Positions 1 to 64,000 of a DNA stretch of 64,000 nt are shown piece after piece (position 1 is the stretch's first letter; every line of letters starts with the position of its first letter). Made by a program: the position numbers and the translations under genes. The notes below the pieces were generated by a model, which did not search any database, was not told the origin of the DNA, and was given only the letters and a program-made list of their open reading frames with translations. The DNA comes from Chromobacterium haemolyticum DSM 19808 (GTDB lineage: Bacteria; Pseudomonadota; Gammaproteobacteria; Burkholderiales; Chromobacteriaceae): positions 1 through 64,000 of the forward strand of contig NZ_JONK01000028.1 of the NCBI RefSeq assembly GCF_000711885.1, read 5' to 3'.

Positions 1-312
1 TTCTCTCGGGCCGCGCCAACCTGATTTTTTTAATGCCAGCTCCAACACGCTTACGCCGTGCAAGTCAGGTTCGGTCCATTTGCGCCAATACGCATAGACG
101 TTCTGCCACTTGGGAAAGTCAGGCGGTAGATAGCGCCACTGACAACCTGTGCGTAGAACATAGAGCACTGCGCAGAACACTTCATACAGATCCAGCTGTA
201 CCGGTTTGGTGTTACGCCGTACGCCACGTAGTAGCGGCTCTATCTGGGCAAACTTTTCTCGACTAATGTCGCTTGGGTAGGATTTTCTCTTCACCAGCCC
301 ATTATCGCTCAC
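1..312 (-). CDS. IS5-family transposase, N-terminal part (truncated by window edge)
   Basis: An open minus-strand frame of 104 codons from GTG at 312 (alternative GTG at 294) to base 1. The product contains YPSDISREKF, IEPLL, and GCQWRYLPPDFPKW followed by YWRKW. This is the N-terminal DUF4096-type region typical of IS5/IS427/IS1031 transposases. The catalytic DDE part would lie outside the window. Many IS5 members make the full transposase by frameshifting between two frames; whether this one does cannot be seen. No stop codon interrupts the visible part. Confidence 0.8.
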   Translation of the reverse strand, partial: MSDNGLVKRKSYPSDISREKFAQIEPLLRGVRRNTKPVQLDLYEVFCAVLYVLRTGCQWRYLPPDFPKWQNVYAYWRKWTEPDLHGVSVLELALKKSGWRGPRE

Positions 313-333
313 AAAAAGATCGTAAACAGGTTC
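1..333 (-). mobile_element. Partial IS5-family insertion sequence, 5' end only
   Basis: The 5' end of an insertion sequence, cut by the window start. The terminal inverted repeat is at 324-333 (GAACCTGTTT on the minus strand), flanked by TAA at 334-336. TIRs of this type with a TNA target fit the IS1031-type subgroup of IS5; the subgroup is inferred. The transposase frame starts 21 bp inside the end. The terminal 17 bp (317-333) are identical to the end of the MITE-like repeat at 18723-18855, so this IS is the probable source of the transposase that moved those repeats. Confidence 0.8.
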
Positions 334-457
334 TAAGACCAAGAGCGGCAGACAAAACCGCTGATGTTGTGTTGCGCCGATTAATGTACTGTCTACGTCG
401 GCGCGCCTTGCCTTAGCCGTAAAACGGAGTTTTGTCAGCCACTCTTAAAACAGGCCC
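334..457. other. Gene-free stretch between IS end and LysR gene
   Basis: No coding frame was recognised. At 447-457 the sequence AAAACAGGCCC directly precedes the TCA that gives the LysR gene its TGA stop. It resembles the right end of the dispersed MITE (GAACAGGCTC followed by TCA or TGA). It may be a relic of an old insertion disturbed by the IS, but the rest of the stretch does not align well with the repeat. Confidence 0.3.
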
Positions 458-1285
458 TCAGTCGGCGGCCAGGGCTTGCTTCAAACGGGCCAGCGCCGGC
501 TTGGCCAGGGCGTCCGGCGCGTAGCACAGGCCGACGCGGCGGCTGAGTTCCGCCTGTTCCAGCCGCACACAGCCCAGCTCGGGGTGGTCCTTGGCCAATC
601 CTTGCGGGACGAAGGCGATGCCGGCGCCGGCCGCGGCCAGCGTCGTCGCCTGTTGCAGGGTGGCGCAACGCGCGGCCACGGCCAACTCTCGCGCCGCCAC
701 GCCCAGCAGACTGGCGAAGCGTTGGTGCGAGGGGTGATCCGGGCAGGCGATCAGGTCCTGGCCCAGCAATTGTCCCGGCCGCAGCAAGGGCTGTGCCGCC
801 AGCGGCGAGTCGGAGCGCATCGCCAGCACATAATCCTCTTCCCACAACGGCAGGAACAACTCGTCCTCGCAACGGTTGGTCTCCTCGTCCAGTCGCGCGT
901 CGCCGGCGCAGCCGGCCGCCAGTTCCAGCAGCAAGCCATCCACCGCACGGTAGGCCGCCGCCAGCACGCGCGCCACGTCGGCCTGCCCCAGGTCCGCCGC
1001 CACGCCCAGCATCAGCGGCTGGCAGTCCTGCCGGCCGCGAAACAGCTGCGTCAAGCTATCGGCTTCCTCCACCAGCCGCCGTGCCGACGGATAGAGCAGC
1101 CGGGCGGCGTCGGTCACCTCCACGCCGCGCGGCTGGCGTTGAAACAGCACGGCCCCCAGCTGTTCTTCCAGTTGTCGGATAGTGGCGGACAGCGCAGGCT
1201 GGCTCAGATAGAGACGCGCCGAGGCCTGGGTGATGTTGCGTTCTTCGAACACGGCGATAAAGGCTTTTAGCGAGCGAATATCCAT
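458..1285 (-). CDS. LysR-family transcriptional regulator
   Basis: 275 aa. The N-terminal winged helix-turn-helix (about residues 1-60) contains SLKAFIAVFEERNITQAS and LSQPALSATIRQLEEQLG, followed by a periplasmic-binding-like effector domain to the end. It is divergent from the short-chain dehydrogenase at 1401 across a 115-bp gap, the usual LysR arrangement, so that gene is its likely target; this is inference from position. The start at 1285 has no strong ribosome binding site. The TGA stop lies next to a MITE-end-like sequence. Confidence 0.85.
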   Translation of the reverse strand: MDIRSLKAFIAVFEERNITQASARLYLSQPALSATIRQLEEQLGAVLFQRQPRGVEVTDAARLLYPSARRLVEEADSLTQLFRGRQDCQPLMLGVAADLGQADVARVLAAAYRAVDGLLLELAAGCAGDARLDEETNRCEDELFLPLWEEDYVLAMRSDSPLAAQPLLRPGQLLGQDLIACPDHPSHQRFASLLGVAARELAVAARCATLQQATTLAAAGAGIAFVPQGLAKDHPELGCVRLEQAELSRRVGLCYAPDALAKPALARLKQALAAD

Positions 1286-1400
1286 AAGTTAAACCGATGA
1301 CAGCGAGTGGAATAAACGATTTTTAGCGGACTTAAGACCGGATTATAGTGCTGCTCAATAGTTTGCCATCAGTTATTTCTATTGCTTAAGGAGTGTTGTC

Positions 1401-2123
1401 ATGAGTCAAGACTTGATCGTCATCACCGGCGCCAGTTCCGGCATCGGCGCCGCCACCGCCCGCTTGCTGTCGCAGCAAGGGCATCCGCTGCTGTTGCTGG
1501 CGCGCCGGATCGAGCGCCTGGAGGCGTTGGCGTTGCCGAATACGCTGTGTCGCGCGGTGGACGTGACCGACCGGGCCCAGTTGGCCGCCGCGGTGGCGGA
1601 GGCGGAGGACCGTTTCGGGCCGGTAGACGCCATCGTGAATAACGCCGGCGTGATGCTGCTGGGACAGATGGCCGAACAAGCGCCGGAAGAGTGGAAAACC
1701 ATGTTCGACGTTAATGTGCATGGCCTGCTCAACGGCATCCATGCGGTGCTGGGGGGCATGGTGGAGCGCAAGCGCGGCACGGTGATCAATATCAGCTCGG
1801 TGGCCGGACGCAAGACCTTCCCCAATCATGTGGCGTACTGCGGCACCAAGTTCGCGGTGCACGCGATGTCGGAGAACTTGCGCGAGGAGGTGGCGGACCA
1901 CGGCGTGCGGGTGGTGACGATTGCGCCGGGCGCGGTGGACACCGAACTGCTGTCGCATACCAGCAGCGAGGCGATCAAGGCTGGCTATGAGGCCTGGAAA
2001 CAGGAGATGGGCGGCGTGCTGGCGGCGGAAGACGTGGCTCGCGCCATCGTCTACGCTTATCAGCAGCCCCGGAACGTGTGCATCCGCGAGATCGTGCTGG
2101 CGGCGACGCGGCAGCAGCCCTGA
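1401..2123 (+). CDS. Short-chain dehydrogenase/reductase (classical SDR, YdfG-like)
   Basis: 240 aa NAD(P)-dependent oxidoreductase. It has the Rossmann cofactor motif TGASSGIG near residue 10, NNAGV near residue 80, and a catalytic YCGTK with upstream Ser (INISSVAGRK). An ATG preceded by AAGGAG gives a confident start. The closest general type is the serine/3-hydroxy acid dehydrogenase group, but the substrate cannot be read from sequence. It is probably controlled by the divergent LysR gene. Its TGA stop (2121-2123) is the left target duplication of a MITE insertion. Confidence 0.85.
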   Translation: MSQDLIVITGASSGIGAATARLLSQQGHPLLLLARRIERLEALALPNTLCRAVDVTDRAQLAAAVAEAEDRFGPVDAIVNNAGVMLLGQMAEQAPEEWKTMFDVNVHGLLNGIHAVLGGMVERKRGTVINISSVAGRKTFPNHVAYCGTKFAVHAMSENLREEVADHGVRVVTIAPGAVDTELLSHTSSEAIKAGYEAWKQEMGGVLAAEDVARAIVYAYQQPRNVCIREIVLAATRQQP

Positions 2124-2266
2124 GAACCTGTTCCTAGTCTGCTGCGCTTCGTGGAGCGTTGCACGGTGAGTACAAGCTCAAAATACTCATGTACCCCTCG
2201 ACCATTCCGCTTTTTCGCTCGTTTTCGCCTTGTCTCGCCCTGGCTCGCGAGACTTTGAACAGGCTC
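2124..2266 (+). mobile_element. MITE-like element, copy 1
   Basis: A 143-bp element with terminal inverted repeats GAACCTGTTC (2124-2133) and GAACAGGCTC (2257-2266). It is flanked by a perfect TGA duplication at 2121-2123 and 2267-2269. The left TGA is the stop codon of the SDR gene. The centre has the family's conserved ATGTAC block. No coding capacity. It fills the gap between two convergent genes. Confidence 0.85.
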
Positions 2267-2276
2267 TGAGAAGCTG

Positions 2277-3041
2277 TCAGTCCGCCACGTACAGCTGAGT
2301 CTCCGCTTCCCGCATCAGCTCGACGACGGCGGGCGGCGGCGGCTGGTCGGTGAATAGCGCGTCTATCTGCGACAGATGGCCCAGCTCCACCAGGGCCGGA
2401 CGGTCGAACTTGCTGTGGTCGGCGGCCAGGAACACATGGCGTGATTGCTGAATGATGGCTTCGGCGCTGCGTACTTCGCGGTAGTCGTAATCGCGCAGCG
2501 TGCCGTCAAGCTCGATGCTGGAAATGCCGATGATGCCGTAATCGACTCGGAACTGGCGGATCAGCTGCACCGTGGCTTCGCCGGTGATGCCGCGGTCGCG
2601 TTTGCGCAGCATGCCGCCCAGCACGATGACTTCGCAGTCCGGGTAGTCGCACATGGTGTCCGCCACGTGCAGATTATTGGTGATCACCCGCAGGCCGCGG
2701 TGCTGGTGCAGCGCCTTGGCCACTTCCTCGGTGGTGGTGCCCAGGTTGATGAACAGGGAGGCGTTGTCCGGGATGTGGCGCGCCAGGCATTCGGCGATGC
2801 GGCGTTTTTCGTCTATGCACAGCACTTGCCGCGCCTGGTAGGCCACGTTTTCCACGCTGGACAGCACGCTGGCGCCGCCGTGATAGCGTTGCAGCAGCTG
2901 GTGCTCGGCCAGCAGCGCGATGTCGCGGCGTATGGTCTGCCGGGTGACGGAGAAGTGTTCGGCCAGCTTTTCCACGCTGACGTAGCTATCGCGTTTGACC
3001 ATGGCCAGCAGTTCCTGCTGGCGTTGATTCAGAATGAGCAT
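2277..3041 (-). CDS. glpR: DeoR-family repressor, GlpR-like
   Basis: About 254 aa. The N-terminal DeoR helix-turn-helix (LNQRQQELL, VEKLAEHFSVTRQTIRRDI) is followed by a sugar-phosphate sensing domain with INLGTTTEEVAKAL, ITNNLHVADTM and FLAADHSKF. The overall pattern matches glycerol-3-phosphate regulon repressors. ATG at 3041 is preferred over TTG at 3050 because homologues usually begin MLILNQRQ; no strong SD is visible. It lies downstream of the FAD oxidoreductase on the same strand. No glpD, glpF or glpK is visible nearby, so the glycerol role rests on family resemblance. Confidence 0.75.
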   Translation of the reverse strand: MLILNQRQQELLAMVKRDSYVSVEKLAEHFSVTRQTIRRDIALLAEHQLLQRYHGGASVLSSVENVAYQARQVLCIDEKRRIAECLARHIPDNASLFINLGTTTEEVAKALHQHRGLRVITNNLHVADTMCDYPDCEVIVLGGMLRKRDRGITGEATVQLIRQFRVDYGIIGISSIELDGTLRDYDYREVRSAEAIIQQSRHVFLAADHSKFDRPALVELGHLSQIDALFTDQPPPPAVVELMREAETQLYVAD

Positions 3042-3099
3042 AAGCGGCAAGGCGGCGGGTTGAGACCGTCCGATTGTAAGCGGACAACTCCTCCCGGCG

Positions 3100-4194
3100 C
3101 TATGCCGTCAGCGTTGCCGCCGCGTATTCGGCCAGCGCCAGGCTGGCGGTGAGGCCGGGGGATTCGATGCCGTAGAGCTGGAGCAGGCCAGGCACGCCGT
3201 GCTGCGCCGGCCCCTGGACCAGAAAGTCCGCGTCCGCCGCTCCAGGGCCGGCGATTTTGGGACGGATGCCGGCATAGGCCGGGGCCAGCGCCTGTTCGGG
3301 CAAGGCCGGCCACCAGCGGCGGACGCCGGCGTAGAAGCGGTCGGCGCGGGCTGGGTCCACTTGGTAGTCTATGCGGTCCACCCATTCCATATCCGGGCCG
3401 AAACGCGCCTGGCCGGCCAGGTCCAGCGTCAGATGCGTGCCCAGGCCGCCGGCCTCGGGCAGCGGATAGATCAGGTGCTGGAACGGCGAACGGCCCTGCA
3501 GCGCGAAATAGGCGCCGCGCGCGTAATAGGGGGTGGGGATGGTTTCACGTGGAACCCCGGCCAGACTGGCCGCAACCCGCGGCGCCCAGAGGCCGGCAGC
3601 GTTGACCACCAAGCGCGCCTGGAGCCGCATGCCGGCGATGTCCAGCTCCAGCCCGTCGCCCGCTACACGGCCGCCGTGCAGCGGCGAGTTCAGCGCCAGC
3701 GTCGCGCCATGAGCCTCGGCGTCAGCCAGCAGGGCCAGCATCAGGCCGTGGCTGTCCAGGATGCCGGTGGACGGCGACAGCAGTGCGGCGTGGGCTTGCA
3801 AAGCCGGCTCCAGGGATTGCAGTTGCTCCGCGTCCAGCCAGCATAGGTCGGTCACGCCGTTGGCGGCGGCGCGTTGTTGCAAGGCTTGCAGACGCGGCAG
3901 CTCGGCCTCGTCGACGGCGACAATCAGTTTGCCACAGCGGCGGTGAGGGATGGCGCGCTGGGCGCAGTAGTCGTAAAGCCGCTGGCGGCCGGCTACGCAC
4001 AGCCGCGCTTTCAAGCTGCCGGGCGGATAGTAGAGCCCGGCATGGATGACTTCGCTGTTGCGGCTGGAAGTATGTTGACCGATGGCGCTTTCCGCTTCGA
4101 CGATGACGACTTCGCGGCCGGCCATCGCCAGCTGCCAGGCCACGGCCAGGCCAATCACGCCGGCGCCTATCACCACGCATTCCACGGTTTCCAT
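3100..4194 (-). CDS. FAD-dependent oxidoreductase (DAO family, L-2-hydroxyglutarate oxidase-like)
   Basis: 364 aa. The N-terminal dinucleotide-binding motif [14 protein letters not shown] is followed by [19 protein letters not shown] and [19 protein letters not shown]. This block is typical of the LhgO-like branch of the DAO superfamily, which oxidises 2-hydroxy acids or amines with FAD. The C-terminus has GIRPKIAG and the [21 protein letters not shown]-closing motif. ATG at 4194 is chosen because GGAGAG sits 6 nt upstream; a longer open frame upstream is non-coding. It is downstream of betT (76 nt) and upstream of glpR, possibly one transcript. The exact substrate is unknown. Confidence 0.8.
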
Positions 4195-4270
4195 CGCGCT
4201 CTCCATGCCGGATTGAATAAGGCATGGTGCGACGCCGCGGCGGCGGCGTCCAGCCCGGCGGCGCACAAGC

Positions 4271-6298
4271 CTATGAGGCGGTGGACTGCGGCTGCCGGCC
4301 GAGGTGGAGGTGGTGCAGATGCCGTTCGTATTGGTCCAGAATGTCGGCGATGATCTGTTCCTTGCGGTAGCTCCACAGGCTATAGACTTGGCCGCCGTCC
4401 TGCAGGTGCACTTCCAGCCGGCAGTCATGGCCGGGCGCGGCGCGGATGGTGAAGGAGGGCGTGGCTGCCACGGCGGCCTGGATGCGGTAGCGAAAGGCGG
4501 CGTCGCCATCGCCGTCGATGAACAGGCCCAGCCGCGGCAGGCCGGTCTGCGGGTCTGTTTCCTCTTCCAGCCGCGCCTTGACGCCGCACTGGCGCAGCAT
4601 GGAGCACACCTCGCGCAGGGCCGGGAGGCAGCTGTGTTCCAGCGTGGTCCGGGCTCGGTCCGGATCCGGATGGCTCAGCGCCCGGCTCAGCCGCTGCTGC
4701 CATCGGCTCAGCCGCCGATCGGCGTGGACGCGGGTACGGCCGGACAGCGAGCCGGCCAGGCTGGCCTGGAGGCTGTCTTCGCGCATGCCTTCGCTTCGCA
4801 GCGCCTTGTACAGCCCGGCCATGATGAAGAACATCACGAAGGAGAACGGCAAGCCCATGATGATGGTGGCGTTCTGCAGCGTGGGCACGCCGCCCACCAT
4901 CAGCATGGACAGCGTCAGGATGCCGATGGCCAGGGACCAGAAAATGCGCAGCCACTTGGGCGCGTCGCTGGCCGGGTCTTTGAGGAAGGAGGTGAAGTTG
5001 CCCAGCACCAGCGCGCCGGAGTCGGCTGAGGTAACGTAGAACAGCAGGCCGGTAACGGTGGCGAGCAGGGCGCTGAAACCCGTCCATGGGTATTGCGCCA
5101 GCAACGAATAGAACGCCCGTTCCGGCGTTTCCATCGCTGTCTTGCCAAAGCCCTGGTTGCCGGACAGCACCAGTTCAAGCGCGCTGTTGCCGAAGATGGA
5201 AATCCAGATCAGCGTGAACACGAAGGGGATGACCAGGGTGCCGATGATGAATTGACGCAGGGTGCGGCCGCGCGAGATACGTGCCAGGAACAGGCCGACG
5301 AAGGGCGCCCAGGCCACCCACCAGGCCCAGAAGAACAGGGTCCAGGCATTCAGCCAGTCCACCGGGCGCTGGAAGGCGAAGGTGTTCAGGGTCATGCCGG
5401 CGAAGCCGTTCAGGTAGTCGCCCACGTTCAGCACCAGGCCGTTGAGGAGGAACACGGTATTGCCGCTGAACAGCACGAACAGTATCAGCAGGATGGCCAG
5501 CAGCACGTTCAGCTCCGAGAGCCGGCGGATGCCCCTGTCCACGCCGGAGACCACGGACAGGGTGGCCATCGCCACCGACAGCAGGATCAGCAAGGCCTGC
5601 GGCAGCACCCCTTCCGGGATGTCGAACATGAAGTGCAGGCCGTAATTGAGCTGCACCACGCCTATGCCCAGCGAGGTGGCGATGCCGAAGATGGTGCCGA
5701 GCACGGCGGCGATGTCTACGCCGTGGCCTAGCGCGCCGTGAATGCGGCGGCCGAAGATGGGATAGAGGGCCGAGCGGATGCTGAGCGGCAATTGATGGCG
5801 ATAGCTGAAATAGCCCAAGGCCATGCCCATCAAGGCGTACATGGACCAACCGGTGATGCCGTAGTGGAACAGGGTCCAGGACATGGCCTGGCGCGCGGCG
5901 GCGTGGGTGCCGGGCGGGCCCTCGGGCGGGGCCAGCAGATGGGTGACCGGTTCCGCCACCGAGAAAAACATGAGGTCGATGCCGATGCCTGCGGCGAACA
6001 GCATCGCGCCCCAGGTGAACAGGTTGTATTCCGGCCGAGAGTGAGTCGGCCCCAGCTTGATGTTGCCAAAGCGGGAGCAGGCGATGACGAGGACAAACAA
6101 GATATAGAGCGTGGCGGCCAGGAAGTAGTACCAGCCAAAGCCTTCGGTGATCCAGCCCAATATCAAGGCCATGGCGCGGGAGGCGGCGTCGGCATCCAGC
6201 ATCGCCCACAGCGCCAGCGCAAGAATGCAGCTGGACGAGCCGAGGAACACCGTGCGGTTGAGGCGATCTGCCGCCCCGGTTTCCGGTAATGCAGCCAT
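4271..6298 (-). CDS. betT: BCCT-family choline/betaine transporter (BetT-like)
   Basis: 675 aa, 12 predicted membrane helices plus a long C-terminal cytoplasmic region (from about residue 510), the size and plan of BetT. The BCCT signature is clear: [19 protein letters not shown] followed by [27 protein letters not shown] lies in the third helix region. The family moves quaternary ammonium compounds such as choline with protons or sodium for osmoprotection. The C-terminal extension is the osmosensing region in characterised BetT proteins. The ATG is preceded by GGGAGA. An FAD oxidoreductase follows, but no betA or betB is visible here. Confidence 0.85.
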
Positions 6299-6405
6299 GT
6301 TGGGGTCTCCCGATGCTAGCGCAAGGCAAGGCTGAGACTAGCATCGGCAACCGGCGGGGGCTGGTCAGAATGCGACGCGGGGGCGAGCGCAGGCGACCGG
6401 ACGCG

Positions 6406-6429
6406 AAAAAGCCGCCCGTGGGCGGCTTT
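6406..6429 (-). terminator. Rho-independent terminator of the M24 peptidase gene
   Basis: On the minus strand a GCCGCCC/GGCGGC hairpin with a 3-nt loop is followed by five T residues. It starts 20 bp past the peptidase stop codon and ends about 110 bp before the betT start. Confidence 0.75.
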
Positions 6430-6449
6430 GGAGTTGTGTGGCGACCGGC

Positions 6450-7838
6450 TCAACCCGCCATCGCGGCTTCGATTTCCTCCACCGTTTTGGGAATCGGCGC
6501 GCCCAGCACGCGGCTGCCGTTGGCGGTGACCAGCACATTGTCTTCGATGCGGATGCCGCCGAAGTCGCGGTATTCGCGGAATTTGTCGTAGTTGATGTAC
6601 TGGCTGTGGCGGCCTTCGGCGGCCCAGGCTTCGATCAGCGCGGGGATGAAGTACATGCCGGGCTCCACCGTCACCACCATGCCTTGTTTCAGCGGCTTGC
6701 CCAGGCGCAGGTAGCCAAGGCCGAACAGCGGGCTGCGCTCGGTGTCCTCGCCGTAGCCCACCAGATCTTCGCCCAGCCCTTCCATATCGTGCACGTCCAT
6801 GCCGATCTGATGGCCGAGGCCATGCGGGAAGGCGATGGCGTAAGCGCCGGATTCGACGATATCGTTGGCGTCGCCGCGGAAGAAGCCCAGCGCGCTCATT
6901 CTTTCCACCATCAGGCGCGCGGACAGCTTGTGCACGTCCAGATAGCGCACGCCCGGCTTCATCGCTTCGATGGCGGCCAGCTGCATGTCCAGCACGATGT
7001 TGTACAACTCGCGCTGGCGCGGACTGAATTTACCGCCCACCGGGAAGGTGCGGGTGATGTCGCTGGCGTAGCCGCCGCCGGAGGTACAGCCGGTGTCGTT
7101 CAGCGCCAAGTCGCCGCTTTCCAGACGGTTGTCGTGGTGATGGTTGTGCAGCACTTCGCCGCGGCGCGAGAAGATGGACGGATAGGCTAGTTGCCAGTCG
7201 CGGCGGCGCATGATGCCTTCCATCTCGCCCACTACCTCGTATTCCATCACGCCGGGTTTGGCGTGGCGCATTGCGGCGATGTGCATGTCGCGGGTCACCG
7301 CCAGCGCCGCTTCCATTTCGGCGATTTCCTCGTCTCCCTTGATCTCGCGCAGCGCCACCACGGCGTGGGTCAGCGGCGCGGAGAAACCTTCCTTGACCTG
7401 GGCCGGATGAACGTTCAGCAGGCGGCCCATTTCGATCAGGGTTTCGCCGCGGTACGGCGCCAGGTAATGCACGGCGCGGCCGGCGGCGCGCGCGGCGGCT
7501 ACCGTGGAGGCCAGGTTGGCGTAGGCGTTGCTGCGGTCCAGGCCGGCCAGCGCGGCGCGCTCGGCCAGGCTGGGCAGCGGGCCGGTCCAGACGATGTCTG
7601 CCACGTCCGGGTCGTTGCCGAACAGCGTCGCTTCGCCGCTGTCGGCGTCGATGACGCCGGCCAGGCCCGGCTCGTTCAGGCCGAAGAAATAACGGAAGCT
7701 GGAGTCCTGGACGAAGGGCAGGGTGTTGTCGTGGTAGTTCATCGGCGAATCGACATTGCCGACAAACAACAGCAGGCCGGACAGGCCGGCCGCTTGCAGA
7801 CGGGCGCGGCGTTGCGCGTATACGGTGGCAGCGAACAT
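6450..7838 (-). CDS. Xaa-Pro aminopeptidase family metallopeptidase (M24B)
   Basis: 462 aa. An N-terminal creatinase-like domain (residues 1-170) is followed by a pita-bread M24 catalytic domain. All five expected metal ligands are visible: Asp in NDTGCTSGGGYASD and again in SDITRTFPV, His in HGLGHQIGMDVHD, Glu in VTVEPGMYF and Glu in GGIRIEDNVLV. It cleaves N-terminal residues preceding proline in peptides. ATG at 7838 is chosen for the GAGGAAACC upstream; the longer frame is spurious. It is monocistronic, with its own terminator. Confidence 0.85.
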   Translation of the reverse strand: MFAATVYAQRRARLQAAGLSGLLLFVGNVDSPMNYHDNTLPFVQDSSFRYFFGLNEPGLAGVIDADSGEATLFGNDPDVADIVWTGPLPSLAERAALAGLDRSNAYANLASTVAAARAAGRAVHYLAPYRGETLIEMGRLLNVHPAQVKEGFSAPLTHAVVALREIKGDEEIAEMEAALAVTRDMHIAAMRHAKPGVMEYEVVGEMEGIMRRRDWQLAYPSIFSRRGEVLHNHHHDNRLESGDLALNDTGCTSGGGYASDITRTFPVGGKFSPRQRELYNIVLDMQLAAIEAMKPGVRYLDVHKLSARLMVERMSALGFFRGDANDIVESGAYAIAFPHGLGHQIGMDVHDMEGLGEDLVGYGEDTERSPLFGLGYLRLGKPLKQGMVVTVEPGMYFIPALIEAWAAEGRHSQYINYDKFREYRDFGGIRIEDNVLVTANGSRVLGAPIPKTVEEIEAAMAG

Positions 7839-7942
7839 GGTTTCCTCGAGGGTGGGCAGGGTCCGCCCGGTCGGTCGCCGCGCGGAATATTGTATCCAGT
7901 CCCTTAACTTATCATGCCCGCCGCCGGGCTGCCAGTGCCGGT

Positions 7943-9148
7943 TCAACCACGCTGGACGATGGCGGCTTCGGCCTGCCGGGGCTTGGCCGGGCGCAGGATC
8001 AGCGCCACCGCGCCGCCGGCCAGCAAGGCCCACAGCGGCGCGCCCAGGCCGGCGATGCTGACGCCGGAGGCGGCCACCACGAAGGTGATCAAGGCCGCCT
8101 CGCGACGGCCTTCGTCGGCTAGCGCAGCGCTCAGGGAGGACGCCAGGGTGCCGAACAGCGCCAAGCCGGCGGCGGTGGCCACCAGCGCCTTGGGCAAGGT
8201 CAGAATCAGGCTGGCCAGCGCGCCGCCGGCCACGCCCAGCACCAGATAGAGCGCGCCGCAGATCACGCCGGCCACGTAACGGCGTTTAGGATCGGGATGG
8301 GTTTCCGGCCCGGTGCAGATGGCGGCGGTGATTGCCGCCAGCACCACTCCGTGGCCGCCGAAGGGGGCGGTCAACATCGACACCGCGCCCAGCAGCGACA
8401 CCGGCGAGCGCGCCGGAATGGAGTAGCCGGAGGAGGACAGCACGGCCATGCCGGGTAGGAACTGGCCGGTCAGCGCCACCAGCGCCAGCGGCAGGGCCAG
8501 GTTGAAGAAGGCGCTCCACGACCACTGCGGCGGAGTGAACAGCGGACCGCCGTCGCCGCCATGAGCCGGCAGCGCCTGGAACAGACCTTGAGCCGCCGCC
8601 AGCGCAAGCCCCAGCAGGATGGCGGCCGGCAGCGCGTAACGCGGGAAGAAGCGGCGGCCAACGAAGAACAGCGCGGCCATGCTGACCACCAGCAGCGGGT
8701 CGTGACCAGCGGCGCTGGCCAGTTCCGCGACGAAGCGGAACAGGATGCCGGCCAGCATCGCCGCCGCCAGCGCGGCGGGAAAGACCTTCATCAGCCGGTC
8801 GAACAGGCCGCTGACGCCCAGCAGGGTGACGATGGCGGCGGCGGCCAGGAAGGCGGCCACCGCTTCGCCGTAGGGCACTCCGGGCAGGGCGGCCAGCAAT
8901 AGCGCCGCGCCGGGGGTGCTCCAGGCGGTGATCACCGGAGCTTTCCAGCGCCAGGACAGCCACAGGCCGGCCACGCCGGAACCGATGGAGACCGCCCAGA
9001 TCCAGGACCCGAGCTGGGCCGGGGACAGGCCGGCGGACTGCGCGGCGTGGACGATGATGAGGAAGGGGCCGGAGTAGCCTACCAAGAGGGCCAGCACAGC
9101 GGCCAGCGCGGCGGAGGGCGACAGGTCGCGCCAGAATGAGGACGGCAT
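7943..9148 (-). CDS. benE: BenE-family benzoate/H+ symporter-like membrane protein
   Basis: 401 aa, about 12 hydrophobic segments. It begins MPSSFWRDLSPSAALAAVLA. The family-typical HAAQSAGLSPAQLGSWIWA, FTPPQWSW, LTGQFLPGMAVL and GGHGVVLAAITAAICTGPE are present. BenE proteins import benzoate with protons, although many family members lack a proven substrate. ATG at 9148 is preferred over the far-upstream frame start because it matches homologue N-termini and has AAGAAAG upstream. No ben catabolic genes are adjacent. It is divergent from a MocR-type regulator, a likely controller. Confidence 0.8.
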   Translation of the reverse strand: MPSSFWRDLSPSAALAAVLALLVGYSGPFLIIVHAAQSAGLSPAQLGSWIWAVSIGSGVAGLWLSWRWKAPVITAWSTPGAALLLAALPGVPYGEAVAAFLAAAAIVTLLGVSGLFDRLMKVFPAALAAAMLAGILFRFVAELASAAGHDPLLVVSMAALFFVGRRFFPRYALPAAILLGLALAAAQGLFQALPAHGGDGGPLFTPPQWSWSAFFNLALPLALVALTGQFLPGMAVLSSSGYSIPARSPVSLLGAVSMLTAPFGGHGVVLAAITAAICTGPETHPDPKRRYVAGVICGALYLVLGVAGGALASLILTLPKALVATAAGLALFGTLASSLSAALADEGRREAALITFVVAASGVSIAGLGAPLWALLAGGAVALILRPAKPRQAEAAIVQRG

Positions 9149-9264
9149 GATGCGCTTTCTTGCAATGAAAAGTAGCGCCCAGCCTAGCGCAAGCGCCGGT
9201 CCGCGCCTTCCCACAGCCGGCGTAAACAGTTTATGCTGCGCACAATCTGTTCTATATAACAGCC

Positions 9265-10692
9265 ATGAGTGATTCCCTGTATTTGCGCATCGCCGCCGAA
9301 GTCGAGCAAGGATTGGACAGCGGTGAATATCCCCCCGGCAGTCGTTTGCCCTCGGTGCGCCGCCTGGCCGCCGAACACGGGGTCAACGTCTTGACCGCGC
9401 TGGCGGCCTACCGTCATCTGGAGCGTCGGCAACGCGTCAGCGCTCGCCCGCGCGCCGGCTTCTTCGCCGCCTTGCCCAGCCGCGCGCAGCAGGCGAGCGC
9501 CGAGGTGGACGGCCTGCCGTCGGCCGCGACCCTGGTGCGGGTGGACAGTCGCATGTCGCAATTGATCGAGTGGTCCGGCCTGGACATCGGCACCCAGCTG
9601 CACATGGCGGAAGCGCATGGCAGCATGTATCCGGCGGCGGCGTTGGCGCGTCGGCTGCAGCAGACGCTGAACCAGCGCCCGGAACTGATAAGCGCCTACT
9701 TGCCGCGCGGCGAGCAGGCCCGGCTGCATCGGCTGGTGTGCGAACTGGCGGCGCAGTGGCAGTTGGCGCTGGAGCCGGACGCCATCCTGTTCACCCACGG
9801 CATCACGGAGGCGATCAGTCTGTCGCTGCGATTGCTGACCCGGCCCGGCGACACTGTGGCGGTGGAGACGCCGGTGTACTTCGGTCTATTGCAAACCCTG
9901 GAAGCACTGGGGTTGAAGGCGCTGGAAATCCCGTGCACGCCGGATGCCGGCCTGTCGCTGGAGGCGCTGGAGTTCGCTTTGCGCCACGGACCTGCGCCGC
10001 GTTGTCTGGTAACGGTGACCAATTTTCAGAACCCCACCGGCGCGCTGATGCCGGACGACGCCAAGAAGCGATTGCTGCGGCTGGCTTACCGTCATGGCCT
10101 GACCATCATCGAGGACGATGTGTTCGGCGAGCTTTACTTCGGCGAGCAGCATCCAACGCCGCTGAAAGCCTGGGACAGCCGCGGCGAAGTGATTTACTGC
10201 TCGTCCTTCACCAAAAGCTTCGCGCCTTCCTTCCGTCTGGGCTGGCTGTCCGGCGGCCGCCATCATGCGGCATTGGCGCGGCTAAGCAATAGCAGCAGCC
10301 TGGTGAGCTCGGCCTTGTATCAGGGCATGCTGGCGGATGTGTTGGCCAACGGCGATTACACGCGTTTCGCCGAGCGTTTGCGGCGGCAGTTGGCGCGGCA
10401 GATGCGTCAGCTGGCCGACGCGGTGCTGGCGGCTTTTCCCAAGGGTACGCGGCTGCGGCGGCCGCAGGGCGGCCTGCTGTTGTGGGTGGAGTGCCCGGAA
10501 GGGCTGGACACGGGCCGCCTGTTGGAGCGGGCGTTGGCCGAATCCATCAGCTTCGCGCCGGGCCTGGTGTTTTCCGCCGAACCGCGCTTTGGCCATTGTC
10601 TGCGGCTGAACTTCGGCCAGCCGTGGTCGCCGGTGTTGGAGAGAGCCATCGCCACCTTGGGCCGCTTGGCCGGCGAGCAGCTGAGCCAATGA
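9265..10692 (+). CDS. MocR-type regulator: GntR DNA-binding domain fused to aminotransferase fold
   Basis: 475 aa. The N-terminal GntR winged helix (residues 1-70) contains YPPGSRLPSVRRLAAEHGVN. The rest is a class I/II aminotransferase-like PLP domain with the Schiff-base lysine in YCSSFTKSFAPSFRLGW and TNFQNPTGALMP. MocR regulators sense PLP or amino compounds and often control the adjacent divergent gene, here benE (116-bp gap). This is inference from layout. No good ribosome binding site precedes the ATG. Confidence 0.85.
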   Translation: MSDSLYLRIAAEVEQGLDSGEYPPGSRLPSVRRLAAEHGVNVLTALAAYRHLERRQRVSARPRAGFFAALPSRAQQASAEVDGLPSAATLVRVDSRMSQLIEWSGLDIGTQLHMAEAHGSMYPAAALARRLQQTLNQRPELISAYLPRGEQARLHRLVCELAAQWQLALEPDAILFTHGITEAISLSLRLLTRPGDTVAVETPVYFGLLQTLEALGLKALEIPCTPDAGLSLEALEFALRHGPAPRCLVTVTNFQNPTGALMPDDAKKRLLRLAYRHGLTIIEDDVFGELYFGEQHPTPLKAWDSRGEVIYCSSFTKSFAPSFRLGWLSGGRHHAALARLSNSSSLVSSALYQGMLADVLANGDYTRFAERLRRQLARQMRQLADAVLAAFPKGTRLRRPQGGLLLWVECPEGLDTGRLLERALAESISFAPGLVFSAEPRFGHCLRLNFGQPWSPVLERAIATLGRLAGEQLSQ

Positions 10693-10717
10693 AAACGGCG
10701 GAGCGCATGCTCCGCCG
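10691..10717 (-). terminator. Terminator between MocR gene and aroG
   Basis: A perfect inverted repeat CGGCGGAGC / GCTCCGCCG (10696-10717). On the minus strand it is followed by TTTTC, so it fits as the aroG terminator; on the plus strand the T-run is missing. It lies between convergent genes. Confidence 0.65.
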
Positions 10718-10741
10718 CGAGGCAGTCGGCTTGGCGCCGGC

Positions 10742-11803
10742 TCAGTCTTGACGCGCGCGGCGCGCCTTCACCGCGTCGGCCAGCGTGGTCAGCAGTTTCT
10801 CGGTGTCGTCCCAGCCGATGCAGGCATCGGTGACGCTCTGACCGTAGGTCAGCTCGCAGCCCGGTTTGAGGTCCTGGCGGCCTTCCACTAAGTGGCTTTC
10901 CACCATCACGCCAAAGATGTTGGCGTTGCCGGCGGCCAATTGGCCGGCGATGTCGTCGGCCACTTCCATCTGGCGACGGTAGTCCTTGCGGCTGTTGGCG
11001 TGGCTGAAATCCACCATCAGTTTTTGCGGCAGGCCCACGGAGACCAGTTCCGCCGCCGCGGCGCTGACATGCTCGGCCGAGTAGTTGGGCTCCTTGCCGC
11101 CGCGCAGGATCACGTGGCAATCCGGGTTGCCGCCGGTGGAGACAATGGCGGAGTGGCCGGTCTTGGTCACGGACAGGAAATGGTGGGGCACGCTGGAGGA
11201 GCGGATGGCGTCCACGGCGATCTTCAGATTGCCGTCTGTGCCGTTCTTGAAGCCCACCGGGCAGGACAGGCCGGAGGCCAGTTCGCGGTGCACCTGGCTT
11301 TCAGTGGTGCGCGCGCCGATGGCGCCCCAGCTGATCAGGTCGGCGAAGTACTGCGGGGTGATCATGTCCAGGAATTCGGTGGCGGCCGGCATCCCCATGT
11401 CGTTCAGGGTCAGCAGCAGGCGGCGCGCGATGCGCAGGCCGCTGTTGATGTCGAAGGATTCGTTCAACAGCGGGTCGTTGATCAGGCCTTTCCAGCCGAC
11501 GGTGGTGCGAGGTTTTTCAAAGTAGACGCGCATCACCACCACCAGCTCTTCCGCCAGCTTGTCGCGCAGCGGCGCCAGTTTCTTGGCGTACTCGATGGCG
11601 GCTTCGGTGTCGTGAATGGAGCAGGGGCCGATCACCACCAGCAGGCGGTCGTCTTCGCCGCGCAGCAACGCGGAGATATCGCGGCGGGTGGCGTAGATCA
11701 CTTCCGAGGCGGCTTCGGTGATTGGCAGTTCGTACAGGTGGGCGATGGGCGGCAGCAGTTCCTTGATTTCGCGGATTCTGACGTCGTCGGTCTGGCGTTG
11801 CAT
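10742..11803 (-). CDS. aroG: 3-deoxy-7-phosphoheptulonate synthase (DAHP synthase, class I)
   Basis: 353 aa, the normal length for AroG/F/H. It condenses phosphoenolpyruvate and erythrose 4-phosphate in the first step of the shikimate pathway. Visible hallmarks are VVIGPCSIHD, AATEFLDMITPQYFADL, GAIGARTTESQVHRELASG, GFKNGTDG and the C-terminal VESHLVEGRQDL. It stands alone with a terminator downstream. Which aromatic amino acid inhibits it cannot be decided here; the symbol follows the commonest annotation. The ATG follows AAGGGAC. Confidence 0.93.
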   Translation of the reverse strand: MQRQTDDVRIREIKELLPPIAHLYELPITEAASEVIYATRRDISALLRGEDDRLLVVIGPCSIHDTEAAIEYAKKLAPLRDKLAEELVVVMRVYFEKPRTTVGWKGLINDPLLNESFDINSGLRIARRLLLTLNDMGMPAATEFLDMITPQYFADLISWGAIGARTTESQVHRELASGLSCPVGFKNGTDGNLKIAVDAIRSSSVPHHFLSVTKTGHSAIVSTGGNPDCHVILRGGKEPNYSAEHVSAAAAELVSVGLPQKLMVDFSHANSRKDYRRQMEVADDIAGQLAAGNANIFGVMVESHLVEGRQDLKPGCELTYGQSVTDACIGWDDTEKLLTTLADAVKARRARQD

Positions 11804-11983
11804 AAAGCGTGTCCCTTGCTATTTCAGTTTTTGCATAGCAGCAAGATAACCGGATTCGACGACGCTAGACAAGCGGCCGGCCTGCTTTAATGCTCTAAAT
11901 TCATACTAGACGATCATTAGAGGCAAGCTATCGTCTGTTGATTTATCTGCTTGTTTTTGTTGAACAGAGGAAACGCGGGCATG

Positions 11984-12014
11984 AAAAACGCCCTGGTTGC
12001 GGCCAGGGCGTTTT
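11984..12014 (-). terminator. Rho-independent terminator of dksA
   Basis: A ten-bp stem AACGCCCTGG / CCAGGGCGTT with a six-base loop, followed on the minus strand by a T-run, about 20 bp past the dksA stop. Confidence 0.85.
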
Positions 12015-12034
12015 GCGGGCGAGAGCCGGAACAA

Positions 12035-12445
12035 TCAGTCGGCGTACTGGCGCTTCATGCGCTCGCGGCGCTCCTGGGCTTCCACCGACAATGTGGCGGT
12101 GGGGCGGGCCATCAGGCGGCGCAGGCCGATCGGCTCGCCGGTATCTTCGCAGAAGCCGTAAGAGCCGTCTTCGATCTGGCGCAGCGAGGCCTGGATCTTC
12201 TGCAGCAGCTTGCGCTCGCGGTCGCGGGTGCGCAGTTCCAGCGCGTATTCCTCTTCCAGCGTGGCGCGGTCGGCCGGATCCGGTGTGGCTTCCTGCTCTT
12301 GCAGGTGGTTGGCGGTCGCATTTGCGTTAGAGAGCAACTCCTGCTGCATCTGCAACAACCGGTCTTTGAAAAACTCAAGATGGTCGGCGTTCATGTAATC
12401 GTCGCCGGTCCAGTTGAGGATATCCTGTTCGGTTAGTTTGGCCAT
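12035..12445 (-). CDS. dksA: RNA polymerase-binding transcription factor DksA
   Basis: 136 aa. It binds the RNA polymerase secondary channel and, with ppGpp, resets transcription in starvation. The coiled-coil region contains DPADRATLEEEYALELRTRDRERK, given here as DPADRATLEEEY then ALELRTRDRERK. The C-terminal FCEDTGEPIGLRRLMARPTA has only one of the four zinc-finger cysteines of the E. coli protein, as in several beta- and alphaproteobacterial DksA proteins. ATG at 12445 is chosen for the GGAAG upstream; a start at 12463 would add six residues. Confidence 0.92.
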   Translation of the reverse strand: MAKLTEQDILNWTGDDYMNADHLEFFKDRLLQMQQELLSNANATANHLQEQEATPDPADRATLEEEYALELRTRDRERKLLQKIQASLRQIEDGSYGFCEDTGEPIGLRRLMARPTATLSVEAQERRERMKRQYAD

Positions 12446-12653
12446 ATTTGGTGCTTCCAGCATAGAGTTGGCAACAGGCGGAGAAGATTACCGGCGCCCC
12501 GCTATTTCTGCAACTGTCTTAGGCGCTTAGGTGATATTAACTCCCTGTTGCTGACAATCGGTATAGCGTTGTTTTACTCCGGTAACAAGCCTGAGACATC
12601 GTTAAAAGGGTATTGGCGCAACAGGCTAGGACATAAAATGTCCCGGACAGTTC
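12446..12653. promoter_or_regulatory. Long leader/intergenic region upstream of dksA
   Basis: The 284-bp region between dksA and the cytochrome gene has no coding frame of note. It must hold the dksA promoter. A small hairpin GGACAT-AAA-ATGTCC (12629-12643) precedes the terminator at 12654. The stretch could be dksA leader or a short plus-strand transcript; neither is proven. Confidence 0.4.
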
Positions 12654-12678
12654 AAAGGCGGCAATCCGCCGCCTTTTT
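12654..12678 (+). terminator. Rho-independent terminator-like hairpin
   Basis: AAAGGCGGC / GCCGCCTTT with a five-base loop and a T5 tail on the plus strand. On the minus strand it could also end the cytochrome gene transcript, with a weaker TTTGAA tail. Both flanking genes are on the minus strand, so the better plus-strand orientation is unexplained. Confidence 0.6.
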
Positions 12679-12729
12679 CCGTGGGCCGGCGCGCCGCGCG
12701 GCGTGCCGGATCTGCAATGTCTGGATGAA

Positions 12730-13035
12730 TTATTTCAGCGACAACACCCACTTGGCCAGCGCGCGCAGGTCCGCGTCCGGGATATTCGGATGCGGGGTCA
12801 TCGGCACCGGGCCCCATACGCCGGAGCCGCCGTTCTTGACCTTGGCCATCAGCATGGCTTCCGCGCCTTTCTGGCCGGCGTATTTCTTGGCCACGTCCTT
12901 ATAAGCCGGGCCGACGATCTTCTTGTCCACCGCATGACAGGCGGTGCAGCTGTATTTTTGCGCCAGCTGCATATTGGCGAAGGCGGGTGCGGCGACAGCG
13001 CTCATCAGGGCGGCGGCGAGCAAGGCTTTTTTCAT
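12730..13035 (-). CDS. Periplasmic c-type cytochrome (cytochrome c551/c5-like)
   Basis: 101 aa. A Sec signal peptide (MKKALLAAALMSAVAAPAFA) precedes a single heme-c site CTACH (mature residues about 10-14). A probable axial methionine is in VPMTPHPNIPDADL. Size and motif order fit small monoheme electron carriers of the c551/c5 class that deliver electrons to terminal oxidases or reductases in the periplasm. ATG at 13035 is chosen for GGAGAC upstream and the signal peptide; the longer frame is spurious. Confidence 0.88.
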   Translation of the reverse strand: MKKALLAAALMSAVAAPAFANMQLAQKYSCTACHAVDKKIVGPAYKDVAKKYAGQKGAEAMLMAKVKNGGSGVWGPVPMTPHPNIPDADLRALAKWVLSLK

Positions 13036-13126
13036 TGGAAGTCTCCTGTGTGGTGATGCAAATCGGTTGTCAGATGAACGGCCGTAAAGCACGGCCGCGA
13101 AAAAATATGACAAATAACCTGAATTG

Positions 13127-13708
13127 CTACAGTACTACCTTGAGTTGGGTCAAGAAGCTTGTTTCAAGCATGCGCACCGGCAGCATCAAAATCACCTGGA
13201 TGATCAGGAACAGCACGAGCGGCGACAGGTCCACGCCGCCGATATTGGCCTTGCGGAACGGGCGCAGGAAGGGCCGGGTCAGCGCATCCAGCACCGGCAT
13301 CAGCGGGTTGTAGGGGCTGACCCAGCTGAGCACGGCCTGCACGATGACGCTACCCATCAATAGGGTCAGCGACTGTTTGAACACTTCCAGCAGCGACAGC
13401 AAAGACAAAGCCACCCATACCTGCGGAAAGGTGAAGACTTCCGGCACCGAACTCAGCAGGGTGACCAACACATTGGCCAGCAGTGAAATCAGCCAGGCCA
13501 ACAGCATGGTGGCGCTGTCGTAGCCGCGCATTGCCGGCACCAGCTTGCGCATGGGCAGCACCGCGAAGTTGGTGGCGGCCATCACGAACTGGCACAGCGG
13601 GTGTTTGAACGGCGCGCGCGCCACTTGCAGGTAGAAGCGCAGCAGCAGCACCAGCACGAACAGGCCGGAAAGGGTGTGGATCAGAAAGCGCAAAGTGTCG
13701 AAGAACAT
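13127..13708 (-). CDS. yggT: YggT-family membrane protein
   Basis: 193 aa integral membrane protein with two YGGT repeats, each a pair of helices. LRFYLQVARAPFKHPLCQF occurs in the first half and VQAVLSWVSPYNPLMPVLD with LTRPFLRPFRK in the second. The family has been linked to osmotic stress and cell division, but its molecular role is not settled. It is the third gene of yggS-proC-yggT: proC ends 8 bp upstream of its start. Confidence 0.88.
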   Translation of the reverse strand: MFFDTLRFLIHTLSGLFVLVLLLRFYLQVARAPFKHPLCQFVMAATNFAVLPMRKLVPAMRGYDSATMLLAWLISLLANVLVTLLSSVPEVFTFPQVWVALSLLSLLEVFKQSLTLLMGSVIVQAVLSWVSPYNPLMPVLDALTRPFLRPFRKANIGGVDLSPLVLFLIIQVILMLPVRMLETSFLTQLKVVL

Positions 13709-13716
13709 GATGTGGC

Positions 13717-14520
13717 TTAGTCCTGGCTGAGTTGTTGGCCCATTTCGATGGAGCGGTCGCGGCAGTCGAGCATGCCGGCGATGATGGCTTGTTTGACGCC
13801 TTCCGCCTCAAAGCGGGCGATGGCGCGCTCGGTGGTGCCGCCCTTGGACATCACATTGGTGCGCAGTGCGCTGACCGGCAGCGGGCTTTGCTTGGCCAGC
13901 TCCACCGCGCCTTCAAAGGTGGCCAGCACCAGTCGGCGCGCCTCGGCTTCGGAGAAGCCGGTCTGTTGGGCCGCCTCTATCATGCTTTCGATGAAGTAAA
14001 ACACATAGGCCGGGCCGCTGCCCGAAACAGCGGTAATGTCGTCGATGCGTTGCTCGTTTTGCAGCCAGAGCGTGATGCCCGCCGCCTGCATGACGGTGTT
14101 GGCGTCCTGGCGGTCGTCTTCGCTGACGCCCACCGATGCGAACAGGCCGGACACGCCCTTGCCTATCATCGCCGGGGTGTTGGGCATTACCCGCACTACG
14201 CGCTTGCTGCCCAGCCAGCGGCACAGCGCGTCCAGGCGGATGCCGGCGGCGATGGAGATGACCAGCGCGCCGTTGAGTCTGGGTTCCAGCTCCAGGCACA
14301 GGTCGCGAAGGTGCTGCGGTTTGACCGCCAGAACCACGATGTCGCCAATGTCGAAGGCGTCCGGCAGCGCCGCGCCGCCGCTGACGTCGTATTCCTGACG
14401 CAGCCGCTCCACCTTGCCCGCGTCCGGGTCCACCACATGGATGCGATGCGCCGCCTGCTTGATCAGGCCGGCGATGATGGCGTTGGCCATATTGCCGCCG
14501 CCGATGAAGGTAATCCGCAT
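13717..14520 (-). CDS. proC: Pyrroline-5-carboxylate reductase
   Basis: 267 aa, normal ProC length. It catalyses the last step of proline synthesis with NAD(P)H in the cytoplasm. It has the N-terminal Rossmann motif FIGGGNMANAIIAGL, VMPNTPAMIGKGVSGLF, SGSGPAYVFYFIESM and the P5CR signature NVMSKGGTTERAI. The ATG follows AAGGAAAGATC. It lies between yggS (53 bp upstream) and yggT in the conserved betaproteobacterial cluster. Confidence 0.95.
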   Translation of the reverse strand: MRITFIGGGNMANAIIAGLIKQAAHRIHVVDPDAGKVERLRQEYDVSGGAALPDAFDIGDIVVLAVKPQHLRDLCLELEPRLNGALVISIAAGIRLDALCRWLGSKRVVRVMPNTPAMIGKGVSGLFASVGVSEDDRQDANTVMQAAGITLWLQNEQRIDDITAVSGSGPAYVFYFIESMIEAAQQTGFSEAEARRLVLATFEGAVELAKQSPLPVSALRTNVMSKGGTTERAIARFEAEGVKQAIIAGMLDCRDRSIEMGQQLSQD

Positions 14521-14573
14521 GATCTTTCCTTAATAAACCGGCCTGAACGTCTGCTGTTTCAAGCCGATGTCAT

Positions 14574-15266
14574 TCAATGATAATGGCGCGCGCCGAAAAT
14601 GGCGGTGCCCACCCGCACCATGGTGGCGCCCTCAGCGATGGCGACGGCCATGTCGGCGGACATGCCCATGGACAAGGTGTCCAGCGTCAGCCCTTCTGAG
14701 TTCAGTTGTTCGCGCAATTGGCGCAACAGGGCGAACTGAGACGCCAGTCGCGCCGCGTCCTCGGTAGGCTCCGGGATGCACATCAGTCCGCGCAGGGTCA
14801 GGCGCGGCAAGGCCGCCACCGCGCGCGCCAGTTCCAGCGCCTGTTCCGGCGCGCAGCCGCTTTTGCTCGCCTCGCCGGACACGTTGACCTGAATGCACAC
14901 GTTCAGAGGCGGTAGTGAGTCTGGCCGCTGCGCGGACAGCCGTTCTGCAATTTTCAGCCGATCCACCGAATGGGCCCAGTGGGCCAATTCCGCCACCGCG
15001 CGGGTTTTATTGGATTGCAACGGGCCGATGAAGTGCCATTCAATCTCCAGACCGGCCAGCGCCTCGGCCTTCTGCTGCAATTCCTGTACGTAGTTTTCAC
15101 CAAAGGCGCGCTGGCCGGCAAGATAGGCTTGCTCGATGTCCGCTGCGGGAAAGGTCTTGCTGACGGCCAGCAGGCGCACCGTTCCCGCCGGCCGGCCGGC
15201 GGCGTGTTCCGCGTCCGCCAGGCGCTGGCGGACTTGCTGCAAGGGTTGGGAGATGGAATCTGTCAT
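14574..15266 (-). CDS. yggS: YggS-family PLP homeostasis protein
   Basis: 230 aa. A PLP-binding TIM-barrel without known catalysis (PLPBP/YggS family), involved in pyridoxal phosphate balance. The PLP lysine is in LLAVSKTFPAADIEQA. FGENYVQELQQKAEAL, EWHFIGPLQSNKTRAVAE and LSMGMSADMAVAIAEGATMVR are also family hallmarks. First gene of the yggS-proC-yggT group and divergent from pilT, an order conserved in many betaproteobacteria. Confidence 0.93.
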   Translation of the reverse strand: MTDSISQPLQQVRQRLADAEHAAGRPAGTVRLLAVSKTFPAADIEQAYLAGQRAFGENYVQELQQKAEALAGLEIEWHFIGPLQSNKTRAVAELAHWAHSVDRLKIAERLSAQRPDSLPPLNVCIQVNVSGEASKSGCAPEQALELARAVAALPRLTLRGLMCIPEPTEDAARLASQFALLRQLREQLNSEGLTLDTLSMGMSADMAVAIAEGATMVRVGTAIFGARHYH

Positions 15267-15531
15267 GGCGTCGAGAAGTTGTGTGCAGCCGGCGGTGCGG
15301 TTTGTTGGGGTTTCTACAAAGCAGCATGGCCGCGCATCGTTAATAATATGGGGTGACGGCGATATCCCAAATGGCTGAGTTGAGCTTACAATCAGCGCCA
15401 GAGCCGGAAATGCCGAAAGTGGGCCGGCGTCTTGTTTGGACGCGTTGCCGGCGCGCGGCGGTACTTTATGTTAAGTGGTCGCCTGGCGGCTGAAACCATG
15501 GCGGCGTCGCAGTCATCGTGGAGATTATATT

Positions 15532-16569
15532 ATGGAAATTTCGGAGCTCTTGGCCTTTACGGTCAAGAACAAGGCGTCCGACCTGCACTTGTCCGCCGGG
15601 CTGCCGCCGATGATCCGGGTGAACGGCGACATCCGCCGCATCAACCTGCCGCCGATGGACCACCATGACGTGCACGACATGGTGTACGACATCATGAACG
15701 ATTACCAGCGCAAAATCTTCGAAGATACCTTCGAGTGCGACTTTTCCTTCGATCTGCCCGGCATCGCCCGTTTCCGCGTCAACTCATTCATACAGAACCG
15801 CGGCATGGGCGCGGTGTTTCGGGTGATTCCGTCCAAGGTGTTATCGCTGGAACAGCTGGGCGCGCCCAAGATCTTCCAGGAAATCGCCGCCTTTCCGCGC
15901 GGGCTGGTGCTGGTGACCGGCCCCACCGGCTCCGGCAAATCCACTACGCTGGCGGCGATGATAGATTTCATCAACGACAACCACTTCTCCCACATCCTGA
16001 CTGTCGAGGACCCGATCGAGTTTGTCCACGACAGCAAGAAGTGCCTGATCAACCAGCGTGAACTGGGTTTGCAGACACACAGCTTCGCCAATGCCTTGAA
16101 GTCCGCCTTGCGGGAAGACCCGGATGTGATCCTGGTGGGCGAACTGCGCGATCTGGAAACCATACGCCTGGCTTTGACCGCGGCGGAAACCGGCCACCTG
16201 GTGTTCGGCACCCTGCACACCAGTTCCGCGGCCAAGACCATAGACCGCATCGTCGACGTGTTCCCGGCCGGGGAAAAGGAGATGGTGCGCTCCATGCTGT
16301 CCGAGTCCGTGCGCGCGGTGATCGCCCAGACCCTGCTCAAAACCAAGGACGGCAGCGGGCGGGTGGCGGCGCATGAAATCATGCTGGGTACCCCGGCGAT
16401 CCGCAACCTGATCCGCGAGAACAAGATTGCTCAAATCAACTCCATGATCCAGACCGGCCAGCAGCATGGGATGCAGACGCTGGACCAGTGCCTGCAGGAA
16501 CTGGTGCGGCGCAATATGGTGTCGCCGGCGGACGCTAGGCAAAAGGCCGCCAACAAGGATCAATTCTGA
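15532..16569 (+). CDS. pilT: Type IV pilus retraction ATPase PilT
   Basis: 345 aa hexameric ATPase that depolymerises type IV pili for twitching motility and DNA uptake. Walker A is GPTGSGKSTT (about residue 130). The Asp box is ILTVEDPIEFVH, Walker B is PDVILVGELRDLET and the His box is ETGHLVFGTLHTSSA. The C-terminal AIRNLIRENK matches the AIRNLIRE motif needed for retraction. ATG at 15532 is preferred over the upstream frame start because GGAG precedes it and homologues begin MEISELL. Followed by pilU after 45 bp. Confidence 0.96.
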   Translation: MEISELLAFTVKNKASDLHLSAGLPPMIRVNGDIRRINLPPMDHHDVHDMVYDIMNDYQRKIFEDTFECDFSFDLPGIARFRVNSFIQNRGMGAVFRVIPSKVLSLEQLGAPKIFQEIAAFPRGLVLVTGPTGSGKSTTLAAMIDFINDNHFSHILTVEDPIEFVHDSKKCLINQRELGLQTHSFANALKSALREDPDVILVGELRDLETIRLALTAAETGHLVFGTLHTSSAAKTIDRIVDVFPAGEKEMVRSMLSESVRAVIAQTLLKTKDGSGRVAAHEIMLGTPAIRNLIRENKIAQINSMIQTGQQHGMQTLDQCLQELVRRNMVSPADARQKAANKDQF

Positions 16570-16614
16570 GCGGGCGCTGCTCTACACTTAAATGGCGACC
16601 CGCGGGACCTCATC

Positions 16615-17751
16615 ATGGAAAAAGACCAGGCTTCCAAGTTCATACTGGATCTGCTGAAGCACGCCACCGGCAAGAACGCCTCCGACGTTTTCATCGCCGC
16701 GGATTTCCCGCCGGCGATGAAGATAGACGGCAAGATCACTCCGGTGGCGCCGCAGCCCCTGTCCGCCCAGCACACCAAGGAACTGGTGCGCGCGGTGATG
16801 AACGACCGGCAGACCGAGGAGTTCGAATCCAAGAAGGAGGCGAACTTTGCGATCAACCCGCCGGGTCTGGGGCGTTTCCGCGTCAGCGCCTATGTGCAGC
16901 AGGGCCATGCCGGCATGGTATTGCGCAAGATCAACACTGAAATCCCCACCTTCGACCAACTCAACCTGCCGCTGGTGCTGCGCGACATCGCGCTGATCAA
17001 GCGCGGCCTGGTGATCTTCGTTGGCGGCACCGGTTCAGGCAAATCCACCTCGCTGGCCGCGCTGGTGGACTGGCGCAACAGCCATAACCACGATCACATC
17101 ATCACCATCGAAGATCCGATCGAATACGTGCACCAGCACAAGAAGTCCATCATCACCCAGCGCGAGGTGGGCGTGGACACCGATGATTGGGACATTGCCT
17201 TGAAGAACACCTTGCGCCAGGCGCCGGACGTGATTCTGATGGGCGAGATTCGCGATCGCGAAACCATGGGTTACGGGTTGCAGTTCGCCGAAACCGGCCA
17301 TTTGTGCCTGGCCACGCTGCATGCCAACAACGCCAACCAGGCGCTGGACCGCATTCTCAACTTCTTCCCCGAAGAGCGCCATCAACAGGTGTTGATGGAT
17401 TTGTCGCTGAATATGCGCTCCATCATCTCTCAGCGGCTGGTGCCGATCAAAAGCGGCCGCGGCAGGGTGGCGGCGGTGGAAATTCTGCTCAACAGCCCGC
17501 TGGTGTCCGACATGATCTTCAAGGGCGAAATCGCCGGCCTGAAGGAAGTGATGGGCCGCTCGCGCGAGAACGGCATGCAAACCTTCGATCAGTCCTTGTT
17601 CGAGTTGTACGAAGCGGACCTGATCAGCTACGAGGACGCCCTGCGCAACGCCGACTCCATTAACGACCTGAGGCTGAAGATCAAGCTTTACAGCGAGGGC
17701 TCCAAGTCGCGCGACCCGCTGGAAGGCATAGACCACCTCGACATCGTCTAA
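16615..17751 (+). CDS. pilU: PilT-paralogous retraction ATPase PilU
   Basis: 378 aa accessory retraction motor that works with PilT. Walker A GGTGSGKST, Asp box IITIEDPIEYVH, Walker B PDVILMGEIRDRETM and ETGHLCLATLHANNANQALD are visible. The C-terminus is longer than in PilT, as usual for PilU. Probably cotranscribed with pilT. Its TAA stop (17749-17751) is the left TNA flank of a MITE insertion. Confidence 0.94.
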   Translation: MEKDQASKFILDLLKHATGKNASDVFIAADFPPAMKIDGKITPVAPQPLSAQHTKELVRAVMNDRQTEEFESKKEANFAINPPGLGRFRVSAYVQQGHAGMVLRKINTEIPTFDQLNLPLVLRDIALIKRGLVIFVGGTGSGKSTSLAALVDWRNSHNHDHIITIEDPIEYVHQHKKSIITQREVGVDTDDWDIALKNTLRQAPDVILMGEIRDRETMGYGLQFAETGHLCLATLHANNANQALDRILNFFPEERHQQVLMDLSLNMRSIISQRLVPIKSGRGRVAAVEILLNSPLVSDMIFKGEIAGLKEVMGRSRENGMQTFDQSLFELYEADLISYEDALRNADSINDLRLKIKLYSEGSKSRDPLEGIDHLDIV

Positions 17752-17883
17752 TAACCTGTTCACGCGCTACTGCGCGTCGTGAGACGGCTCACGGTGAGTA
17801 CCGCTTCGAAATGCTCATGTACCGTGTGTGCGCTCCGCTTTCTTAGAGTCTGTTCCACGATCTCGCCTTGGTTCGCGAGACTC
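17752..17883 (+). mobile_element. MITE-like element, copy 2 (right end eroded)
   Basis: Left TIR TAACCTGTTC at 17752-17761, then the family sequence including the CGAAATGCTCATGTACC centre and GTTCGCGAGACT. About 10 bp of the right TIR are missing. TAA flanks both sides (17749-17751, which is the pilU stop, and 17884-17886). The 3' end of the convergent tetR gene abuts it, with its TAG stop overlapping the junction. Confidence 0.75.
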
Positions 17884-18470
17884 TAACCCCCGGCTTGCAA
17901 GGCCAACGCAGCCGATGCGCTTTTCAGCAACCGGTCGGAGAGCGCTTCGTCCGAGATGGCGCGAGACAGCAGCAAGGCGCCCACCATCAGTGCCAGGCAG
18001 GCTTCGGGCGCCAGCGCCGGCCGCGCTCCGGCCGCCGTGTCGCATTGTTGCGCTTGGCGCAAGGTGTGCAGCAAGGCCTGCAAGCCCTCGGAAAACGCCT
18101 GGCGGGTGGCTTTGTCGTGGCGAGCCAACTCCCCGGCCAGCGCGGCGGCGGCGCAGCCGGAGTCGGGAAAATCCCTGTGCGCCGCGCTCAAATAATCCTT
18201 GGCAAGCCGTTTCAGCCCGGCGCCGCGCGGCGCCTGTTCCAATTGAGCCTGCCAAATCTCGTTCATATCCAGCAATGCCTGGCGACAGGATTGCGCCACT
18301 AGGTCGTCCTTGCTGTGGAAGTGGGCGTAAAAGCCGCCATGGGTCAGTCCCAGATCCGCCATCAGATTGGCGATGCCGACATTGGCCACGCCTTCAGCGC
18401 GAAAGCGCAGCGAGGCCATGGTCAGGATCCGTTGACGGGTTTCGGTCTTGTGAGTTGAGCTGTAGCGCAT
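17883..18470 (-). CDS. TetR-family transcriptional regulator
   Basis: 195 aa. The N-terminal TetR helix-turn-helix (residues 10-60) contains LRFRAEGVANVGIANLMADL and THGGFYAHFHSKDDLVAQ. The C-terminal ligand domain contains GCAAAALAGELARHD and resembles regulators of the AcrR/NemR-like group that respond to reactive small molecules. The ATG follows AAGGTCAACG. It has no adjacent target gene and is bracketed by two MITE copies in opposite orientation. The last codons run into the MITE boundary. Confidence 0.85.
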   Translation of the reverse strand: MRYSSTHKTETRQRILTMASLRFRAEGVANVGIANLMADLGLTHGGFYAHFHSKDDLVAQSCRQALLDMNEIWQAQLEQAPRGAGLKRLAKDYLSAAHRDFPDSGCAAAALAGELARHDKATRQAFSEGLQALLHTLRQAQQCDTAAGARPALAPEACLALMVGALLLSRAISDEALSDRLLKSASAALALQAGG

Positions 18471-18722
18471 CGTTGACCTTCCTGTTCGACTACGGGGTGG
18501 CGCAACGCAATGACGAAGCGGTGATTCCGTTTTAGATGATAAGTATCATTTCTTCAATCGCGATGTGAATCAGCAAGATAGCGCGCCGGCTGTCGCGCGC
18601 TCGCAATTGGCAAGCCAATAAATGACGGTGGAATCGCATAGGAATATCTATATTGACTAAAAAGCGGCGTTTCCCGTCCCGCGTCCCTGTCCGGGCGCGG
18701 TCTGGAGCATCGGCCGCGCTCA
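18471..18722. other. Gene-poor intergenic region
   Basis: No convincing gene or RNA was seen. A short AT-richer patch around 18533-18560 lies upstream of tetR and may hold its promoter. The TCA at 18720-18722 is the left target duplication of MITE copy 3. Confidence 0.4.
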
Positions 18723-18855
18723 GAATGTGTTGACGGTCTCGCGAGCTAAGGCGAAAACGGCTGAGAAAGCGGAATGTACGCGTGGTACATGAGTATTTCG
18801 AAGCGGTACTCACCATGGGGCGTCTCACGATGCGCAGCAGATCGTAAACAGGTTC
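18723..18855 (-). mobile_element. MITE-like element, copy 3 (inverted)
   Basis: 133 bp in reverse orientation to copy 1. The right end, read on the minus strand, is GAACCTGTTTACGATCT (18839-18855), identical over 17 bp to the IS end at 317-333. The other TIR (18723-18732) is degenerate. TCA flanks both sides (18720-18722 and 18856-18858). The internal inverted repeat ATGTAC-GCGTG-GTACAT is intact. Confidence 0.82.
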
Positions 18856-18936
18856 TCACAGCCGGCTTGTGATCGGCAGAAGTCCTCCTGCGTCCGCCAG
18901 CCGCCGCGGCTGCGCGCAGAGAAGGTGGAGACATGC

Positions 18937-20856
18937 ATGCAGCGATGGAGGCGTTCCGCCGCGGGTTTCCTGGCGGCCGCGTGGCGTCAGTTTGGCGTCG
19001 CCGCGGCCTATTGGGGCTTGGCGCGGCTATTGATGGCGGGTTTCATGGACGCGGAAACCTGGCTGACGCCAGCCTGGTTTCCGGCCGGCCTGGCCATGGC
19101 GGTTGCCTTGCGCGGCGGGCAGCGCTACGGCGTGGGGCTGGCTGCGGGCTCCTTGCTGTTCAGCCTGACGTCGCGCCAGCTGCCGCTGGCGGACGCCTTG
19201 TTGATTGCCGGCGCCAACACGGTGGGCAGCTTGCTGGGCGCTTTGCTGGTGCGCTACCGCTGCGGCCGGCGCTTGCCCTTGCGCAGCCTGTCTTATGTGT
19301 TGGCCTTCATCGCCGGCGCGGCGTTGGCCGCCGCCATCGCCGCCATGGGCGGCACGGTGGCCCTGCTGCATGGCCAGCCGCAGCCCTTATTGCCGCTGGG
19401 TCGCCACTTTATCGCCTGGTGGCTGGGGGACTTGGCCGGTATTTTCAGTCTGGCGCCTAGTCTGCTGCTGTTTAGACGAGCGGGAGCCGGCGAAGGTCAG
19501 GCCGGCCTCAACACGCTGGATGGTCTGATCGCCTGGATGACCTTGCTGGCCGCAGGGCTGGCCATGTTGGGCATAGACGACAGCACCGGGCGATACGCCG
19601 CGCTGCCTTATTGTTTCAGCCTGCCCTTGCTATGGTTCGCGTTCCGTCAGCGGCTGCGGCTGGCGCATGGTTTGTCGCTGGGCATTTTGCTGCTGGCCTT
19701 GGTTGGCGCGGTATTCGGCCGCGGCGCTTTCGGTCACGGGGGGCAGCAGGCTTTGCTGACCCTCAGCATGCTGATGCTGATCCAGACCTCCACCCTACTG
19801 GTGTTTGGCGCGTTGGCGGTGGATCTGCGCCGCACCGAGGCCAGGCTGCGAGTTGTCAACCGCCAGCTGGAGGGCAAGGTTCGCGCCAGAACCCGGGATT
19901 TGGCGGACAGCGAGGCGCGCTTGAGGCTGATGGCGGACGCCGCGCCGTTTCCGTTGGCGATGAACCGTTTACAAGGAGGCGAACTGATTTACGCCAATGT
20001 CCGCGCCGAGGAGCTGTTCCGCGAGCGCCTTGCGCCCGGAAAGCCGCTGAAGGTGCAGGACTTCTACGTGGACCCGGCCGAGCGCGAGCGCGTGTCCTCG
20101 CTGCTGCGCGTAGGCGGCTGTGTGCGGGATCGAGAAGTACGGTTGCGCGCCGCGGACGGCCGGGAGTTCTGGGCGCTGATTTCCTGTTCCGTGGTTCGCG
20201 CCGACGACGGCTGGTTCGTGATCAACGGTATCAAAGATATTAGCGAGCGCAAACGGCTGGAGCAGGATTTGCTGCAAGCCAATCAGGCGCTGCGCCAGAA
20301 TCTGAACGAAATAGAACTGCTGCAACAAGGCTTGCGAGAACAGACGCTGCGCGATCCGCTGACCGGCCTGTTCAACCGCCGCCATCTGGACGACATTTTG
20401 CCGCGCGTTCTCAGCCATATGCTGGCGGTGCATCGCGATGTTGCGGTGTTGATGGTCGATGCGGATCATTTCAAGCATATCAACGATCAGTACGGCCATC
20501 AGTGCGGGGACGCGGTGTTGACGACGCTGGCGGCGCATCTGAGCGACGCTTTCCGTAGTGGCGACATTGTCTGCCGCTACGGCGGCGAAGAGTTTTTCAT
20601 CTTGCTGCCCGGCGCGTCGCTGGATGACGCCCATGTCAAGGCGCAGCAGCTGTGCCGCGATGTGCGCGCCTTGCCCATCGCAGCCGGCGGCCACGACATC
20701 CGCGTCACCTTGTCGGTGGGGTTGGCCCTGTGTCCATTGCACGGCACGGATGCCGACAGCGTGGTGTCTGCCGCCGACGCGGCCTTGTATCGGGCCAAGA
20801 AAGAGGGGCGCGACCGGGTGTGCGTGGCGGACCCGGCGCAACCGCTGGTGTCCTGA
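18937..20856 (+). CDS. Membrane diguanylate cyclase: MASE1 - PAS - GGDEF
   Basis: 639 aa. An N-terminal MASE1-type sensor with about eight helices (residues 10-300), a short coiled coil, a PAS domain (about 325-440) and a C-terminal GGDEF domain. The active site is GGEEF, preceded by DPLTGLFNRRH and DADHFKHINDQYGH. The inhibitory I-site RSGD lies five residues before GGEEF, so product feedback is expected. It makes cyclic di-GMP in response to an unknown signal. ATG at 18937 is chosen over GTG at 18925 because GGTGGAG lies upstream. Monocistronic, just beyond MITE copy 3. Confidence 0.9.
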   Translation: MQRWRRSAAGFLAAAWRQFGVAAAYWGLARLLMAGFMDAETWLTPAWFPAGLAMAVALRGGQRYGVGLAAGSLLFSLTSRQLPLADALLIAGANTVGSLLGALLVRYRCGRRLPLRSLSYVLAFIAGAALAAAIAAMGGTVALLHGQPQPLLPLGRHFIAWWLGDLAGIFSLAPSLLLFRRAGAGEGQAGLNTLDGLIAWMTLLAAGLAMLGIDDSTGRYAALPYCFSLPLLWFAFRQRLRLAHGLSLGILLLALVGAVFGRGAFGHGGQQALLTLSMLMLIQTSTLLVFGALAVDLRRTEARLRVVNRQLEGKVRARTRDLADSEARLRLMADAAPFPLAMNRLQGGELIYANVRAEELFRERLAPGKPLKVQDFYVDPAERERVSSLLRVGGCVRDREVRLRAADGREFWALISCSVVRADDGWFVINGIKDISERKRLEQDLLQANQALRQNLNEIELLQQGLREQTLRDPLTGLFNRRHLDDILPRVLSHMLAVHRDVAVLMVDADHFKHINDQYGHQCGDAVLTTLAAHLSDAFRSGDIVCRYGGEEFFILLPGASLDDAHVKAQQLCRDVRALPIAAGGHDIRVTLSVGLALCPLHGTDADSVVSAADAALYRAKKEGRDRVCVADPAQPLVS

Positions 20857-20897
20857 CGGCGGAGGGCGCGCCAGGGGCGGTGTGCTACCATCCAGTG

Positions 20898-21605
20898 ATG
20901 GAACTTTACCGACTACTGCAACAACAAGGCTTTGGCGGCCGCAAGGAATGCAAGCAGCTGATTGAGTACGGCCTGGTCGAACTCAACGGCGAGATCGTCG
21001 ACAACTACCGCCAGCAGGTGGAATTGGCCGAGATCCGGCAATTGGTGGTGGACGACAAACCCTGGGACGTGGTGAACGGCCCGCTTTACCTGCTGTTTCA
21101 CAAACCGCCCAATTACGAAACCTCGCACAAGCCGCAGCATAATCCCGGCATCTACCGGCTGCTGCCGTATCAGTTCGGCAATCTGGGCATCACTGCGGTG
21201 GGCCGGCTGGACGTGGACACCACCGGTCTGATCTTATTGACCAACGACGGTCAGTTTGTGCATGCGCTCAGCTCTCCGAAGAAGCAGGTTCCAAAGTGTT
21301 ACCAGGTCACGCTGAAGCACGCGGCCAGCGAGGAGTTCATCGCCAAGCTGCAAAGCGGGGTCTACCTGAATGATGAAGGAGAGGAGTTTGCCGCCGACAG
21401 CATTGAACAGCTGGACAGCCACGTGATCCTGCTGACCATCACTCAGGGCAAGTACCACCAGGTCAAACGCATGGTGGCGGCGGCCAGCAACCGCGTGGAA
21501 CAGTTGCATCGCATCAGCTTGGGCAGCGTTGAGCTGGGTGAACTGCCGCAGGGCGAATGGCGGCATCTGAGCGCGGAGGAATTGGCCGGGCTGGGGTGGT
21601 CTTGA
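20898..21605 (+). CDS. rsuA: 16S rRNA pseudouridine(516) synthase-type enzyme (RsuA family)
   Basis: 235 aa. The N-terminal S4 RNA-binding domain (MELYRLLQQQGFGGRKECKQ) is followed by the RsuA/RluB catalytic domain. The catalytic aspartate is in AVGRLDVDTTGLILLTNDG; QGKYHQVKRMVAAASNRV and LHRISLGSVELGELPQGEWR follow. It isomerises uridine to pseudouridine in rRNA; the assignment to U516 of 16S rRNA is by family resemblance. The start is set by homology and ribosome binding is weak. A strong terminator follows at 21630. Confidence 0.85.
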   Translation: MELYRLLQQQGFGGRKECKQLIEYGLVELNGEIVDNYRQQVELAEIRQLVVDDKPWDVVNGPLYLLFHKPPNYETSHKPQHNPGIYRLLPYQFGNLGITAVGRLDVDTTGLILLTNDGQFVHALSSPKKQVPKCYQVTLKHAASEEFIAKLQSGVYLNDEGEEFAADSIEQLDSHVILLTITQGKYHQVKRMVAAASNRVEQLHRISLGSVELGELPQGEWRHLSAEELAGLGWS

Positions 21606-21629
21606 CGCTATACCCTGCCGCATGAGAAC

Positions 21630-21656
21630 AGGCCGCCTTCGGGCGGCCTTTGCTTT
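21630..21656 (+). terminator. Rho-independent terminator of the rsuA-type gene
   Basis: An AGGCCGCC / GGCGGCCT stem with a TTCG tetraloop and a T-rich tail (TTGCTTT), 25 bp after the stop. Confidence 0.85.
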
Positions 21657-21775
21657 GGCCGTGGGTGGGGCTTTGAGTCGTATGGAGAGGCATGACAGTC
21701 CGCATGACGCGCGGTATGGCCGATCTGGGTAGCTTGCCTTGCCATTGATATGAACTTCATCGATTGGAAAAAAAC

Positions 21776-22153
21776 ATGCTCCACCACATCTCTTTCGGCG
21801 TCCACGATTTGGGTCGCTCCGGCGCTTTTTACGATGCGGCACTAGCCCCTTTGGGCTACGTCCGGGTGTTTGAGCACGACACGGCCGTGGGATACGGCAA
21901 AGCAGGCGGGGGTGACAAGTTGTCTCTCAAATGGGTGCCGGAGCTCGTGCTCCCCGGAGATGGATTTCATCTGGCTTTTGCCGCCGGCACACCCGAGCAG
22001 GTCCGCGCGTTTCATGCGGCGGCCCTTCTGCACGGCGGACGCTGCAACGGCGCGCCGGGCTTACGGCCCCATTATGGGAGTCATTATTTCGCGGCCTTCG
22101 TTGTGGACCCGGATGGCTACCGCATTGAAGCCGTCATTAATCAGGCTGGTTGA
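21776..22153 (+). CDS. VOC-family protein (glyoxalase/dioxygenase-like fold)
   Basis: 125 aa, a single vicinal-oxygen-chelate module with two beta-alpha-beta halves. It starts MLHHISFGVHDLGRSGAFYD and ends HYFAAFVVDPDGYRIEAVI. The histidine of LHHIS and the glutamate of YRIEAV are the usual metal ligand positions. Such small VOC proteins are lyases or binding/resistance proteins; no substrate can be inferred. ATG at 21776 with GGAAAAAAAC upstream is preferred to TTG at 21764. Confidence 0.82.
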   Translation: MLHHISFGVHDLGRSGAFYDAALAPLGYVRVFEHDTAVGYGKAGGGDKLSLKWVPELVLPGDGFHLAFAAGTPEQVRAFHAAALLHGGRCNGAPGLRPHYGSHYFAAFVVDPDGYRIEAVINQAG

Positions 22154-22318
22154 AACGCGAATTGTCGGAATAAACATGGCAAACGCCGTTGAGTGAGGCC
22201 AGTCAATACTTGCTTTTGTCATGACTTAGGGAGTGGGAGGCGGAGGTGTGGATTGAGGCGCGGCGTCTCGAAAATTGGGTACTGTGAGTCTTAATTGAGT
22301 CGTTCGCTCTGCGACTTG

Positions 22319-22390
22319 GAACCTCTTTACGATTTGCTGCGCGTCGGCGTGCCTTGGCGCAGTTTTTCTGCGAGGTTTTGTTAGCGGTTC
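22319..22390 (+). repeat. Decayed, internally deleted MITE relic
   Basis: A 72-bp stretch that begins GAACCTCTTTACGATTTGCT and continues GCGCGTCG, close to the MITE/IS end GAACCTGTTTACGATCT. It ends GCGAGGTTTTGTTAGCGGTTC followed by TTA, comparable with the MITE right end GCGAGACTTTGAACAGGTTC. The middle is missing. The flanks TTG and TTA are an imperfect TNA duplication. Confidence 0.45.
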
Positions 22391-22398
22391 TTAATTCA

Positions 22399-22435
22399 AC
22401 CCCAGGATGGCGTGGTGGCGCCCCTGGGGTTTTTT
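22399..22435 (+). terminator. Rho-independent terminator with no obvious gene
   Basis: AACCCCAGG / CCTGGGGTT stem with a GC-rich 15-nt loop, then a T6 run. The nearest upstream plus-strand gene, the VOC gene, ends 245 bp earlier. Confidence 0.7.
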
Positions 22436-22490
22436 GCGTTCCGGACCGGGGTGGCGTGAGGTGGATTTTCCTGGTTTTTGGCGGGTATGG

Positions 22491-22543
22491 AAATTTACAA
22501 AACTATCAAAACAAAGGCATCGATTGCCATGATTGTAAATTTT
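22491..22543. repeat. AT-rich inverted repeat
   Basis: Perfect 10-bp arms AAATTTACAA (22491-22500) and TTGTAAATTT (22534-22543) enclose a smaller hairpin GGCA-TCGAT-TGCC (22517-22529). The surrounding 120 bp are strikingly AT-rich for this genome. Function unknown; it could be a protein-binding site, a cruciform or part of a transferred segment. Confidence 0.5.
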
Positions 22544-22712
22544 AAAATGAATAACATTTATTATTTACTGCAAAAAATTACGTTTCGTGCGAGTGCGTGC
22601 TGAAACCGGGGGACATAGTGAGAGTCAAGAGAATGCAGGCGCGCGGGCGTCGGGGAGGCAGCGGTGATAGGGGAGGGGATTGCGGATTGGCACCCAGCGC
22701 CCCCCGCGCGGC

Positions 22713-23091
22713 TTAGCGTTGTGTTGGGTGTTGCTGCGCCAGACGAGCCGGCAGATGGCGTGAGCTGAAGTAACCCAGGCGGAAGGTGTCGAAACCGGCG
22801 GCGTAGGCCTGTTTGTCGCGTACAGCGGCGTTGTTGGCCAGGAGGGGATTAGCCAACACTTTGGTCATCATGGGCGCGTCGGCCTTGAACAGCATGATGC
22901 AGCCTCTGCTGGCCACACGTGTTAACGACCCCTTGGGCGCGTGCAAAGTGGGCAGATTGCTAGTCTGCGAGTGCGACGGAGGCGTCGGTATTTTGCTCAG
23001 GCGCGGCGTAGGCGCTCAAGGTCAACGCAAGGGCAAGGCTCAGCCATAAGCGAAGGATGCCGCGCCGTGGGAGGGAAAAATCGGAGGCCAT
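22713..23091 (-). pseudogene. Disrupted secreted-protein gene, possible L,D-transpeptidase remnant
   Basis: ATG at 23091, with AGGATTTCC upstream, opens a frame coding for a signal peptide (LRLWLSLALALTLSAYAA). The frame hits TAG at about 22960. In the next frame coding-like sequence resumes as NLPTLHAPKGSLTRVASRGC, then IMLFKADAPMMTKVLANPLL and on to a stop at 22713. The SRGCI segment resembles the SHGCI active-site motif of YkuD L,D-transpeptidases, but the rest of that domain is missing. Best explained as a decayed gene with a frameshift and internal deletion. The family call is weak. Confidence 0.4.
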
Positions 23092-23194
23092 GGAAATCCT
23101 TAGGATACGCGTGTGTGATGGCTCCGATTTTATTTCAGCAAGAATTATCAATATGTATATCGAATGGTCAGCTGCACCAGAGCCTGCTTTGAGC

Positions 23195-24013
23195 TCATTC
23201 ATGTTGTTGTTTGAGCCAGCTTTCTTCCTGTTGGCGCATGAGTGCGAACCACTGTTGGCGCATGTGACGGGCAAAGGCCGGCGGCGCTGCGGTGAAGTCG
23301 TTCTCGTCGGTGTAGCAGCCGGGCAAGTAGGGCGGTTCGAAGTCTTTTTCCCAACCTTTGGCTTGCAGCGCCCGTTGGCCCTGCGGGCTGCAGTCGTCGG
23401 GTAGCGGAAGGCCGGTCAAGTGGCCGCTGTCCGGGTCCAGCCAGCGCACGCCTTGGCGGTCCAGACCGCGCAGTCCGTACTTGGTTTTGCCCACATGAAG
23501 GATCAGCTTGTAGTCATTGGGGCTGACGTCGCTGGCGCAGGTGCTGCGATAGCCGACAATGGTTTCCAAGGCGCCGTCGCGGTTAAGGTCCGGAAAGCCG
23601 ATGGCGTCTAGATCGAAGGCCGCGCTGGCGTCGAACTCGCAACGCGTTACTCCGTCGCTGAGCATCCACAGCCTTCGCGGCCTGTCTTGGCCCAGTACAT
23701 ATTGCGCGGCGTAGAGCGTCGCGTTTTGGGTGCCGTCGGGGCCGCGGGCTTCCTGTTGCTCCGCCAGTACCAACAGGTTTTCGCCGGTGTTGTCCGTCCA
23801 GCCGTAGGCGGCGCTTAGCTTGCCACGCAGTTCGACGCCGGCCGGCAAGGCGCTCAAGCGGCGCACCTGGCCGGCGGCGGTCGGTGAACTGGCCGTGTCA
23901 AGTCTCGTGGCGGGCGGCGGCGGCTCGGCTTTGCAGGCGACGAGCATTAGCGTCAGGCCGATCAGCAGCGAGGTGCGCAGGCCGGCGATGGGGGGCGCGG
24001 GAAGCGGTAGCAT
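23195..24013 (-). CDS. Putative outer-membrane or periplasmic lipoprotein of unknown function
   Basis: 272 aa. Type II signal peptide with lipobox LMLVAC around residue 27 (MLPLPAPPIAGLRTSLLIGL...), then a Pro-rich linker PPPP. The mature part contains AAYGWTDNTGENLLVLAEQQ, FPDLNRDGALETIVGYRS and YKLILHVGKTKYGLRG. The DLNRDG segment looks like a calcium-binding or FG-GAP-like loop. The set loosely resembles a family annotated as M949_RS01915-type surface polysaccharide proteins; I am not certain. ATG at 24013 is set by the lipoprotein signal. Confidence 0.6.
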   Translation of the reverse strand: MLPLPAPPIAGLRTSLLIGLTLMLVACKAEPPPPATRLDTASSPTAAGQVRRLSALPAGVELRGKLSAAYGWTDNTGENLLVLAEQQEARGPDGTQNATLYAAQYVLGQDRPRRLWMLSDGVTRCEFDASAAFDLDAIGFPDLNRDGALETIVGYRSTCASDVSPNDYKLILHVGKTKYGLRGLDRQGVRWLDPDSGHLTGLPLPDDCSPQGQRALQAKGWEKDFEPPYLPGCYTDENDFTAAPPAFARHMRQQWFALMRQQEESWLKQQHE

Positions 24014-24212
24014 GCCGTTCTTCTTGTCATTGATAAAACGGGAATAGTACGGAATAGCGGCGGCACGGGACAGCGCCGGTGGCCGTAAAAGGGCTTGGGC
24101 GTAGGAAAAAGACTGACCGATTTGCCGACTAAACATGACATTGGGGTGATTTTTGCCGGCGGGCAGCGCCATAATCCAGGCGGAGTGCGGGCTTCGCGCG
24201 AAAGGAGGACTT

Positions 24213-25217
24213 ATGCTGAAACTGGGCTGGTGGTGGGGAGGGGCGCTGGCGTTGACGTTGGCGCAGATGGTTGCGGCGGCGGAACCGCTGCCGGCGTATC
24301 GCGGCGACGCTCGGCAGTCGTCGGTATCCGGCCTGTCGTCCGGGGCCTTCATGGCGGTGCAGTACCAGGTGGCGTTTTCCGCCTCGGTGCGCGGCGTCGG
24401 CGTGGTGGCGGGCGGGCCCTATTATTGTTCCAAGGGCACGCTGGCGGGCGCGCCGGCCTGCATGAGCGGACCGCCGCCGGCGGTGGGCGGCCTGGTATTG
24501 GCGACCCAGCAGTTCGCGCTGAGCGGGCAGATCGATCCCTTGTCCAATTTGGCCAAGCGTCGCGTCTATCTGTTCAGCGGCAGTCAGGACAACACCGTGA
24601 AGACGGCGGTGGTGGACAGCGCTGAGAGCTATTTCCGCAAGCTGGGGGTGCCGGCGGCGCGTATTGAATATCCGCGCGGCCTGCCGGCCGGCCATGCCCA
24701 GATTACGCCCACTTACGGCAATGACTGCGGCGAAACCAAGTCGCCTTACGTCAACCATTGCGACTGGAAGGGCGAAGGCTACGATCAGGCGGGCGCGATC
24801 CTGAAGCAGATTTACGGCCCCTTGCAGCCGCGCGCTGCCCAATTGAGCAGCCAAGTGACGGTTTTCGACCAGAAGCCGTACGCGCCGCCAGGCAGCAGCT
24901 TGGCGGACGAGGGCTATGTCTATGTGCCGCGCGTCTGCGCCGAGGGCGAGGCCTGCAAGGTGCATGTGGCGCTGCACGGTTGCCGGCAATACGCCGGCGC
25001 CGTCGGCGACGCCTATTATGCTCATGCCGGCTACAACGAGTGGGCGGACAACAACCGCATCATCGTGCTGTACCCCCAAACCACGGCGATGCCGCCGGGC
25101 AACCCGAACGGCTGCTGGGACTGGTTTGGCTACACCGGCGTGAATTTCGCCTGGAAGAGCGGGGTGCAAATGCGGGCGATCAAGGCGATGGCGGACCGGC
25201 TGGTGTCGGCGCCGTGA
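24213..25217 (+). CDS. Secreted PHB depolymerase-family esterase
   Basis: 334 aa. A Sec signal peptide (cleavage near AAAEP) precedes an alpha/beta-hydrolase. The nucleophile motif is VSGLSSGAFMAVQYQ (Ser near residue 43). SGSQDNTVKT supplies the likely Asp and VALHGCRQYAG the likely His/oxyanion part. WDWFGYTGVNFAWKSG near the C-terminus is typical of esterases like the Rhodospirillum periplasmic PHB depolymerase. It would hydrolyse short-chain polyhydroxyalkanoate or related esters outside the cytoplasm. A strong AAAGGAGGACTT site fixes the start at 24213. Confidence 0.8.
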   Translation: MLKLGWWWGGALALTLAQMVAAAEPLPAYRGDARQSSVSGLSSGAFMAVQYQVAFSASVRGVGVVAGGPYYCSKGTLAGAPACMSGPPPAVGGLVLATQQFALSGQIDPLSNLAKRRVYLFSGSQDNTVKTAVVDSAESYFRKLGVPAARIEYPRGLPAGHAQITPTYGNDCGETKSPYVNHCDWKGEGYDQAGAILKQIYGPLQPRAAQLSSQVTVFDQKPYAPPGSSLADEGYVYVPRVCAEGEACKVHVALHGCRQYAGAVGDAYYAHAGYNEWADNNRIIVLYPQTTAMPPGNPNGCWDWFGYTGVNFAWKSGVQMRAIKAMADRLVSAP

Positions 25218-25225
25218 GTCTCTCT

Positions 25226-25368
25226 GAGCTTGTTCAAAGTCTGCTGCACTTTGTGAAGCGTTGCACGGTGAGTACAAGCTCAAACTGCTCATGTACCCCT
25301 CGTACACCCGGCTTTCTCAGCCGTTTTCGCCTTGTCTCGCCCTTGCTCGCGAGACTTTGAACACGCTC
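25226..25368 (+). mobile_element. MITE-like element, copy 4
   Basis: 143 bp, TIRs GAGCTTGTTC (25226-25235) and GAACACGCTC (25359-25368). The right flank TCA (25369-25371) is the reverse complement of the TGA stop of the convergent LysR gene; the left flank is TCT, one mismatch. The internal CTCATGTACCCCTCGTACA repeat is kept. Confidence 0.82.
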
Positions 25369-26250
25369 TCAGCCCCCGGGGAAGCCGCGCTCAGCAAAGA
25401 AGTCGATGAAGGCGCGCAGCCGCGGAGGCAAATAGGGCGCGCTGGGCCATAGCAGGTAGAGGGTGCCGCGGCGTTCCGCCCAGGCTTCCGGCAGCGCTTG
25501 CAACCGTCCTTCCGCCAGTTGGCGGCGCACGGTGAAGTCCGGCAAGCAGGCGATGCCGGCGCCTTGTTCGGCCAACTGGATCAGCGCGTCGCCTGTGTTG
25601 CCGCAGGCGTTGACCGGCAAAGTCTGGGCATCGACGCCGCTCAGCGGCCACGGCGCCAGCTTGCCGCTGCGAGGGTAGCGATAATGCAGGCAGCGGTGTC
25701 GCGCCAGATCTGCCGGCGACGCCGGCTCCCCGCAGCGGGCGAAGTAGGCCGGCGCGGCCACCAGCCGCATGCGATAAGCGCCCAGCCGGCGAGCGCTCAA
25801 GCGTGAATCGCCGGGCTCGCCGCCGCGGATCACTACATCGAAGCCTTCGCCTATCACATCCACCAGGCGGTCGCTATAGTCCAGGTCCAGCTCAATTTCC
25901 GGGTAGCTTTGCATGAAGCTTGCCAGATGTGGGGCCAGCACCCCGCATTCATGCGGCAGACCGACTTTCAGCCGGCCGCGGGGAGCGGCCTGACCCTGTT
26001 GCAGCTCGCGTTCGGCGGCTTCCACTTCATCCAGAATGCGCAGGCATCGTTGCAAGTATTGTTCCCCGGCCGTGGTCAGGGTCAGCCGCCGCGTGCTTCG
26101 CTGAACCAGGCGGGCGCCCAATCGTGCCTCCAGCCGCGCCAGCCCCTTGCCGGCGGCTGAGGCGGAAATGCCCAATTGCCGTCCGGCTGCCACCAGGCTG
26201 CCTTGCTGGGCGATGTGGGCAAACAGCTCGATGCCGCTCATTTTCTCCAT
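25369..26250 (-). CDS. LysR-family transcriptional regulator
   Basis: 293 aa. HTH with ELFAHIAQQGSLVAAGRQLG and ASAAGKGLARLEARLGARL, then LVQRSTRRLTLTTAGEQYL, the CrgA-like subgroup pattern. The effector domain has DYSDRLVDVIGEGFDVVIRG. It is divergent from an MFS exporter (117-bp gap) that it probably regulates. Start at 26250 with GAGG upstream; 26241 (MSGIEL) is an alternative. Its TGA stop coincides with the right target flank of MITE copy 4. Confidence 0.87.
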   Translation of the reverse strand: MEKMSGIELFAHIAQQGSLVAAGRQLGISASAAGKGLARLEARLGARLVQRSTRRLTLTTAGEQYLQRCLRILDEVEAAERELQQGQAAPRGRLKVGLPHECGVLAPHLASFMQSYPEIELDLDYSDRLVDVIGEGFDVVIRGGEPGDSRLSARRLGAYRMRLVAAPAYFARCGEPASPADLARHRCLHYRYPRSGKLAPWPLSGVDAQTLPVNACGNTGDALIQLAEQGAGIACLPDFTVRRQLAEGRLQALPEAWAERRGTLYLLWPSAPYLPPRLRAFIDFFAERGFPGG

Positions 26251-26269
26251 GCAAACCTCGCTATTACAG

Positions 26270-26315
26270 AAAATTTTTCCGTTATCTAAGGAATTAAAGA
26301 CTATTTTTCCGTTTC
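26270..26315. promoter_or_regulatory. Candidate LysR operator between LysR and MFS genes
   Basis: TTCC-N9-GGAA (26277-26293) is an interrupted palindrome of the LysR T-N11-A type. A second ATTTTTCCGTT follows as a direct repeat (26303-26313) of the one at 26273-26283. The region is AT-rich and centrally placed between the divergent genes. Confidence 0.45.
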
Positions 26316-26367
26316 GCCAAGAAATCTAGCATAAGCCTTCATTCAATGGCGATACGGGAGAAGAGGA

Positions 26368-27567
26368 ATGGCGGGCAAAAACGGCGAGGCGGCGATGCCG
26401 GCAACGGTGTATCTGCTGGGTTTATGCATTTTTGCGATGGCGACGTCGGAGTTCATGGTGGCAGGGATGATGCCGTCGCTGGCGGTGGCCTTGGGCGTCG
26501 GCTTGCCGGCGGTGGGCAATCTGGTGTCGGCCTTCGCCGCCAGTGTCGTGCTGGGCGGGCCGGTGCTGACTTGGCTGCTGCGCGCGGCGCGGCGCAAGCA
26601 CAGCCTCATTGGTCTGTTGCTCTTGTTCCTGGCTGGCCAGGTTTTGGGGGCGTTGGCCGGAGATTACCAACAAATGCTGTGGTCGCGGCTGATCTGCGGC
26701 GTGGCGCAATCGGCCTTTTTCGGCGTGGCGCTGGCCTTGGCGGCGGAGTTGGTGGGCGAACATCGGGTGGCGCGCGCCGCCGCGCTGGTGCTCAATGGCT
26801 TGATGCTGGCTTCGGTGGCCGGCTTGCCGCTGGCTGCCTGGGTAGATCAGCACTGGGGCTGGCGCTTGAGCTTTTGGCTCGTGGCGATGATGGTGGTGCT
26901 GGCCGCGGCGGGCATTGCCGCGCTGACGCCGTCCGGCTCCGCGCCGCGCGCCCTGAGCCTGGGCGAAGAAGGCCGACGGCTGGCGCGTGGCAGTTTGTGG
27001 GCGGCTTATCTGAGCAGCGGTCTGATCATAGGCGCGGTATTCGCCGCCTTCACCTACCTGGCGCCCTTGTTTACCCAGATCAGCGGCTTCGACGCCACGA
27101 CGTTGCCGTGGCTGTTCGCCGGTTATGGGCTGGCGACAGTGGCGGGCAATTTATGCAGCGGCAGGTGGGCGGATCGTCATACCCGCTGGGTGCTGCGCGT
27201 TGGTTTGCTGACGTTGTTGGCGGCTTTGGTGGCGCTGGCGTTGTTGGCGCAATGGCGGGCTGCCGCGGCGGCTTGCGTACTGCTGTTGGGCCTGGCTGGT
27301 TTGCCGATGAATCCGGCGATGGTGGCGCGGGTAGTGCGCGCCGGCGGCAGCGGACCTATGGTGAACAGCCTTCACATGTCGGTGGTCAATCTGGGCTTGA
27401 TGTTGGGATCCTGGGGCGGCGGCGCGCTGCTGGACGCCGGCTGGAGCCTGCGCGCGCCGGTTTGGCTGGGCGCGGCTCTGGCCGCTTTGGCGTTGGCCAG
27501 CCTGGGGCTGGACCGCGCCGGTCACAGCTGGCAGGTCACCGGCAACTCGGCCGGTTTGCCCAGATAG
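26368..27567 (+). CDS. MFS drug/metabolite exporter (DHA1-type)
   Basis: 399 aa with 12 hydrophobic segments. It begins with VYLLGLCIFAMATSEFMVAG, characteristic of the AraJ/Bcr-like DHA1 group, with RLICGVAQSAFFGVALALAA in the first half and GRWADRHTRWVLR at the central loop. Likely proton-driven efflux of small molecules. The ATG follows GGAGAAGAGGA. Divergent LysR upstream; its 3' end overlaps the convergent EAL gene by 46 bp. Confidence 0.83.
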   Translation: MAGKNGEAAMPATVYLLGLCIFAMATSEFMVAGMMPSLAVALGVGLPAVGNLVSAFAASVVLGGPVLTWLLRAARRKHSLIGLLLLFLAGQVLGALAGDYQQMLWSRLICGVAQSAFFGVALALAAELVGEHRVARAAALVLNGLMLASVAGLPLAAWVDQHWGWRLSFWLVAMMVVLAAAGIAALTPSGSAPRALSLGEEGRRLARGSLWAAYLSSGLIIGAVFAAFTYLAPLFTQISGFDATTLPWLFAGYGLATVAGNLCSGRWADRHTRWVLRVGLLTLLAALVALALLAQWRAAAAACVLLLGLAGLPMNPAMVARVVRAGGSGPMVNSLHMSVVNLGLMLGSWGGGALLDAGWSLRAPVWLGAALAALALASLGLDRAGHSWQVTGNSAGLPR

Positions 27568-28301
27568 AAGCCCTGGTAGAGCTCTACGCCCAGCTCCTGC
27601 ATGGCCAGATGTTGTTCCCGGCTCTCAATGCCTTCCACCGCCATGCGGCAGCCTATCTGCCAGCCCAGTTCCAGCAGCACCGGCAGCCGGTGGCGTTCGC
27701 CGGACATATAGTCCAGCAGCAGGCTGCGGTCGATCTTGATCAGGTCCGGGCACAGCGACTTGACCTTGCCGTGACGCGCGGCCACTGCGCCAAAGTCGTC
27801 CACCGACAGGCCGAAGCCTGCCTCGGCGGTCAGGCGCAGGCTGTTGATCAACGGTTGGCCGTGGTGCTCCACCTCGTATTCCGGCAGTTCGAAAATCACG
27901 CCGGCGCTGTCCAGTTCCAAGGAGTCCAACAGGCCTTGCAGCAGGGGAAGGTGACTGCGGCCGTGGTTGTCCACCACCGCTGTCTGGGCCAACAGGTTCA
28001 GGCTCAGACAGCCGGACTGGCCGCTTTGTGCGAAGTTGCGGATGTGGATCAGCCGGGCCAGTTGGTCGGCTTCCAGCGCCAATTCCGGCGGCAACCCGGA
28101 CAAAAAGGCGTCGGGGGGCGGCGTCTGGCCGTCTTGCGTGCGCACGCGCAGCAGCGCTTCATAGCCGAACACGCCGCCGCTGCGGTAGAACAGAGGCTGG
28201 AACACGCTGCTGAATTGATAGCCGCCCAGCCGCGCGCAATAGCGGCCGTCCGCGTCGCGGTACAGCTGGCGCTCGGGATGAGGGTTTTGGGGTGGAACCA
28301 T
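27522..28301 (-). CDS. Stand-alone EAL-domain cyclic di-GMP phosphodiesterase
   Basis: 259 aa, essentially one EAL domain. Catalytic positions look kept: YEALLRVR (EAL), LSLNLLA (Asn), FELPEYE (Glu), SVDDFGA (DDFG), LIKIDRSLL (Lys), AVEGIES (Glu) and YQGFYLGKP (Gln). It should hydrolyse c-di-GMP to pGpG in the cytoplasm. No membrane segment and no sensor domain beyond about 30 N-terminal residues. The two ends of its gene overlap or abut unrelated genes. No clear ribosome binding site. Confidence 0.82.
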   Translation of the reverse strand: MVPPQNPHPERQLYRDADGRYCARLGGYQFSSVFQPLFYRSGGVFGYEALLRVRTQDGQTPPPDAFLSGLPPELALEADQLARLIHIRNFAQSGQSGCLSLNLLAQTAVVDNHGRSHLPLLQGLLDSLELDSAGVIFELPEYEVEHHGQPLINSLRLTAEAGFGLSVDDFGAVAARHGKVKSLCPDLIKIDRSLLLDYMSGERHRLPVLLELGWQIGCRMAVEGIESREQHLAMQELGVELYQGFYLGKPAELPVTCQL

Positions 28302-28368
28302 GGTTTTTTAGCCGCGCGGGGTGGACTTTCAGCATAGCAAGCATTGCGCGGCGATTCTCGGCGTCGGT

Positions 28369-28806
28369 TCAGGCGCGCGCGCCGGTGCGCGGACGTCTGG
28401 CCAGCCACAACCCGGCCAGAAGCAGCGCAGCGCCCAGCAACTGGGTCAGTGCCGGGCGCTCAAGGCCGGTCAGGCGGTCCAGCAAGATGCCGGTCAGCAT
28501 TTGACCGGTTATCACCAGCAAGGTGGTTTTCATCATGCCTAGCCGCGTCAGCACGTGGCTGTTGACGGCTACGAACAGCGCGCCTAGCGCGCCACCCAGA
28601 TAGGCGCTGGCCGGCGCGTTGGCGAGGCCGCCGACGGGCGCGCCGCTTAGGATTGGCAGCAGCGCGCTAAGCAGCAGGAAGCCTATCAGATGGTTCCACC
28701 AGGAGGCGGCGAAAGCGCCGCGTTCTTGGGCCATGCGGCCGTTGACGGCGCGGCTGGCGCCGATGCAAACGCCGTTGAGCAGGGCCAGCAGGATGTAAGC
28801 GGTCAT
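28369..28806 (-). CDS. DMT-family small membrane transporter (YdcZ/DUF606 type)
   Basis: 145 aa, about five hydrophobic helices. It starts MTAYILLALLNGVCIGASRAVNGRMAQERG (shown in two parts: MTAYILLALLNGVCIG, ASRAVNGRMAQERG), typical of the YdcZ half-size members of the drug/metabolite superfamily, which often work as pairs. The next gene upstream on the same strand (10 bp away) encodes a similar half. AAGGAGGCGAC precedes the ATG. Substrate unknown. Confidence 0.75.
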   Translation of the reverse strand: MTAYILLALLNGVCIGASRAVNGRMAQERGAFAASWWNHLIGFLLLSALLPILSGAPVGGLANAPASAYLGGALGALFVAVNSHVLTRLGMMKTTLLVITGQMLTGILLDRLTGLERPALTQLLGAALLLAGLWLARRPRTGARA

Positions 28807-28816
28807 GTCGCCTCCT

Positions 28817-29266
28817 TCAGATGGCGGAGATCAGGACGGCGCAACCGCTCAGCACTAGCAAGGCGGCGTGCGCGTCGTGGCGGGTTAACGCGCGCCGCGC
28901 GACGAGAAAGCCGCAGCGTTCGCACAGCAGGCTGAACAGCAATTGGCCGGCGATGGCCAAGGCCAGGGTGCCGGCCAGCGCCAATGGGCTATTGACCGCG
29001 ACAGCGGACAGCGCCACCGTCAGCGCGCCGGGCAGGCCACCTAGATAGGCCCAGCGAGGCGGCGGGCGGCAGGAGGCCGGCGCAGGATTCGATCGCGTCG
29101 TCGCGCGCCATAGCGCCAACGCGGTCAGCGCGCCCAGGCCGTGCGCCAGCCACGAGGCTTGCAGCGGGCCGCTGTGCGCGGCCAGCAAACTATTGCAATG
29201 AATCATCCAGGCGAGCATCGCGCCGGCGGCGAGCGCCAGCGGGCTGTCCAGTTGTTTTGCGTCCAT
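28817..29266 (-). CDS. DMT-family small membrane transporter, partner half (YdcZ/DUF606 type)
   Basis: 149 aa, about five helices. WRATTRSNP marks a cytoplasmic loop and YLGGLPGALTVALSAVAVNS is the counterpart of YLGGALGALFVAVNSHVL in the next gene, showing the two are related. Together they probably form a heterodimeric exporter. First gene of the pair, divergent from a LysR gene at 29358, its likely regulator. Confidence 0.72.
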   Translation of the reverse strand: MDAKQLDSPLALAAGAMLAWMIHCNSLLAAHSGPLQASWLAHGLGALTALALWRATTRSNPAPASCRPPPRWAYLGGLPGALTVALSAVAVNSPLALAGTLALAIAGQLLFSLLCERCGFLVARRALTRHDAHAALLVLSGCAVLISAI

Positions 29267-29357
29267 GACTTTGTTCCGTATGAGACATTGCGGACACTAT
29301 ATATCGTGGCGCTTTAGGCGATAATCCGGCTTGTTGGAAACGGATAGTGGAGTAAAA

Positions 29358-30311
29358 GTGGACAATACGGACGAGAGCGAACGTTTTGCCGCGCTGCCCT
29401 TGTTTGTCGCGGTGATCGAATGCGGGAGCTTTGCCGCCGCCGGCCGCAAACTAGGCTTGAGCAAATCCGCGGTCAGCAAGCGCGTTTCCTTGCTGGAGGC
29501 GAGGCTGGGAGTCCGACTGTTGCAGCGTACTACCCGGCGCTTGCATCTGACCGAGGCCGGCGCGCAATACCATGCTTACGCGCGTCAGGCGCTGGTTCTG
29601 GCGCGCGAGGGCGAAGACGCCATCGCTCGTTTGCAGAGCCAGCCGCGAGGGTTGCTGCGCATCAGCGTGCCCATGGTGTTCGGCCGGCTGCATTTGTCGC
29701 CGCTGGCGCCGGATTTCCTGGCCGCTTATCCGGGGGTGCAGCTGGACATGCAGATGGACGACAGGATGGTGGATTTGGTGGAAGGCGGCTTCGACCTGGC
29801 GATCCGCATCGGCCATTTGCCGGAGTCCAGCTTGATCGCCCGCCGTATCGCTCCTTGTCGCAGCGTGATCTGCGCCGCCCCCGCCTACCTGGCGCGCCAT
29901 GGCCGGCCGGAAACGCCGGCGCAGCTGGCCGGGCACAACTGCCTGCGCTATGCCTATTACCGCGGCGGCGCGGCGTGGACGTTGCAAGGTTCTGACGGCC
30001 CGGTGGCGGTGGAGCCGCGCGGCAATTATCTGGTCAACAACAGCGAGGCCCTGCGCGACGCGCTTTTGGCCGGCGCCGGTATTGCTCAAATGCCCACCTT
30101 CATTGTGGGGGCGGATTTGGCCGCCGGGCGGCTGCTGCCCTTGCTGGAGCGCTACCCTCTGCCGCTGCACGCGGTGTACGCGGTGTTTCCCGAGCGCAAG
30201 CACGTGCCGGCCAAGGTGAGCGCTTTTCTGGAGTTCATCGATAGACGGCTGGGCGGCGAGCCGCCGCCGTGGGAACGGGCGCCGACAGATTCCCCCGCCG
30301 CCGCCGACTAA
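29358..30311 (+). CDS. LysR-family transcriptional regulator
   Basis: 317 aa. HTH with AAAGRKLGLSKSAVSKRVSL and LEARLGVRLLQRTTRRLHLT; effector domain with MDDRMVDLVEGGFDLAIRIG. Paralogous in plan to the LysR gene at 25369. GTG at 29358 is preferred over the upstream TTG codons because TGGAG lies 5 nt before it. Divergent from the YdcZ pair. Followed at once by MITE copy 5. Confidence 0.85.
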   Translation: MDNTDESERFAALPLFVAVIECGSFAAAGRKLGLSKSAVSKRVSLLEARLGVRLLQRTTRRLHLTEAGAQYHAYARQALVLAREGEDAIARLQSQPRGLLRISVPMVFGRLHLSPLAPDFLAAYPGVQLDMQMDDRMVDLVEGGFDLAIRIGHLPESSLIARRIAPCRSVICAAPAYLARHGRPETPAQLAGHNCLRYAYYRGGAAWTLQGSDGPVAVEPRGNYLVNNSEALRDALLAGAGIAQMPTFIVGADLAAGRLLPLLERYPLPLHAVYAVFPERKHVPAKVSAFLEFIDRRLGGEPPPWERAPTDSPAAAD

Positions 30312-30318
30312 GCTCTCA

Positions 30319-30458
30319 TAACCTGTTCATCGTCTGCTACGCATCGGCGATACCGCGTTGAAACCGGCTTCGAAATGCTCATGTACCCCATGTACATTCC
30401 GCTTTCTCAGCCGTTTTCGCCTTGTCTCGCTCTTGCTCGCGAGACTTTGAACAGGTTC
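30319..30458 (+). mobile_element. MITE-like element, copy 5
   Basis: 140 bp with TIRs TAACCTGTTC (30319-30328) and GAACAGGTTC (30449-30458) and perfect TCA duplications (30316-30318, 30459-30461). The centre ATGTAC-CCC-ATGTACATTCC keeps the palindromic core. It ends 28 bp before the start of the Sel1-repeat gene, so that gene's promoter must be inside or across the element. Confidence 0.86.
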
Positions 30459-30486
30459 TCAGGACAGGCTGGTGGGGAGAGCGGCG

Positions 30487-31116
30487 ATGAAAGTGTGGGC
30501 AGGCGGGATATTGGCGATGTGGGCCTTGGCGTCGCTGGCTACGGAGGTGGCCGGCTGGGCCAGTTATCAGCATGGGGACTACGCCGCCGCGCGAAGGCAG
30601 TTCGAGCAGGCGGCCCAGGCGGGCGACCGGGTGGCTGCTTTCGATCTGGCGATGATGCATTGGAGAGGAGAGGGCGGCGCGCCTGACCGGATGCAGGGAG
30701 AGCGCTGGTTGCGTCGCGCAGCCGACGCAGGTCTGCCGCAGGCGCAGCACGCCTTGGGAGTGTTGTACGAAAACGGCCAGCAGGTGGCCAAGTCGCAAGC
30801 CGAGGCGACGCGTTGGTTCCGGTTGGCCGCAGATCAAGGCTATCTGCCGGCAGAGCTGGATCTGGGCACTCAGTACTTCCTCGGTCGCGGCGTGGCCAAG
30901 GATTACCGGCTGGCGGCGTATTGGTACGAGAAGGCCGCCCGGCAGGGCGACGTGGGCGCGCAGTATCTGATCGCCAGCATGTACGAGCATGGCGACGGGG
31001 TGGAGCGGGACTTGCCGGCGGCGATCCGCTGGTACGCCAAGGCGGCCGCGCAGGGCGATGTCGGCGCCAGGCTCAAGGCCTTGGACCTGGCCAAGCGGGC
31101 CAAGCCGCCGGCATGA
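30487..31116 (+). CDS. Secreted Sel1-repeat protein
   Basis: 209 aa. An N-terminal hydrophobic signal (MKVWAGGILAMWALASLATE) precedes about four Sel1-like (TPR-type) repeats with the usual pattern A..LG..Y..G.GV..D...A..W..KAA..G. Examples are HALGVLYENGQQVAKSQAEA and YLIASMYEHGDGVERDLPAA. Such proteins are scaffolds in periplasmic complexes; the partner is unknown. ATG at 30487 with GGGGAGAG upstream is preferred over 30472. Confidence 0.8.
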   Translation: MKVWAGGILAMWALASLATEVAGWASYQHGDYAAARRQFEQAAQAGDRVAAFDLAMMHWRGEGGAPDRMQGERWLRRAADAGLPQAQHALGVLYENGQQVAKSQAEATRWFRLAADQGYLPAELDLGTQYFLGRGVAKDYRLAAYWYEKAARQGDVGAQYLIASMYEHGDGVERDLPAAIRWYAKAAAQGDVGARLKALDLAKRAKPPA

Positions 31117-31131
31117 CGGCTTGAAACCTGC

Positions 31132-31551
31132 TCAGGCGCGGGCCGGGCCGCGGCGCATCGCCGCCAGGCACTGGCAGGCGGCCTGCCAATCCTGAACGCC
31201 GCGCAGGCCGCGCACGATGATGCCGGCCAGAGTGTCGTTGCAGGCGTCCGGGCCGAACTGCATCAGCATTTCATGCAAGGCGAAATGCAGGGAGGCATTG
31301 TGCTGAAGCAGCAAGCCCACCTGTTCATGGACGAAGCCGTCCACCGTGGCCTGGCCGTCGCGGTCCACGTGAACATGGTGGCGCGGACAGAAGCCGGAAC
31401 GGATCAGCGCCTGGTCCGCGCGCACGTCGTCTAGAAAAGCCTGCGCGCTGTGGTGCAGAAAGCCGCACGCCATGATCAGGCTGGCTACGGAGTAGGGTTT
31501 GGTGGTGGTGGCGTCGGCGACGAGGGCGTTGTCCGGCAAGGTGGCAAGCAT
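31132..31551 (-). CDS. Conserved-looking hypothetical protein
   Basis: 139 aa, no signal peptide and no membrane helix. It contains several His and Cys residues (CGFLHHSAQAFL, CPRHHVHVDRDGQATVDGF, ACNDTLAGII). Mean composition and codon use match neighbouring genes. A good CAGGAGAACATAA site supports the start. I do not recognise the family. Convergent with the Sel1 gene. Confidence 0.6.
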   Translation of the reverse strand: MLATLPDNALVADATTTKPYSVASLIMACGFLHHSAQAFLDDVRADQALIRSGFCPRHHVHVDRDGQATVDGFVHEQVGLLLQHNASLHFALHEMLMQFGPDACNDTLAGIIVRGLRGVQDWQAACQCLAAMRRGPARA

Positions 31552-31755
31552 TTATGTTCTCCTGTTATCTTTGTAAACCGCGCTTAAGTGGCATAAATCG
31601 TCGGTTTTATTATTTTTTCCGCGTTTTTGTATCATTCATGCGAATGTATTGGCAAGCCCGTCGAAAGGACGGTTGCCAGCCGCGGCTGCCAGGGTTTTTC
31701 TTGGGACGATGGCCATTTAGAATGAACGCTTTATTGACTGTTTGTTCCCATCCGC

Positions 31756-32331
31756 ATGCATATTGTCTACCTGCACGGCTTCAATTCCGGTCCTCAATCG
31801 CTGAAGGCGAACGAAACCGCCGCTTATTTGCAACAGAACGCGTTCGATGCGACCTTGCATTGTCCGCAGCTGTCCCCCCATCCGGCCGAGGCGATCGAGC
31901 AGGCGTCCGCTCTGGTGGCGTCCTTGCCGGCCGACACCTTGCTGATCGGCAGTTCGCTCGGCGGTTATTACGCTACCTTTTTGGCCGAGCGCCATCAACG
32001 CCCGGCGGTGCTGATCAATCCGGCGGTGCGGCCTTACGACGATTTGGCGCGTTTCATCGGCGAGCAGACCAACCCCTACACCGGCGTGGTCTACACCTTG
32101 AGCGACGCTGATATGCACGCCTTGCTGGGGCTGCGCGTGCCCCAGCCGTCCGCGCGCCGTTACTGGCTGCTGTTGGGCAGTTGCGACGAGGTGCTGGATT
32201 GGCGTGAAGCGGCGGCGCTGTATCTGGACTGCCGCCAGACAGTGTTCAACGGCGATGACCATAGACTTGAAGCCTGGCCGCGCATCCTGCCGGAAGTGCT
32301 GGCTTGGGGGCGCGGACAATGCTTGGTTTGA
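31756..32331 (+). CDS. YqiA/YcfP-family alpha/beta-fold esterase
   Basis: 191 aa. It begins MHIVYLHGFNSGPQSLKANE and has the nucleophile elbow IGSSLGGYYATFLAE (Ser near 66), NPAVRPYDDLARFIG and GDDHRLEAW with the likely catalytic His. This is the UPF0227/YqiA pattern: small cytoplasmic carboxylesterases with unclear natural substrate. No strong ribosome binding site precedes the ATG. It is followed by a quinone oxidoreductase on the same strand after 86 bp. Confidence 0.82.
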   Translation: MHIVYLHGFNSGPQSLKANETAAYLQQNAFDATLHCPQLSPHPAEAIEQASALVASLPADTLLIGSSLGGYYATFLAERHQRPAVLINPAVRPYDDLARFIGEQTNPYTGVVYTLSDADMHALLGLRVPQPSARRYWLLLGSCDEVLDWREAAALYLDCRQTVFNGDDHRLEAWPRILPEVLAWGRGQCLV

Positions 32332-32417
32332 TGTAGAAACAGCCTGTTCTGCGACAGCGGCTTGCCTGGGACGGCTCCGCCGTCGCACACTGGATTTTTT
32401 GAGCCTAGGAGGCTGCC

Positions 32418-33392
32418 ATGACTCAAGCCATCGTTTTCTCCCACACCGGCGGGCCGGAAGTGCTCGGTCTGCAAAGCCAGGAGCTGACCGCTCCGGGACC
32501 GGGTCAGGCGCGGGTGCGTCATACCGCCATCGGCGTCAACTTCATCGATACCTATCAGCGCAGTGGTCTGTATCCGTTGCCGCTGCCGTCCGGCCTGGGC
32601 CAGGAGGCGGCCGGGGTGGTGGAAGCGTTGGGGCCGGGGGTGTCCGGTCTGGCGGTGGGAGACCGCGTCGCTTACGCCGGAGGCCCGCTGGGCGCTTATA
32701 GCACCGAGCGCTTGCTGCCGGCGGCGGTGCTGGTGAAGATTCCCGACGGCATCAGCGACGAATCCGCCGCCTGCATGATGTTGCAGGGCATGACTGTGGA
32801 GTATCTGGTGCAACGCACCTACCCGGTGAGGCCGGGCCAAACCATCTTGTGGCACGCGGCCGCCGGCGGAGTGGGACAGATCGCGGTGCAGTGGCTGACG
32901 GCGCTGGGCGCGACGGTGATAGGCACTGTTGGTTCCGACGCCAAGGCCGACATCGTGCGCGGCCTGGGCTGCCAGCATGTGATCAATTACAGCCGCGAAG
33001 ACGTGGTGGCGCGAGTCAGCGAGATCACCGGCGGACAGGGCGTGCCGGTGGTCTATGACTCGGTCGGCAAGGATACTTTCCAGATATCGCTGGCTTGCTT
33101 GAGTCCGCGCGGCATGTTGGTCAGCTTTGGCAACGCGTCCGGCGCGGTGCCGCCGTTCGCGCCTTTGGAGCTGACCAGTCGCGGCTCGCTGTTCTTTACC
33201 CGGCCCAAGCTGGCCGATTACATCGCCAGCCGCGCGGAGCTGGAGGCCTCGGCCCAAGCCTTGTTTGATCGGGTGGCGGACGGCAGGGTCAAGGTGGCGC
33301 CATCGCATCGTTATCCCTTGGCGGAGGCCGCGCAGGCGCACCGCGATCTGGAAGGGCGCAAGACTAGCGGCTCTATTATCCTGCTGCCTTGA
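32418..33392 (+). CDS. Quinone oxidoreductase, zinc-free MDR family
   Basis: 324 aa NADPH-dependent quinone reductase (Qor/zeta-crystallin type). The N-terminus has AIVFSHTGGPEVLGLQSQEL and GVNFIDTYQRSGLYPLPLP. The cofactor domain has HAAAGGVGQIAVQWLTALGA and the C-terminal catalytic-fold residues; no zinc-binding cysteines are present. It reduces quinones one electron at a time in characterised relatives. The ATG follows AGGAGGCTGCC. Confidence 0.88.
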   Translation: MTQAIVFSHTGGPEVLGLQSQELTAPGPGQARVRHTAIGVNFIDTYQRSGLYPLPLPSGLGQEAAGVVEALGPGVSGLAVGDRVAYAGGPLGAYSTERLLPAAVLVKIPDGISDESAACMMLQGMTVEYLVQRTYPVRPGQTILWHAAAGGVGQIAVQWLTALGATVIGTVGSDAKADIVRGLGCQHVINYSREDVVARVSEITGGQGVPVVYDSVGKDTFQISLACLSPRGMLVSFGNASGAVPPFAPLELTSRGSLFFTRPKLADYIASRAELEASAQALFDRVADGRVKVAPSHRYPLAEAAQAHRDLEGRKTSGSIILLP

Positions 33393-33420
33393 ACGGGCAG
33401 CGACGCCAGTCAGGCATCGC

Positions 33421-34134
33421 TTATTCTTGGTGCCAGGGCTGGCGCTGGTGTCGCTCCAGCCAAGCCAACGCCCGGCCGTCGCTGTCGACATGGCCCAGAT
33501 AGCCGGCCAGGCTGACGTCGGGCGGGCAGCTCAGGTTGGTGTCGCGCCAGCTTTGCAGCCGGTCCACGCGGAAGCTGCGGTAGTCCAGGCGCAGGCCGCA
33601 CCAGGCCGCCAGCAGCCAGCGGTCGCCCCAGAAAAACAGAGCCAGCGGCAACAGCGCGCGTTGGCTATCGCGGCCGCTTTCGTCGCGGTAATCCACCCAA
33701 AGCGCTTGGCGGGAGACGATGGCGTCGCGCAGCGGCGCCAGCCGCTCGCGCGGGTAATTGCCCGCAGTGGGCGCGTACAGCGGCTCCGGCGGCAGGCCGG
33801 AGGACCCCAGCACCGCGTGGATGCGGCCCAGCGCCGATTGCGCCGCGGCGGCGGTGTCCCGGTCCGCCCAGGCCGCCAGCATGCGCGCGCCCACTTCCAG
33901 CGCCGCCAGTTCGCGCGCGGAAAACGCCACCGCCGGCGGCGTGAAGCCGGCTTCCAGCCAATAGCCCTCGCCGGCTTCGCCGTTGAGCGGCGCGCCGCTG
34001 GCCATCAGATCCGCCATATCGCGGTAGACAGTGCGCGGCGTCACTTCCAGCCATTCGGCCAACTGCCGGGCAGTGGTGCGGCGGCGGCCGCGCAGCAGCA
34101 AGAGGATTTGAACCAGTCGGTCGGCTCGGCGCAT
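33421..34134 (-). CDS. HTH-WYL transcriptional regulator (YafY type)
   Basis: 237 aa. An N-terminal HTH_11 winged helix (RADRLVQILLLLRGRRRTTA, RTVYRDMADL) is followed by a WYL domain with LWVDYRDESG and GLRLDYRSFRVDRL. WYL domains bind nucleotides or nucleic acid ligands and appear in both stress and defence regulators. It is the last gene of a tight VOC-EVE-WYL operon: only 2 bp separate it from the EVE gene. Probably autoregulates the unit. Confidence 0.85.
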   Translation of the reverse strand: MRRADRLVQILLLLRGRRRTTARQLAEWLEVTPRTVYRDMADLMASGAPLNGEAGEGYWLEAGFTPPAVAFSARELAALEVGARMLAAWADRDTAAAAQSALGRIHAVLGSSGLPPEPLYAPTAGNYPRERLAPLRDAIVSRQALWVDYRDESGRDSQRALLPLALFFWGDRWLLAAWCGLRLDYRSFRVDRLQSWRDTNLSCPPDVSLAGYLGHVDSDGRALAWLERHQRQPWHQE

Positions 34135-34136
34135 AT

Positions 34137-34589
34137 TTAGTCGGGTTCCCGCAGCATGGATGGCGGCAGTGTCGCCCGCATCGCGCGCGCGATCAACAGG
34201 AAATCGGCGCGGCCGATTTCCAGGTGGCCGAAGCGAAAGGCGTAGCCCCAGCGCGCCGGATCCGCGATGAAGATCAATTGGCCGAGCAGCGGCCGGATTT
34301 CGGCGTCCTCTGCCGGCCAGAACGCGATGTTCCGCCGGTAGGGCTCGAAATCGGCGCTGACCCGGAACGGGTAGACTCGGTCGCCCATCGCCTGGCCGAT
34401 GGCGGTGAAGCGCTGGCAGGGCTCGCGCCCTTCCAGGCTGAGCACCGGCGAGTAATAGATCAGGCCGTCGCCGGCCGCCATCCGCTTGAGCGGCGCGGCC
34501 TTGCCATGGCAGAGCTGGGCGAAGCTGCCGGCCAGCCCGCGCCGCACATGGTCGCGGCTGGCCACGCCTATCCAGTAGCGACGGCTCAT
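34137..34589 (-). CDS. EVE-domain protein
   Basis: 150 aa, entirely an EVE fold (PUA-like). It starts SRRYWIGVASRDHVRRGLAG and has MAAGDGLIYYSPVLSLEGRE and FTAIGQAMGDRVYPF. EVE domains are thought to recognise modified bases in DNA or RNA. ATG at 34589 overlaps the TGA of the VOC gene (ATGA), which shows translational coupling. The longer open frame upstream is a shadow of that gene. Confidence 0.82.
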   Translation of the reverse strand: MSRRYWIGVASRDHVRRGLAGSFAQLCHGKAAPLKRMAAGDGLIYYSPVLSLEGREPCQRFTAIGQAMGDRVYPFRVSADFEPYRRNIAFWPAEDAEIRPLLGQLIFIADPARWGYAFRFGHLEIGRADFLLIARAMRATLPPSMLREPD

Positions 34590-34954
34590 GCGGCGCTGTG
34601 CAGGCCGATCAGATTGCCTTCCAGATCGGAAAACAGTGCGATGTGCCCCCAGGTTTCCGGCAAGCGGGTCTTGGGCTGCACCACGATGCCGCCGGCGGTT
34701 TTGACCCGTTCCAGCGTGGCGTCCAGATCGGCGCCGCCATCCAGATAGACGCGCACGCCGTCTACGTGGGGGCGGGCTTGCGGGCAGCTCAGCAGCGCGC
34801 CGCCGCAACTGTCGCCGGTTTTGGGAAACAGCGCCATGCGGGCGTTGTCGAAGCTTTCCTCGTGCAGTTCTAGCTGCAATGCCTGCTGATAGAAGGCGAC
34901 GGCGCGTTCGAACTGGAGCACGGGAATTTCAAACCAGTGTAATACAGGGGACAT
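34586..34954 (-). CDS. VOC-family protein (glyoxalase-like)
   Basis: 122 aa, one VOC module. VLHWFEIPVLQFERAVAFYQ at the N-terminus and HIALFSDLEGNLIGLHSA at the end carry the usual metal-ligand positions. AAGGAGTG precedes the ATG. First gene of the VOC-EVE-WYL operon. Substrate unknown; annotated relatives are often called bleomycin-resistance or glyoxalase proteins without proof. Confidence 0.8.
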   Translation of the reverse strand: MSPVLHWFEIPVLQFERAVAFYQQALQLELHEESFDNARMALFPKTGDSCGGALLSCPQARPHVDGVRVYLDGGADLDATLERVKTAGGIVVQPKTRLPETWGHIALFSDLEGNLIGLHSAA

Positions 34955-35256
34955 GGCACACTCCTTAAAGGGGTTTTGAGCGATCCGGCCGCGAGCGTTG
35001 CTGCCTCGCGTTCAACGGGGCGGAGGCGGCGTCGCGGCCATGGAGGGCAGTGTGCGGCCCCCCTGCTGACAGCGTGTTGTCAGCAGGCGCGCCGCGTTTG
35101 CGATTTTTTTGGGCTTGGGCAACTTTGCCGGTTGCCGGGCGAGTAAAAACCGCTAGGCCGGACACGACCCGGTCACGTGGATGTGGCAAACTGCCAGACT
35201 GTTTCCCGGCGCGCCGGGACGGCTGTTTTTTCAATCGACCGCAGGAGGAATAACAA
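34955..35256. promoter_or_regulatory. 302-bp divergent intergenic region upstream of VOC and MgtC genes
   Basis: No gene. It contains a perfect 9-bp inverted repeat, CTGCTGACA (35063-35071) and TGTCAGCAG (35078-35086), with a 6-bp spacer. This is a good operator or hairpin candidate. No riboswitch class was recognised. Confidence 0.5.
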
Positions 35257-35982
35257 GTGGAAACCTTACTGCAGTTTCTGGGCTTCAACGGGTCTGGTCT
35301 GCTGCAAACCTTGCTCAGCCTGTTGACGGCTTTCATTCTGGGCTCGGCCATAGGCTACGAGCGCCAGTTCCGTCAGCGCACCGCTGGCCTGCGCACCAAT
35401 ACCCTGGTGGCGGTGGGCGCGGCGGCCTTTGTCGACATGGCGCTGCAGCTGGACGGCACCGGCGGCGCGGCGCGGGTGGCGTCCTACGTGGTGTCCGGCG
35501 TTGGTTTTCTCGGCGCCGGCACCATCATGAAAGAGGGCTTGAACGTGCGCGGTTTGAACACCGCGGCGACCTTGTGGGGCTCGGCGGCAGTCGGCGCCAG
35601 CGCCGGCGCGGGTCAGATTCCCCAGGCTTTTCTGATCACGCTGTTCGTGTTGGCCAGCAACACCTTGCTGCGTCCGGTGGTGAACTCGATCAACCGCAAG
35701 CCTATCGACGACGAAACCAGCGAAGTCACTTACCAGTTGTGCGTGATCTCCAGCCGTTCCGGCCAGAAACACGCAATGGCCTTGCTCAGCGACCTGCTTG
35801 AGGAGTCCAAGTATCCGGTGGGGGATCTGGACGTGGAGCCCTTCGGCGACGACGAGGTGGAGATGACCGCCACCTTGCTGTCCACCTCGGTGGAGTGGGA
35901 GGAGCTGGAGGAGATCGCCGCCAAGCTGGTGGCCCAGCCTTTCATCAGTCAGGCGTATTGGAATCCCAGTACTTCGGAGTGA
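35257..35982 (+). CDS. MgtC/SapB-family membrane protein
   Basis: 241 aa. An N-terminal MgtC domain with about four or five helices contains LGSAIGYERQFRQRTAGLRT, GVGFLGAGTIMKEG and NTAATLWGSAAVGASAGAG. A C-terminal cytoplasmic ACT-like region (from about residue 155) ends the protein. MgtC proteins modulate growth in low magnesium and inside host cells, partly by inhibiting F-ATPase in Salmonella; the role here is by family only. GTG start with GCAGGAGGAATAACAA upstream. A strong terminator follows. Confidence 0.85.
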   Translation: METLLQFLGFNGSGLLQTLLSLLTAFILGSAIGYERQFRQRTAGLRTNTLVAVGAAAFVDMALQLDGTGGAARVASYVVSGVGFLGAGTIMKEGLNVRGLNTAATLWGSAAVGASAGAGQIPQAFLITLFVLASNTLLRPVVNSINRKPIDDETSEVTYQLCVISSRSGQKHAMALLSDLLEESKYPVGDLDVEPFGDDEVEMTATLLSTSVEWEELEEIAAKLVAQPFISQAYWNPSTSE

Positions 35983-36000
35983 GAAGGATGGGGAAAGATC

Positions 36001-36036
36001 AAGCCCTGGGCCGCTTGCCGGTCCAGGGCTTTTTTA
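36001..36036 (+). terminator. Rho-independent terminator of the mgtC-like gene
   Basis: AAGCCCTGG / CCAGGGCTT stem followed by T6, 18 bp after the stop codon and just before MITE copy 6. Confidence 0.85.
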
Positions 36037-36045
36037 TGGGCGGGA

Positions 36046-36186
36046 GAGCCTGTTCAAAGTCTTGAGAGCAAGACAAGACGAAACCCGCTGAGAAAGCAGA
36101 ATGTACGCGTGGTACATGAGCGTTTCAAAGCGGGTTTCAACCCATCTATCCATCCCGCTGACGCGCAGCGGGCTTTGAACCGCTTC
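36046..36186 (-). mobile_element. MITE-like element, copy 6 (inverted)
   Basis: 141 bp, TIRs GAGCCTGTTC (36046-36055) and GAACCGCTTC (36177-36186). The right flank TTA (36187-36189) is the TAA stop of the convergent aminotransferase gene. The left flank GGA has lost the TNA pattern. The internal ATGTAC-GCGTG-GTACAT repeat is intact. Confidence 0.8.
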
Positions 36187-37281
36187 TTAACCTTCCGCCA
36201 GCGCCGCCATCACTTTGGCCGACAGCGCCTGCGGTTGCGCGGTGACGCGCAGCAAGTGGCGTACCGCCGGGTGCGGCGGGCGGTGCACGGCGATGCCGTC
36301 GGACAGCAGCTGGCGATGGATGGCCTCGCTGCTGGCGGCGTCGCGATAGGCGATGCAGACGAAGTTGGTGTGCGAGGGCATCACCACGAGGTCGCGCGCG
36401 CGCAAGGCGTCGGATAGTTTGTCGCGCAGATGGATGGTGGCGGCGATCAACTGACGGGAATAGTCGGGATCGTCCAGCACGATTTGCGCCGCCAGTTGGG
36501 CGAAGCTGGACAGCGCGAATTGCGGCCGAATCTGGTCCGCCTTGGCGACGATGTGTTGCGGACCTATGGCGTAGCCCACCCGCAGACCGGCCAGCGCATA
36601 GGCCTTGGACAGCGTGCGCAAACGCAGGGTGTTGGGCAGCGCGCCCTGCGGCGGCGCGTCCTGCGCGTCCACGCAGAAATCGACATAGGCCTCGTCCAGG
36701 ATCAACAGCGTGGACGAAGGCAGGGTTTCGCGCAGCGCCAGGATATCGTCCGCGCTCCAGTAGTGGCCGCTGGGATTATCCGGGTTGGCGAGATAGAGCA
36801 CGGCGGCACGCTCGGCGCGAGCCACTTCCGCCAGCCGCGGCAGATCGGCCTGCAGCCGGTCGCCTTGTTGCTGGTAGGGCACTTCCAGAATGCGCGCCCC
36901 CACGCCTTCGGCGAAATAACGGAAGGTGGGATAGGTGCCGGCGGTGCATACCACCGCGTCGCCGACATTACAGGCCAGACGCAAGGCCAACAGGATCAGG
37001 CTGTCGGCGCCGGTGTCGAACAGTACCTGGCTCGCGTCCACGCGGTTGTGGGCCGCCGCGCGCTGACGCAGTCCGTGCGCGTAAGGGTCAGGGTAGAGCC
37101 GGGCCAGTTCCGTCATCATCTCGCCGAACTCCGCCGTTAGCGGAGAGGCCGGCTTGGCCATGCTTTCATTGGAACCGATGCGCGCGCCGATGCGGTGGCC
37201 CAACGCCGCCTCCAGCTTCACGATGCCGGGGAAGGGGTTGACGATGGTGTGATGTTCCAGGTGACGGGCGAAGTGAGACAT
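36187..37281 (-). CDS. HisC-like PLP-dependent aminotransferase
   Basis: 364 aa class I/II aminotransferase of the histidinol-phosphate aminotransferase group. It shows SNESMAKPASPL, YLANPDNPSGHYW, LILDEAYVDFC and the PLP-lysine motif LRTLSKAYALAGLRVGYAIG. No other his genes are nearby, so the real substrate could be another amino acid or 2-oxo acid. ATG at 37281 with AAAGGAG upstream is chosen. It follows lptM on the same strand after a 137-bp gap. Its TAA stop is the TNA flank of MITE copy 6. Confidence 0.82.
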   Translation of the reverse strand: MSHFARHLEHHTIVNPFPGIVKLEAALGHRIGARIGSNESMAKPASPLTAEFGEMMTELARLYPDPYAHGLRQRAAAHNRVDASQVLFDTGADSLILLALRLACNVGDAVVCTAGTYPTFRYFAEGVGARILEVPYQQQGDRLQADLPRLAEVARAERAAVLYLANPDNPSGHYWSADDILALRETLPSSTLLILDEAYVDFCVDAQDAPPQGALPNTLRLRTLSKAYALAGLRVGYAIGPQHIVAKADQIRPQFALSSFAQLAAQIVLDDPDYSRQLIAATIHLRDKLSDALRARDLVVMPSHTNFVCIAYRDAASSEAIHRQLLSDGIAVHRPPHPAVRHLLRVTAQPQALSAKVMAALAEG

Positions 37282-37418
37282 CGGCGGCTCCTTTATCTGC
37301 AGATACAGCCTTTGAGTGTAAAGGATATGACTGATGTGCAGGAAACCGCGTGGGAATATCAATATGTCTTCAGCATTTTACGCTGTCGCCGCACCGCCCG
37401 GAAGCGCGGCGGGAGCCG

Positions 37419-37625
37419 TCAGCGAGAGGCGGGAGAGGCGGGAGAGGCGGGAGAGGCGGACTCTGCCGCGGCGCGAGGGGAGGAGGCGTCGGCCTTGACC
37501 GCGGGTTTGGCGGCGGGCGCGGCGGCGGCCGGCTTGGCTGCGGGGGCGGGCAAATACAGCGGGCCTTTGAAGCCGCAGGCGGCCAAGAACAGGGTCAGGC
37601 TTGCACAAGCCAGCAAGGTGCGCAT
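37419..37625 (-). CDS. lptM: LPS translocon maturation chaperone LptM (YifL) lipoprotein
   Basis: 68 aa. A short lipoprotein signal (MRTLLACASLTLFLAAC) followed by the diagnostic GFKGPLYLP. LptM helps oxidative maturation of LptD in the outer membrane. The tail is an Ala/Pro-rich low-complexity linker that ends in SPA repeats made by a 9-bp tandem repeat. It is divergent from cyaY, as in many gammaproteobacteria and betaproteobacteria. ATG at 37625 is set by the signal peptide; a start at 37640 is possible. Confidence 0.88.
   Translation of the reverse strand: MRTLLACASLTLFLAACGFKGPLYLPAPAAKPAAAAPAAKPAVKADASSPRAAAESASPASPASPASR
37424..37459. repeat. Four 9-bp tandem repeats inside lptM
   Basis: GAGAGGCGG occurs four times head to tail. 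The unit is a multiple of three, so copy-number change would lengthen or shorten the SPA tail of LptM without a frameshift. Confidence 0.85.
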
Positions 37626-37760
37626 ACGAATGAGTTCCAATGTGGCAAAATCCCGATACTAGCAAAGCTGCGGCGCGCCGTGTGATTACGTTGCGCCCGG
37701 CGATCAAGGCCTGAGCCGCGCCAAGACGGCGTCCAGGCCGTCATTCAACGGGAAAGCGCA

Positions 37761-38078
37761 ATGAACGAAACCGAATTTCTGCGGCACACCGACGCCATCT
37801 TCACGCGCATCGAAGCCGCCATCGACGACAATGATCTGGACGCCGACTATCTGGTGTCCGGCAATGTGCTGGATATCGAGTTCAGCGACGGCGCCAAGAT
37901 CATCGTCAACCGCCACACCGCCAATCAGGAATTGTGGATAGCGGCCAAGAGCGGCGGCTACCACTTCGCCTTCCGCGACGGCCGCTGGATCGCCGCGCGC
38001 GACGGCTCGGAATTCTTCTCCACCCTCAGTGCCGCCATCGCCGCCGCCTGCGGCGAAACCATAGAGTTTGATGAATGA
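37761..38078 (+). CDS. cyaY: Iron-sulfur cluster assembly protein CyaY (bacterial frataxin)
   Basis: 105 aa, usual frataxin length. An acidic first helix (MNETEFLRHTDAIFTRIEAA, DDNDLDADYL) binds iron; then LDIEFSDGAKIIVNRHTANQ, ELWIAAKSGGYHFAF and the final helix. It modulates IscS activity in cluster assembly in the cytoplasm. The ATG follows GGGAAAGCGC. The TGA stop overlaps the ATG of yqaA, which suggests coupling. Confidence 0.93.
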   Translation: MNETEFLRHTDAIFTRIEAAIDDNDLDADYLVSGNVLDIEFSDGAKIIVNRHTANQELWIAAKSGGYHFAFRDGRWIAARDGSEFFSTLSAAIAAACGETIEFDE

Positions 38079-38491
38079 GCCACTTGGTGTGGCTGGGGCT
38101 GGGCGGGTTGGCGGTGTCTGCCTTCACCTCGTCCACCATTTTGCCCGGTAATTCCGAGCTGGCGTTGTCCGCTTTTCTGTACAAATGGCCGGACTGGCTG
38201 TGGCCGGCCCTGCTGGTGGCCACGGTGGCCAATACCGCCGGCAGCGTCACTAGCCTGTGGCTGGGGAGGTTGGCGCCGCGCAAGGAGTTGCCGCCGAGGC
38301 TGGCCGGCTGGTTCCAGCGCTTCGGCCCGGCGGTGCTGGTCTTGTCCTGGCTGCCGGTGGTTGGCGACGCGATTCCGCTGGCCGCGGGTTGGCTGCGTCT
38401 GCCCTGGTGGTCCAGCATTTTGTGGTTGACCCTTGGCAAGGCGGCGCGCTATCTGGCGCTGGCCTGGGGCGTGCTGCTGCTGTCGAGTTGA
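38075..38491 (+). CDS. yqaA: YqaA-family (DedA-like) membrane protein
   Basis: 138 aa, about four helices. It contains FTSSTILPGNSELALSAFLY, ATVANTAGSVTSLWLGRLAP and WLPVVGDAIPLAAGWLRLPW, the VTT/SNARE-associated signature seen in small DedA-related proteins. Members may act in lipid or membrane homeostasis. The start codon overlaps the cyaY stop by 4 bp. A bidirectional terminator lies 20 bp downstream. Confidence 0.82.
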   Translation: MSHLVWLGLGGLAVSAFTSSTILPGNSELALSAFLYKWPDWLWPALLVATVANTAGSVTSLWLGRLAPRKELPPRLAGWFQRFGPAVLVLSWLPVVGDAIPLAAGWLRLPWWSSILWLTLGKAARYLALAWGVLLLSS

Positions 38492-38511
38492 GAGGGCATA
38501 ACAAGGCAATA

Positions 38512-38543
38512 AAAAAAGGACATGCGGGAGCATGTCCTTTTTT
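38512..38543. terminator. Bidirectional terminator between yqaA and hemY
   Basis: A 14-bp stem AAAAAAGGACATGC / GCATGTCCTTTTTT with a 4-base loop. A- and T-runs on both sides let it end transcription from both convergent units. Confidence 0.9.
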
Positions 38544-38560
38544 GTATCAAGCGTGCGGAA

Positions 38561-39769
38561 TCAGCAGCCCTGCTTCAGCGCCAGTTCCAGGCTCTTGTTG
38601 TAATGCTGAGCCGCCAGCTCTTCCTTGCCGGTGGCTTCGAACAGCCGCGCCAGTTCGGCGTGGGCGCACAGCGTCGGCGAGATCGAAGCGCTTGCTTCCA
38701 GATAGCTTTGCGCCTTGCCCCAAAGCTGCTGGCACAAGGCCAGCCGGCCCAAGGCCATCAGCAGCCAGTGGTCGCGCGGCCGCTTCTTCAGCCAGTTTTC
38801 CGCGGTTTTCAGCAGCTCCAGGCGTTTATCCTCGCTCAGGTGCTCGGCCAGCTTGCCCAACTCGCGGGACAGCTCCGGGGTGTCGTGATCGTCGTTGGCC
38901 AGCGCGCCGGCCAGCAGGGTGGCGGCGTAATCGTAGTCCTGCAACACGATCAGCCGCGCCACCACTTGGTCCATCAACTGTGGATTGCTGCGCTCGGCTT
39001 CCGGGATGCGGCGCAGCCAGTCGCGGATTTCCTGGCCGCCCAGCAGGGTGACCAGCTGTTGCTGATAGGCGGCCAAGCGATAACGCCGCGCCTGTTCCGG
39101 CTCCAGCGCGTCGGCCTTGAGCAGTTTCTCGGTCAGCGCCAGCACCGCTTCCGGCTGTTTCTGCAGCAAGCGGACTTTCAATTCCAGCCGCAAGGCGTTG
39201 GTCAGATTGGGCGACAGCGCGCGCGCGCGTTCGATGGCGGCCAAGGCGCCCAGCGGGTCCTTGGCTTCCAGCTTCAGCTCGGCGTCCAGCATATGGCGCG
39301 CCAGTTGCAGCCGCGGCGGCATGGCGTCCAGCTGCGCCAGATAGCCGTCGCGTTTGTCCAGGTCGCCGGCGGCGCCGGCGGAGCGGGCGGCGATCAGCAG
39401 GGCCAGGGCCTTGTTTTCCGGCGAGTATTCGTCGTCCAGCGACTTGCTGGCTTCGCGCTCGGCTTTCTGGAAGCGGCCTTCAAAGTAGGAGATGCCGGCT
39501 TCACGCAGCGCGTGGCGGGAGGCTTTCAGCTTCTTCTGGCGTTGGAAGCGGCGCACTTCCGCTGGCAGATTGGCGGCCACCGCCACCATGCGCAGCACCA
39601 GATGCACCACGAAAATCAGCACCACCACCGATACGATCAGCAGGTTGAACGACACCTCCATCCGATACGGCGGCAGAAACAGGATGGCGTAGCCGGTGTT
39701 CAGGGTGGCGGCCAGGCCGACCAGCACCGCGAGGGCAAATAGCCCGGTAATCCACAAGGCGAATTTCAC
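38561..39769 (-). CDS. hemY: HemY-type inner-membrane TPR protein
   Basis: 402 aa. Two N-terminal membrane helices (ALWITGLFALAVLVGLAA; FNLLIVSVVVLIFVVHLVL) and a large TPR-rich region, as in HemY proteins encoded with hemC, hemD and hemX. The precise function in late heme metabolism is unresolved. GTG start at 39769 with AGGAGAATAAACC upstream. Last gene of the hemCDXY operon, 3 bp after hemX. Confidence 0.88.
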   Translation of the reverse strand: MKFALWITGLFALAVLVGLAATLNTGYAILFLPPYRMEVSFNLLIVSVVVLIFVVHLVLRMVAVAANLPAEVRRFQRQKKLKASRHALREAGISYFEGRFQKAEREASKSLDDEYSPENKALALLIAARSAGAAGDLDKRDGYLAQLDAMPPRLQLARHMLDAELKLEAKDPLGALAAIERARALSPNLTNALRLELKVRLLQKQPEAVLALTEKLLKADALEPEQARRYRLAAYQQQLVTLLGGQEIRDWLRRIPEAERSNPQLMDQVVARLIVLQDYDYAATLLAGALANDDHDTPELSRELGKLAEHLSEDKRLELLKTAENWLKKRPRDHWLLMALGRLALCQQLWGKAQSYLEASASISPTLCAHAELARLFEATGKEELAAQHYNKSLELALKQGC

Positions 39770-39772
39770 GGT

Positions 39773-40801
39773 TTATTCTCCTGCCGCGCCTTGGGCGTCG
39801 CGCACCGATTTGAGGCTGGCGTTCATATCCGGCAGCGCCACGTCCAGCGGCGCGCTTTCCAGTTCGCCCAGCGTGCCCAGCCATTGGGTGACGGCCGGCG
39901 CGTCGCGGTCGAAGTAGCGCTGCACATAGCTGCGCGCGGCCACGATGTCGGCGGCGAAGGTCTTGCCGTCGCGCTGGATCAACGCCAGACGAGCGTCCAG
40001 CAGACGCATTTTCAAGTTTTCCCGCAGGAAGAAAGCCTGCTCCGGCGACAGCAACAGCGCTTCCGGCTTGTCCATGCGGCGGATGTGGATCAGCTCGCCC
40101 AGGCTCTTGCTGACGTCGGCCACCAGGCGCTCCCACAGCGGCGCGCTGGCCGCCGTCGCCGCCTTGGCCTGCGGCTTCTGGCTGGCCAGCCGGTGAGCGT
40201 CCACCGCCAGCGGCAGGCTGTCGGAGGACAGCATCAGCCGGTCCAGCTTCACGGTGAGCCCGACGCTGTCCAGATAGGGCAGGGCCTTGAGTTTTTCCAG
40301 GTCGGTGGCCACCGCTTTTTTCACGCCGATCAATTGCGGGCGGTCGAATTTGGCCAGGCGCGCGTCCACCATCTCCAGCGCGGACACGGCGGCCGGCACG
40401 TTACCGGCCAGTTGCAGCTGCTGGCTGGCGATGGCCAGGGTGTGCTCCACCTCGGACAGCAACCAGTCGGTGCGGTTCTTGGTCAGTTCCTGGTACATGC
40501 CGTTCAGCGTCGCGTATTGGCCGGCGGATTCGTTGACGCGGGCCTCCATCAACGCCAGACGGCCTTCGGTGGCGCGGTTGGCGCTGATCGCCTGCTCGGT
40601 CATCGCGCGCAGTTCCTTAGCGGATCCGCTGCCTTCGGCCAGCCGGCGCGCCAGTTCCTGGCGGGCGGCGGTCAGTTCCTGCTGGGTGCTGAAGTACTGC
40701 CAGCCGGACACGCCCAGCGCGGCGATGGCGATCAGCAGGGCCGGACTCAGCGATTTCTTGGACTCGGGTTTGGCGGTTTCGGTGATCTGGGATTCGCTCA
40801 T
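39773..40801 (-). CDS. hemX: HemX-type membrane protein (uroporphyrinogen-III C-methyltransferase-like annotation)
   Basis: 342 aa. A short cytoplasmic N-terminus, one membrane helix (SPALLIAIAALGVSGWQYF) and a long alpha-helical periplasmic part with coiled coil (QELTAARQELARRLAEG). Later IGVKKAVATDLEKLKALPYL and SPEQAFFLRENLKMRLLDAR match HemX. Despite the historical annotation, no SAM-methyltransferase fold is seen. ATG at 40801 overlaps the hemD TGA (ATGA), so it is preferred over 40819. Confidence 0.88.
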   Translation of the reverse strand: MSESQITETAKPESKKSLSPALLIAIAALGVSGWQYFSTQQELTAARQELARRLAEGSGSAKELRAMTEQAISANRATEGRLALMEARVNESAGQYATLNGMYQELTKNRTDWLLSEVEHTLAIASQQLQLAGNVPAAVSALEMVDARLAKFDRPQLIGVKKAVATDLEKLKALPYLDSVGLTVKLDRLMLSSDSLPLAVDAHRLASQKPQAKAATAASAPLWERLVADVSKSLGELIHIRRMDKPEALLLSPEQAFFLRENLKMRLLDARLALIQRDGKTFAADIVAARSYVQRYFDRDAPAVTQWLGTLGELESAPLDVALPDMNASLKSVRDAQGAAGE

Positions 40802-41529
40802 GGGTGACGACAGAACCATTTTTTAAGGCCGGCGACCAGTGCGCTGTCTTCGGCCCGGGTTGTCATGATGCGCGTCGCGCCTTGCGCGGCGAGCCGGTCG
40901 GCAACGCGCGGATGCGGCACGCAATACAGCAAGCATTGTAACGTCCTGATTCGACTGGGGCCAGCGAGACGGAACAATTGCTCTACGATTTCGCCGGAAG
41001 TGACGATCACGGCGTCCGGAGGCGCGCGGTCGAAGGCCGCCCAGTCCGGCGCGCCGTCCAGTCGGCGGTAGATCTCGGCGAACTCCACCGCCGCGCCCCG
41101 CGCGGCCAGGCTTTGCGCCAGTAGGGGCCTGCCGCCGACGCCGCGCACGATGAGCGTACGTTGCCCGCGCATATCGGCCAGTTCAGGCAAGGCCAGCAAG
41201 GCTTCGCTGTCGCTGCCCTCGGTTGGGTGCAGCACCGGCCTGCCGCTGAGCGCGGCCAATTTGGCGGCGCTGGCGCGGCCGACGCAAACCAGCCGCTTAT
41301 CGGCTAGGTCCAGCGTTTGCAGCGCCGGCCAGGCCTGGTCTATGGCGCTGGGGCTGACGAAAATCAGGCAACTCGCCGCCGTCGCTTGCCCAGGCAAAGC
41401 GGCCAGCGCGTCTGGCTGCGGCGCGATTTCCATCAGCGGCAGATGGCCGGCGTCGAAACCCGCTGCGGCGAGCAGACGCAGCAGCTCGGCGCTTTGCGCT
41501 TGCGGGCGGGCGACCAGGACGCGCGGCAT
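40798..41529 (-). CDS. hemD: Uroporphyrinogen-III synthase
   Basis: 243 aa. It converts hydroxymethylbilane to uroporphyrinogen III. The family is poorly conserved, but VLVARPQAQSAELLRLLAAA at the N-terminus, SPSAIDQAW, VGRASAAKL and VIVTSGEIVEQL fit, and the position right after hemC is decisive. ATG at 41529 gives a 7-bp gap to hemC. Coupled to hemX by an ATGA overlap. Confidence 0.9.
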   Translation of the reverse strand: MPRVLVARPQAQSAELLRLLAAAGFDAGHLPLMEIAPQPDALAALPGQATAASCLIFVSPSAIDQAWPALQTLDLADKRLVCVGRASAAKLAALSGRPVLHPTEGSDSEALLALPELADMRGQRTLIVRGVGGRPLLAQSLAARGAAVEFAEIYRRLDGAPDWAAFDRAPPDAVIVTSGEIVEQLFRLAGPSRIRTLQCLLYCVPHPRVADRLAAQGATRIMTTRAEDSALVAGLKKWFCRHP

Positions 41530-41536
41530 CGTCGTC

Positions 41537-42466
41537 TCAGCGCGGGTCGGCCAGCACCGCTTCAATCAGCGGGCCGGCGCCGTCGTCCAGCAGCTTTTTG
41601 GCCACAGCGCGGCCCAGCGCGTCGGCGTAATCGGCCGGGGCGCTGGCGCTGGCGGTCAACATCACGGAACCGTCCGGGCTGGCGACGAAGCCGCCCAGCG
41701 CCAGCGTGCCCTCGTTGAGGGTGGCGAAGGCGCCCAGCGGCACTTGGCAACTGCCGCCCAGCTCGCGCGCCAGCGCGCGTTCGGCGCTGACACAGGAGTG
41801 AGTGGCGGCGTGGTTCAGCGGCGCGAGCAGCTGCATCAGGTCGGCGCGGTCGGCGCGGATCTCGATGCCCAGCGCGCCTTGTCCGGCGGCCGGCAGGCTT
41901 TCCGACGGCGGCAGCTCCTTGCGGATGCGCTCGGAGAGGCCCAGGCGCTTGAGGCCGGCGGCGGCCAGGATGATGGCGTCGTACTCGCCGTCATCCAGCT
42001 TGCGCAGCCGGGTTTGCACGTTGCCGCGCAGCGGCTTGACCACCAGCCGCGGATAGCGGGCGCGGATCTGCGATTCGCGGCGCAGGCTGGAGGTGCCCAC
42101 CACCGCGCCGTCCGGCAGTTCCGACAGGTCCGCGTAGCGGGCGGACACCAGCGCGTCGCGCGGATCTTCGCGCTCGCATATCGCCGCCAGCGCGAAGCCT
42201 TCCGGCAGCACCATCGGCACATCCTTGATTGAATGTACCGCCAGGTCCGCGCGGCCTTCGGCCAGCGCTACTTCCAATTCTTTGACGAACAGGCCTTTGC
42301 CGCCGATTTTGGACAGGGTCTTGTCCAGAATCTGGTCGCCCTGGGTGGTCATGCCCAGGATGTCCACGCTGAGGTGGGGATAGAGCGCTTGCAGCCGGGC
42401 CTGGATGTGTTCGGCCTGCCACATGGCCAGCCGGCTCTCGCGGCTGGCGATGACGATTTTGTCCAT
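41537..42466 (-). CDS. hemC: Hydroxymethylbilane synthase (porphobilinogen deaminase)
   Basis: 309 aa. It polymerises four porphobilinogen units on a dipyrromethane cofactor. The cofactor cysteine is in [60 protein letters not shown] and [13 protein letters not shown] are all family hallmarks. ATG at 42466 matches homologues; the longer frame is not coding. First gene of hemC-hemD-hemX-hemY and divergent from ppc. Confidence 0.95.
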
Positions 42467-42769
42467 GAAACCGGTTCCCGATCGGACTATGTGCTTGGAT
42501 GGCGGGCATTCTAGCATGCCCGCCCGGCGCACAGCGCCGCGGCGTCGCCGGGGCGGCGGCGCAAAGCTTGATGTTGCGCAATGCGCACTCAGGTCAAGAT
42601 CTAAAGGGTTAAATGACAGTAGTGTTGCCACTACAGCGGCAAGCCTGCCTATGATGTTTTGCATGCGAAACGAATCGCCTGAAGCCAGCGACGCCAGCGG
42701 CCGCGTTGCCTTGAGCCGATTCAAAAACCGGGAGCGGCCAAGCCGCCCGTCACCATCAAGGAATACCGA
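42467..42769. promoter_or_regulatory. Divergent promoter region between hemC and ppc
   Basis: 303 bp without a gene. Near hemC a perfect inverted repeat GGCGGGCAT / ATGCCCGCC (42501-42524) could form a leader hairpin in the hem transcript. The ppc side is AT-richer around 42600-42660 and ends with AAGGAATACCGA before the ppc ATG. Confidence 0.5.
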
Positions 42770-45469
42770 ATGAGCGATTTAGACAAGGACCTGCCGCTGC
42801 GCGCCGATTTGGCCCGCCTGGACCGCGCGCTGGCCGAGGTGTTGAGCGAACAGGCCGGCCCCGAGGTCTACGCCGAAGTGCGCGCCATCGCCGGCCGCAG
42901 CGCCGAGGAACGCAGCCAGCCCTTGGCGGCGGAGTTGAGCCCGGCTGCGGCGATGGCGCTGGTGCGCGCCTGCGGCCTGTACGCCCAACTGTTCAACATC
43001 GCAGAGGACCTGCACCATGTGCGCCGCCGCCGGGCCCACCGGCAGGCCGGCTCCGCGCCGCAGCAGGGCAGCCTGTCGCGCGCGCTGGGCAAGTTGAAGG
43101 CCGACGGCGTCAGCATCGCCATGCTGGCCGACACCCTGCGCGACGCCTATGTCGGCGCCATCCTCACCGCGCATCCCACCGAGGTGCAGCGCCAGAGCGT
43201 GCTGGACGGCCACCGCGCGGTGCGCCGTTTTCTGGGCAAGCTGGCGGCGGCGGACCTGACGCCGGAAGAGGAGGAGGAACTGGAGGCCAAGCTCAAGCGC
43301 GTGATCGTGGCGCTGTGGCAGACCTCGGAAATCCGCCACTTCAAGCTGGCGGTCAAGGATGAGATCGAAAACGGCGTCGCCTATCACCCGCTGACCTTCT
43401 TCCAGGCCTTGCCGGCGCTGTATCAGCGCTTGGACCGGCAGATCGAAGCCACCTGGGGCCAGACAACGCCGCTGTCGTCCTTCATTCGCGTCGGTAGTTG
43501 GATAGGCGGCGACCGCGACGGCAACCCCAATGTCGACGCCGCGGTGCTGCGCCACGCGGTGACGCGCCAGGCTCAGGTGGCGTTTGAACATTATCTGTAC
43601 GAACTGGCGGCGCTGTACCGCGAACTGTCGCTGTCGCAACGCCTGGTCGGCGTCAGCCCGGCCTTGGTCGCCTTGGCGGCGCTGACCCCGGATCAGGAGG
43701 AAAGCCGCCGCGAAGAGCCGTATCGGCGCGCGCTGGCGGCGATGGAGTCGCGGGTGTTGGCCACCGGCCTGCAGCTGGGCGTGAGCCTGAGCGGCCGTTG
43801 GCCGGCTGGCAGGCCTTATGCCGACCAGGCCGAATTCCAGGCTGACCTCGCCTTGCTGGACGCTTCGCTGCGCGAACACGGCAGCGCGGCGCTGGCCGAC
43901 GGTCGGCTGGCGGAGCTGATTCGCGCGGTGGACGTGTTCGGTTTCTTCCTGATGCCGTTGGACCTGCGCCAGTTCGCCGGCAGCCACGAAGCGGTGGTGG
44001 GCGAGCTGTTCGCCCGCGCCGGGCTGGAGGAGTTCGCCGCGCTGGACGAGGCGGCGCGAAGCCGCGTGTTGCTGCGCGAGCTGGCCACGCCGCGGCTGCT
44101 GTATTCGCCCTATCTGGACTACAGCGCCGAAACCGAGAAGGAACTGGCGATCTTCCGCGAGGCGGCCTTGATCCAGCGGCAGTTCGGCGCCGACGCCATC
44201 GGCCAGAGCATCATCTCCAACTGCGCTCAGGTCAGCGACATGCTGGCGCTGGCGCTGCTGTTGAAAGAAGCCGGCATGATCCGGCTGGTGGACGGGCAGC
44301 CGCGCTCCAGCGTCAACCTGGTGCCTTTGTTCGAAACCATTGCCGACCTGGACCGAAGCGCCCAGGTGATGACGGCCCTGTTCGCCTTGCCGTGGTATCA
44401 GCAGTTGCTGGACAGCCGCGGCCGCATGCAGGAAGTGATGCTGGGCTATTCCGACAGCAACAAGGACGGCGGCTATCTGACCAGCCAATGGCAGCTCTAT
44501 CAGGCAGAGAAGCGTTTGGTGCGCTGCTTTGCCGACGGCCGGGTCAAGCTGCGCTTGTTCCATGGCCGCGGCGGCTCGGTGGGCCGCGGCGGCGGCCCCT
44601 CGTTCGAGGCCATCATGGCGCAGCCGGCCGGCAGCGTGGCCGGGCGTATCCGCATCACCGAGCAGGGCGAGGTGATCGCGTCCAAGTATTCGGACCCGGC
44701 CATCGGCGGCCGCAACCTGGAAGCCCTGGTGGCGGCGACGCTGGAAGCCAGCCTTAGCGGCTGCGCCAGCTGCGAGACCGACGAGACCGTGTTTGACGAG
44801 TTGTCGGACGCAGCCTATCGCGCCTACCGCGAACTGGTGGAAGCGCCGGGCTTCATGCAGTACTTCCTGGAGGCGACGCCGATCAACGCCATCGCCAAGC
44901 TCAACATCGGCAGCCGGCCGGCGTCGCGCAAAAGCCTGGCCTCGATCAAAGACCTGCGCGCCATTCCCTGGGTGTTCTCCTGGTCGCAATCGCGGGTGAT
45001 GCTGCCCGGCTGGTTCGGTGTCGGCTCGGCGGTGCGCGCTTTTATCGAGCGTCACGGCGAAGCCGGACGCGCCCGTCTGCAAAGCCTGTACCGCAGTTCG
45101 CCGTTCTTTCAGGTGGTGCTGTCCAATATGGAGCAGGTGCTGGCCAAGGCCGACCTGGGCATCGCTCGCCGCTTTGCCGGCCTAGTGGAGGACCGCGCAT
45201 TGGCCGAGGCCCTGTTCGGCCGCATCCAGGCGGAGTGGCAGGCTACGCTGGACGCTTTCTACGCCATTACCGGCCAGAGCGCGTTGCTGGAAAAGAACCC
45301 GACGCTGCATCGCAGCCTGGAAACGCGCTTGCCGTATCTGGACGCGCTGGGCCTGTTGCAGGCGGAGCTGCTGAGCCGGCTGCGCCACCAGCCGGACGAC
45401 GCCGAGGCCTTGTACGCAATCCACCTGACCATCAACGGCACTTCGGCCGGCCTGCGCAACAGCGGCTGA
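42770..45469 (+). CDS. ppc: Phosphoenolpyruvate carboxylase
   Basis: 899 aa, normal length. It carboxylates PEP to oxaloacetate to refill the TCA cycle. Conserved elements are [13 protein letters not shown] (catalytic His), [55 protein letters not shown] and the C-terminal [13 protein letters not shown]. Divergent from hemC. AAGGAATACC precedes the ATG. Confidence 0.97.
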
Positions 45470-45500
45470 GGCCAGGCCCGTCGCCGCGCAGCGTGCCGCT

Positions 45501-46364
45501 CTAGCTTTCCAAGCCCAACAGCAGCCGTTGCAGGGCGTCCAGCGCCGGCTGGCGCAGTCCGCGGCGGCGGATCAGCGTGGTCTGGGCCTGGCCCAGGTCC
45601 GCCGGCAGCGGATGGGTGGACACCTGGGCCGCCATCAGCGGCATGCTGTCCAGCAGGCTTTGCGGCAGCAGCGCCAGCCCCATGCCGCTGGCGACGCAGC
45701 TGAGCATGGCGTGGTAGGAGCCCAGCTCCACCAGGCGGCGCGGCTGTACGCCCTGGCGCTGCATCCAGGCTTCCAGCCGCTGGCGATAGGCGCAGCCGTG
45801 GCCGAAGGTTAGCAGCGTGGTCTCGCCCAACAGGCGCAGCGACAGCTCGCGCTGGCCGGCGGCGGCCACCAGCACGATGGTTTCCTCGAACACCAATGCT
45901 TCGTCCAGACGTTCGTCGCCGGCCGGGCCGCTGATCAGCGCCGCGTCCAGCCGGCCTTCCAGCACCGCGCGCCGCAAGTCGTTGGAAACGCCGGCCTGCA
46001 GTTCCAGCTGCACCGCCGGATAGCGGCGGTGGTAGGCGGCCAGCACCGGCGCCAGCCGCGAGGCGGCGGTGCTTTCCATCGCGCCCAGCCGCAGGCTGCC
46101 GGCCGGCTCCGCGCTGGCCACCGCCTGGCGCGCTTCTTCGGCTAGGCTCAGCAGCCGCTCGGCGTAGTCGCCCAGCCGGCGGCCGGCCTCGGTGGGGATC
46201 AGCTTCTTGCCTTCTCGCAGGAACAGCGGCACGCCCAGCTTGTCCTCCAGCTGCCGAAGCCGGGTGGTGACATTGGATTGCACCCGGTGTAGCCGGGCGG
46301 CGGCGCGCGTCACGCCGTCTTCTTGCAGCACCGCCTGGAAAATGCGCAGTTCGTCCAATTCCAT
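45501..46364 (-). CDS. LysR-family transcriptional regulator
   Basis: 287 aa. HTH with ELDELRIFQAVLQEDGVTRA and LHRVQSNVTTRLRQLEDKLG; effector domain with LRLGAMESTAASRLAPVLAA and GSYHAMLSCVASGMGLALLP, close to the GltC/CysL-like regulators annotated beside putrescine or drug exporters. Divergent from an EamA transporter at 46462 (97-bp gap), its probable target. ATG at 46364 with GGAGAGAACG upstream is chosen over 46403. Confidence 0.86.
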   Translation of the reverse strand: MELDELRIFQAVLQEDGVTRAAARLHRVQSNVTTRLRQLEDKLGVPLFLREGKKLIPTEAGRRLGDYAERLLSLAEEARQAVASAEPAGSLRLGAMESTAASRLAPVLAAYHRRYPAVQLELQAGVSNDLRRAVLEGRLDAALISGPAGDERLDEALVFEETIVLVAAAGQRELSLRLLGETTLLTFGHGCAYRQRLEAWMQRQGVQPRRLVELGSYHAMLSCVASGMGLALLPQSLLDSMPLMAAQVSTHPLPADLGQAQTTLIRRRGLRQPALDALQRLLLGLES

Positions 46365-46461
46365 CGTTCTCTCCAAGAGATTATCTGAATCATAATAATT
46401 CATTTTTTAGAATGACGTGCGCGGGCTAGCATGCAAGCATTCCCATTCCCGGAGCGTGAAC

Positions 46462-47370
46462 ATGTCCACCCTTTCCCTGCGCCAGGGCTATCTGGCCGCC
46501 TTCGGCGCCGTCGCCATCTGGACCGGCTTCAACCTGGTGTCGCGCCTTGGCGGCAAGAGCGCGCTGGCCGGCACCGACATGCTGGCGCTGCGCGTCGGTG
46601 TCGCCGCGCTGATCCTGCTGCTGTGCGGCGGTCTGCCACGCGGCGCCTTGCGCGATGCACGGCTGTGGCTGCTGACCCTGCTGGGCGGCCTGGGCGTCAG
46701 CCTGTTCGCCTACAGCGGCTTCAAATACGCGCCGGCGGCGCATGGCGGCCTGTTGCTGCCGGGCATGCAGCCCTTCCTGGTGGCCTTGTTCGCCTGGCTG
46801 CTGGCCGGGGAGCGCCTGCAGCGCCACAAGCTGCCCGGTTACGCGTTGATAGGCGCCGGCCTGGCCTTGAGCGCGCGGCCCCTGTTCAGCGGCGCCGGCG
46901 GCGACAGTTGGAAGGGCGATCTGCTGCTATTGCTGGCTTCTGTGAGCTGGGCGGCTTTCGGGGTGCTGGCGCGGCGTTGGGCTTATCCGGCCTGGCCGCT
47001 GACGCGGGCGATCACCATCATGGCGGCGCTGATTTATCTGCCCGTCTATCTGCTGTGGCTGCCCAAACATCTGGCGGCGGCGTCTTGGCCGACTCTGCTG
47101 TTCCAGGCCGCCTATCAGGGCGGGGCGGCGGCCATTGTGGCGATGCTGCTGTATCTGCGCGCGATCGCGGCGCTGGGGGCGGTGCGGGTGGGGATGTTGT
47201 TCGCCTTGATTCCGGTCTTGGCCGGCTTGCTGGCGGCGTCCTTGTTGAATGAGCCGCTGACCGGCTATCTGGCCGCCGGCCTGGCATGCGTCAGCCTGGG
47301 CGCGTGGCTGGCGGCGCGCCAGCCGGCCGCCGTCGCGGAGGCGGTGCCGGCGGCGTGCGGCGCGCGCTGA
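46462..47370 (+). CDS. EamA/DMT-family transporter
   Basis: 302 aa, ten helices in two EamA repeats. YLAAFGAVAIWTGFNLVSRL starts the first and SVSWAAFGVLARRWAY lies at the second. FKYAPAAHGGLLLPGMQPFL and LLNEPLTGYLAAGLACVSLG complete the pattern. Probable exporter of amino acids or related metabolites. ATG at 46462 with GGAGCGTGAAC. Regulated, by position, by the divergent LysR. It ends 7 bp before the convergent DUF2145 gene. Confidence 0.82.
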   Translation: MSTLSLRQGYLAAFGAVAIWTGFNLVSRLGGKSALAGTDMLALRVGVAALILLLCGGLPRGALRDARLWLLTLLGGLGVSLFAYSGFKYAPAAHGGLLLPGMQPFLVALFAWLLAGERLQRHKLPGYALIGAGLALSARPLFSGAGGDSWKGDLLLLLASVSWAAFGVLARRWAYPAWPLTRAITIMAALIYLPVYLLWLPKHLAAASWPTLLFQAAYQGGAAAIVAMLLYLRAIAALGAVRVGMLFALIPVLAGLLAASLLNEPLTGYLAAGLACVSLGAWLAARQPAAVAEAVPAACGAR

Positions 47371-47377
47371 GCTCCAT

Positions 47378-48133
47378 TCAGGGCGCGGGGATTTCCAGCA
47401 CCTGCCAGCCTTCGTTGCGGGCCTGCAGGAAGTTCATCACCGAATCCACGGTCACGGTCTGGATGCGGTCGGCGTAGCGCATCTCGTTGGGGTGGTCGTC
47501 GAAGGCGACATTGGCCTTGAACATGCGCCCCCCCAGCCGCGTCAGCGGCCCCAGCTTGAGTTCCGAGGGCGCGTAGCCGTTGAGCTTCAGCCACATCTGC
47601 GCCTGTGCGCGGTTGGCGATGCGGGCTTCCTGGCTGGCCGAGGCCGCCAGCGTTTCCAGCACCCAGGTGTTGGAGTTTTCGTAGCGGGTGGCGAAGGGAT
47701 AGGCCAGCAGGCTGTACTGCGGGGTGTGCAGTTCGCGCAGCAGCGCCACCGACTCGAAGGAATGCATATCGTCGAGGAAGAAGTTGCCCAGGCCCTCGTA
47801 CCACAGGTCGGAGCTGGCGCTGCCGCAGTCGTTGAGCAGGTGGGCGACGCGCCAGCGGCCTTCCGCTTGGCGGTAAGCAATGCCGACATGGGTGTAGCGC
47901 AGCTTGAAGCGCGACAGGTCCTGGCCGACGCGGCCGATCACCGCAACGTCGCCGCCGCTGGCGTCCAGCTTTTGCCGCAGTTGTTCGGCGGCGGCCATCG
48001 CCTTGCCGAAGGTGGCCGGGGTGATGGTTTGCTCCTCGCAGCTGCGGCCGGCCAGAGCGGCTTGCGGCAGCAGCAGGCAGAGCGCCAGGCCGAGGCCGGC
48101 GAGACGGGCGGGCAGAGCGTCAGGACGGGACAC
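47378..48133 (-). CDS. DUF2145-type secreted protein
   Basis: 251 aa. A signal peptide (LAGLGLALCLLLPQAALA) and a mature domain with LRYTHVGIAYRQAEGRWRVA, HLLNDCGSASSDLWYEGLGN and YENSNTWVLETLAASAS. The H, C, D, S and N pattern recalls NlpC/P60-like or CHAP-like cysteine hydrolases, but this is weak. GTG start inside the previous gene with CTGGAG upstream. The two genes overlap by 14 bp and are probably cotranscribed. Confidence 0.72.
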   Translation of the reverse strand: MSRPDALPARLAGLGLALCLLLPQAALAGRSCEEQTITPATFGKAMAAAEQLRQKLDASGGDVAVIGRVGQDLSRFKLRYTHVGIAYRQAEGRWRVAHLLNDCGSASSDLWYEGLGNFFLDDMHSFESVALLRELHTPQYSLLAYPFATRYENSNTWVLETLAASASQEARIANRAQAQMWLKLNGYAPSELKLGPLTRLGGRMFKANVAFDDHPNEMRYADRIQTVTVDSVMNFLQARNEGWQVLEIPAP

Positions 48134-48578
48134 GGTTGTGCTCCAGAAGGGTCTCGCCCAGCTTGTTGGGGATGAAGGCCAGCACTTTGCCGGAGGTGAC
48201 CAGCATGGTGCCGCTGGCCACCGCGCTCACTTGCACCGAGGCGCCGACCGCCGCGCCGGTGGCTTTCAGCGCCTTGCCGGATAATTCCACCACCAGCTTG
48301 GCGCCGCCTTGCACCGCGTCCAGCGACATCTTGACGGTGTCGCCGGCGCCTTGGGCCAGGCCGGTGATCACATAGGCGCTGCCGGTGACCGCCAGCACCG
48401 GAGCCAGCAGCGATTCGCCCTTGCCCTGGGCGCTGCCGGCCACGCTGATTGCCGGGGCGGTGACGATGGACAGGGTGCCGACGGAGATTTTCTCGGAGGC
48501 GGTGTCAGTCTGGGACAGGCCGGCCCAGGCGGGCAGCGCGGACAGCAGCAGGCTGGATAGCAGGAGGGCTTTGAGCAT
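48120..48578 (-). CDS. Secreted hypothetical protein paired with DUF2145 gene
   Basis: 152 aa. A clear signal peptide (MLKALLLSSLLLSALPAWA) and a mature part rich in Ala, Gly, Val and Ser with repeated beta-strand-like stretches (LSIVTAPAISVAGSAQGKGE, VSAVASGTMLVTSGKVLAFI). No catalytic motif is seen. Linked to the DUF2145 gene by a 14-bp overlap. I do not recognise a named family beyond its usual neighbourhood with DUF2145. Confidence 0.68.
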   Translation of the reverse strand: MLKALLLSSLLLSALPAWAGLSQTDTASEKISVGTLSIVTAPAISVAGSAQGKGESLLAPVLAVTGSAYVITGLAQGAGDTVKMSLDAVQGGAKLVVELSGKALKATGAAVGASVQVSAVASGTMLVTSGKVLAFIPNKLGETLLEHNRVPS

Positions 48579-48639
48579 GGATAATCCTGGATCACGGAAA
48601 TGACGCCAGCTTGCCCATTTTATGACGAAAGGGCAATGC

Positions 48640-51366
48640 TCAGCTTTGGCGCAATAGTGCCAACAGCGCCGCGCCGTCCAGCCGCGCGCTGAGATCGCCG
48701 CCGTCCAGCAGGCTGTCGGCCAGCTCGCGCTTGCTGGCATGCAGCGCCACGATTTTTTCTTCTATGGTGTGCTGGGCCACTAGCCGGTACACCGTGACCG
48801 GCCGCTGCTGGCCCATGCGGTAGGCGCGGTCGCTGGCTTGATCCTCCACCGCCGGGTTCCACCACGGATCGAGGTGGATCACGTAGTCGGCGGCGGTCAG
48901 GTTGAGGCCGGTGCCGCCGGCTTTCAGGCTGATCAGGAATACGTCGCCGTCGCCGGCCTGGAACGCGTCCATGCGCGCCTTGCGTTGCGCGCCGGGCACC
49001 GCGCCGTCCAGGTATTGGTAGCGGATGCCCTGTTCGTCCAGCCACTGGCGGACGATGGCGAGGTGGTCGACGAATTGGCTGAACACCAGCGCCTTGTGGC
49101 CGTTGTCCAGTAGTTCCAGCATCAGTTCGCGGAACAGCGCCTGCTTGGAGGAGGGCAAGGCGCTGTCCGGCTGGGTCAGCGTCGGGTGGCAGCAGAAGCG
49201 GCGCAGCCGGGTCAGTTCGGCCAGCACCTGCATCGCGCCGCCCTCGGCTTCGCCCGGCTGGCCCAGCTTGTCCAGCGCCTGCTGGCGCATCGCCTCGTAA
49301 ACCTCCATTTCCGCCTCGCTCAGCGGGATGGCGCGGGTGATGTCGGTGCGCGGCGGCAGCTCGGTCAGTACCTGTTGCTTGGTGCGGCGCAGCAGATAGG
49401 GGCGGATCAGCGCTTTCAGCGCTTCGCGGGCGTCCTCGTCGCCGTCGGCGATGGGTTGGGCGAAGCGCTGCTGGAATTTGTCCTCGCTGCCCAGCAGGCC
49501 GGGCGCGACGAAGCGGAACAGGCTCCACAATTCGCCCAGATGGTTTTCCACCGGGGTGCCGCTGGCGGCCAGGCGGAAATCGGCGTAGAGCGCGTGGGCG
49601 GCCTGCGCGCGCTGGCTGGCGGCGTTTTTGATCGCCTGCGCCTCGTCCAGCACCACGCTGGCCCAGCGCAAGTCGGCGAAGGCGTCGGCGTCGCGCTGCA
49701 GCAGACCGTAGCTGGCGACCACCAGATCGCCGGGGCCGGCGGCGTCCAGCCGTCTGTGTTGTTGGTAGGGGAGCAGCCGCAGCCCGGGCGCGAAGCGGGC
49801 GGCTTCGGCCAGCCAGTTCAGCGCCACTGAAGTGGGCGCTACCACCAACTGCGGGCCGAGCGCGGCGCGACTGAGCAGGAGCGCCAGCGTCTGCACCGTC
49901 TTGCCCAGGCCCATATCGTCGGCGAGGCAGGCGCCGGCGCCCCAGTGGGCCAGCCGCGCCAGCCAGTTGTAGCCTTGCAGCTGGTAAGGCCGCAGCGTGG
50001 CGCGCAAGCCGGCCGGCACTTCGGGTTCGAAGTTTTGCAGCGATTGCAGCCGCCGCCATTGTTCATTCCAGCCCGCGTCGCCGTCGAAGGCGCCGGCCTC
50101 GGCCGCCAGTTCGCCCAGCCGGGGCGCGGCCAGCGGGCTCAGGCGCAGGCCGCCGGGCCCGGCGTGGTCGGCCAGCAGCGTCAGTTGCCGCAGGCGGGCG
50201 GCCAGGGAGTCGGACAGCGCCAGCCAGTCGCCGTCGGATAGGCGCAGGTAGCGGCCGGATTGGCCGGCCAGCGCCTCCAGCAGGTGGCGCAGCGCCAGAA
50301 TGTTGCCATCGTCCAGCCCCAGTTCGCCGTCCACTTCCAGCCAGCCGCCCTTGCGTTTGGCGCTTAGTTTCAGTTGCGGCAGGCCGACGCCGGCGCGGAT
50401 GCGCTGGCGCTGGCCGGACGGCCATTCGCATTGCAGGGTGTCGGCGTCCAGCGTCTGCAATTCGGCCAACAGGTCCAGCGCCGTCTGCTGGCCGTCCACC
50501 ACCCATTCGTCGCCGTCGCGGCGGGCGGCGGCCAGGGTTGGGCAGGCGGCGTGAACCCTGCGCTGGCGGGCGCGTTCGGCGGCAAGGTCGCGCTTGAGCT
50601 GCTGCGCGGCGCCGTCCACGCTAACCACCAGGCCGGGCGCGCCGCGGCCGGGCGCGTACAGTGCGCTGGCCGGGTGCGGGCGCACTTTCAGCTGCAGCCG
50701 CAGGCCGGCGTCGTCCAGCCGCAGCAGCGCGCGCAGCGTGGCGTCGGCCGGCTGGCTGGGCAGGCTGTCGTCGAAGCTGGCGCTGACGTCGTGCAAGGGC
50801 AAGTCCGGCGCGATGTCGCGGATGGCGTCCAGTACTTTCTTGCGGGCGTGCCAGGGCAGGCTCAGACTGTGGCCGAGCAGGGCGGCAATCTGGCGCACTT
50901 CCTCGTCCAGCCGGTAGACCGCGAGCCGGTCCGGCGTGAGCTTGCGCCACAGCACGCCGGCACAGGCGGCGATGCCGGGCGGGCTCAGCCGCAGCGTGAT
51001 CTGTTCGCCCTGGCGCTCCAGTTCCAGCGCCACTTGGCCGGCTTCCATCCGCAGCGGCTGTTCCGGCGCGTCGGCCCAGTACAGCGCCGGGTGGCCGACC
51101 AGCAGCGGCAGCGCGGCGAGTGCGTCCAGCGCCGCATGGCCGTCGGCGGCGATGTCGGCCTGCAAGGCGGCCAGCGCGGGCAGGATCAGCCGGTCCTGGC
51201 CGCTGAGCCAGTCCAGGTTGTCTTGCTCCGCCAGCAGTCGGGCCAGCGGCAAGCGCCGGCCGCGGCCATAGCCGTCGGGGCCTCGTGTTTGCGCGCAGGG
51301 CTGCAGCTCGACGCCGGAGGCTTCGACGCGCAGCCGCCAGGCCAGGCGGGTGGGGGAGAGGGGCAT
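48640..51366 (-). CDS. SNF2-family DEAD/DEAH-box helicase
   Basis: 908 aa. The two RecA-like lobes occupy the C-terminal half. Motifs are DDMGLGKTVQTLALLLSRA (I), VVLDEAQAIKN (II, DEAQ), LAASGTPVENHLGELWSLF (III), FSQFVDHLAIVRQWL (IV), FLISLKAGGTGLNLTAADYV (V) and DQASDRAYRMGQQRPVTVYR (VI). The N-terminal half is a variable accessory region. Family members I know often carry a further N-terminal SWIM-like domain that this protein lacks. ATG at 51366 is the likely start, after hemL on the same strand. Confidence 0.85.
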   Translation of the reverse strand: MPLSPTRLAWRLRVEASGVELQPCAQTRGPDGYGRGRRLPLARLLAEQDNLDWLSGQDRLILPALAALQADIAADGHAALDALAALPLLVGHPALYWADAPEQPLRMEAGQVALELERQGEQITLRLSPPGIAACAGVLWRKLTPDRLAVYRLDEEVRQIAALLGHSLSLPWHARKKVLDAIRDIAPDLPLHDVSASFDDSLPSQPADATLRALLRLDDAGLRLQLKVRPHPASALYAPGRGAPGLVVSVDGAAQQLKRDLAAERARQRRVHAACPTLAAARRDGDEWVVDGQQTALDLLAELQTLDADTLQCEWPSGQRQRIRAGVGLPQLKLSAKRKGGWLEVDGELGLDDGNILALRHLLEALAGQSGRYLRLSDGDWLALSDSLAARLRQLTLLADHAGPGGLRLSPLAAPRLGELAAEAGAFDGDAGWNEQWRRLQSLQNFEPEVPAGLRATLRPYQLQGYNWLARLAHWGAGACLADDMGLGKTVQTLALLLSRAALGPQLVVAPTSVALNWLAEAARFAPGLRLLPYQQHRRLDAAGPGDLVVASYGLLQRDADAFADLRWASVVLDEAQAIKNAASQRAQAAHALYADFRLAASGTPVENHLGELWSLFRFVAPGLLGSEDKFQQRFAQPIADGDEDAREALKALIRPYLLRRTKQQVLTELPPRTDITRAIPLSEAEMEVYEAMRQQALDKLGQPGEAEGGAMQVLAELTRLRRFCCHPTLTQPDSALPSSKQALFRELMLELLDNGHKALVFSQFVDHLAIVRQWLDEQGIRYQYLDGAVPGAQRKARMDAFQAGDGDVFLISLKAGGTGLNLTAADYVIHLDPWWNPAVEDQASDRAYRMGQQRPVTVYRLVAQHTIEEKIVALHASKRELADSLLDGGDLSARLDGAALLALLRQS

Positions 51367-51376
51367 GCGGGAAGGC

Positions 51377-51399
51377 GCCGCCGCGCGGAACGCGGCGGC
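51377..51399 (-). terminator. GC-rich hairpin after hemL
   Basis: GCCGCCGCG / CGCGGCGGC with a 5-base loop between the hemL stop and the helicase start. No T-run follows, so termination is uncertain. It may instead attenuate or separate the two genes. Confidence 0.35.
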
Positions 51400-51407
51400 T
51401 TTCAGGT

Positions 51408-52685
51408 TTAAACGCGGCTCAGCGCGCGGCCGGCGGCGGCAATGGTTTGCTCGATGATCTCTTCGCTGTGGGCGCTGGAGACGAAGCCGGCCTCGTAGGC
51501 GGACGGCGCCAAGTAGACGCCTTCGTCCAGCATCGCGTGGAAGAAGCGCTTGAAGCGTTCGATGTCGCAACGGGTGGCTTCGGCGTAGGACTTGGGCGCT
51601 TGCTCGCTGAAGTAGAAGCCGAACATGCCGCCCACGCTGTCGCTGCTCATGGTCACGCCGGCCGCGCGCGCGGCGTCGGCCAGGCCCTGGGCCAGGCGCG
51701 CGGTGCGGCGGCCCAGCGTTTCATGGAAGCCCGGCTGCTGGATCAGCTTGAGGGTGGCCAGGCCGGCGGCCACCGACAGCGGGTTGCCGGACAGGGTGCC
51801 GGCCTGGTAGACGTTGCCCAGCGGCGCGATGCAGGCCATGATGTCGGCGCGGCCGCCAAAAGCCGCCAGCGGCATGCCGCCGCCCACCACCTTGCCCAGC
51901 GTGGTCAGATCCGGCTTGACGCCGTGCAGGCCCTGGGCGCAGTTCAGCGCCACGCGGAAGCCGGTCATCACTTCGTCGTAGATCAGCACCGCGCCGTGTT
52001 GTTCGGTCAGACTGCGCAGCGCCTGGACGAACTCGGCCGACGGCTGGATCAAATTCATATTGCCGGCGATCGGTTCCAGGATCACGCAGGCGATCTGGCC
52101 GCCGATTTCGCGGAAGGTCTTGTCCAACTGTTCGACGTCGTTGTACTGCAGCACCAGGGTGTGCTTGGTGCAATCGGCCGGCACGCCGCCGGAGGATGGG
52201 TTGCCGAAGGTGAGCAGGCCGGAGCCGGCCTTCACCAACAGGCTGTCGGAGTGGCCGTGGTAGCAGCCTTCGAACTTGACGATCAGGTCGCGCCCGGTGA
52301 AGCCGCGGGCCAGGCGGATCGCCGACATGGTGGCCTCGGTGCCGGAGGACACCAGGCGAACTTGCTCGACCGAGGGCAGCAGCTTGCGGATTTCCTCGGC
52401 GATCAGCACCTCGCCCTCGGTGGGCGCGCCGAAGGACAGGCCGCCGACGGCCGCTTCCTGCACCGCGCGCACCACGTCCGGGTGGGCGTGGCCGACGATG
52501 GCAGGACCCCAGGAGCCGACGTAGTCCAAATACTGTTTGTCGTCGGCGTCCCAGAAATAGGCGCCTTCGGCGCGCTTGACGAAGCGCGGCGTGCCGCCGA
52601 CCTGGCCGAAGGCCCGCACCGGCGAGTTGACGCCGCCGGGGATGGATTTCTTGCCACGTTCAAACAGCTCCAGATTGCGGGACAT
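51408..52685 (-). CDS. hemL: Glutamate-1-semialdehyde 2,1-aminomutase
   Basis: 425 aa. PLP enzyme that makes 5-aminolevulinate from glutamate semialdehyde (C5 pathway). Hallmarks are [69 protein letters not shown] and the PLP lysine in [19 protein letters not shown]. The ATG follows AAGGAAACGCAC. It feeds the same pathway as hemC and hemD further left, but lies in a separate unit. Confidence 0.96.
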
Positions 52686-52842
52686 GTGCGTTTCCTTGTG
52701 GGCGGCCGCGGCCGCGGATGTAGGTTCGGATTGGGGCGGGCGCGGAGCCCGTGCTTAGCCGCTATTTTAACCGAGGCCGACGGCGGGAGGGTGTGGATAA
52801 GTCAAACCTCGGCCTGAGTGCTGTGGATAAGATTGGGGGAGG

Positions 52843-53304
52843 CTACCAGCGGCTATAGGGGGTCTTGGACAGATAGGCGTTGGTGTAGCGGCCGTCCTCG
52901 GTGACTTCCTCGCCTATCCAAGCGGGCTTGTCGAAGGGAGTGCTCTCATCCGGCAGCTCTATTTCCGCCAGCACCAGTCCGGCGTTGTCGCCGAAGAACT
53001 CGTCCACTTCCCAGATGAAGCCGCCGTGTTCGATGCGGTGGCGCAGCTTGTCCACCACCATCGGACACATCGCCCCCATGATGGTTTGCGCGTCGGCCAG
53101 CGGTACCGGGTATTCGAATTCGTGGCGGCTGACGTTGCTGATATTGCTTTTCAGCGTCAGCCAAGCCTGATCGCCGACCACGCGCACGCGCACGGTGCGC
53201 TCTTTTTCCACCGATAGATAACCCTGGCGGTATTGCACGCCGGGGGCCAGGCCGCGCCAGTCGTTGCCGACGACGATGAAGCGGCGTTCGATTTCCACTG
53301 CCAT
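52843..53304 (-). CDS. CYTH-domain protein (triphosphate tunnel enzyme family)
   Basis: 153 aa. The CYTH signature EIERRFIV (ExExR/K) at the N-terminus, basic residues lining the tunnel (RTVRVRVVGDQAWLTLKS) and acidic strands FIWEVDEFFG and LVLAEIELP match small bacterial CYTH proteins that hydrolyse inorganic triphosphate. Metal-dependent cytoplasmic enzyme by family. ATG at 53304 with TAGGAG upstream is preferred over 53361. Confidence 0.85.
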   Translation of the reverse strand: MAVEIERRFIVVGNDWRGLAPGVQYRQGYLSVEKERTVRVRVVGDQAWLTLKSNISNVSRHEFEYPVPLADAQTIMGAMCPMVVDKLRHRIEHGGFIWEVDEFFGDNAGLVLAEIELPDESTPFDKPAWIGEEVTEDGRYTNAYLSKTPYSRW

Positions 53305-53321
53305 TTTATGCGTACTCCTAG

Positions 53322-53372
53322 GAGCCGGTTCAACGCCGTATCGCCAAAGCGCGGCAGGCATTGAACCGGTTC
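53322..53372. repeat. Small TIR element or hairpin between CYTH and hypothetical genes
   Basis: GAGCCGGTTCAACGCC (from 53322) and GGCATTGAACCGGTTC (to 53372) form near-perfect inverted ends of a 51-bp unit. They differ by one base from the MITE TIR GAGCCTGTTC. Flanks are TAG and TAA, an imperfect TNA pair. The stop codon (TAG) of the gene at 53372 spans the junction. It may be a very short relative of the MITE or simply a terminator hairpin. Confidence 0.45.
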
Positions 53373-53842
53373 TAATGGGCGATCTGTTCGCCTTTGGGTT
53401 TACCGCAGGCTTCCGCCCGAGGCGAGATCTGCAGATACAGCGACAAGCTGCTGCGCTGTTGTTCGACGCCGCTGGCTTGCCCGTAAGGCGAGCTGCGCTG
53501 TGGCCAGCTTCCCACCAATTCCGGCTGCGTCCCGATCAGGGTCTGGGCGCTGACCACGCGCTTGCCCTCCTGATCGCTCCAGCTGACGCTGGCGTTCAGC
53601 AGCGGCTTGTGCTGGGCGCGCACCGCGGCGACGGTGCCGCCGATGCTGAGCAGGGCGTCACCCACCTCGCGCTGCCCGGAGAAGGCGCCCTTGGCGTCCA
53701 CGCACATCGGCAGCCGCAGCAGCTCCGCGCCGTCGCGGCGCAGCGTGGCCACCACTTCCGGCGGCAGCGCCGGTTTGGGCGGCAGCGGGGTGGCGGCCCA
53801 AGCGGGCAGGCAGCCCAGCCACAATGCAATCCATTTGCACAT
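53372..53842 (-). CDS. Secreted hypothetical protein
   Basis: 156 aa. Signal peptide MCKWIALWLGCLPAWA, then a Pro-rich start (TPLPPKPALPPEVV) and a mature domain with LLRLPMCVDAKGAFSGQREV and LLNASVSWSDQEGKRVVSAQ. Two cysteines (MCVD, EACGKPKG) could form a disulphide. Good ribosome binding site GGAGAGGG. No family recognised. Stop codon at the edge of a TIR-like sequence. Confidence 0.6.
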   Translation of the reverse strand: MCKWIALWLGCLPAWAATPLPPKPALPPEVVATLRRDGAELLRLPMCVDAKGAFSGQREVGDALLSIGGTVAAVRAQHKPLLNASVSWSDQEGKRVVSAQTLIGTQPELVGSWPQRSSPYGQASGVEQQRSSLSLYLQISPRAEACGKPKGEQIAH

Positions 53843-53855
53843 GCGATCCCTCTCC

Positions 53856-54272
53856 TCAGAATGGTTTGACCACCACCAGAATCACCACCGCCAGCAATAC
53901 CAGCACCGGCAGTTCGTTGAACACGCGGAACCAGGTATGGCTGCGGCGGTTGGTTTTGGCGGCGAAGTCGCGGTAGAGCTTGCCGCACCAGCCGTGATAG
54001 CCGACCAGCAGCAAGACCAAGGTCAGCTTGGCGTGCAGCCAGCCGCCGCCTATGCCGAAGCCCAGCCACAGGCCAAGGCCGGTGGCCAGCGCCAGCGCGC
54101 CCAGCGGGGTCATGAAGCGATAGAGCTTGCGCGCCATCAGCAGCAGGCGCTGGTATTCGGCATCCTGCTCCGCCAGTGCCAGATTGACATAGAGGCGCGG
54201 CAGGTAAAACAGCCCGGCGAACCAGGACACCACGAAGAAAATGTGGAAGGCTTTCAGGTAAAGGTAGCTCAC
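53856..54272 (-). CDS. hemJ: Protoporphyrinogen IX oxidase HemJ-type (CopD/UPF0093)
   Basis: 138 aa, four helices. YLKAFHIFFVVSWFAGLFYL then PRLYV is the HemJ signature with the conserved heme-ligand His, and KLYRFMTPLGALALATGLGL and LHAKLTLVLLLVGYHGWCGK follow. HemJ oxidises protoporphyrinogen IX in bacteria without HemG or HemY-type oxidase. GTG at 54272 fits homologue length; the ribosome binding site is weak. It ends 13 bp before the hypothetical gene on the same strand. Confidence 0.88.
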   Translation of the reverse strand: MSYLYLKAFHIFFVVSWFAGLFYLPRLYVNLALAEQDAEYQRLLLMARKLYRFMTPLGALALATGLGLWLGFGIGGGWLHAKLTLVLLLVGYHGWCGKLYRDFAAKTNRRSHTWFRVFNELPVLVLLAVVILVVVKPF

Positions 54273-54345
54273 GGTGTTTTTGTCGCTGAAGTGGGGGCTT
54301 TCGCGGACCGATGGACGGCGCGGAGCCGGGCTTGGCCGGGCGCGT

Positions 54346-54702
54346 TCACGCCGAGGCCTCGTAGCGTTGTCTGACGGCCTTGGGCAGCTTGGCCAGCACC
54401 AGCCGGCGCGCATCGGCGATGCCCGCGTGCAACTGTTCCAGGCTCAGCGCTTCCAGCGACGACACTTCTATCCAGCGCGCCCGCGCCAGATACGGCGCCG
54501 GCCGCACGCCGGGCAGGCCGCTGAGGACCAGAAAATCGTCGGCGGCCACTTTGTACATCACGTTATCCTCGTGGAACAGGGCGAACATCTTGCGTTCCAG
54601 GCTGAGCACGCGCCGGGTTTCCCACTTGATGTCGAACTCCGCGCCCGGCAAGGCGCGGGCCTGGGCCAGCAGGGCGTCCACATCCTCTTTGCGCAAGGCC
54701 AT
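54346..54702 (-). CDS. MmcQ/YjbR-family protein
   Basis: 118 aa. ALRKEDVDALLAQARALPGA, FDIKWETRRVLSLERKMFAL and LPGVRPAPYLARARWIEVSS match the YjbR fold, a small alpha/beta protein with DNA-binding-like geometry and unknown function. It lies 2 bp downstream of the M48 gene on the same strand, so they may be cotranscribed. Confidence 0.82.
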   Translation of the reverse strand: MALRKEDVDALLAQARALPGAEFDIKWETRRVLSLERKMFALFHEDNVMYKVAADDFLVLSGLPGVRPAPYLARARWIEVSSLEALSLEQLHAGIADARRLVLAKLPKAVRQRYEASA

Positions 54703-54704
54703 GT

Positions 54705-55523
54705 TCAGGTTTTTTTAGCCGCCTGATACAGCGGCATCACTTGCGGAATGCGCTGTTGCAGGTCGCGGATGCGGGTGGGGCCGGACGGGTGGGTGGACAG
54801 GAATTCGGCGCCGCCGCTATTGCCCGCCGCCATCATCTTGTTCCAGACATTCACCGCGGCGTTGGGGTCGTAGCCGGCGCGCGCCATCAATTCCAGGCCC
54901 ATGATGTCGGCTTCGGACTCCATGGTGCGGCTGTTGGGTTTTGACAGCGCCACGTCGGCGGCCATCGCGGCCATGTCCATCTGGTTCTGCTTGAGCCCGG
55001 CCACCGCGCCCACCAGGGACAGGCCCACTTGCTGCGCGTAGGCCTGGCTCATGCTCTCGCGCGAGTGCTCGCGCAGCGCGTGCGAGATTTCGTGGCCGAT
55101 GACGGCGGCCAGTTCGGCGTCGCTCAGCTTGAGCTTGGTGATCAGACCGGAGTAGACCATGATCTTGCCGCCTGCCATCGCGTAGGCGTTGGGTTCGTCA
55201 TTGCGCATCACATTGACTTCCCAGCGCCATTTGGCGGCGTCGGGGCGGAATACCGGCGCTTGGGCGATCAGGCGCTGGGAGATCTTGCGCACCCGCGCTG
55301 TCATCGCCGCGTCGGTGTTGAGCTGGCCGGCGGCGCGCGCCTTGCCCAACTGCTGGGCGTAGGACTTGGCCGACATCTGCTCCACTTCCTGGCTGGACAG
55401 CAGCATGGTTTGGCCGCGGCTGACGCCGACGGCGCCGCCCTGGGTGGTGTTGACCTGGGCACAGCCGGCGAGGGCGGCAGCGGCCAGCAGGCCGGCCAGG
55501 GTTTTACTCCAGAAACTTTTCAT
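54705..55523 (-). CDS. M48-family metalloprotease lipoprotein (LoiP/YggG-like)
   Basis: 272 aa. Lipobox LAGC at about residue 21, then a zinc metalloprotease domain with AVIGHEISHALREHSRESMS (HEISH) and MESEADIMGLELMARAGYDP, where Glu is the third zinc ligand. The C-terminus is FLSTHPSGPTRIRDLQQRIP. Such proteins degrade misfolded outer-membrane proteins in the periplasm. ATG at 55523 is chosen because it starts the signal peptide and has GAGG upstream. Confidence 0.88.
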   Translation of the reverse strand: MKSFWSKTLAGLLAAAALAGCAQVNTTQGGAVGVSRGQTMLLSSQEVEQMSAKSYAQQLGKARAAGQLNTDAAMTARVRKISQRLIAQAPVFRPDAAKWRWEVNVMRNDEPNAYAMAGGKIMVYSGLITKLKLSDAELAAVIGHEISHALREHSRESMSQAYAQQVGLSLVGAVAGLKQNQMDMAAMAADVALSKPNSRTMESEADIMGLELMARAGYDPNAAVNVWNKMMAAGNSGGAEFLSTHPSGPTRIRDLQQRIPQVMPLYQAAKKT

Positions 55524-55611
55524 TGCGGTATGGCCTCTTGAGCGCCCGGCTCCGTTTGACTGGCGAGCGGCGGCGCGGCGGGATATCGCGGCGGGCACGG
55601 GTTGAGCCGGC

Positions 55612-55776
55612 TCAGATTTCCACCATTTCGAAATCGTCCTTGCGCGCGTCGCAATCGGGGCAAGTCCAGTTGGGCGGAATGTCTTCCCACTTGGTGCCCG
55701 GCGGGATACCATCCTCCGGACGGCCGGCTTCCTCGTCGTAGATAAAGCCGCAGATCAGACACATCCAAGTACGCAT
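55612..55776 (-). CDS. Rubredoxin
   Basis: 54 aa small iron protein. Iron-binding cysteines lie in [14 protein letters not shown] and [18 protein letters not shown], the two CxxC pairs of rubredoxin. It starts [10 protein letters not shown] and has the [16 protein letters not shown] linker. Single-electron carrier for oxidases, hydroxylases or stress enzymes. Lone gene divergent from thiD (108-bp gap); its partner is not visible here. Confidence 0.94.
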
Positions 55777-55884
55777 CGCATCACCTTGTGATCGAGTAAA
55801 ACAGTTATTCTAAGAGTGGTCCGCGAGACTGACAATGCGCCCGCCGGCCGCTCCGACCCTATACAGAACTAAGAGGTTTCAGTC

Positions 55885-56727
55885 TTGACCACTCAGCCCA
55901 CTCCTCCCGTGGTCCTTACCCTGGCGGGCTCGGACCCTTCCGGCGGCGCCGGCATCCAGGCCGACATTCTGACGCTAGCCAGCCTGGGATGCCATCCTTT
56001 GTCGGTGATCACCGCGATTACGGTGCAGGATACCGTCGGCATCAATGACTTTATGGTGTTGGACGCGGACTGGGTCAATGACCAAGCGCGTTTTCTGATG
56101 GAAGACATCCCGGTCACCGCTTTCAAGATAGGCATGCTGGGCAGTGTGGAGAACGTGGCGGTAGTGGCGCAGCTGATTGCCGACTACCCTGACATCCCGG
56201 TGGTATTGGACCCGGTGCTGGCCAGCGGCGGCGGCCACGAGTTGGCCGACGAGGACTTGATCGCGGCGATGCGCGACATGTTGATTCCGCAGGTGTCCAT
56301 CCTGACGCCCAACAGCATTGAAGCGCGGCGCATCGCCAGCAACGACGCGGACGAGGACGAAGACCTGACCTTGGAACAGTGCGCGCAGCGCATCCTGGCG
56401 CTGGGTTGCCCGCATCTGCTGATCACCGGCACTCACGAAAACACCAAGGAAGTGGTCAACCAGCTGTACGGCCCCGGCGGCCTGGTGCGTTCCGATTCCT
56501 GGGAACGATTGCCGGGCAGTTACCATGGCTCCGGTTGCACGCTGGCCTCGGCCATTGCGGGCATGCTGGCCACCGGCCTGTTGTTGCCGGAAGCGGTGAG
56601 AGAAGCGCAGGAGTACACCTATCAAGCCTTGCTGAACGGCTTCCGGCCCGGCATGGGGCAGTTCTTGCCGGACCGCATGTTCTGGGCGCGCGGCGACGAC
56701 GAGGATGACGATGCCGGCCAGGCTTAA
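55885..56727 (+). CDS. thiD: Hydroxymethylpyrimidine/phosphomethylpyrimidine kinase
   Basis: 280 aa. It phosphorylates HMP and HMP-P for thiamin synthesis. It contains LAGSDPSGGAGIQADILTLA, TAITVQDTVGI, FKIGMLGS, VVLDPVLASGGG, LTPNSIEARRI and the anion-hole/catalytic GSGCTLASAIAGMLATG. The TTG start at 55885 is set by AAGAGG upstream and by homologue N-termini. The 3' end overlaps thiE by 23 bp. No TPP riboswitch was found upstream. Confidence 0.93.
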   Translation: MTTQPTPPVVLTLAGSDPSGGAGIQADILTLASLGCHPLSVITAITVQDTVGINDFMVLDADWVNDQARFLMEDIPVTAFKIGMLGSVENVAVVAQLIADYPDIPVVLDPVLASGGGHELADEDLIAAMRDMLIPQVSILTPNSIEARRIASNDADEDEDLTLEQCAQRILALGCPHLLITGTHENTKEVVNQLYGPGGLVRSDSWERLPGSYHGSGCTLASAIAGMLATGLLLPEAVREAQEYTYQALLNGFRPGMGQFLPDRMFWARGDDEDDDAGQA

Positions 56728-57337
56728 GGGACTGTACGCGATCACGCCGGACACCGAGGACAGCGCGCGGCTGTTGAGCCTGGCGCAGGCGGCTGCGCCG
56801 CACATCGATATTCTGCAATACCGCAACAAGAGTCCTAACGCGGCTTTGCGTCTGGAGCAGGCGCGGGCGCTGGCCGAGCTGTGTCGGCGCCACGGCGTGG
56901 TTTTCATCGTCAACGACGATGTGGAGCTGGCGGCGCGCGTTGGCGCGGATGGCGTGCACCTGGGACGAGACGATGCCGCCTTGAGCGCGGCGCGGCGGCG
57001 GTTGGGCGCAGGCGCGTTGATAGGCGCGTCTTGCTACGACAGCCTGGAGCGGGCGCGGCGGGCGGTGGCGGCCGGCGCCAGTTACGTCGCCTTCGGCGCG
57101 GTGTTTCCGTCCGGCACCAAGCCGGACGCGACGCGCGCGGGGCTGCGGCTGTTTGCCGAGGCGCGAGGCTTGGGCGCGCCCTTGGTGGCGATAGGAGGCA
57201 TTGATGCGGGCAACGCTGGACAGGTGCTGGCGGCCGGCGCGGACGCGATCGCGGTGATAAGCGGCGTGTTCGGCGCGGCGGATCCGGCTGGAGCCGCCTT
57301 GGAACTGGCGGAAATTTGCCGCCGGAGCGGACGCTGA
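56705..57337 (+). CDS. thiE: Thiamin-phosphate synthase
   Basis: 210 aa TIM-barrel. It joins HMP-PP and thiazole phosphate. Motifs are LYAITPDT, LQYRNKSPNAALRLEQARAL, FIVNDDVELAARVGADGVHL, GASCYDSLERARRAVAAGAS, YVAFGAVFPSGTKPDA and VAIGGIDAGN. The start lies inside the 3' end of thiD, so the pair is translationally coupled. A terminator follows. Confidence 0.94.
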   Translation: MTMPARLKGLYAITPDTEDSARLLSLAQAAAPHIDILQYRNKSPNAALRLEQARALAELCRRHGVVFIVNDDVELAARVGADGVHLGRDDAALSAARRRLGAGALIGASCYDSLERARRAVAAGASYVAFGAVFPSGTKPDATRAGLRLFAEARGLGAPLVAIGGIDAGNAGQVLAAGADAIAVISGVFGAADPAGAALELAEICRRSGR

Positions 57338-57342
57338 AAGCA

Positions 57343-57374
57343 AAACCGCCGCGCATGGCGCGGCGGTTTGATAA
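57343..57374 (+). terminator. Terminator of thiD-thiE
   Basis: A 12-bp stem AAACCGCCGCGC / GCGCGGCGGTTT with a 3-base loop, just after the thiE stop. The T-run is short (TTTGATAAT). Confidence 0.7.
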
Positions 57375-57408
57375 TGCTCTGGTTCTGGTTTGGTGCCTGT
57401 TCGCGATT

Positions 57409-57693
57409 TTAGATTTGGCTGGGTCGCGAACTGCCGTCAATCAAAGCCTTGCTGACCTCGCCGGGCTTGATGATGCCGTGCTCCACGCTGTAAGCCAACA
57501 GCTCAAGCAAGTAGTCGTGCCGGAAAATCAAGGAACCTTCCCATTCGCTGCCTTGCGCGCCTTGGATGGCGGGCAGGGTGATGATCACGCGTTCGCCTTC
57601 TATCGTGTCCAGCGCGAAGGCTTCCACGTTTCTGGCGATTCCCGATAACGATCTTGCAGAATGCTTGCCATAATTCAAGGCGCGTATGCTCAT
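57409..57693 (-). CDS. Small protein of unknown function, paralogue A
   Basis: 94 aa, no signal peptide or membrane helix. The core FALDTIEGERVIITLPAI, then GSEWEGSLIFRHDYLLELLA, is clearly related to the product at 60464-60727. ATG at 57693 is fixed by CAGGAGTCAGC upstream; the longer frame is spurious. It lies convergent with thiE and downstream of the PAS/LuxR-like gene on the same strand (390-bp gap). No known family recognised. Confidence 0.7.
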   Translation of the reverse strand: MSIRALNYGKHSARSLSGIARNVEAFALDTIEGERVIITLPAIQGAQGSEWEGSLIFRHDYLLELLAYSVEHGIIKPGEVSKALIDGSSRPSQI

Positions 57694-58083
57694 TGCTGAC
57701 TCCTGTCGCATCATGGTTTCTCTTTGGCCCGCGTTGATCCTGAAATGGCCGCCGCGACAGCTCCCTGGCGTCGCGTTGCCGGCGCGGCCGTTTGAGGCGG
57801 CGCGCATGACGGAAGTCGCGGTTTGTGTTGCGCAGGGGGCCTGGCGGCGTTTCAAGTATTTTTTTGTCGAGCGGCCCGCATCTTGATAATGCGCCGCAGC
57901 GTCGCGCTGGAGAGCGCGGGCTGGCGGGATGCTTCAGCCGCTCAGGTGTGCCGCGTGATTGGAGCGGCGATGCCGGTATTGGGATGGCAGTCCGGTTGCG
58001 CGGCTTACCGCTCCAGGCTCAGAGCATAGCGTTTTTATGCTTATGGGGTAACTCCAGAAAAATGGAGAATGCCCCGTTGGCGA
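57694..58083. other. 390-bp gap without a gene
   Basis: It separates the PAS/LuxR-like gene from paralogue A on the same strand. It probably holds the paralogue's promoter near 57700-57760. I saw no RNA gene, repeat or operator that I can defend. Confidence 0.35.
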
Positions 58084-58881
58084 TCACAATTGCTTGGAGC
58101 CGATCAGCCGGCTGAAAAGCGATGTCGGCATTTTTCGGTGCATGCCGGCGGCAATCAGCGCGTCGCATAATTCAGCGCGCCGCTGAGTGGGCAAGCCCAG
58201 TTTTTCGCAAATATAGTTCTTGCTCTTGATAATAGAATCCGCCACACGGGTTTTAGGCTTGGGGCGATATTTGTTCATGAAGTCGGCTATTTGCTTGAAG
58301 TCCCAGTTCAGCAACATCAGGAAGCAGACTTCCTGTTCGTACTCCGTCAATTCCACATCAAGCAGTTTCAATTCGCCTTGTACTTGCTCTATGCTGCAGC
58401 CGGCGCCGAATTCCAAAATGTAATTGGGCATCAGATTAATGAAGTTGGCGATTTCAATTTCATGAGCGTAGTAGATGGTGCCCAGAATGGAGCGCGTCGC
58501 CTCGTGCTTGAGCAGGTGCTTGGAGAACACCCGCGCCTTGAGGCCGTCCCCGTATTCATGCACGTTGAGAATGGAGACTTTGCGTGTAGGGTCGCAGGCC
58601 CTCATCAGAGCCAAGTCTTCCTGTACATAGCAATCGGCGAACTGGGCAGTGCCTTCGCAGGGCATTTCCTTATCCAGACGGTCCACTACATCATCTCCAC
58701 GTTTAAGCGCAACGATCCTGGCGTAGGCGTCGCTGGATGCCAGATGGCGGGAGTTGACGTCTTTTGCGCCGACGATCATGTCGGTTTGGCAGGAGATCTG
58801 GGAAACGGATTGGCGGAACTGAGCCACGAATTCGCTTTGTTCTTCGGAGAAGTGTTCAGGGGATACGAGCTGATAGTCCAT
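58084..58881 (-). CDS. PAS-fold sensor with C-terminal LuxR-like helix-turn-helix
   Basis: 265 aa. The N-terminal half (about 20-150) looks like a PAS or similar sensor (TDMIVGAKDVNSRHLASSDA, YARIVALKRGDDVVDRLDKE). The C-terminal LuxR-type HTH starts at LTEYEQEVCFLMLLNWDFKQ and continues IADFMNKYRPKP, with SIIKSKNYICEKLGLPTQR. The HTH has an insertion relative to canonical LuxR. This resembles PAS-plus-LuxR regulators of the LpnR type. Base composition is slightly lower in GC than its neighbours. Target and ligand unknown. Confidence 0.72.
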   Translation of the reverse strand: MDYQLVSPEHFSEEQSEFVAQFRQSVSQISCQTDMIVGAKDVNSRHLASSDAYARIVALKRGDDVVDRLDKEMPCEGTAQFADCYVQEDLALMRACDPTRKVSILNVHEYGDGLKARVFSKHLLKHEATRSILGTIYYAHEIEIANFINLMPNYILEFGAGCSIEQVQGELKLLDVELTEYEQEVCFLMLLNWDFKQIADFMNKYRPKPKTRVADSIIKSKNYICEKLGLPTQRRAELCDALIAAGMHRKMPTSLFSRLIGSKQL

Positions 58882-58946
58882 AGTGTACGCCTGGTGCGGA
58901 GGTTTGTAATGTAAGGGTGCGCCGCGCTAGCCTCGCTGCCGCGTTG

Positions 58947-59092
58947 GCTGCGCCTTACGATCTGCTGTGAGTCGCTAGAGACCGTGTGCGATGCGTGCCG
59001 TCTTCGAAATGCTGGTGTACTACCTGTGCATGCCGCTTTCTTAGCCGTTTTCGCCTTGTCTCGCTCTTGTTCTCTAAGCTTTGAACAGGCTC
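58947..59092 (+). mobile_element. MITE-like element, copy 7 (left end eroded)
   Basis: About 146 bp between the PAS/LuxR-like gene and the cupin gene. The left end reads CCTTACGATCTGCTG, matching the IS/MITE end only from inside the TIR. The right end is intact (TTGAACAGGCTC, to 59092) with TAA at 59093-59095. The centre CTTCGAAATGCTGGTGTAC and the CGTTTTCGCCTTGTCTCGCT block are kept. Confidence 0.72.
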
Positions 59093-59272
59093 TAAGTTGG
59101 GCACTTATAGATTTTTTGTTTCGATAGTGTCAATGCGAATGGCCGTTTGGCCTTGATTAACTGTACTAAAGGATTAAAGTGCGCGGAGACCGAGAGAAAT
59201 GCGAGCAGATTTGAAATAATTGATCGCGTTTAACCGTTCTTTTGTCCGAATTTACAGTTTGTTAGGAATGTC
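59093..59272. promoter_or_regulatory. AT-rich upstream region of the cupin gene
   Basis: Between MITE copy 7 and the cupin start lies about 180 bp of AT-rich sequence (ATTTTTTGTTTCGATAGTGT, TTAACTGTACTAAAGGATTA). This is a plausible promoter region. AGGAATGTC precedes the ATG. Confidence 0.4.
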
Positions 59273-59644
59273 ATGAAGGTGATTGATTGGAAGTTGGAGC
59301 TTGAAAACGGCGTTTACGACAAGAGCGTGGGCATCAAGATTTTGAAATTGGCCGGCGATGCCGGCTTCAGCACTTATTTAACCGAAATCGCTCCCGGCGT
59401 GGCGATCAACGGACATTATCATCGCCACGGCGACGAGCATTACCATATCGTCAGCGGCCGCGGGGAGATGAGGCTGGTGGATGTGGCGACCGGAGCGGCG
59501 CGGACCCAGGCCGTTGCGGAGCAGAGTTCCTTCGTGGTGCCGGCCAATACCCAGCATCAACTGAGCAATACCGGCGTCGCGCCGCTGGTGTTGATGTTCA
59601 GCTGTCCGGCCAGCCACCTAGCGGACGATCGACATTTTCTGTAG
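59273..59644 (+). CDS. Cupin-domain protein
   Basis: 123 aa, one small beta-barrel. Cupin motif 1 is GHYHRHGDEHYHIVSGRGEM, with His and Glu metal ligands, and motif 2 is around PANTQHQLSNTG. It could be a sensor, isomerase or dioxygenase; nothing narrows this. Its 3' end overlaps the convergent amidohydrolase by 47 bp. Probably functionally linked to the catabolic genes beside it. Confidence 0.82.
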   Translation: MKVIDWKLELENGVYDKSVGIKILKLAGDAGFSTYLTEIAPGVAINGHYHRHGDEHYHIVSGRGEMRLVDVATGAARTQAVAEQSSFVVPANTQHQLSNTGVAPLVLMFSCPASHLADDRHFL

Positions 59645-60452
59645 CGGGCGGCGCATCAAAGCGGAACAGCTCGGCAGGGGTGTCGTGGGTGATGCGTCGG
59701 CGGCGCTCCATGTCGGGAAGCCATTGTTCCAGTAGTTCCAATGTACGGGCGTAGCGGATGGAGCCGAACTGGGTATGAGGCCAATCGCTGCCCCACAGCA
59801 AGCGCCCCGGTCCCAGCGCGCTGTCCAGCAACGGCAGCGCGGCGCGTGCGATGTCCTCGCCGCGTCCGGCCAGGCCGTTGCGATAGGCCGCGGAGATTTT
59901 GACCCAGATGCGGCCGCTGGCCGCGCCGGCGTCCAGCATGCGCCGGAAGCCGGGATCGTCCACCCCCAGCGCAGGATGCGGCCTGCCGAAGTGGTCGATG
60001 ACCACCTTGACCCCGGCGTCCAGCAGCGGCGGAAGCAAGAGAGGCCAATCCTGCGCCGCGCGGTGCACCTCCACTTGCCAGTCCAGGCTGGCGGCATGCG
60101 CCAGACAGCGGCGCCACGCCGGTGAATTCAGGTCCGGCAGCGGGCGGCCGATCAGATTGAGCCGCAGGCCGACGACGCCGGCGTCGTCCATGGCGCGCAT
60201 GGCCGGCAGCGGGCAGTCCGGCGCTATCACCGCGATGCCGCGCAGCCGGCCCTCGCTCTCGCGTAGGCCCTGCAACAGATAACGGTTGTCGTTGCCCAGA
60301 AAGCTGGGTTGCACCAGCACGCCGCCGGTTATGCCAAATTGGTCCAGTTGCGCCAGATAGGCCTGCAAGGGCGCGTCCCGGTAGGGCTTGTAGCGCAGCG
60401 GGGCGGCGCCGATCTGCCGGCGCAGGAAGATATGGGCGTGCCCGTCTATCAT
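59598..60452 (-). CDS. Amidohydrolase-family hydrolase (PDC lactonase-like)
   Basis: 284 aa TIM-barrel. N-terminal metal motif MIDGHAHIF; later VQPSFLGNDNRYLL, GLRLNLIGRPLPDLNS, VEVHRAAQDW, VVIDHFGRPHPALGVDDPGF and LLWGSDWPHTQFG with the catalytic Asp. The plan matches the amidohydrolase_2 group that includes 2-pyrone-4,6-dicarboxylate lactonase. Likely the catabolic enzyme of the operon; substrate unknown. It starts 11 bp after the small paralogue B. Confidence 0.82.
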   Translation of the reverse strand: MIDGHAHIFLRRQIGAAPLRYKPYRDAPLQAYLAQLDQFGITGGVLVQPSFLGNDNRYLLQGLRESEGRLRGIAVIAPDCPLPAMRAMDDAGVVGLRLNLIGRPLPDLNSPAWRRCLAHAASLDWQVEVHRAAQDWPLLLPPLLDAGVKVVIDHFGRPHPALGVDDPGFRRMLDAGAASGRIWVKISAAYRNGLAGRGEDIARAALPLLDSALGPGRLLWGSDWPHTQFGSIRYARTLELLEQWLPDMERRRRITHDTPAELFRFDAPPATENVDRPLGGWPDS

Positions 60453-60463
60453 CGGCGCCGGGT

Positions 60464-60727
60464 TCAGCCGCAGGCCTGACAGGCGGCGTCGCGCGCCGCG
60501 CTCAGGCCCAGCGCCGCGTCGATGTCGGCGGCGTTCAGCACTTTATGCCGGATGCTGTGGGACAAGAGGGCGAGCAGGTAATCGCGCCGGAAAATCGGCG
60601 AGCCCTCCCATTCACTGCCGGCCGTGCCCAGGATGATGGGCGAGGTGATGATGACTCGCTCACCCTGGATGGTGTCCAGGGCGAACTCGTCATCGGTGAT
60701 CTGGTTGGCGATTTCGTCTAATGCCAT
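60464..60727 (-). CDS. Small protein of unknown function, paralogue B
   Basis: 87 aa. EFALDTIQGERVIITSPIIL then GSEWEGSPIFRRDYLLALLS matches paralogue A at 57409. The C-terminus has two cysteines (DAACQACG). The ATG follows GAGGTCACC. Located between the MFS permease (39 bp) and the amidohydrolase (11 bp) on one strand, so almost certainly cotranscribed with them. No known domain recognised. Confidence 0.75.
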   Translation of the reverse strand: MALDEIANQITDDEFALDTIQGERVIITSPIILGTAGSEWEGSPIFRRDYLLALLSHSIRHKVLNAADIDAALGLSAARDAACQACG

Positions 60728-60766
60728 GGTGACCTCACAATTTCGATGAAATGGCGCGTTTGCCGT

Positions 60767-62035
60767 TCAGGCCGGAGCGCGGGCGTTGCGGGGTTCCGGC
60801 CCGCGCGGGTCCGGCTGCGCATCATTCAGCGGCTTGCCCTTGGTCTCCGGCAGGCAGAACACGGCCAGCGCAACGATGGAATAGGCAATCGCGGCGCTGA
60901 CGCCGATGGAGGCGCCCAAGGTCCAGCCGTCGCTCAGATAACCCACCAGCAAGGGAAAACCGGCGGAGAGGATGCGGCCGAAGTTGTAGCAGAAGCCCAC
61001 GCCGGCGCCGCGCATGCCAGTGGGGTAGATTTCATTGAACAGCGCGCCCAGGCTGGAGGGGATGCCGGCGGCGAAGAAACCCAGCGGGAAGCCCAGAAAC
61101 AGCATCATCGGATTGCTCAGCGGCGCAAACACGTAGATCAGCACCGTGGCCACGCAGCAGACTGAGAACAGCAGCAGGTTGAGGCGGCGGCCGATGCGGT
61201 CCAGCAGGTAGGCGCTGGCCATGCAGCCGCACCAAAAGGCGACGATGATTACCGCCAGATAGCCGCTGGTGCCGAGAATGGACAAATGGCGCTCGGTCTT
61301 GAGGAACATCGGCAACCAGGTCATCAGCGCGGCGTAACCACCGTGCGCGCCGACGCCGATCAAGGCTCCAATCAGAGTCATGCGCAGCACGCCTGGCTTG
61401 AAAATATCCAGCAGGGGCACCGTGGGCGCGGCCTTGCGTTCGCTGCGCGGCGGCTCCGGGATATGGCGGCGGATATAGATGATGAAGAAGGCAGGCAGGA
61501 TGCCGATGCCGAACATCACGCGCCAGGCGATCTCCGCCGGGAACAGCAGGAAGATCGCCGAGTAAAGCAGCACCGAAGCGCCCCAGCCCACCGCCCAGGC
61601 GCTTTGCACCGAGGCCATCGCCTTGCCGCGGTGCTCCGGCCGAATGATCTCCGCCATCAAGACCGCGCCGGCGGCCCACTCGCCGCCGAAGCCGAAGCCC
61701 TGCAGCGCCTTGAACACCAGCAATTGTTCGTAGTTTTGAGCGAAGCCGGACAGCAAGGTAAACAGCGAGAACCAGATAATGGTGATTTGCAGCGCCAACA
61801 CTCTGCCGATGCGGTCCGATACCGCGCCCATGATCCAGCCGCCCAGCGCCGACGCCACCAGAGTCACGCTGCCTATCATCCCGGCTTCAGCCTTGCTCAG
61901 GCTGAAGGCGGCGATCAGCGCCGGAATGGCCAGGCTGAACATTTGCACGTCCAGCGCGTCCAGCGCCCAGCCTCCGAAACAGCCCCAGAAGGTTTTGCGT
62001 TCGCCCGGCGAGACCTGCTTATACCAATGCAACAT
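60767..62035 (-). CDS. MFS transporter (aromatic acid/sialate-type symporter)
   Basis: 422 aa, 12 helices. CFGGWALDALDVQMFSLAIP is the family-typical first helix and loop; GAVSDRIGRVLALQITIIWF, GFGFGGEWAAGAVLMAEII and RPEHRGKAMASVQSAWAVGW follow, the pattern of the SHS/AAHS groups (benzoate, muconate, sialate). It likely imports the substrate of the amidohydrolase. AAGGGCAGCATC precedes the ATG. It follows the GntR gene by 76 bp. Confidence 0.85.
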   Translation of the reverse strand: MLHWYKQVSPGERKTFWGCFGGWALDALDVQMFSLAIPALIAAFSLSKAEAGMIGSVTLVASALGGWIMGAVSDRIGRVLALQITIIWFSLFTLLSGFAQNYEQLLVFKALQGFGFGGEWAAGAVLMAEIIRPEHRGKAMASVQSAWAVGWGASVLLYSAIFLLFPAEIAWRVMFGIGILPAFFIIYIRRHIPEPPRSERKAAPTVPLLDIFKPGVLRMTLIGALIGVGAHGGYAALMTWLPMFLKTERHLSILGTSGYLAVIIVAFWCGCMASAYLLDRIGRRLNLLLFSVCCVATVLIYVFAPLSNPMMLFLGFPLGFFAAGIPSSLGALFNEIYPTGMRGAGVGFCYNFGRILSAGFPLLVGYLSDGWTLGASIGVSAAIAYSIVALAVFCLPETKGKPLNDAQPDPRGPEPRNARAPA

Positions 62036-62111
62036 GATGCTGCCCTTTATGGTTCTTGCTTATTGTCGATGCGCCGCCTTGCGCCACTGCCATGGCGCGG
62101 GCGGCGCGGAA

Positions 62112-62846
62112 TCAGCGGATGTCCGCCTGGTAACGGAACTTGTCGGCGCGGCCGCGCACGCTGCGCCATTCCAGCGGGCTGCCGTCGTAAGCCTTGGCCA
62201 GGCGTTCCAGCACGATGGCTGGAGTGCCGGGCGCGAGTTGCAGCAGTTCGGCGTGCGGCGGGGCGATGGCTTCCGCGGTCAAGGTTTCGCGCGCGGAGGC
62301 CACCACCTGGTGACAGCAATCCTCATACAGCGGATACAGCAGGTCGCCGAAGCTGGGCAAAGGAATCGCCAGCAGAGCCTGGAATCGCGTCGCCGGCAGC
62401 CAGATCGATTCGGCCAGCAGCGGCTCGCGGTCCAGGTAGCGCAAGCGGGTCAGATGGATGGCCTGCCCGCCTGGAGAAAGTTGCAGACTGTCGGCAATGG
62501 CCGGCGGCGGCGTCAGTTGCTCGCGGTGCAGGATCTTTGCTTCAGGGATGCGGTAATTGCCCGCCGCGTCGTGAAAGCGGAAAAAGCGCAGCAGCGAGGA
62601 TTGGAAGTTGGCCGGTTTGATAAAGGTGCCTTTGCCCTGACGGCGTTCCACCATCTCGTCGGCCACCAATTGGTCCACCGCTTTGCGGATGGTGCCGATG
62701 GACGTGTGGAAGCGTCCCACCAGCTCCGCTTCGGTGGGGATGGCCTCACCGGGTTTCCACACCCGGTTGGCGATGTCGCGGGCCAAAGCGTCACGCACTT
62801 GCTGGTACAGGGGCAGGCGAAGATCCGCCTGACGCATGTCTGTCAT
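62112..62846 (-). CDS. GntR-family regulator with UTRA domain (HutC type)
   Basis: 244 aa. GntR winged helix (residues 10-75) with VWKPGEAIPTEAELVGRFHT and TIRKAVDQLVADEMVERRQG, then a UTRA ligand domain with LRYLDREPLLAESIWLPATR and LERLAKAYDGSPLEWRSVRG. Likely represses the downstream MFS-small protein-amidohydrolase genes and itself. A perfect palindrome sits at its 5' end. No ribosome binding site is seen before ATG 62846; 62837 is an alternative start. Confidence 0.86.
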   Translation of the reverse strand: MTDMRQADLRLPLYQQVRDALARDIANRVWKPGEAIPTEAELVGRFHTSIGTIRKAVDQLVADEMVERRQGKGTFIKPANFQSSLLRFFRFHDAAGNYRIPEAKILHREQLTPPPAIADSLQLSPGGQAIHLTRLRYLDREPLLAESIWLPATRFQALLAIPLPSFGDLLYPLYEDCCHQVVASARETLTAEAIAPPHAELLQLAPGTPAIVLERLAKAYDGSPLEWRSVRGRADKFRYQADIR

Positions 62847-62866
62847 ATGGTCATATATATGAATTA
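62844..62866. promoter_or_regulatory. Palindromic operator candidate of the GntR gene
   Basis: TCATATATATGA (62851-62862) is a perfect 12-bp palindrome directly 5' of the GntR start; CATATG (62844-62849) is a second, smaller one. HutC-type regulators commonly bind AT-rich palindromes with GT/AC halves close to their own promoter. The AT-rich strip continues to about 62900. Confidence 0.6.
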
Positions 62867-63020
62867 ATTTGATGGCCGCAACGATGACAAATTAATGAAC
62901 GCCAAACAAGAGCTAAAACGTTTTATCAGGCCAAATCTGTACTAAAGGACGGTGTTTCTGCGTGAAGACGCGGGGGCGGGACGGGAAGACGGCGGACAGT
63001 CCCGGCGATGCCGGGCTTGA

Positions 63021-63163
63021 GAATCTGTTCAAAGCCTCGTGGGCAAGAGAGAGGCAGGGCGAAAACGGCTGAGAAAGCGGAATGTCTGGGGGTACATGAG
63101 CATTTCGAAGATGCCATGTACCGTGTCACGCCTCACGACGCGCAGCAGACTTTGAACGGCTGC
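63021..63163 (-). mobile_element. MITE-like element, copy 8 (inverted)
   Basis: 143 bp with TIRs GAATCTGTTC (63021-63030) and GAACGGCTGC (63154-63163) and perfect TGA duplications (63018-63020, 63164-63166). Reverse orientation. The centre GGTACATGAGCATTTCGAAG is kept, though one arm of the internal repeat is shortened. Confidence 0.85.
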
Positions 63164-63230
63164 TGAGTGGCTGGCCGCGCGCCGGCGGCCATGCCTTTAT
63201 GGCATGGCTGGGCCGGGCGAGGGAGGGCGG

Positions 63231-64000
63231 TCAGATGCTGGCGGCGAGGCGCGAACCTTGATCAATCGCCCGTTTGGCATCCAGTTCTGCCGCCACGTCG
63301 GCGCCGCCTATCAGATGCACGCTCTTGCCGGCGGCCTGCAACGGCGCCTGCAGCTCGCGCAGCGGGTCCTGGCCGGCACAGATGATCACATTGTCCACCG
63401 GCAGCAGTTGGGCTTCGCCTTTGACCGTGATGTGCAGGCCGGCGTCGTCTATTTTGTCGTAGCTGACGCCGGACAGCATGCGCACCCGTTTCATCTGCAG
63501 GCTGGCGCGGTGAATCCAGCCGGTGGTCTTGCCCAGCCCTTCGCCCACCTTGCTGGTTTTGCGCTGCAACAGGTACACCTCGCGCGGGCTGGGGTGCGGC
63601 TGCGGTCCTTGAGGGCTGAGGCCGCCCGGATGCTCCACTTCCATGTCCACGCCCCATTCGCGCATGAAGGCGGCAGTGTCCAGCGAGCTGGACTTGCCCT
63701 CGTGGGTCAGGAATTCCGCGGTATCGAAGCCGATGCCGCCGGCGCCGATGATGGCGACACGCTTGCCCACCGGTTTGCCGTGCTTGAGCACGTCCAGATA
63801 GTTGAGCACTTTGGGGTGGTCCACGCCGGGAATCTCGGGCGTGCGCGGGGCGATGCCGGTGGCCAGCACCACCTCGTCGAAACCGGCGAGATCCTCCGCC
63901 GCCACGCGGGTGTTCAGCCGCTGTTCCACCCCGGTCTGCTCCAGCTTGCGCTTGAAGTAACGCAGGGTTTCGTAGAATTCCTCCTTGCCGGGGATGCGCT
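63231..64000 (-). CDS. fadH: NADPH-dependent 2,4-dienoyl-CoA reductase-type flavoprotein, C-terminal part
   Basis: The frame runs past the window end, so only the last ~256 residues are seen. They include IPGKEEFYETLRYFKRKLEQ, VLATGIAPRTPEIPG, GKRVAIIGAGGIGFDTAEFL and DNVIICAGQDPLRELQAPLQ. This is the C-terminal FAD/NADPH domain of FadH-like enzymes, which reduce 2,4-dienoyl-CoA in beta-oxidation of unsaturated fatty acids. The N-terminal old-yellow-enzyme domain lies outside. Relatives act on other substrates, so the name is by best match. Confidence 0.85.
   Translation of the reverse strand, partial: RIPGKEEFYETLRYFKRKLEQTGVEQRLNTRVAAEDLAGFDEVVLATGIAPRTPEIPGVDHPKVLNYLDVLKHGKPVGKRVAIIGAGGIGFDTAEFLTHEGKSSSLDTAAFMREWGVDMEVEHPGGLSPQGPQPHPSPREVYLLQRKTSKVGEGLGKTTGWIHRASLQMKRVRMLSGVSYDKIDDAGLHITVKGEAQLLPVDNVIICAGQDPLRELQAPLQAAGKSVHLIGGADVAAELDAKRAIDQGSRLAASI

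Follow-up and report, generated by a model that had tools for sequence, protein, structure and literature searches.

The window, the whole stretch of 64,000 nucleotides of Chromobacterium haemolyticum DSM 19808 analysed here, contains eight near-full copies of a repeat of about 140 bp, plus one remnant of about 51 bp (Table 1). These repeats are too short for a transposase, and 187 copies of them were counted in the 2.06 Mb sampled from the genome (G000). Their inverted terminal repeat, GAGCCTGTTCAAAGTCT, is common to an 850-bp insertion sequence (IS) at G000:C3:189664-190513, which has TTA on either side, a TNA duplication as in the short repeats; of 92 copies in the first 1.66 Mb in which both ends are good, 50 carry the same TNA triplet at each end. 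The transposase of the 850-bp IS lies in two overlapping frames that match PF01609 (DDE_Tnp_1, 2e-31) and PF13340 (DUF4096, 5e-22), indicating an IS5-type DDE domain, and also NCBIfam NF033580 (IS5 family transposase, 5e-44), above the cut-off for the longer frame and below it for the shorter. By their shared ends, their identical type of target duplication, and their length and copy number, the repeats are non-autonomous MITEs of an IS5-family element and, judging from the sequence of the ends and target, they would be moved in trans by the transposase of the 850-bp IS. The NF033580 and Pfam matches, the inverted ends and the flanking TTA agree with IS5-family IS with a 3-bp TNA target, for which we take IS1031 and IS427 to be the group names, although the transposase is here split over two frames. 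Among ten loci with a match to a DDE transposase (L051-L060), L051 is the 850-bp IS itself; as for further full copies, only L058 showed an end-like match, and none was found in the other eight.

Table 1. Positions of MITE copies, target triplets and adjoining stop codons in the window.
Feature	Position	Strand	Remarks
TGA stop of SDR gene (1401-2123)	2121..2123	+	left target copy
MITE copy 1	2124..2266	+	143 bp, two intact ends, TGA/TGA
Second TGA target copy	2267..2269	+	far side of copy 1
TAA stop of T2SSE-family ATPase gene (16615-17751; first annotated as pilU)	17749..17751	+	left target copy
MITE copy 2	17752..17896	+	far end decayed, its limit extrapolated; tetR TAG stop (17883-17885) inside that end
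MITE copy 3	18723..18855	-	TCA/TCA; in divergent gap, away from any stop
MITE copy 4	25226..25368	+	far triplet TCT
TGA stop (TCA on +) of LysR-family gene (25369-26250)	25369..25371	-	target copy
MITE copy 5	30319..30458	+	TCA/TCA; starts 7 nt past a stop, not on it
MITE copy 6	36046..36186	-	far triplet GGA
TAA stop (TTA on +) of class I/II aminotransferase gene (36187-37362)	36187..36189	-	target copy
Internally deleted 51-bp remnant	53322..53372	.	read by eye
TAG stop of gene 53372-53842	53372-53374	-	last base of remnant plus adjoining TA
MITE copy 7	58950..59092	+	decayed left end; not at a stop
MITE copy 8	63021..63163	-	TGA/TGA; not at a stop

A stop codon of TNA form touches the end of the element in four of the eight copies, all four at exactly the coordinates given by a first-pass annotation of this DNA. 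As it proposed, each of these stops is a copy of the target, but the same triplet appears on both sides only at the SDR gene (TGA/TGA); at the putative pilU, the far triplet is GCA, in a decayed end. Likewise, of two TAG stops that were said to straddle similar junctions, that of the gene at 53372 does so, but the tetR TAG is about 14 nt inside a decayed end whose limit was extrapolated.

We counted such coincidences in a sample of 2.06 Mb (41%) of G000, some counts covering the first 1.66 Mb only, with genes called by an in-house script. Exactly on a stop were 72 of the 187 copies and 29 of the 54 with identical TNA triplets, and 65 of the 1315 TNA stops in the sample (5%) were occupied; a reversed-sequence control gave no matches in the first 1.66 Mb. 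Uniform choice among the TNA sites of the same gap would yield 34.4 landings on stops or TAG-straddling sites, compared with 68 seen among 118 (P = 7e-15). Over all gaps with a 3' end, the rate at stops was higher than at plain TNA sites, and in convergent gaps alone the uncorrected odds ratio was 2.6 (z 2.6), or 2.2 (z 1.3) when both triplets are identical. An independent count in a further genome of the genus (G004, first 400 kb) placed 13 of 24 copies exactly on a stop; this segment corresponds almost wholly to contigs outside the G000 sample and, hence, shares no insertion places with it. The coincidence of MITE copies with stop codons is thus real and confirmed.

In relatives, the genes end at the same codon where the element is absent. 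This was seen in nine out of nine element-free places from five genes: SDR (G001 and G018), LysR (G018 and G004), aminotransferase (G001), PpsR-like (G013 and G001) and the C2 gene (G004 and G018). These places bear out the first-pass proposal that the TNA rule steers insertions to gene ends and that the duplication keeps the stop. A second target copy can preserve the former stop as a fossil, as at the PpsR-like gene of G018, which now ends in TGA while its far target copy is still TAA.

The target preference extends beyond the triplet. At 236 well-preserved ends in the first 1.66 Mb, the triplet was TNA in 188 (TAA or TTA in 150, TGA or TCA in 38) and a C preceded it in 150. Considering the 61 non-stop insertions alone, C preceded the target in 55%, versus 21% in the background, and the 40 flanking bases had a G+C content of 60% versus 50%. 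Within the stop class, occupancy varies with the same motif, reaching 16 of 80 (20%) for C-TAA-G and 10 of 174 for C-TGA-G, with 0 of 226 for TGA without that C or G. Coding sequences hold 17 insertions in 56,664 TNA sites, at least four of them straddling a TAG and some at doubtful gene starts, and three of the 37 TAG-straddling sites are occupied.

A counting bias contributes to the raw excess at stops, since selection retains target copies that spell a stop. Before correcting for it, motif-weighted expectations were exceeded both overall (68 of 118 stop landings, 54.0 expected, P = 2e-4) and where both triplets are identical (30 of 48, 23.9 expected, P = 0.011); adjusted odds ratios for stops were 2.3–3.3 against gap sites at ≤60 nt and 3.4–4.3 against all gap sites, and, for five of the six context classes, pooled per-site rates were higher at stops than in other 3' gaps. 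A two- to threefold stop preference after motif correction, obtained with copies having at least one good TNA end, was dropped because the stop-spelling target copy is protected from decay. We therefore applied a bias-free inclusion rule, which requires the far target copy and is thus independent of the one at the stop. Under this rule, 38 of 88 copies (43%; 38 of 87, 44%, in a variant count) were on stops, the unfiltered share being 72 of 169 (43%). Uniform TNA choice gives only 29% (P = 0.005), whereas a preference learned from non-stop sites, with weights from only 61 insertions, predicts 46% (fitted) or 43% (six classes) in the same gaps. The TNA rule thus steers insertions to gene ends as first suggested, but TNA alone is insufficient and a wider C-T-(A/T)-A-G preference in G+C-rich DNA is needed. 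Once this preference and the counting bias are allowed for, the excess at stops vanishes, and within gaps we found no preference for stops beyond the target motif. We attribute the residual pre-correction excess to retention bias, which by our own arithmetic raises the odds about 1.7-fold, and to differences between gaps. The bias-free 43% does exceed the 31% that the weights predict when all 3' gaps are pooled (P about 0.02), and there may be a real residual of about 1.5–2-fold across gaps. In G004, the bias-free rule leaves few copies, only three on stops and four or five elsewhere.

Our results support a mechanism that combines the target rule with harmless landing, without any need for homing to stop codons; we consider it highly probable that the coincidence is a by-product of both, and not of stop-codon recognition. 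The elements insert at TNA, preferring C-T-(A/T)-A-G in G+C-rich surroundings, with duplication of the three central bases, a pattern directly visible at their ends. Insertions within genes, rare in our counts, are presumably purged and, where G+C content is high and gaps are short, TAA and TGA stops make up a large part of the good targets left. Landing on one of them leaves the protein unchanged, because ...TAA or ...TGA remains in front of the element; where a TAG stop is preceded by T, the first base of the element, a G, rebuilds the TAG.

It seems unlikely to us that this IS5-type transposase has a true hot spot at stops over and above its DNA motif, with the stops of the same genes hit repeatedly in different species and the elements turning into a standard transcript tail for a gene set. 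Similarly, we see little probability that stops or gene 3' ends attract transposition by something other than the DNA motif, such as terminating ribosomes, transcription ends or local supercoiling. The odds ratios of 2.3–3.3 cited above would agree with such an attraction, as would the elements in opposite orientations at the SDR stop of two species, G000 (TGA/TGA) and G013 (TAA/TAA), and at the stop of the gene at C2:221861 in the same two genomes. However, those ratios precede bias correction, the bias-free share equals its expectation, the occupancy of stops varies with the motif, and in convergent gaps insertions are likewise enriched at sites 0–10 nt downstream of the stop, with 7 observed and 1.6 expected from context.

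Copies at stops might instead be retained by selection because their hairpin acts as a 3' UTR, terminator or transcript end, a very improbable explanation in our judgement. Two copies folded as RNA form long hairpins (z -2.5 and -5.0), and copies at the aminotransferase (G018, G004) and PpsR-like (G018) genes are apparently common to other species; nevertheless, any palindromic MITE folds, and the motif expectation leaves no within-gap excess to account for. Additionally, the share of copies on stops peaks where ends are best preserved (31 of 65) and reaches its minimum where they are most decayed (7 of 30, decayed ends hiding coincidences), the reverse of a slow enrichment through retention. 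Finally, gene ends overlap the element by one base in 13 of the 187 copies and some genes end deeper inside, but it is hardly credible that the stops were created by the insertion, through truncation of the genes, or by gene-calling errors, because a target copy reading TAA or TGA in frame was a stop already before insertion, the genes of close relatives end at that very codon in all nine element-free places, and for 66 insertions genes called after removal of the element keep their end at the target.

A 3-nucleotide target is described as a common feature of the IS1031 group in the passage on ISLxx6 (PMC2516522). In the parts available of the respective papers, the closest parallels include the BrickBuilt, MITE293 and MITE700 repeats of Porphyromonas gingivalis (PMC4596501), likewise short and with inverted ends matching full IS5-family elements of the genome, although that text does not report exact landing on stop codons. 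In ISLxc2 and ISLxx4 there is also a stop inside the target duplication (NCTAGN), as described in the passage available, but it serves the element's own transposase (PMC2516522), whereas here the stop belongs to a host gene, which retains it. RU-1 copies and QMITE2 are small mobile repeats that, in the passages available, also occur at the 3' ends of host genes, and one copy of QMITE2 is reported to follow directly on a stop, ascribed to an indel (PMC2759123, PMC5896051); those cases extend or alter the protein, whereas here the protein stays as it was and the target copy itself is the stop. In passages of papers from an open-access library, we found no description of exact stop-codon landing by MITEs as a bias, nor did searches of that library retrieve any paper combining MITEs with Chromobacterium or one on a restored stop codon.

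A simple quantified rule can thus describe how hundreds of copies are accommodated in a gene-dense genome with its genes mostly spared. For an element whose target is able to spell a stop, such stops are safe landing places, and the same logic would be expected to hold for any element with a stop-like target.

The window, C25:1-64000 of the genome under study, contains eight palindromic copies of a ca. 140-bp MITE and one 51-bp remnant. The first-pass annotation had placed the target triplet TNA of four copies on the stop codon of the adjacent gene, and all four positions proved exact when the window sequence was re-read. According to Pfam, these genes encode a short-chain dehydrogenase (SDR), a T2SSE-family ATPase (the pilU-like gene), a LysR-family regulator and a class I/II aminotransferase. 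The first-pass annotation had also proposed that the duplicated target restores the stop: the stop is indeed kept on the gene side in all four, but identical triplets on both sides occur only at the SDR gene (TGA/TGA), the target copy away from the stop (the far copy) being altered or gone at the other three. Beside the pilU-like gene, a TetR-family gene ends inside a decayed MITE end, and the C-terminal end of its product may thus be set by a MITE copy.

The MITE ends are GAGCCTGTTCAAAGTCT, with A or G as third base, and TNA followed by this end gave 128 + 122 matches (up to two mismatches) across the genome under study (G000; 5.03 Mb, 63 contigs); the reversed end pattern gave none genome-wide under the same tolerance. 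An 850-bp insertion sequence (IS) has the same ends and contains two overlapping reading frames, both matching IS5-family transposase models; because the ends are common to both, the small copies are MITEs of an IS5-family element, and the IS transposase would mobilise them in trans. Ten contigs (C12, C13, C17, C19, C30, C31, C33, C39, C40 and C45) have a DDE transposase match less than 50 bases from their start, so that IS copies, perhaps including this IS, are probably under-counted through collapsed assembly.

A profile built from a window copy was run against 1.66 Mb of G000, later extended to 2.06 Mb (41%); it matched nothing when the 1.66 Mb were reversed. Gene calls came from a dicodon model for which this same DNA had served as training set. 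Copies on a stop were 61 of 158 in the smaller sample and 72 of 187 in the larger, where 13 further copies had a single base in common with a gene end; some of these were TAG stops completed by the element's own G, the rest decayed or tandem ends. Among copies of the 2.06 Mb whose two TNA triplets are identical, 29 of 54 were on a stop; in 400 kb of a close relative, G004, stop copies numbered 13 of 24. No copy with a well-preserved facing end started 1–6 nt past a stop in the 1.66 Mb, many starting at 0 nt or from 7 nt onward; this empty zone is possibly due to chance, few TNA sites fitting there.

The nearest relatives of the pilU-like protein in a named collection, from which G000 itself is perhaps absent, are 98–99% identical and belong to Chromobacterium alkanivorans, C. 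haemolyticum and C. aquaticum. Among the 19 of 80 pilU-like loci scanned, stop copies were 3 of 6 in C. alkanivorans, 1 of 2 in C. aquaticum and 0 of 1 in C. vaccinii, and 16 loci had no copy by this profile model. Across the genus, 19 genomes were surveyed: first-look candidates, which are not verified copies, exceeded 300 in five and numbered 3 to 34 in the other 14 (0 to 9 scored matches), so that MITE copy number looks clade-limited.

Seven genes were read across relatives: the four stop cases of the window and three others, chosen for having both ends well preserved, two of which we take to be PpsR-like and PgpA-like. The loci compared were 18/20, 15/20 and 19/20 of those fetched for window genes, and 19/19, 18/18 and 6/19 for the other three. 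Nine places in close relatives show no element, all with a stop at the same codon, and would represent the state before insertion. At the C2:221861 gene, TGAGGCGCGCGGC of G004 is identical to the G000 far flank over those 13 bases. The SDR gene of G004 has no recognisable element, yet its downstream sequence also differs, and decayed element-like sequence follows the LysR gene of G013. For the PgpA-like gene there was no match in G001, and the element is absent only in more distant species. The pilU-like gene ends in TGA without an element in C. aquaticum and others; its TAA is followed by two tandem MITEs in C. alkanivorans and by the apparent start of a full IS in C. haemolyticum H4137.

Stop codons in relatives (G001, G004, G013 and G018) and other located features. 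C numbers are G000 contigs; L141 is a C. alkanivorans locus.
Feature	Coordinates	Observation	Genome
SDR gene		element-free, same-codon stop	G001, G018
LysR gene		element-free, same-codon stop	G018, G004
Aminotransferase gene		element-free, same-codon stop, TAG	G001
PpsR-like gene (presumed)	C3:51152	element-free, same-codon stop	G013, G001
C2:221861 gene	C2:221861	element-free, same-codon stop	G004, G018
PgpA-like gene (presumed)	C1:343463	element-like sequence begins at stop	G018, G004, G013
850-bp IS	C3:189664-190513	TTA on both sides	G000
TetR-family gene end	window:17883-17885	inside decayed MITE end	G000
Tandem MITE pair	L141:11138-11420	shares TAA copies; directly after pilU-like gene	C. 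alkanivorans
Tandem MITE pair	L141:14336-14620		C. alkanivorans
Tandem MITE pair	C3:30807-31089		G000

Some stops appear to have been hit repeatedly. The SDR stop reads TGA-element-TGA in G000 and TAA-element-TAA in G013, in opposite orientations, and the elements at the C2:221861 gene are also oppositely oriented in these genomes, with TGA in both. Separate insertions are the simplest reading, and inversion in place could also account for the orientations, above all at the C2:221861 gene. G000 and G018 share a nearly identical element at the PpsR-like gene, the G018 stop being TGA and its far copy still TAA; in three further species, with at most one match to the MITE each (G002, G003 and G017; loci L312, L314 and L315), another repeat of ca. 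330–390 bp begins at this stop. Its end resembles that of the MITE (GAACGTGTTCACGATC or differing from it by one base), and it has no clean far end.

The element does not choose uniformly among TNA sites. TNA was present at 188 of 236 good ends, as TAA/TTA in 150 and TGA/TCA in 38, and 150 ends had a C in front. Taken by themselves, the 61 non-stop insertions followed a C more often than the background (55% vs 21%) and had flanks richer in G+C (60% vs 50%). Stop occupancy tracks this motif, from 16/80 for C-TAA-G down to 0/226 for TGA with neither the C nor the G. Overall, 65 of 1315 TNA stops are occupied, against 17 of 56,664 coding TNA sites.

All TNA sites were catalogued after the copies had been removed in silico and genes re-called. 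If every permitted site of a gap (intergenic stretch) were equally likely to be chosen, 34.4 stop or TAG-straddling copies would be expected, against 68 of 118 observed (P = 7e-15); where both triplets are identical, the expectation is 12.6, against 30 of 48 observed (P = 1e-9). Because choice is not uniform, sites had to be weighted by motif, with weights learned from non-stop insertions only, which raised these expectations to 54.0 (P = 2e-4; 51.2 with six-class weighting) and 23.9 (P = 0.011). The excess that is left appears to stem from a counting bias, because selection keeps a target copy that spells a stop while neutral copies decay; the first inclusion rule, one or more recognisable TNA per copy, inflates the excess in this way and was thus rejected. 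When instead the far copy had to be TNA, or for copies away from stops the triplet on a fixed side, gaps with a 3' end yielded 38 copies on stops and 50 or 49 elsewhere (43–44% on stops); the share without any TNA filter was 72/169 (43%). The within-gap expectation is 46% with fitted weights or 43% with six classes (bootstrap 38–49%). The bias-free share exceeds both the uniform 29% (P = 0.005) and the 31% stop weight pooled over all 3' gaps (P about 0.02). Contrary results were adjusted odds ratios of 2.3–3.3 for stops against sites within 60 nt and 3.4–4.3 against all gap sites, and pooled per-site rates that favoured stops in five of the six context classes; allowing for a ca. 1.7-fold bias by our own arithmetic, the residual across gaps is at most modest.

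The agreement between 43–44% and the motif-weighted 43–46% makes the first-pass explanation, that the target rule itself steers insertions to gene ends, essentially right, and the element need not recognise stop codons as such. Searches of an open-access library, whose coverage leaves out most subscription journals, gave us no description of the phenomenon. Selection would purge insertions from genes, which may explain their scarcity there. Because T and A are scarce at the 61–65% G+C of this genome, TAA and TGA stops make up a large share of the harmless landing places, and the duplication leaves the stop in front of the inserted element. In all, landing on stops is a by-product, here quantified, of an element type already known.
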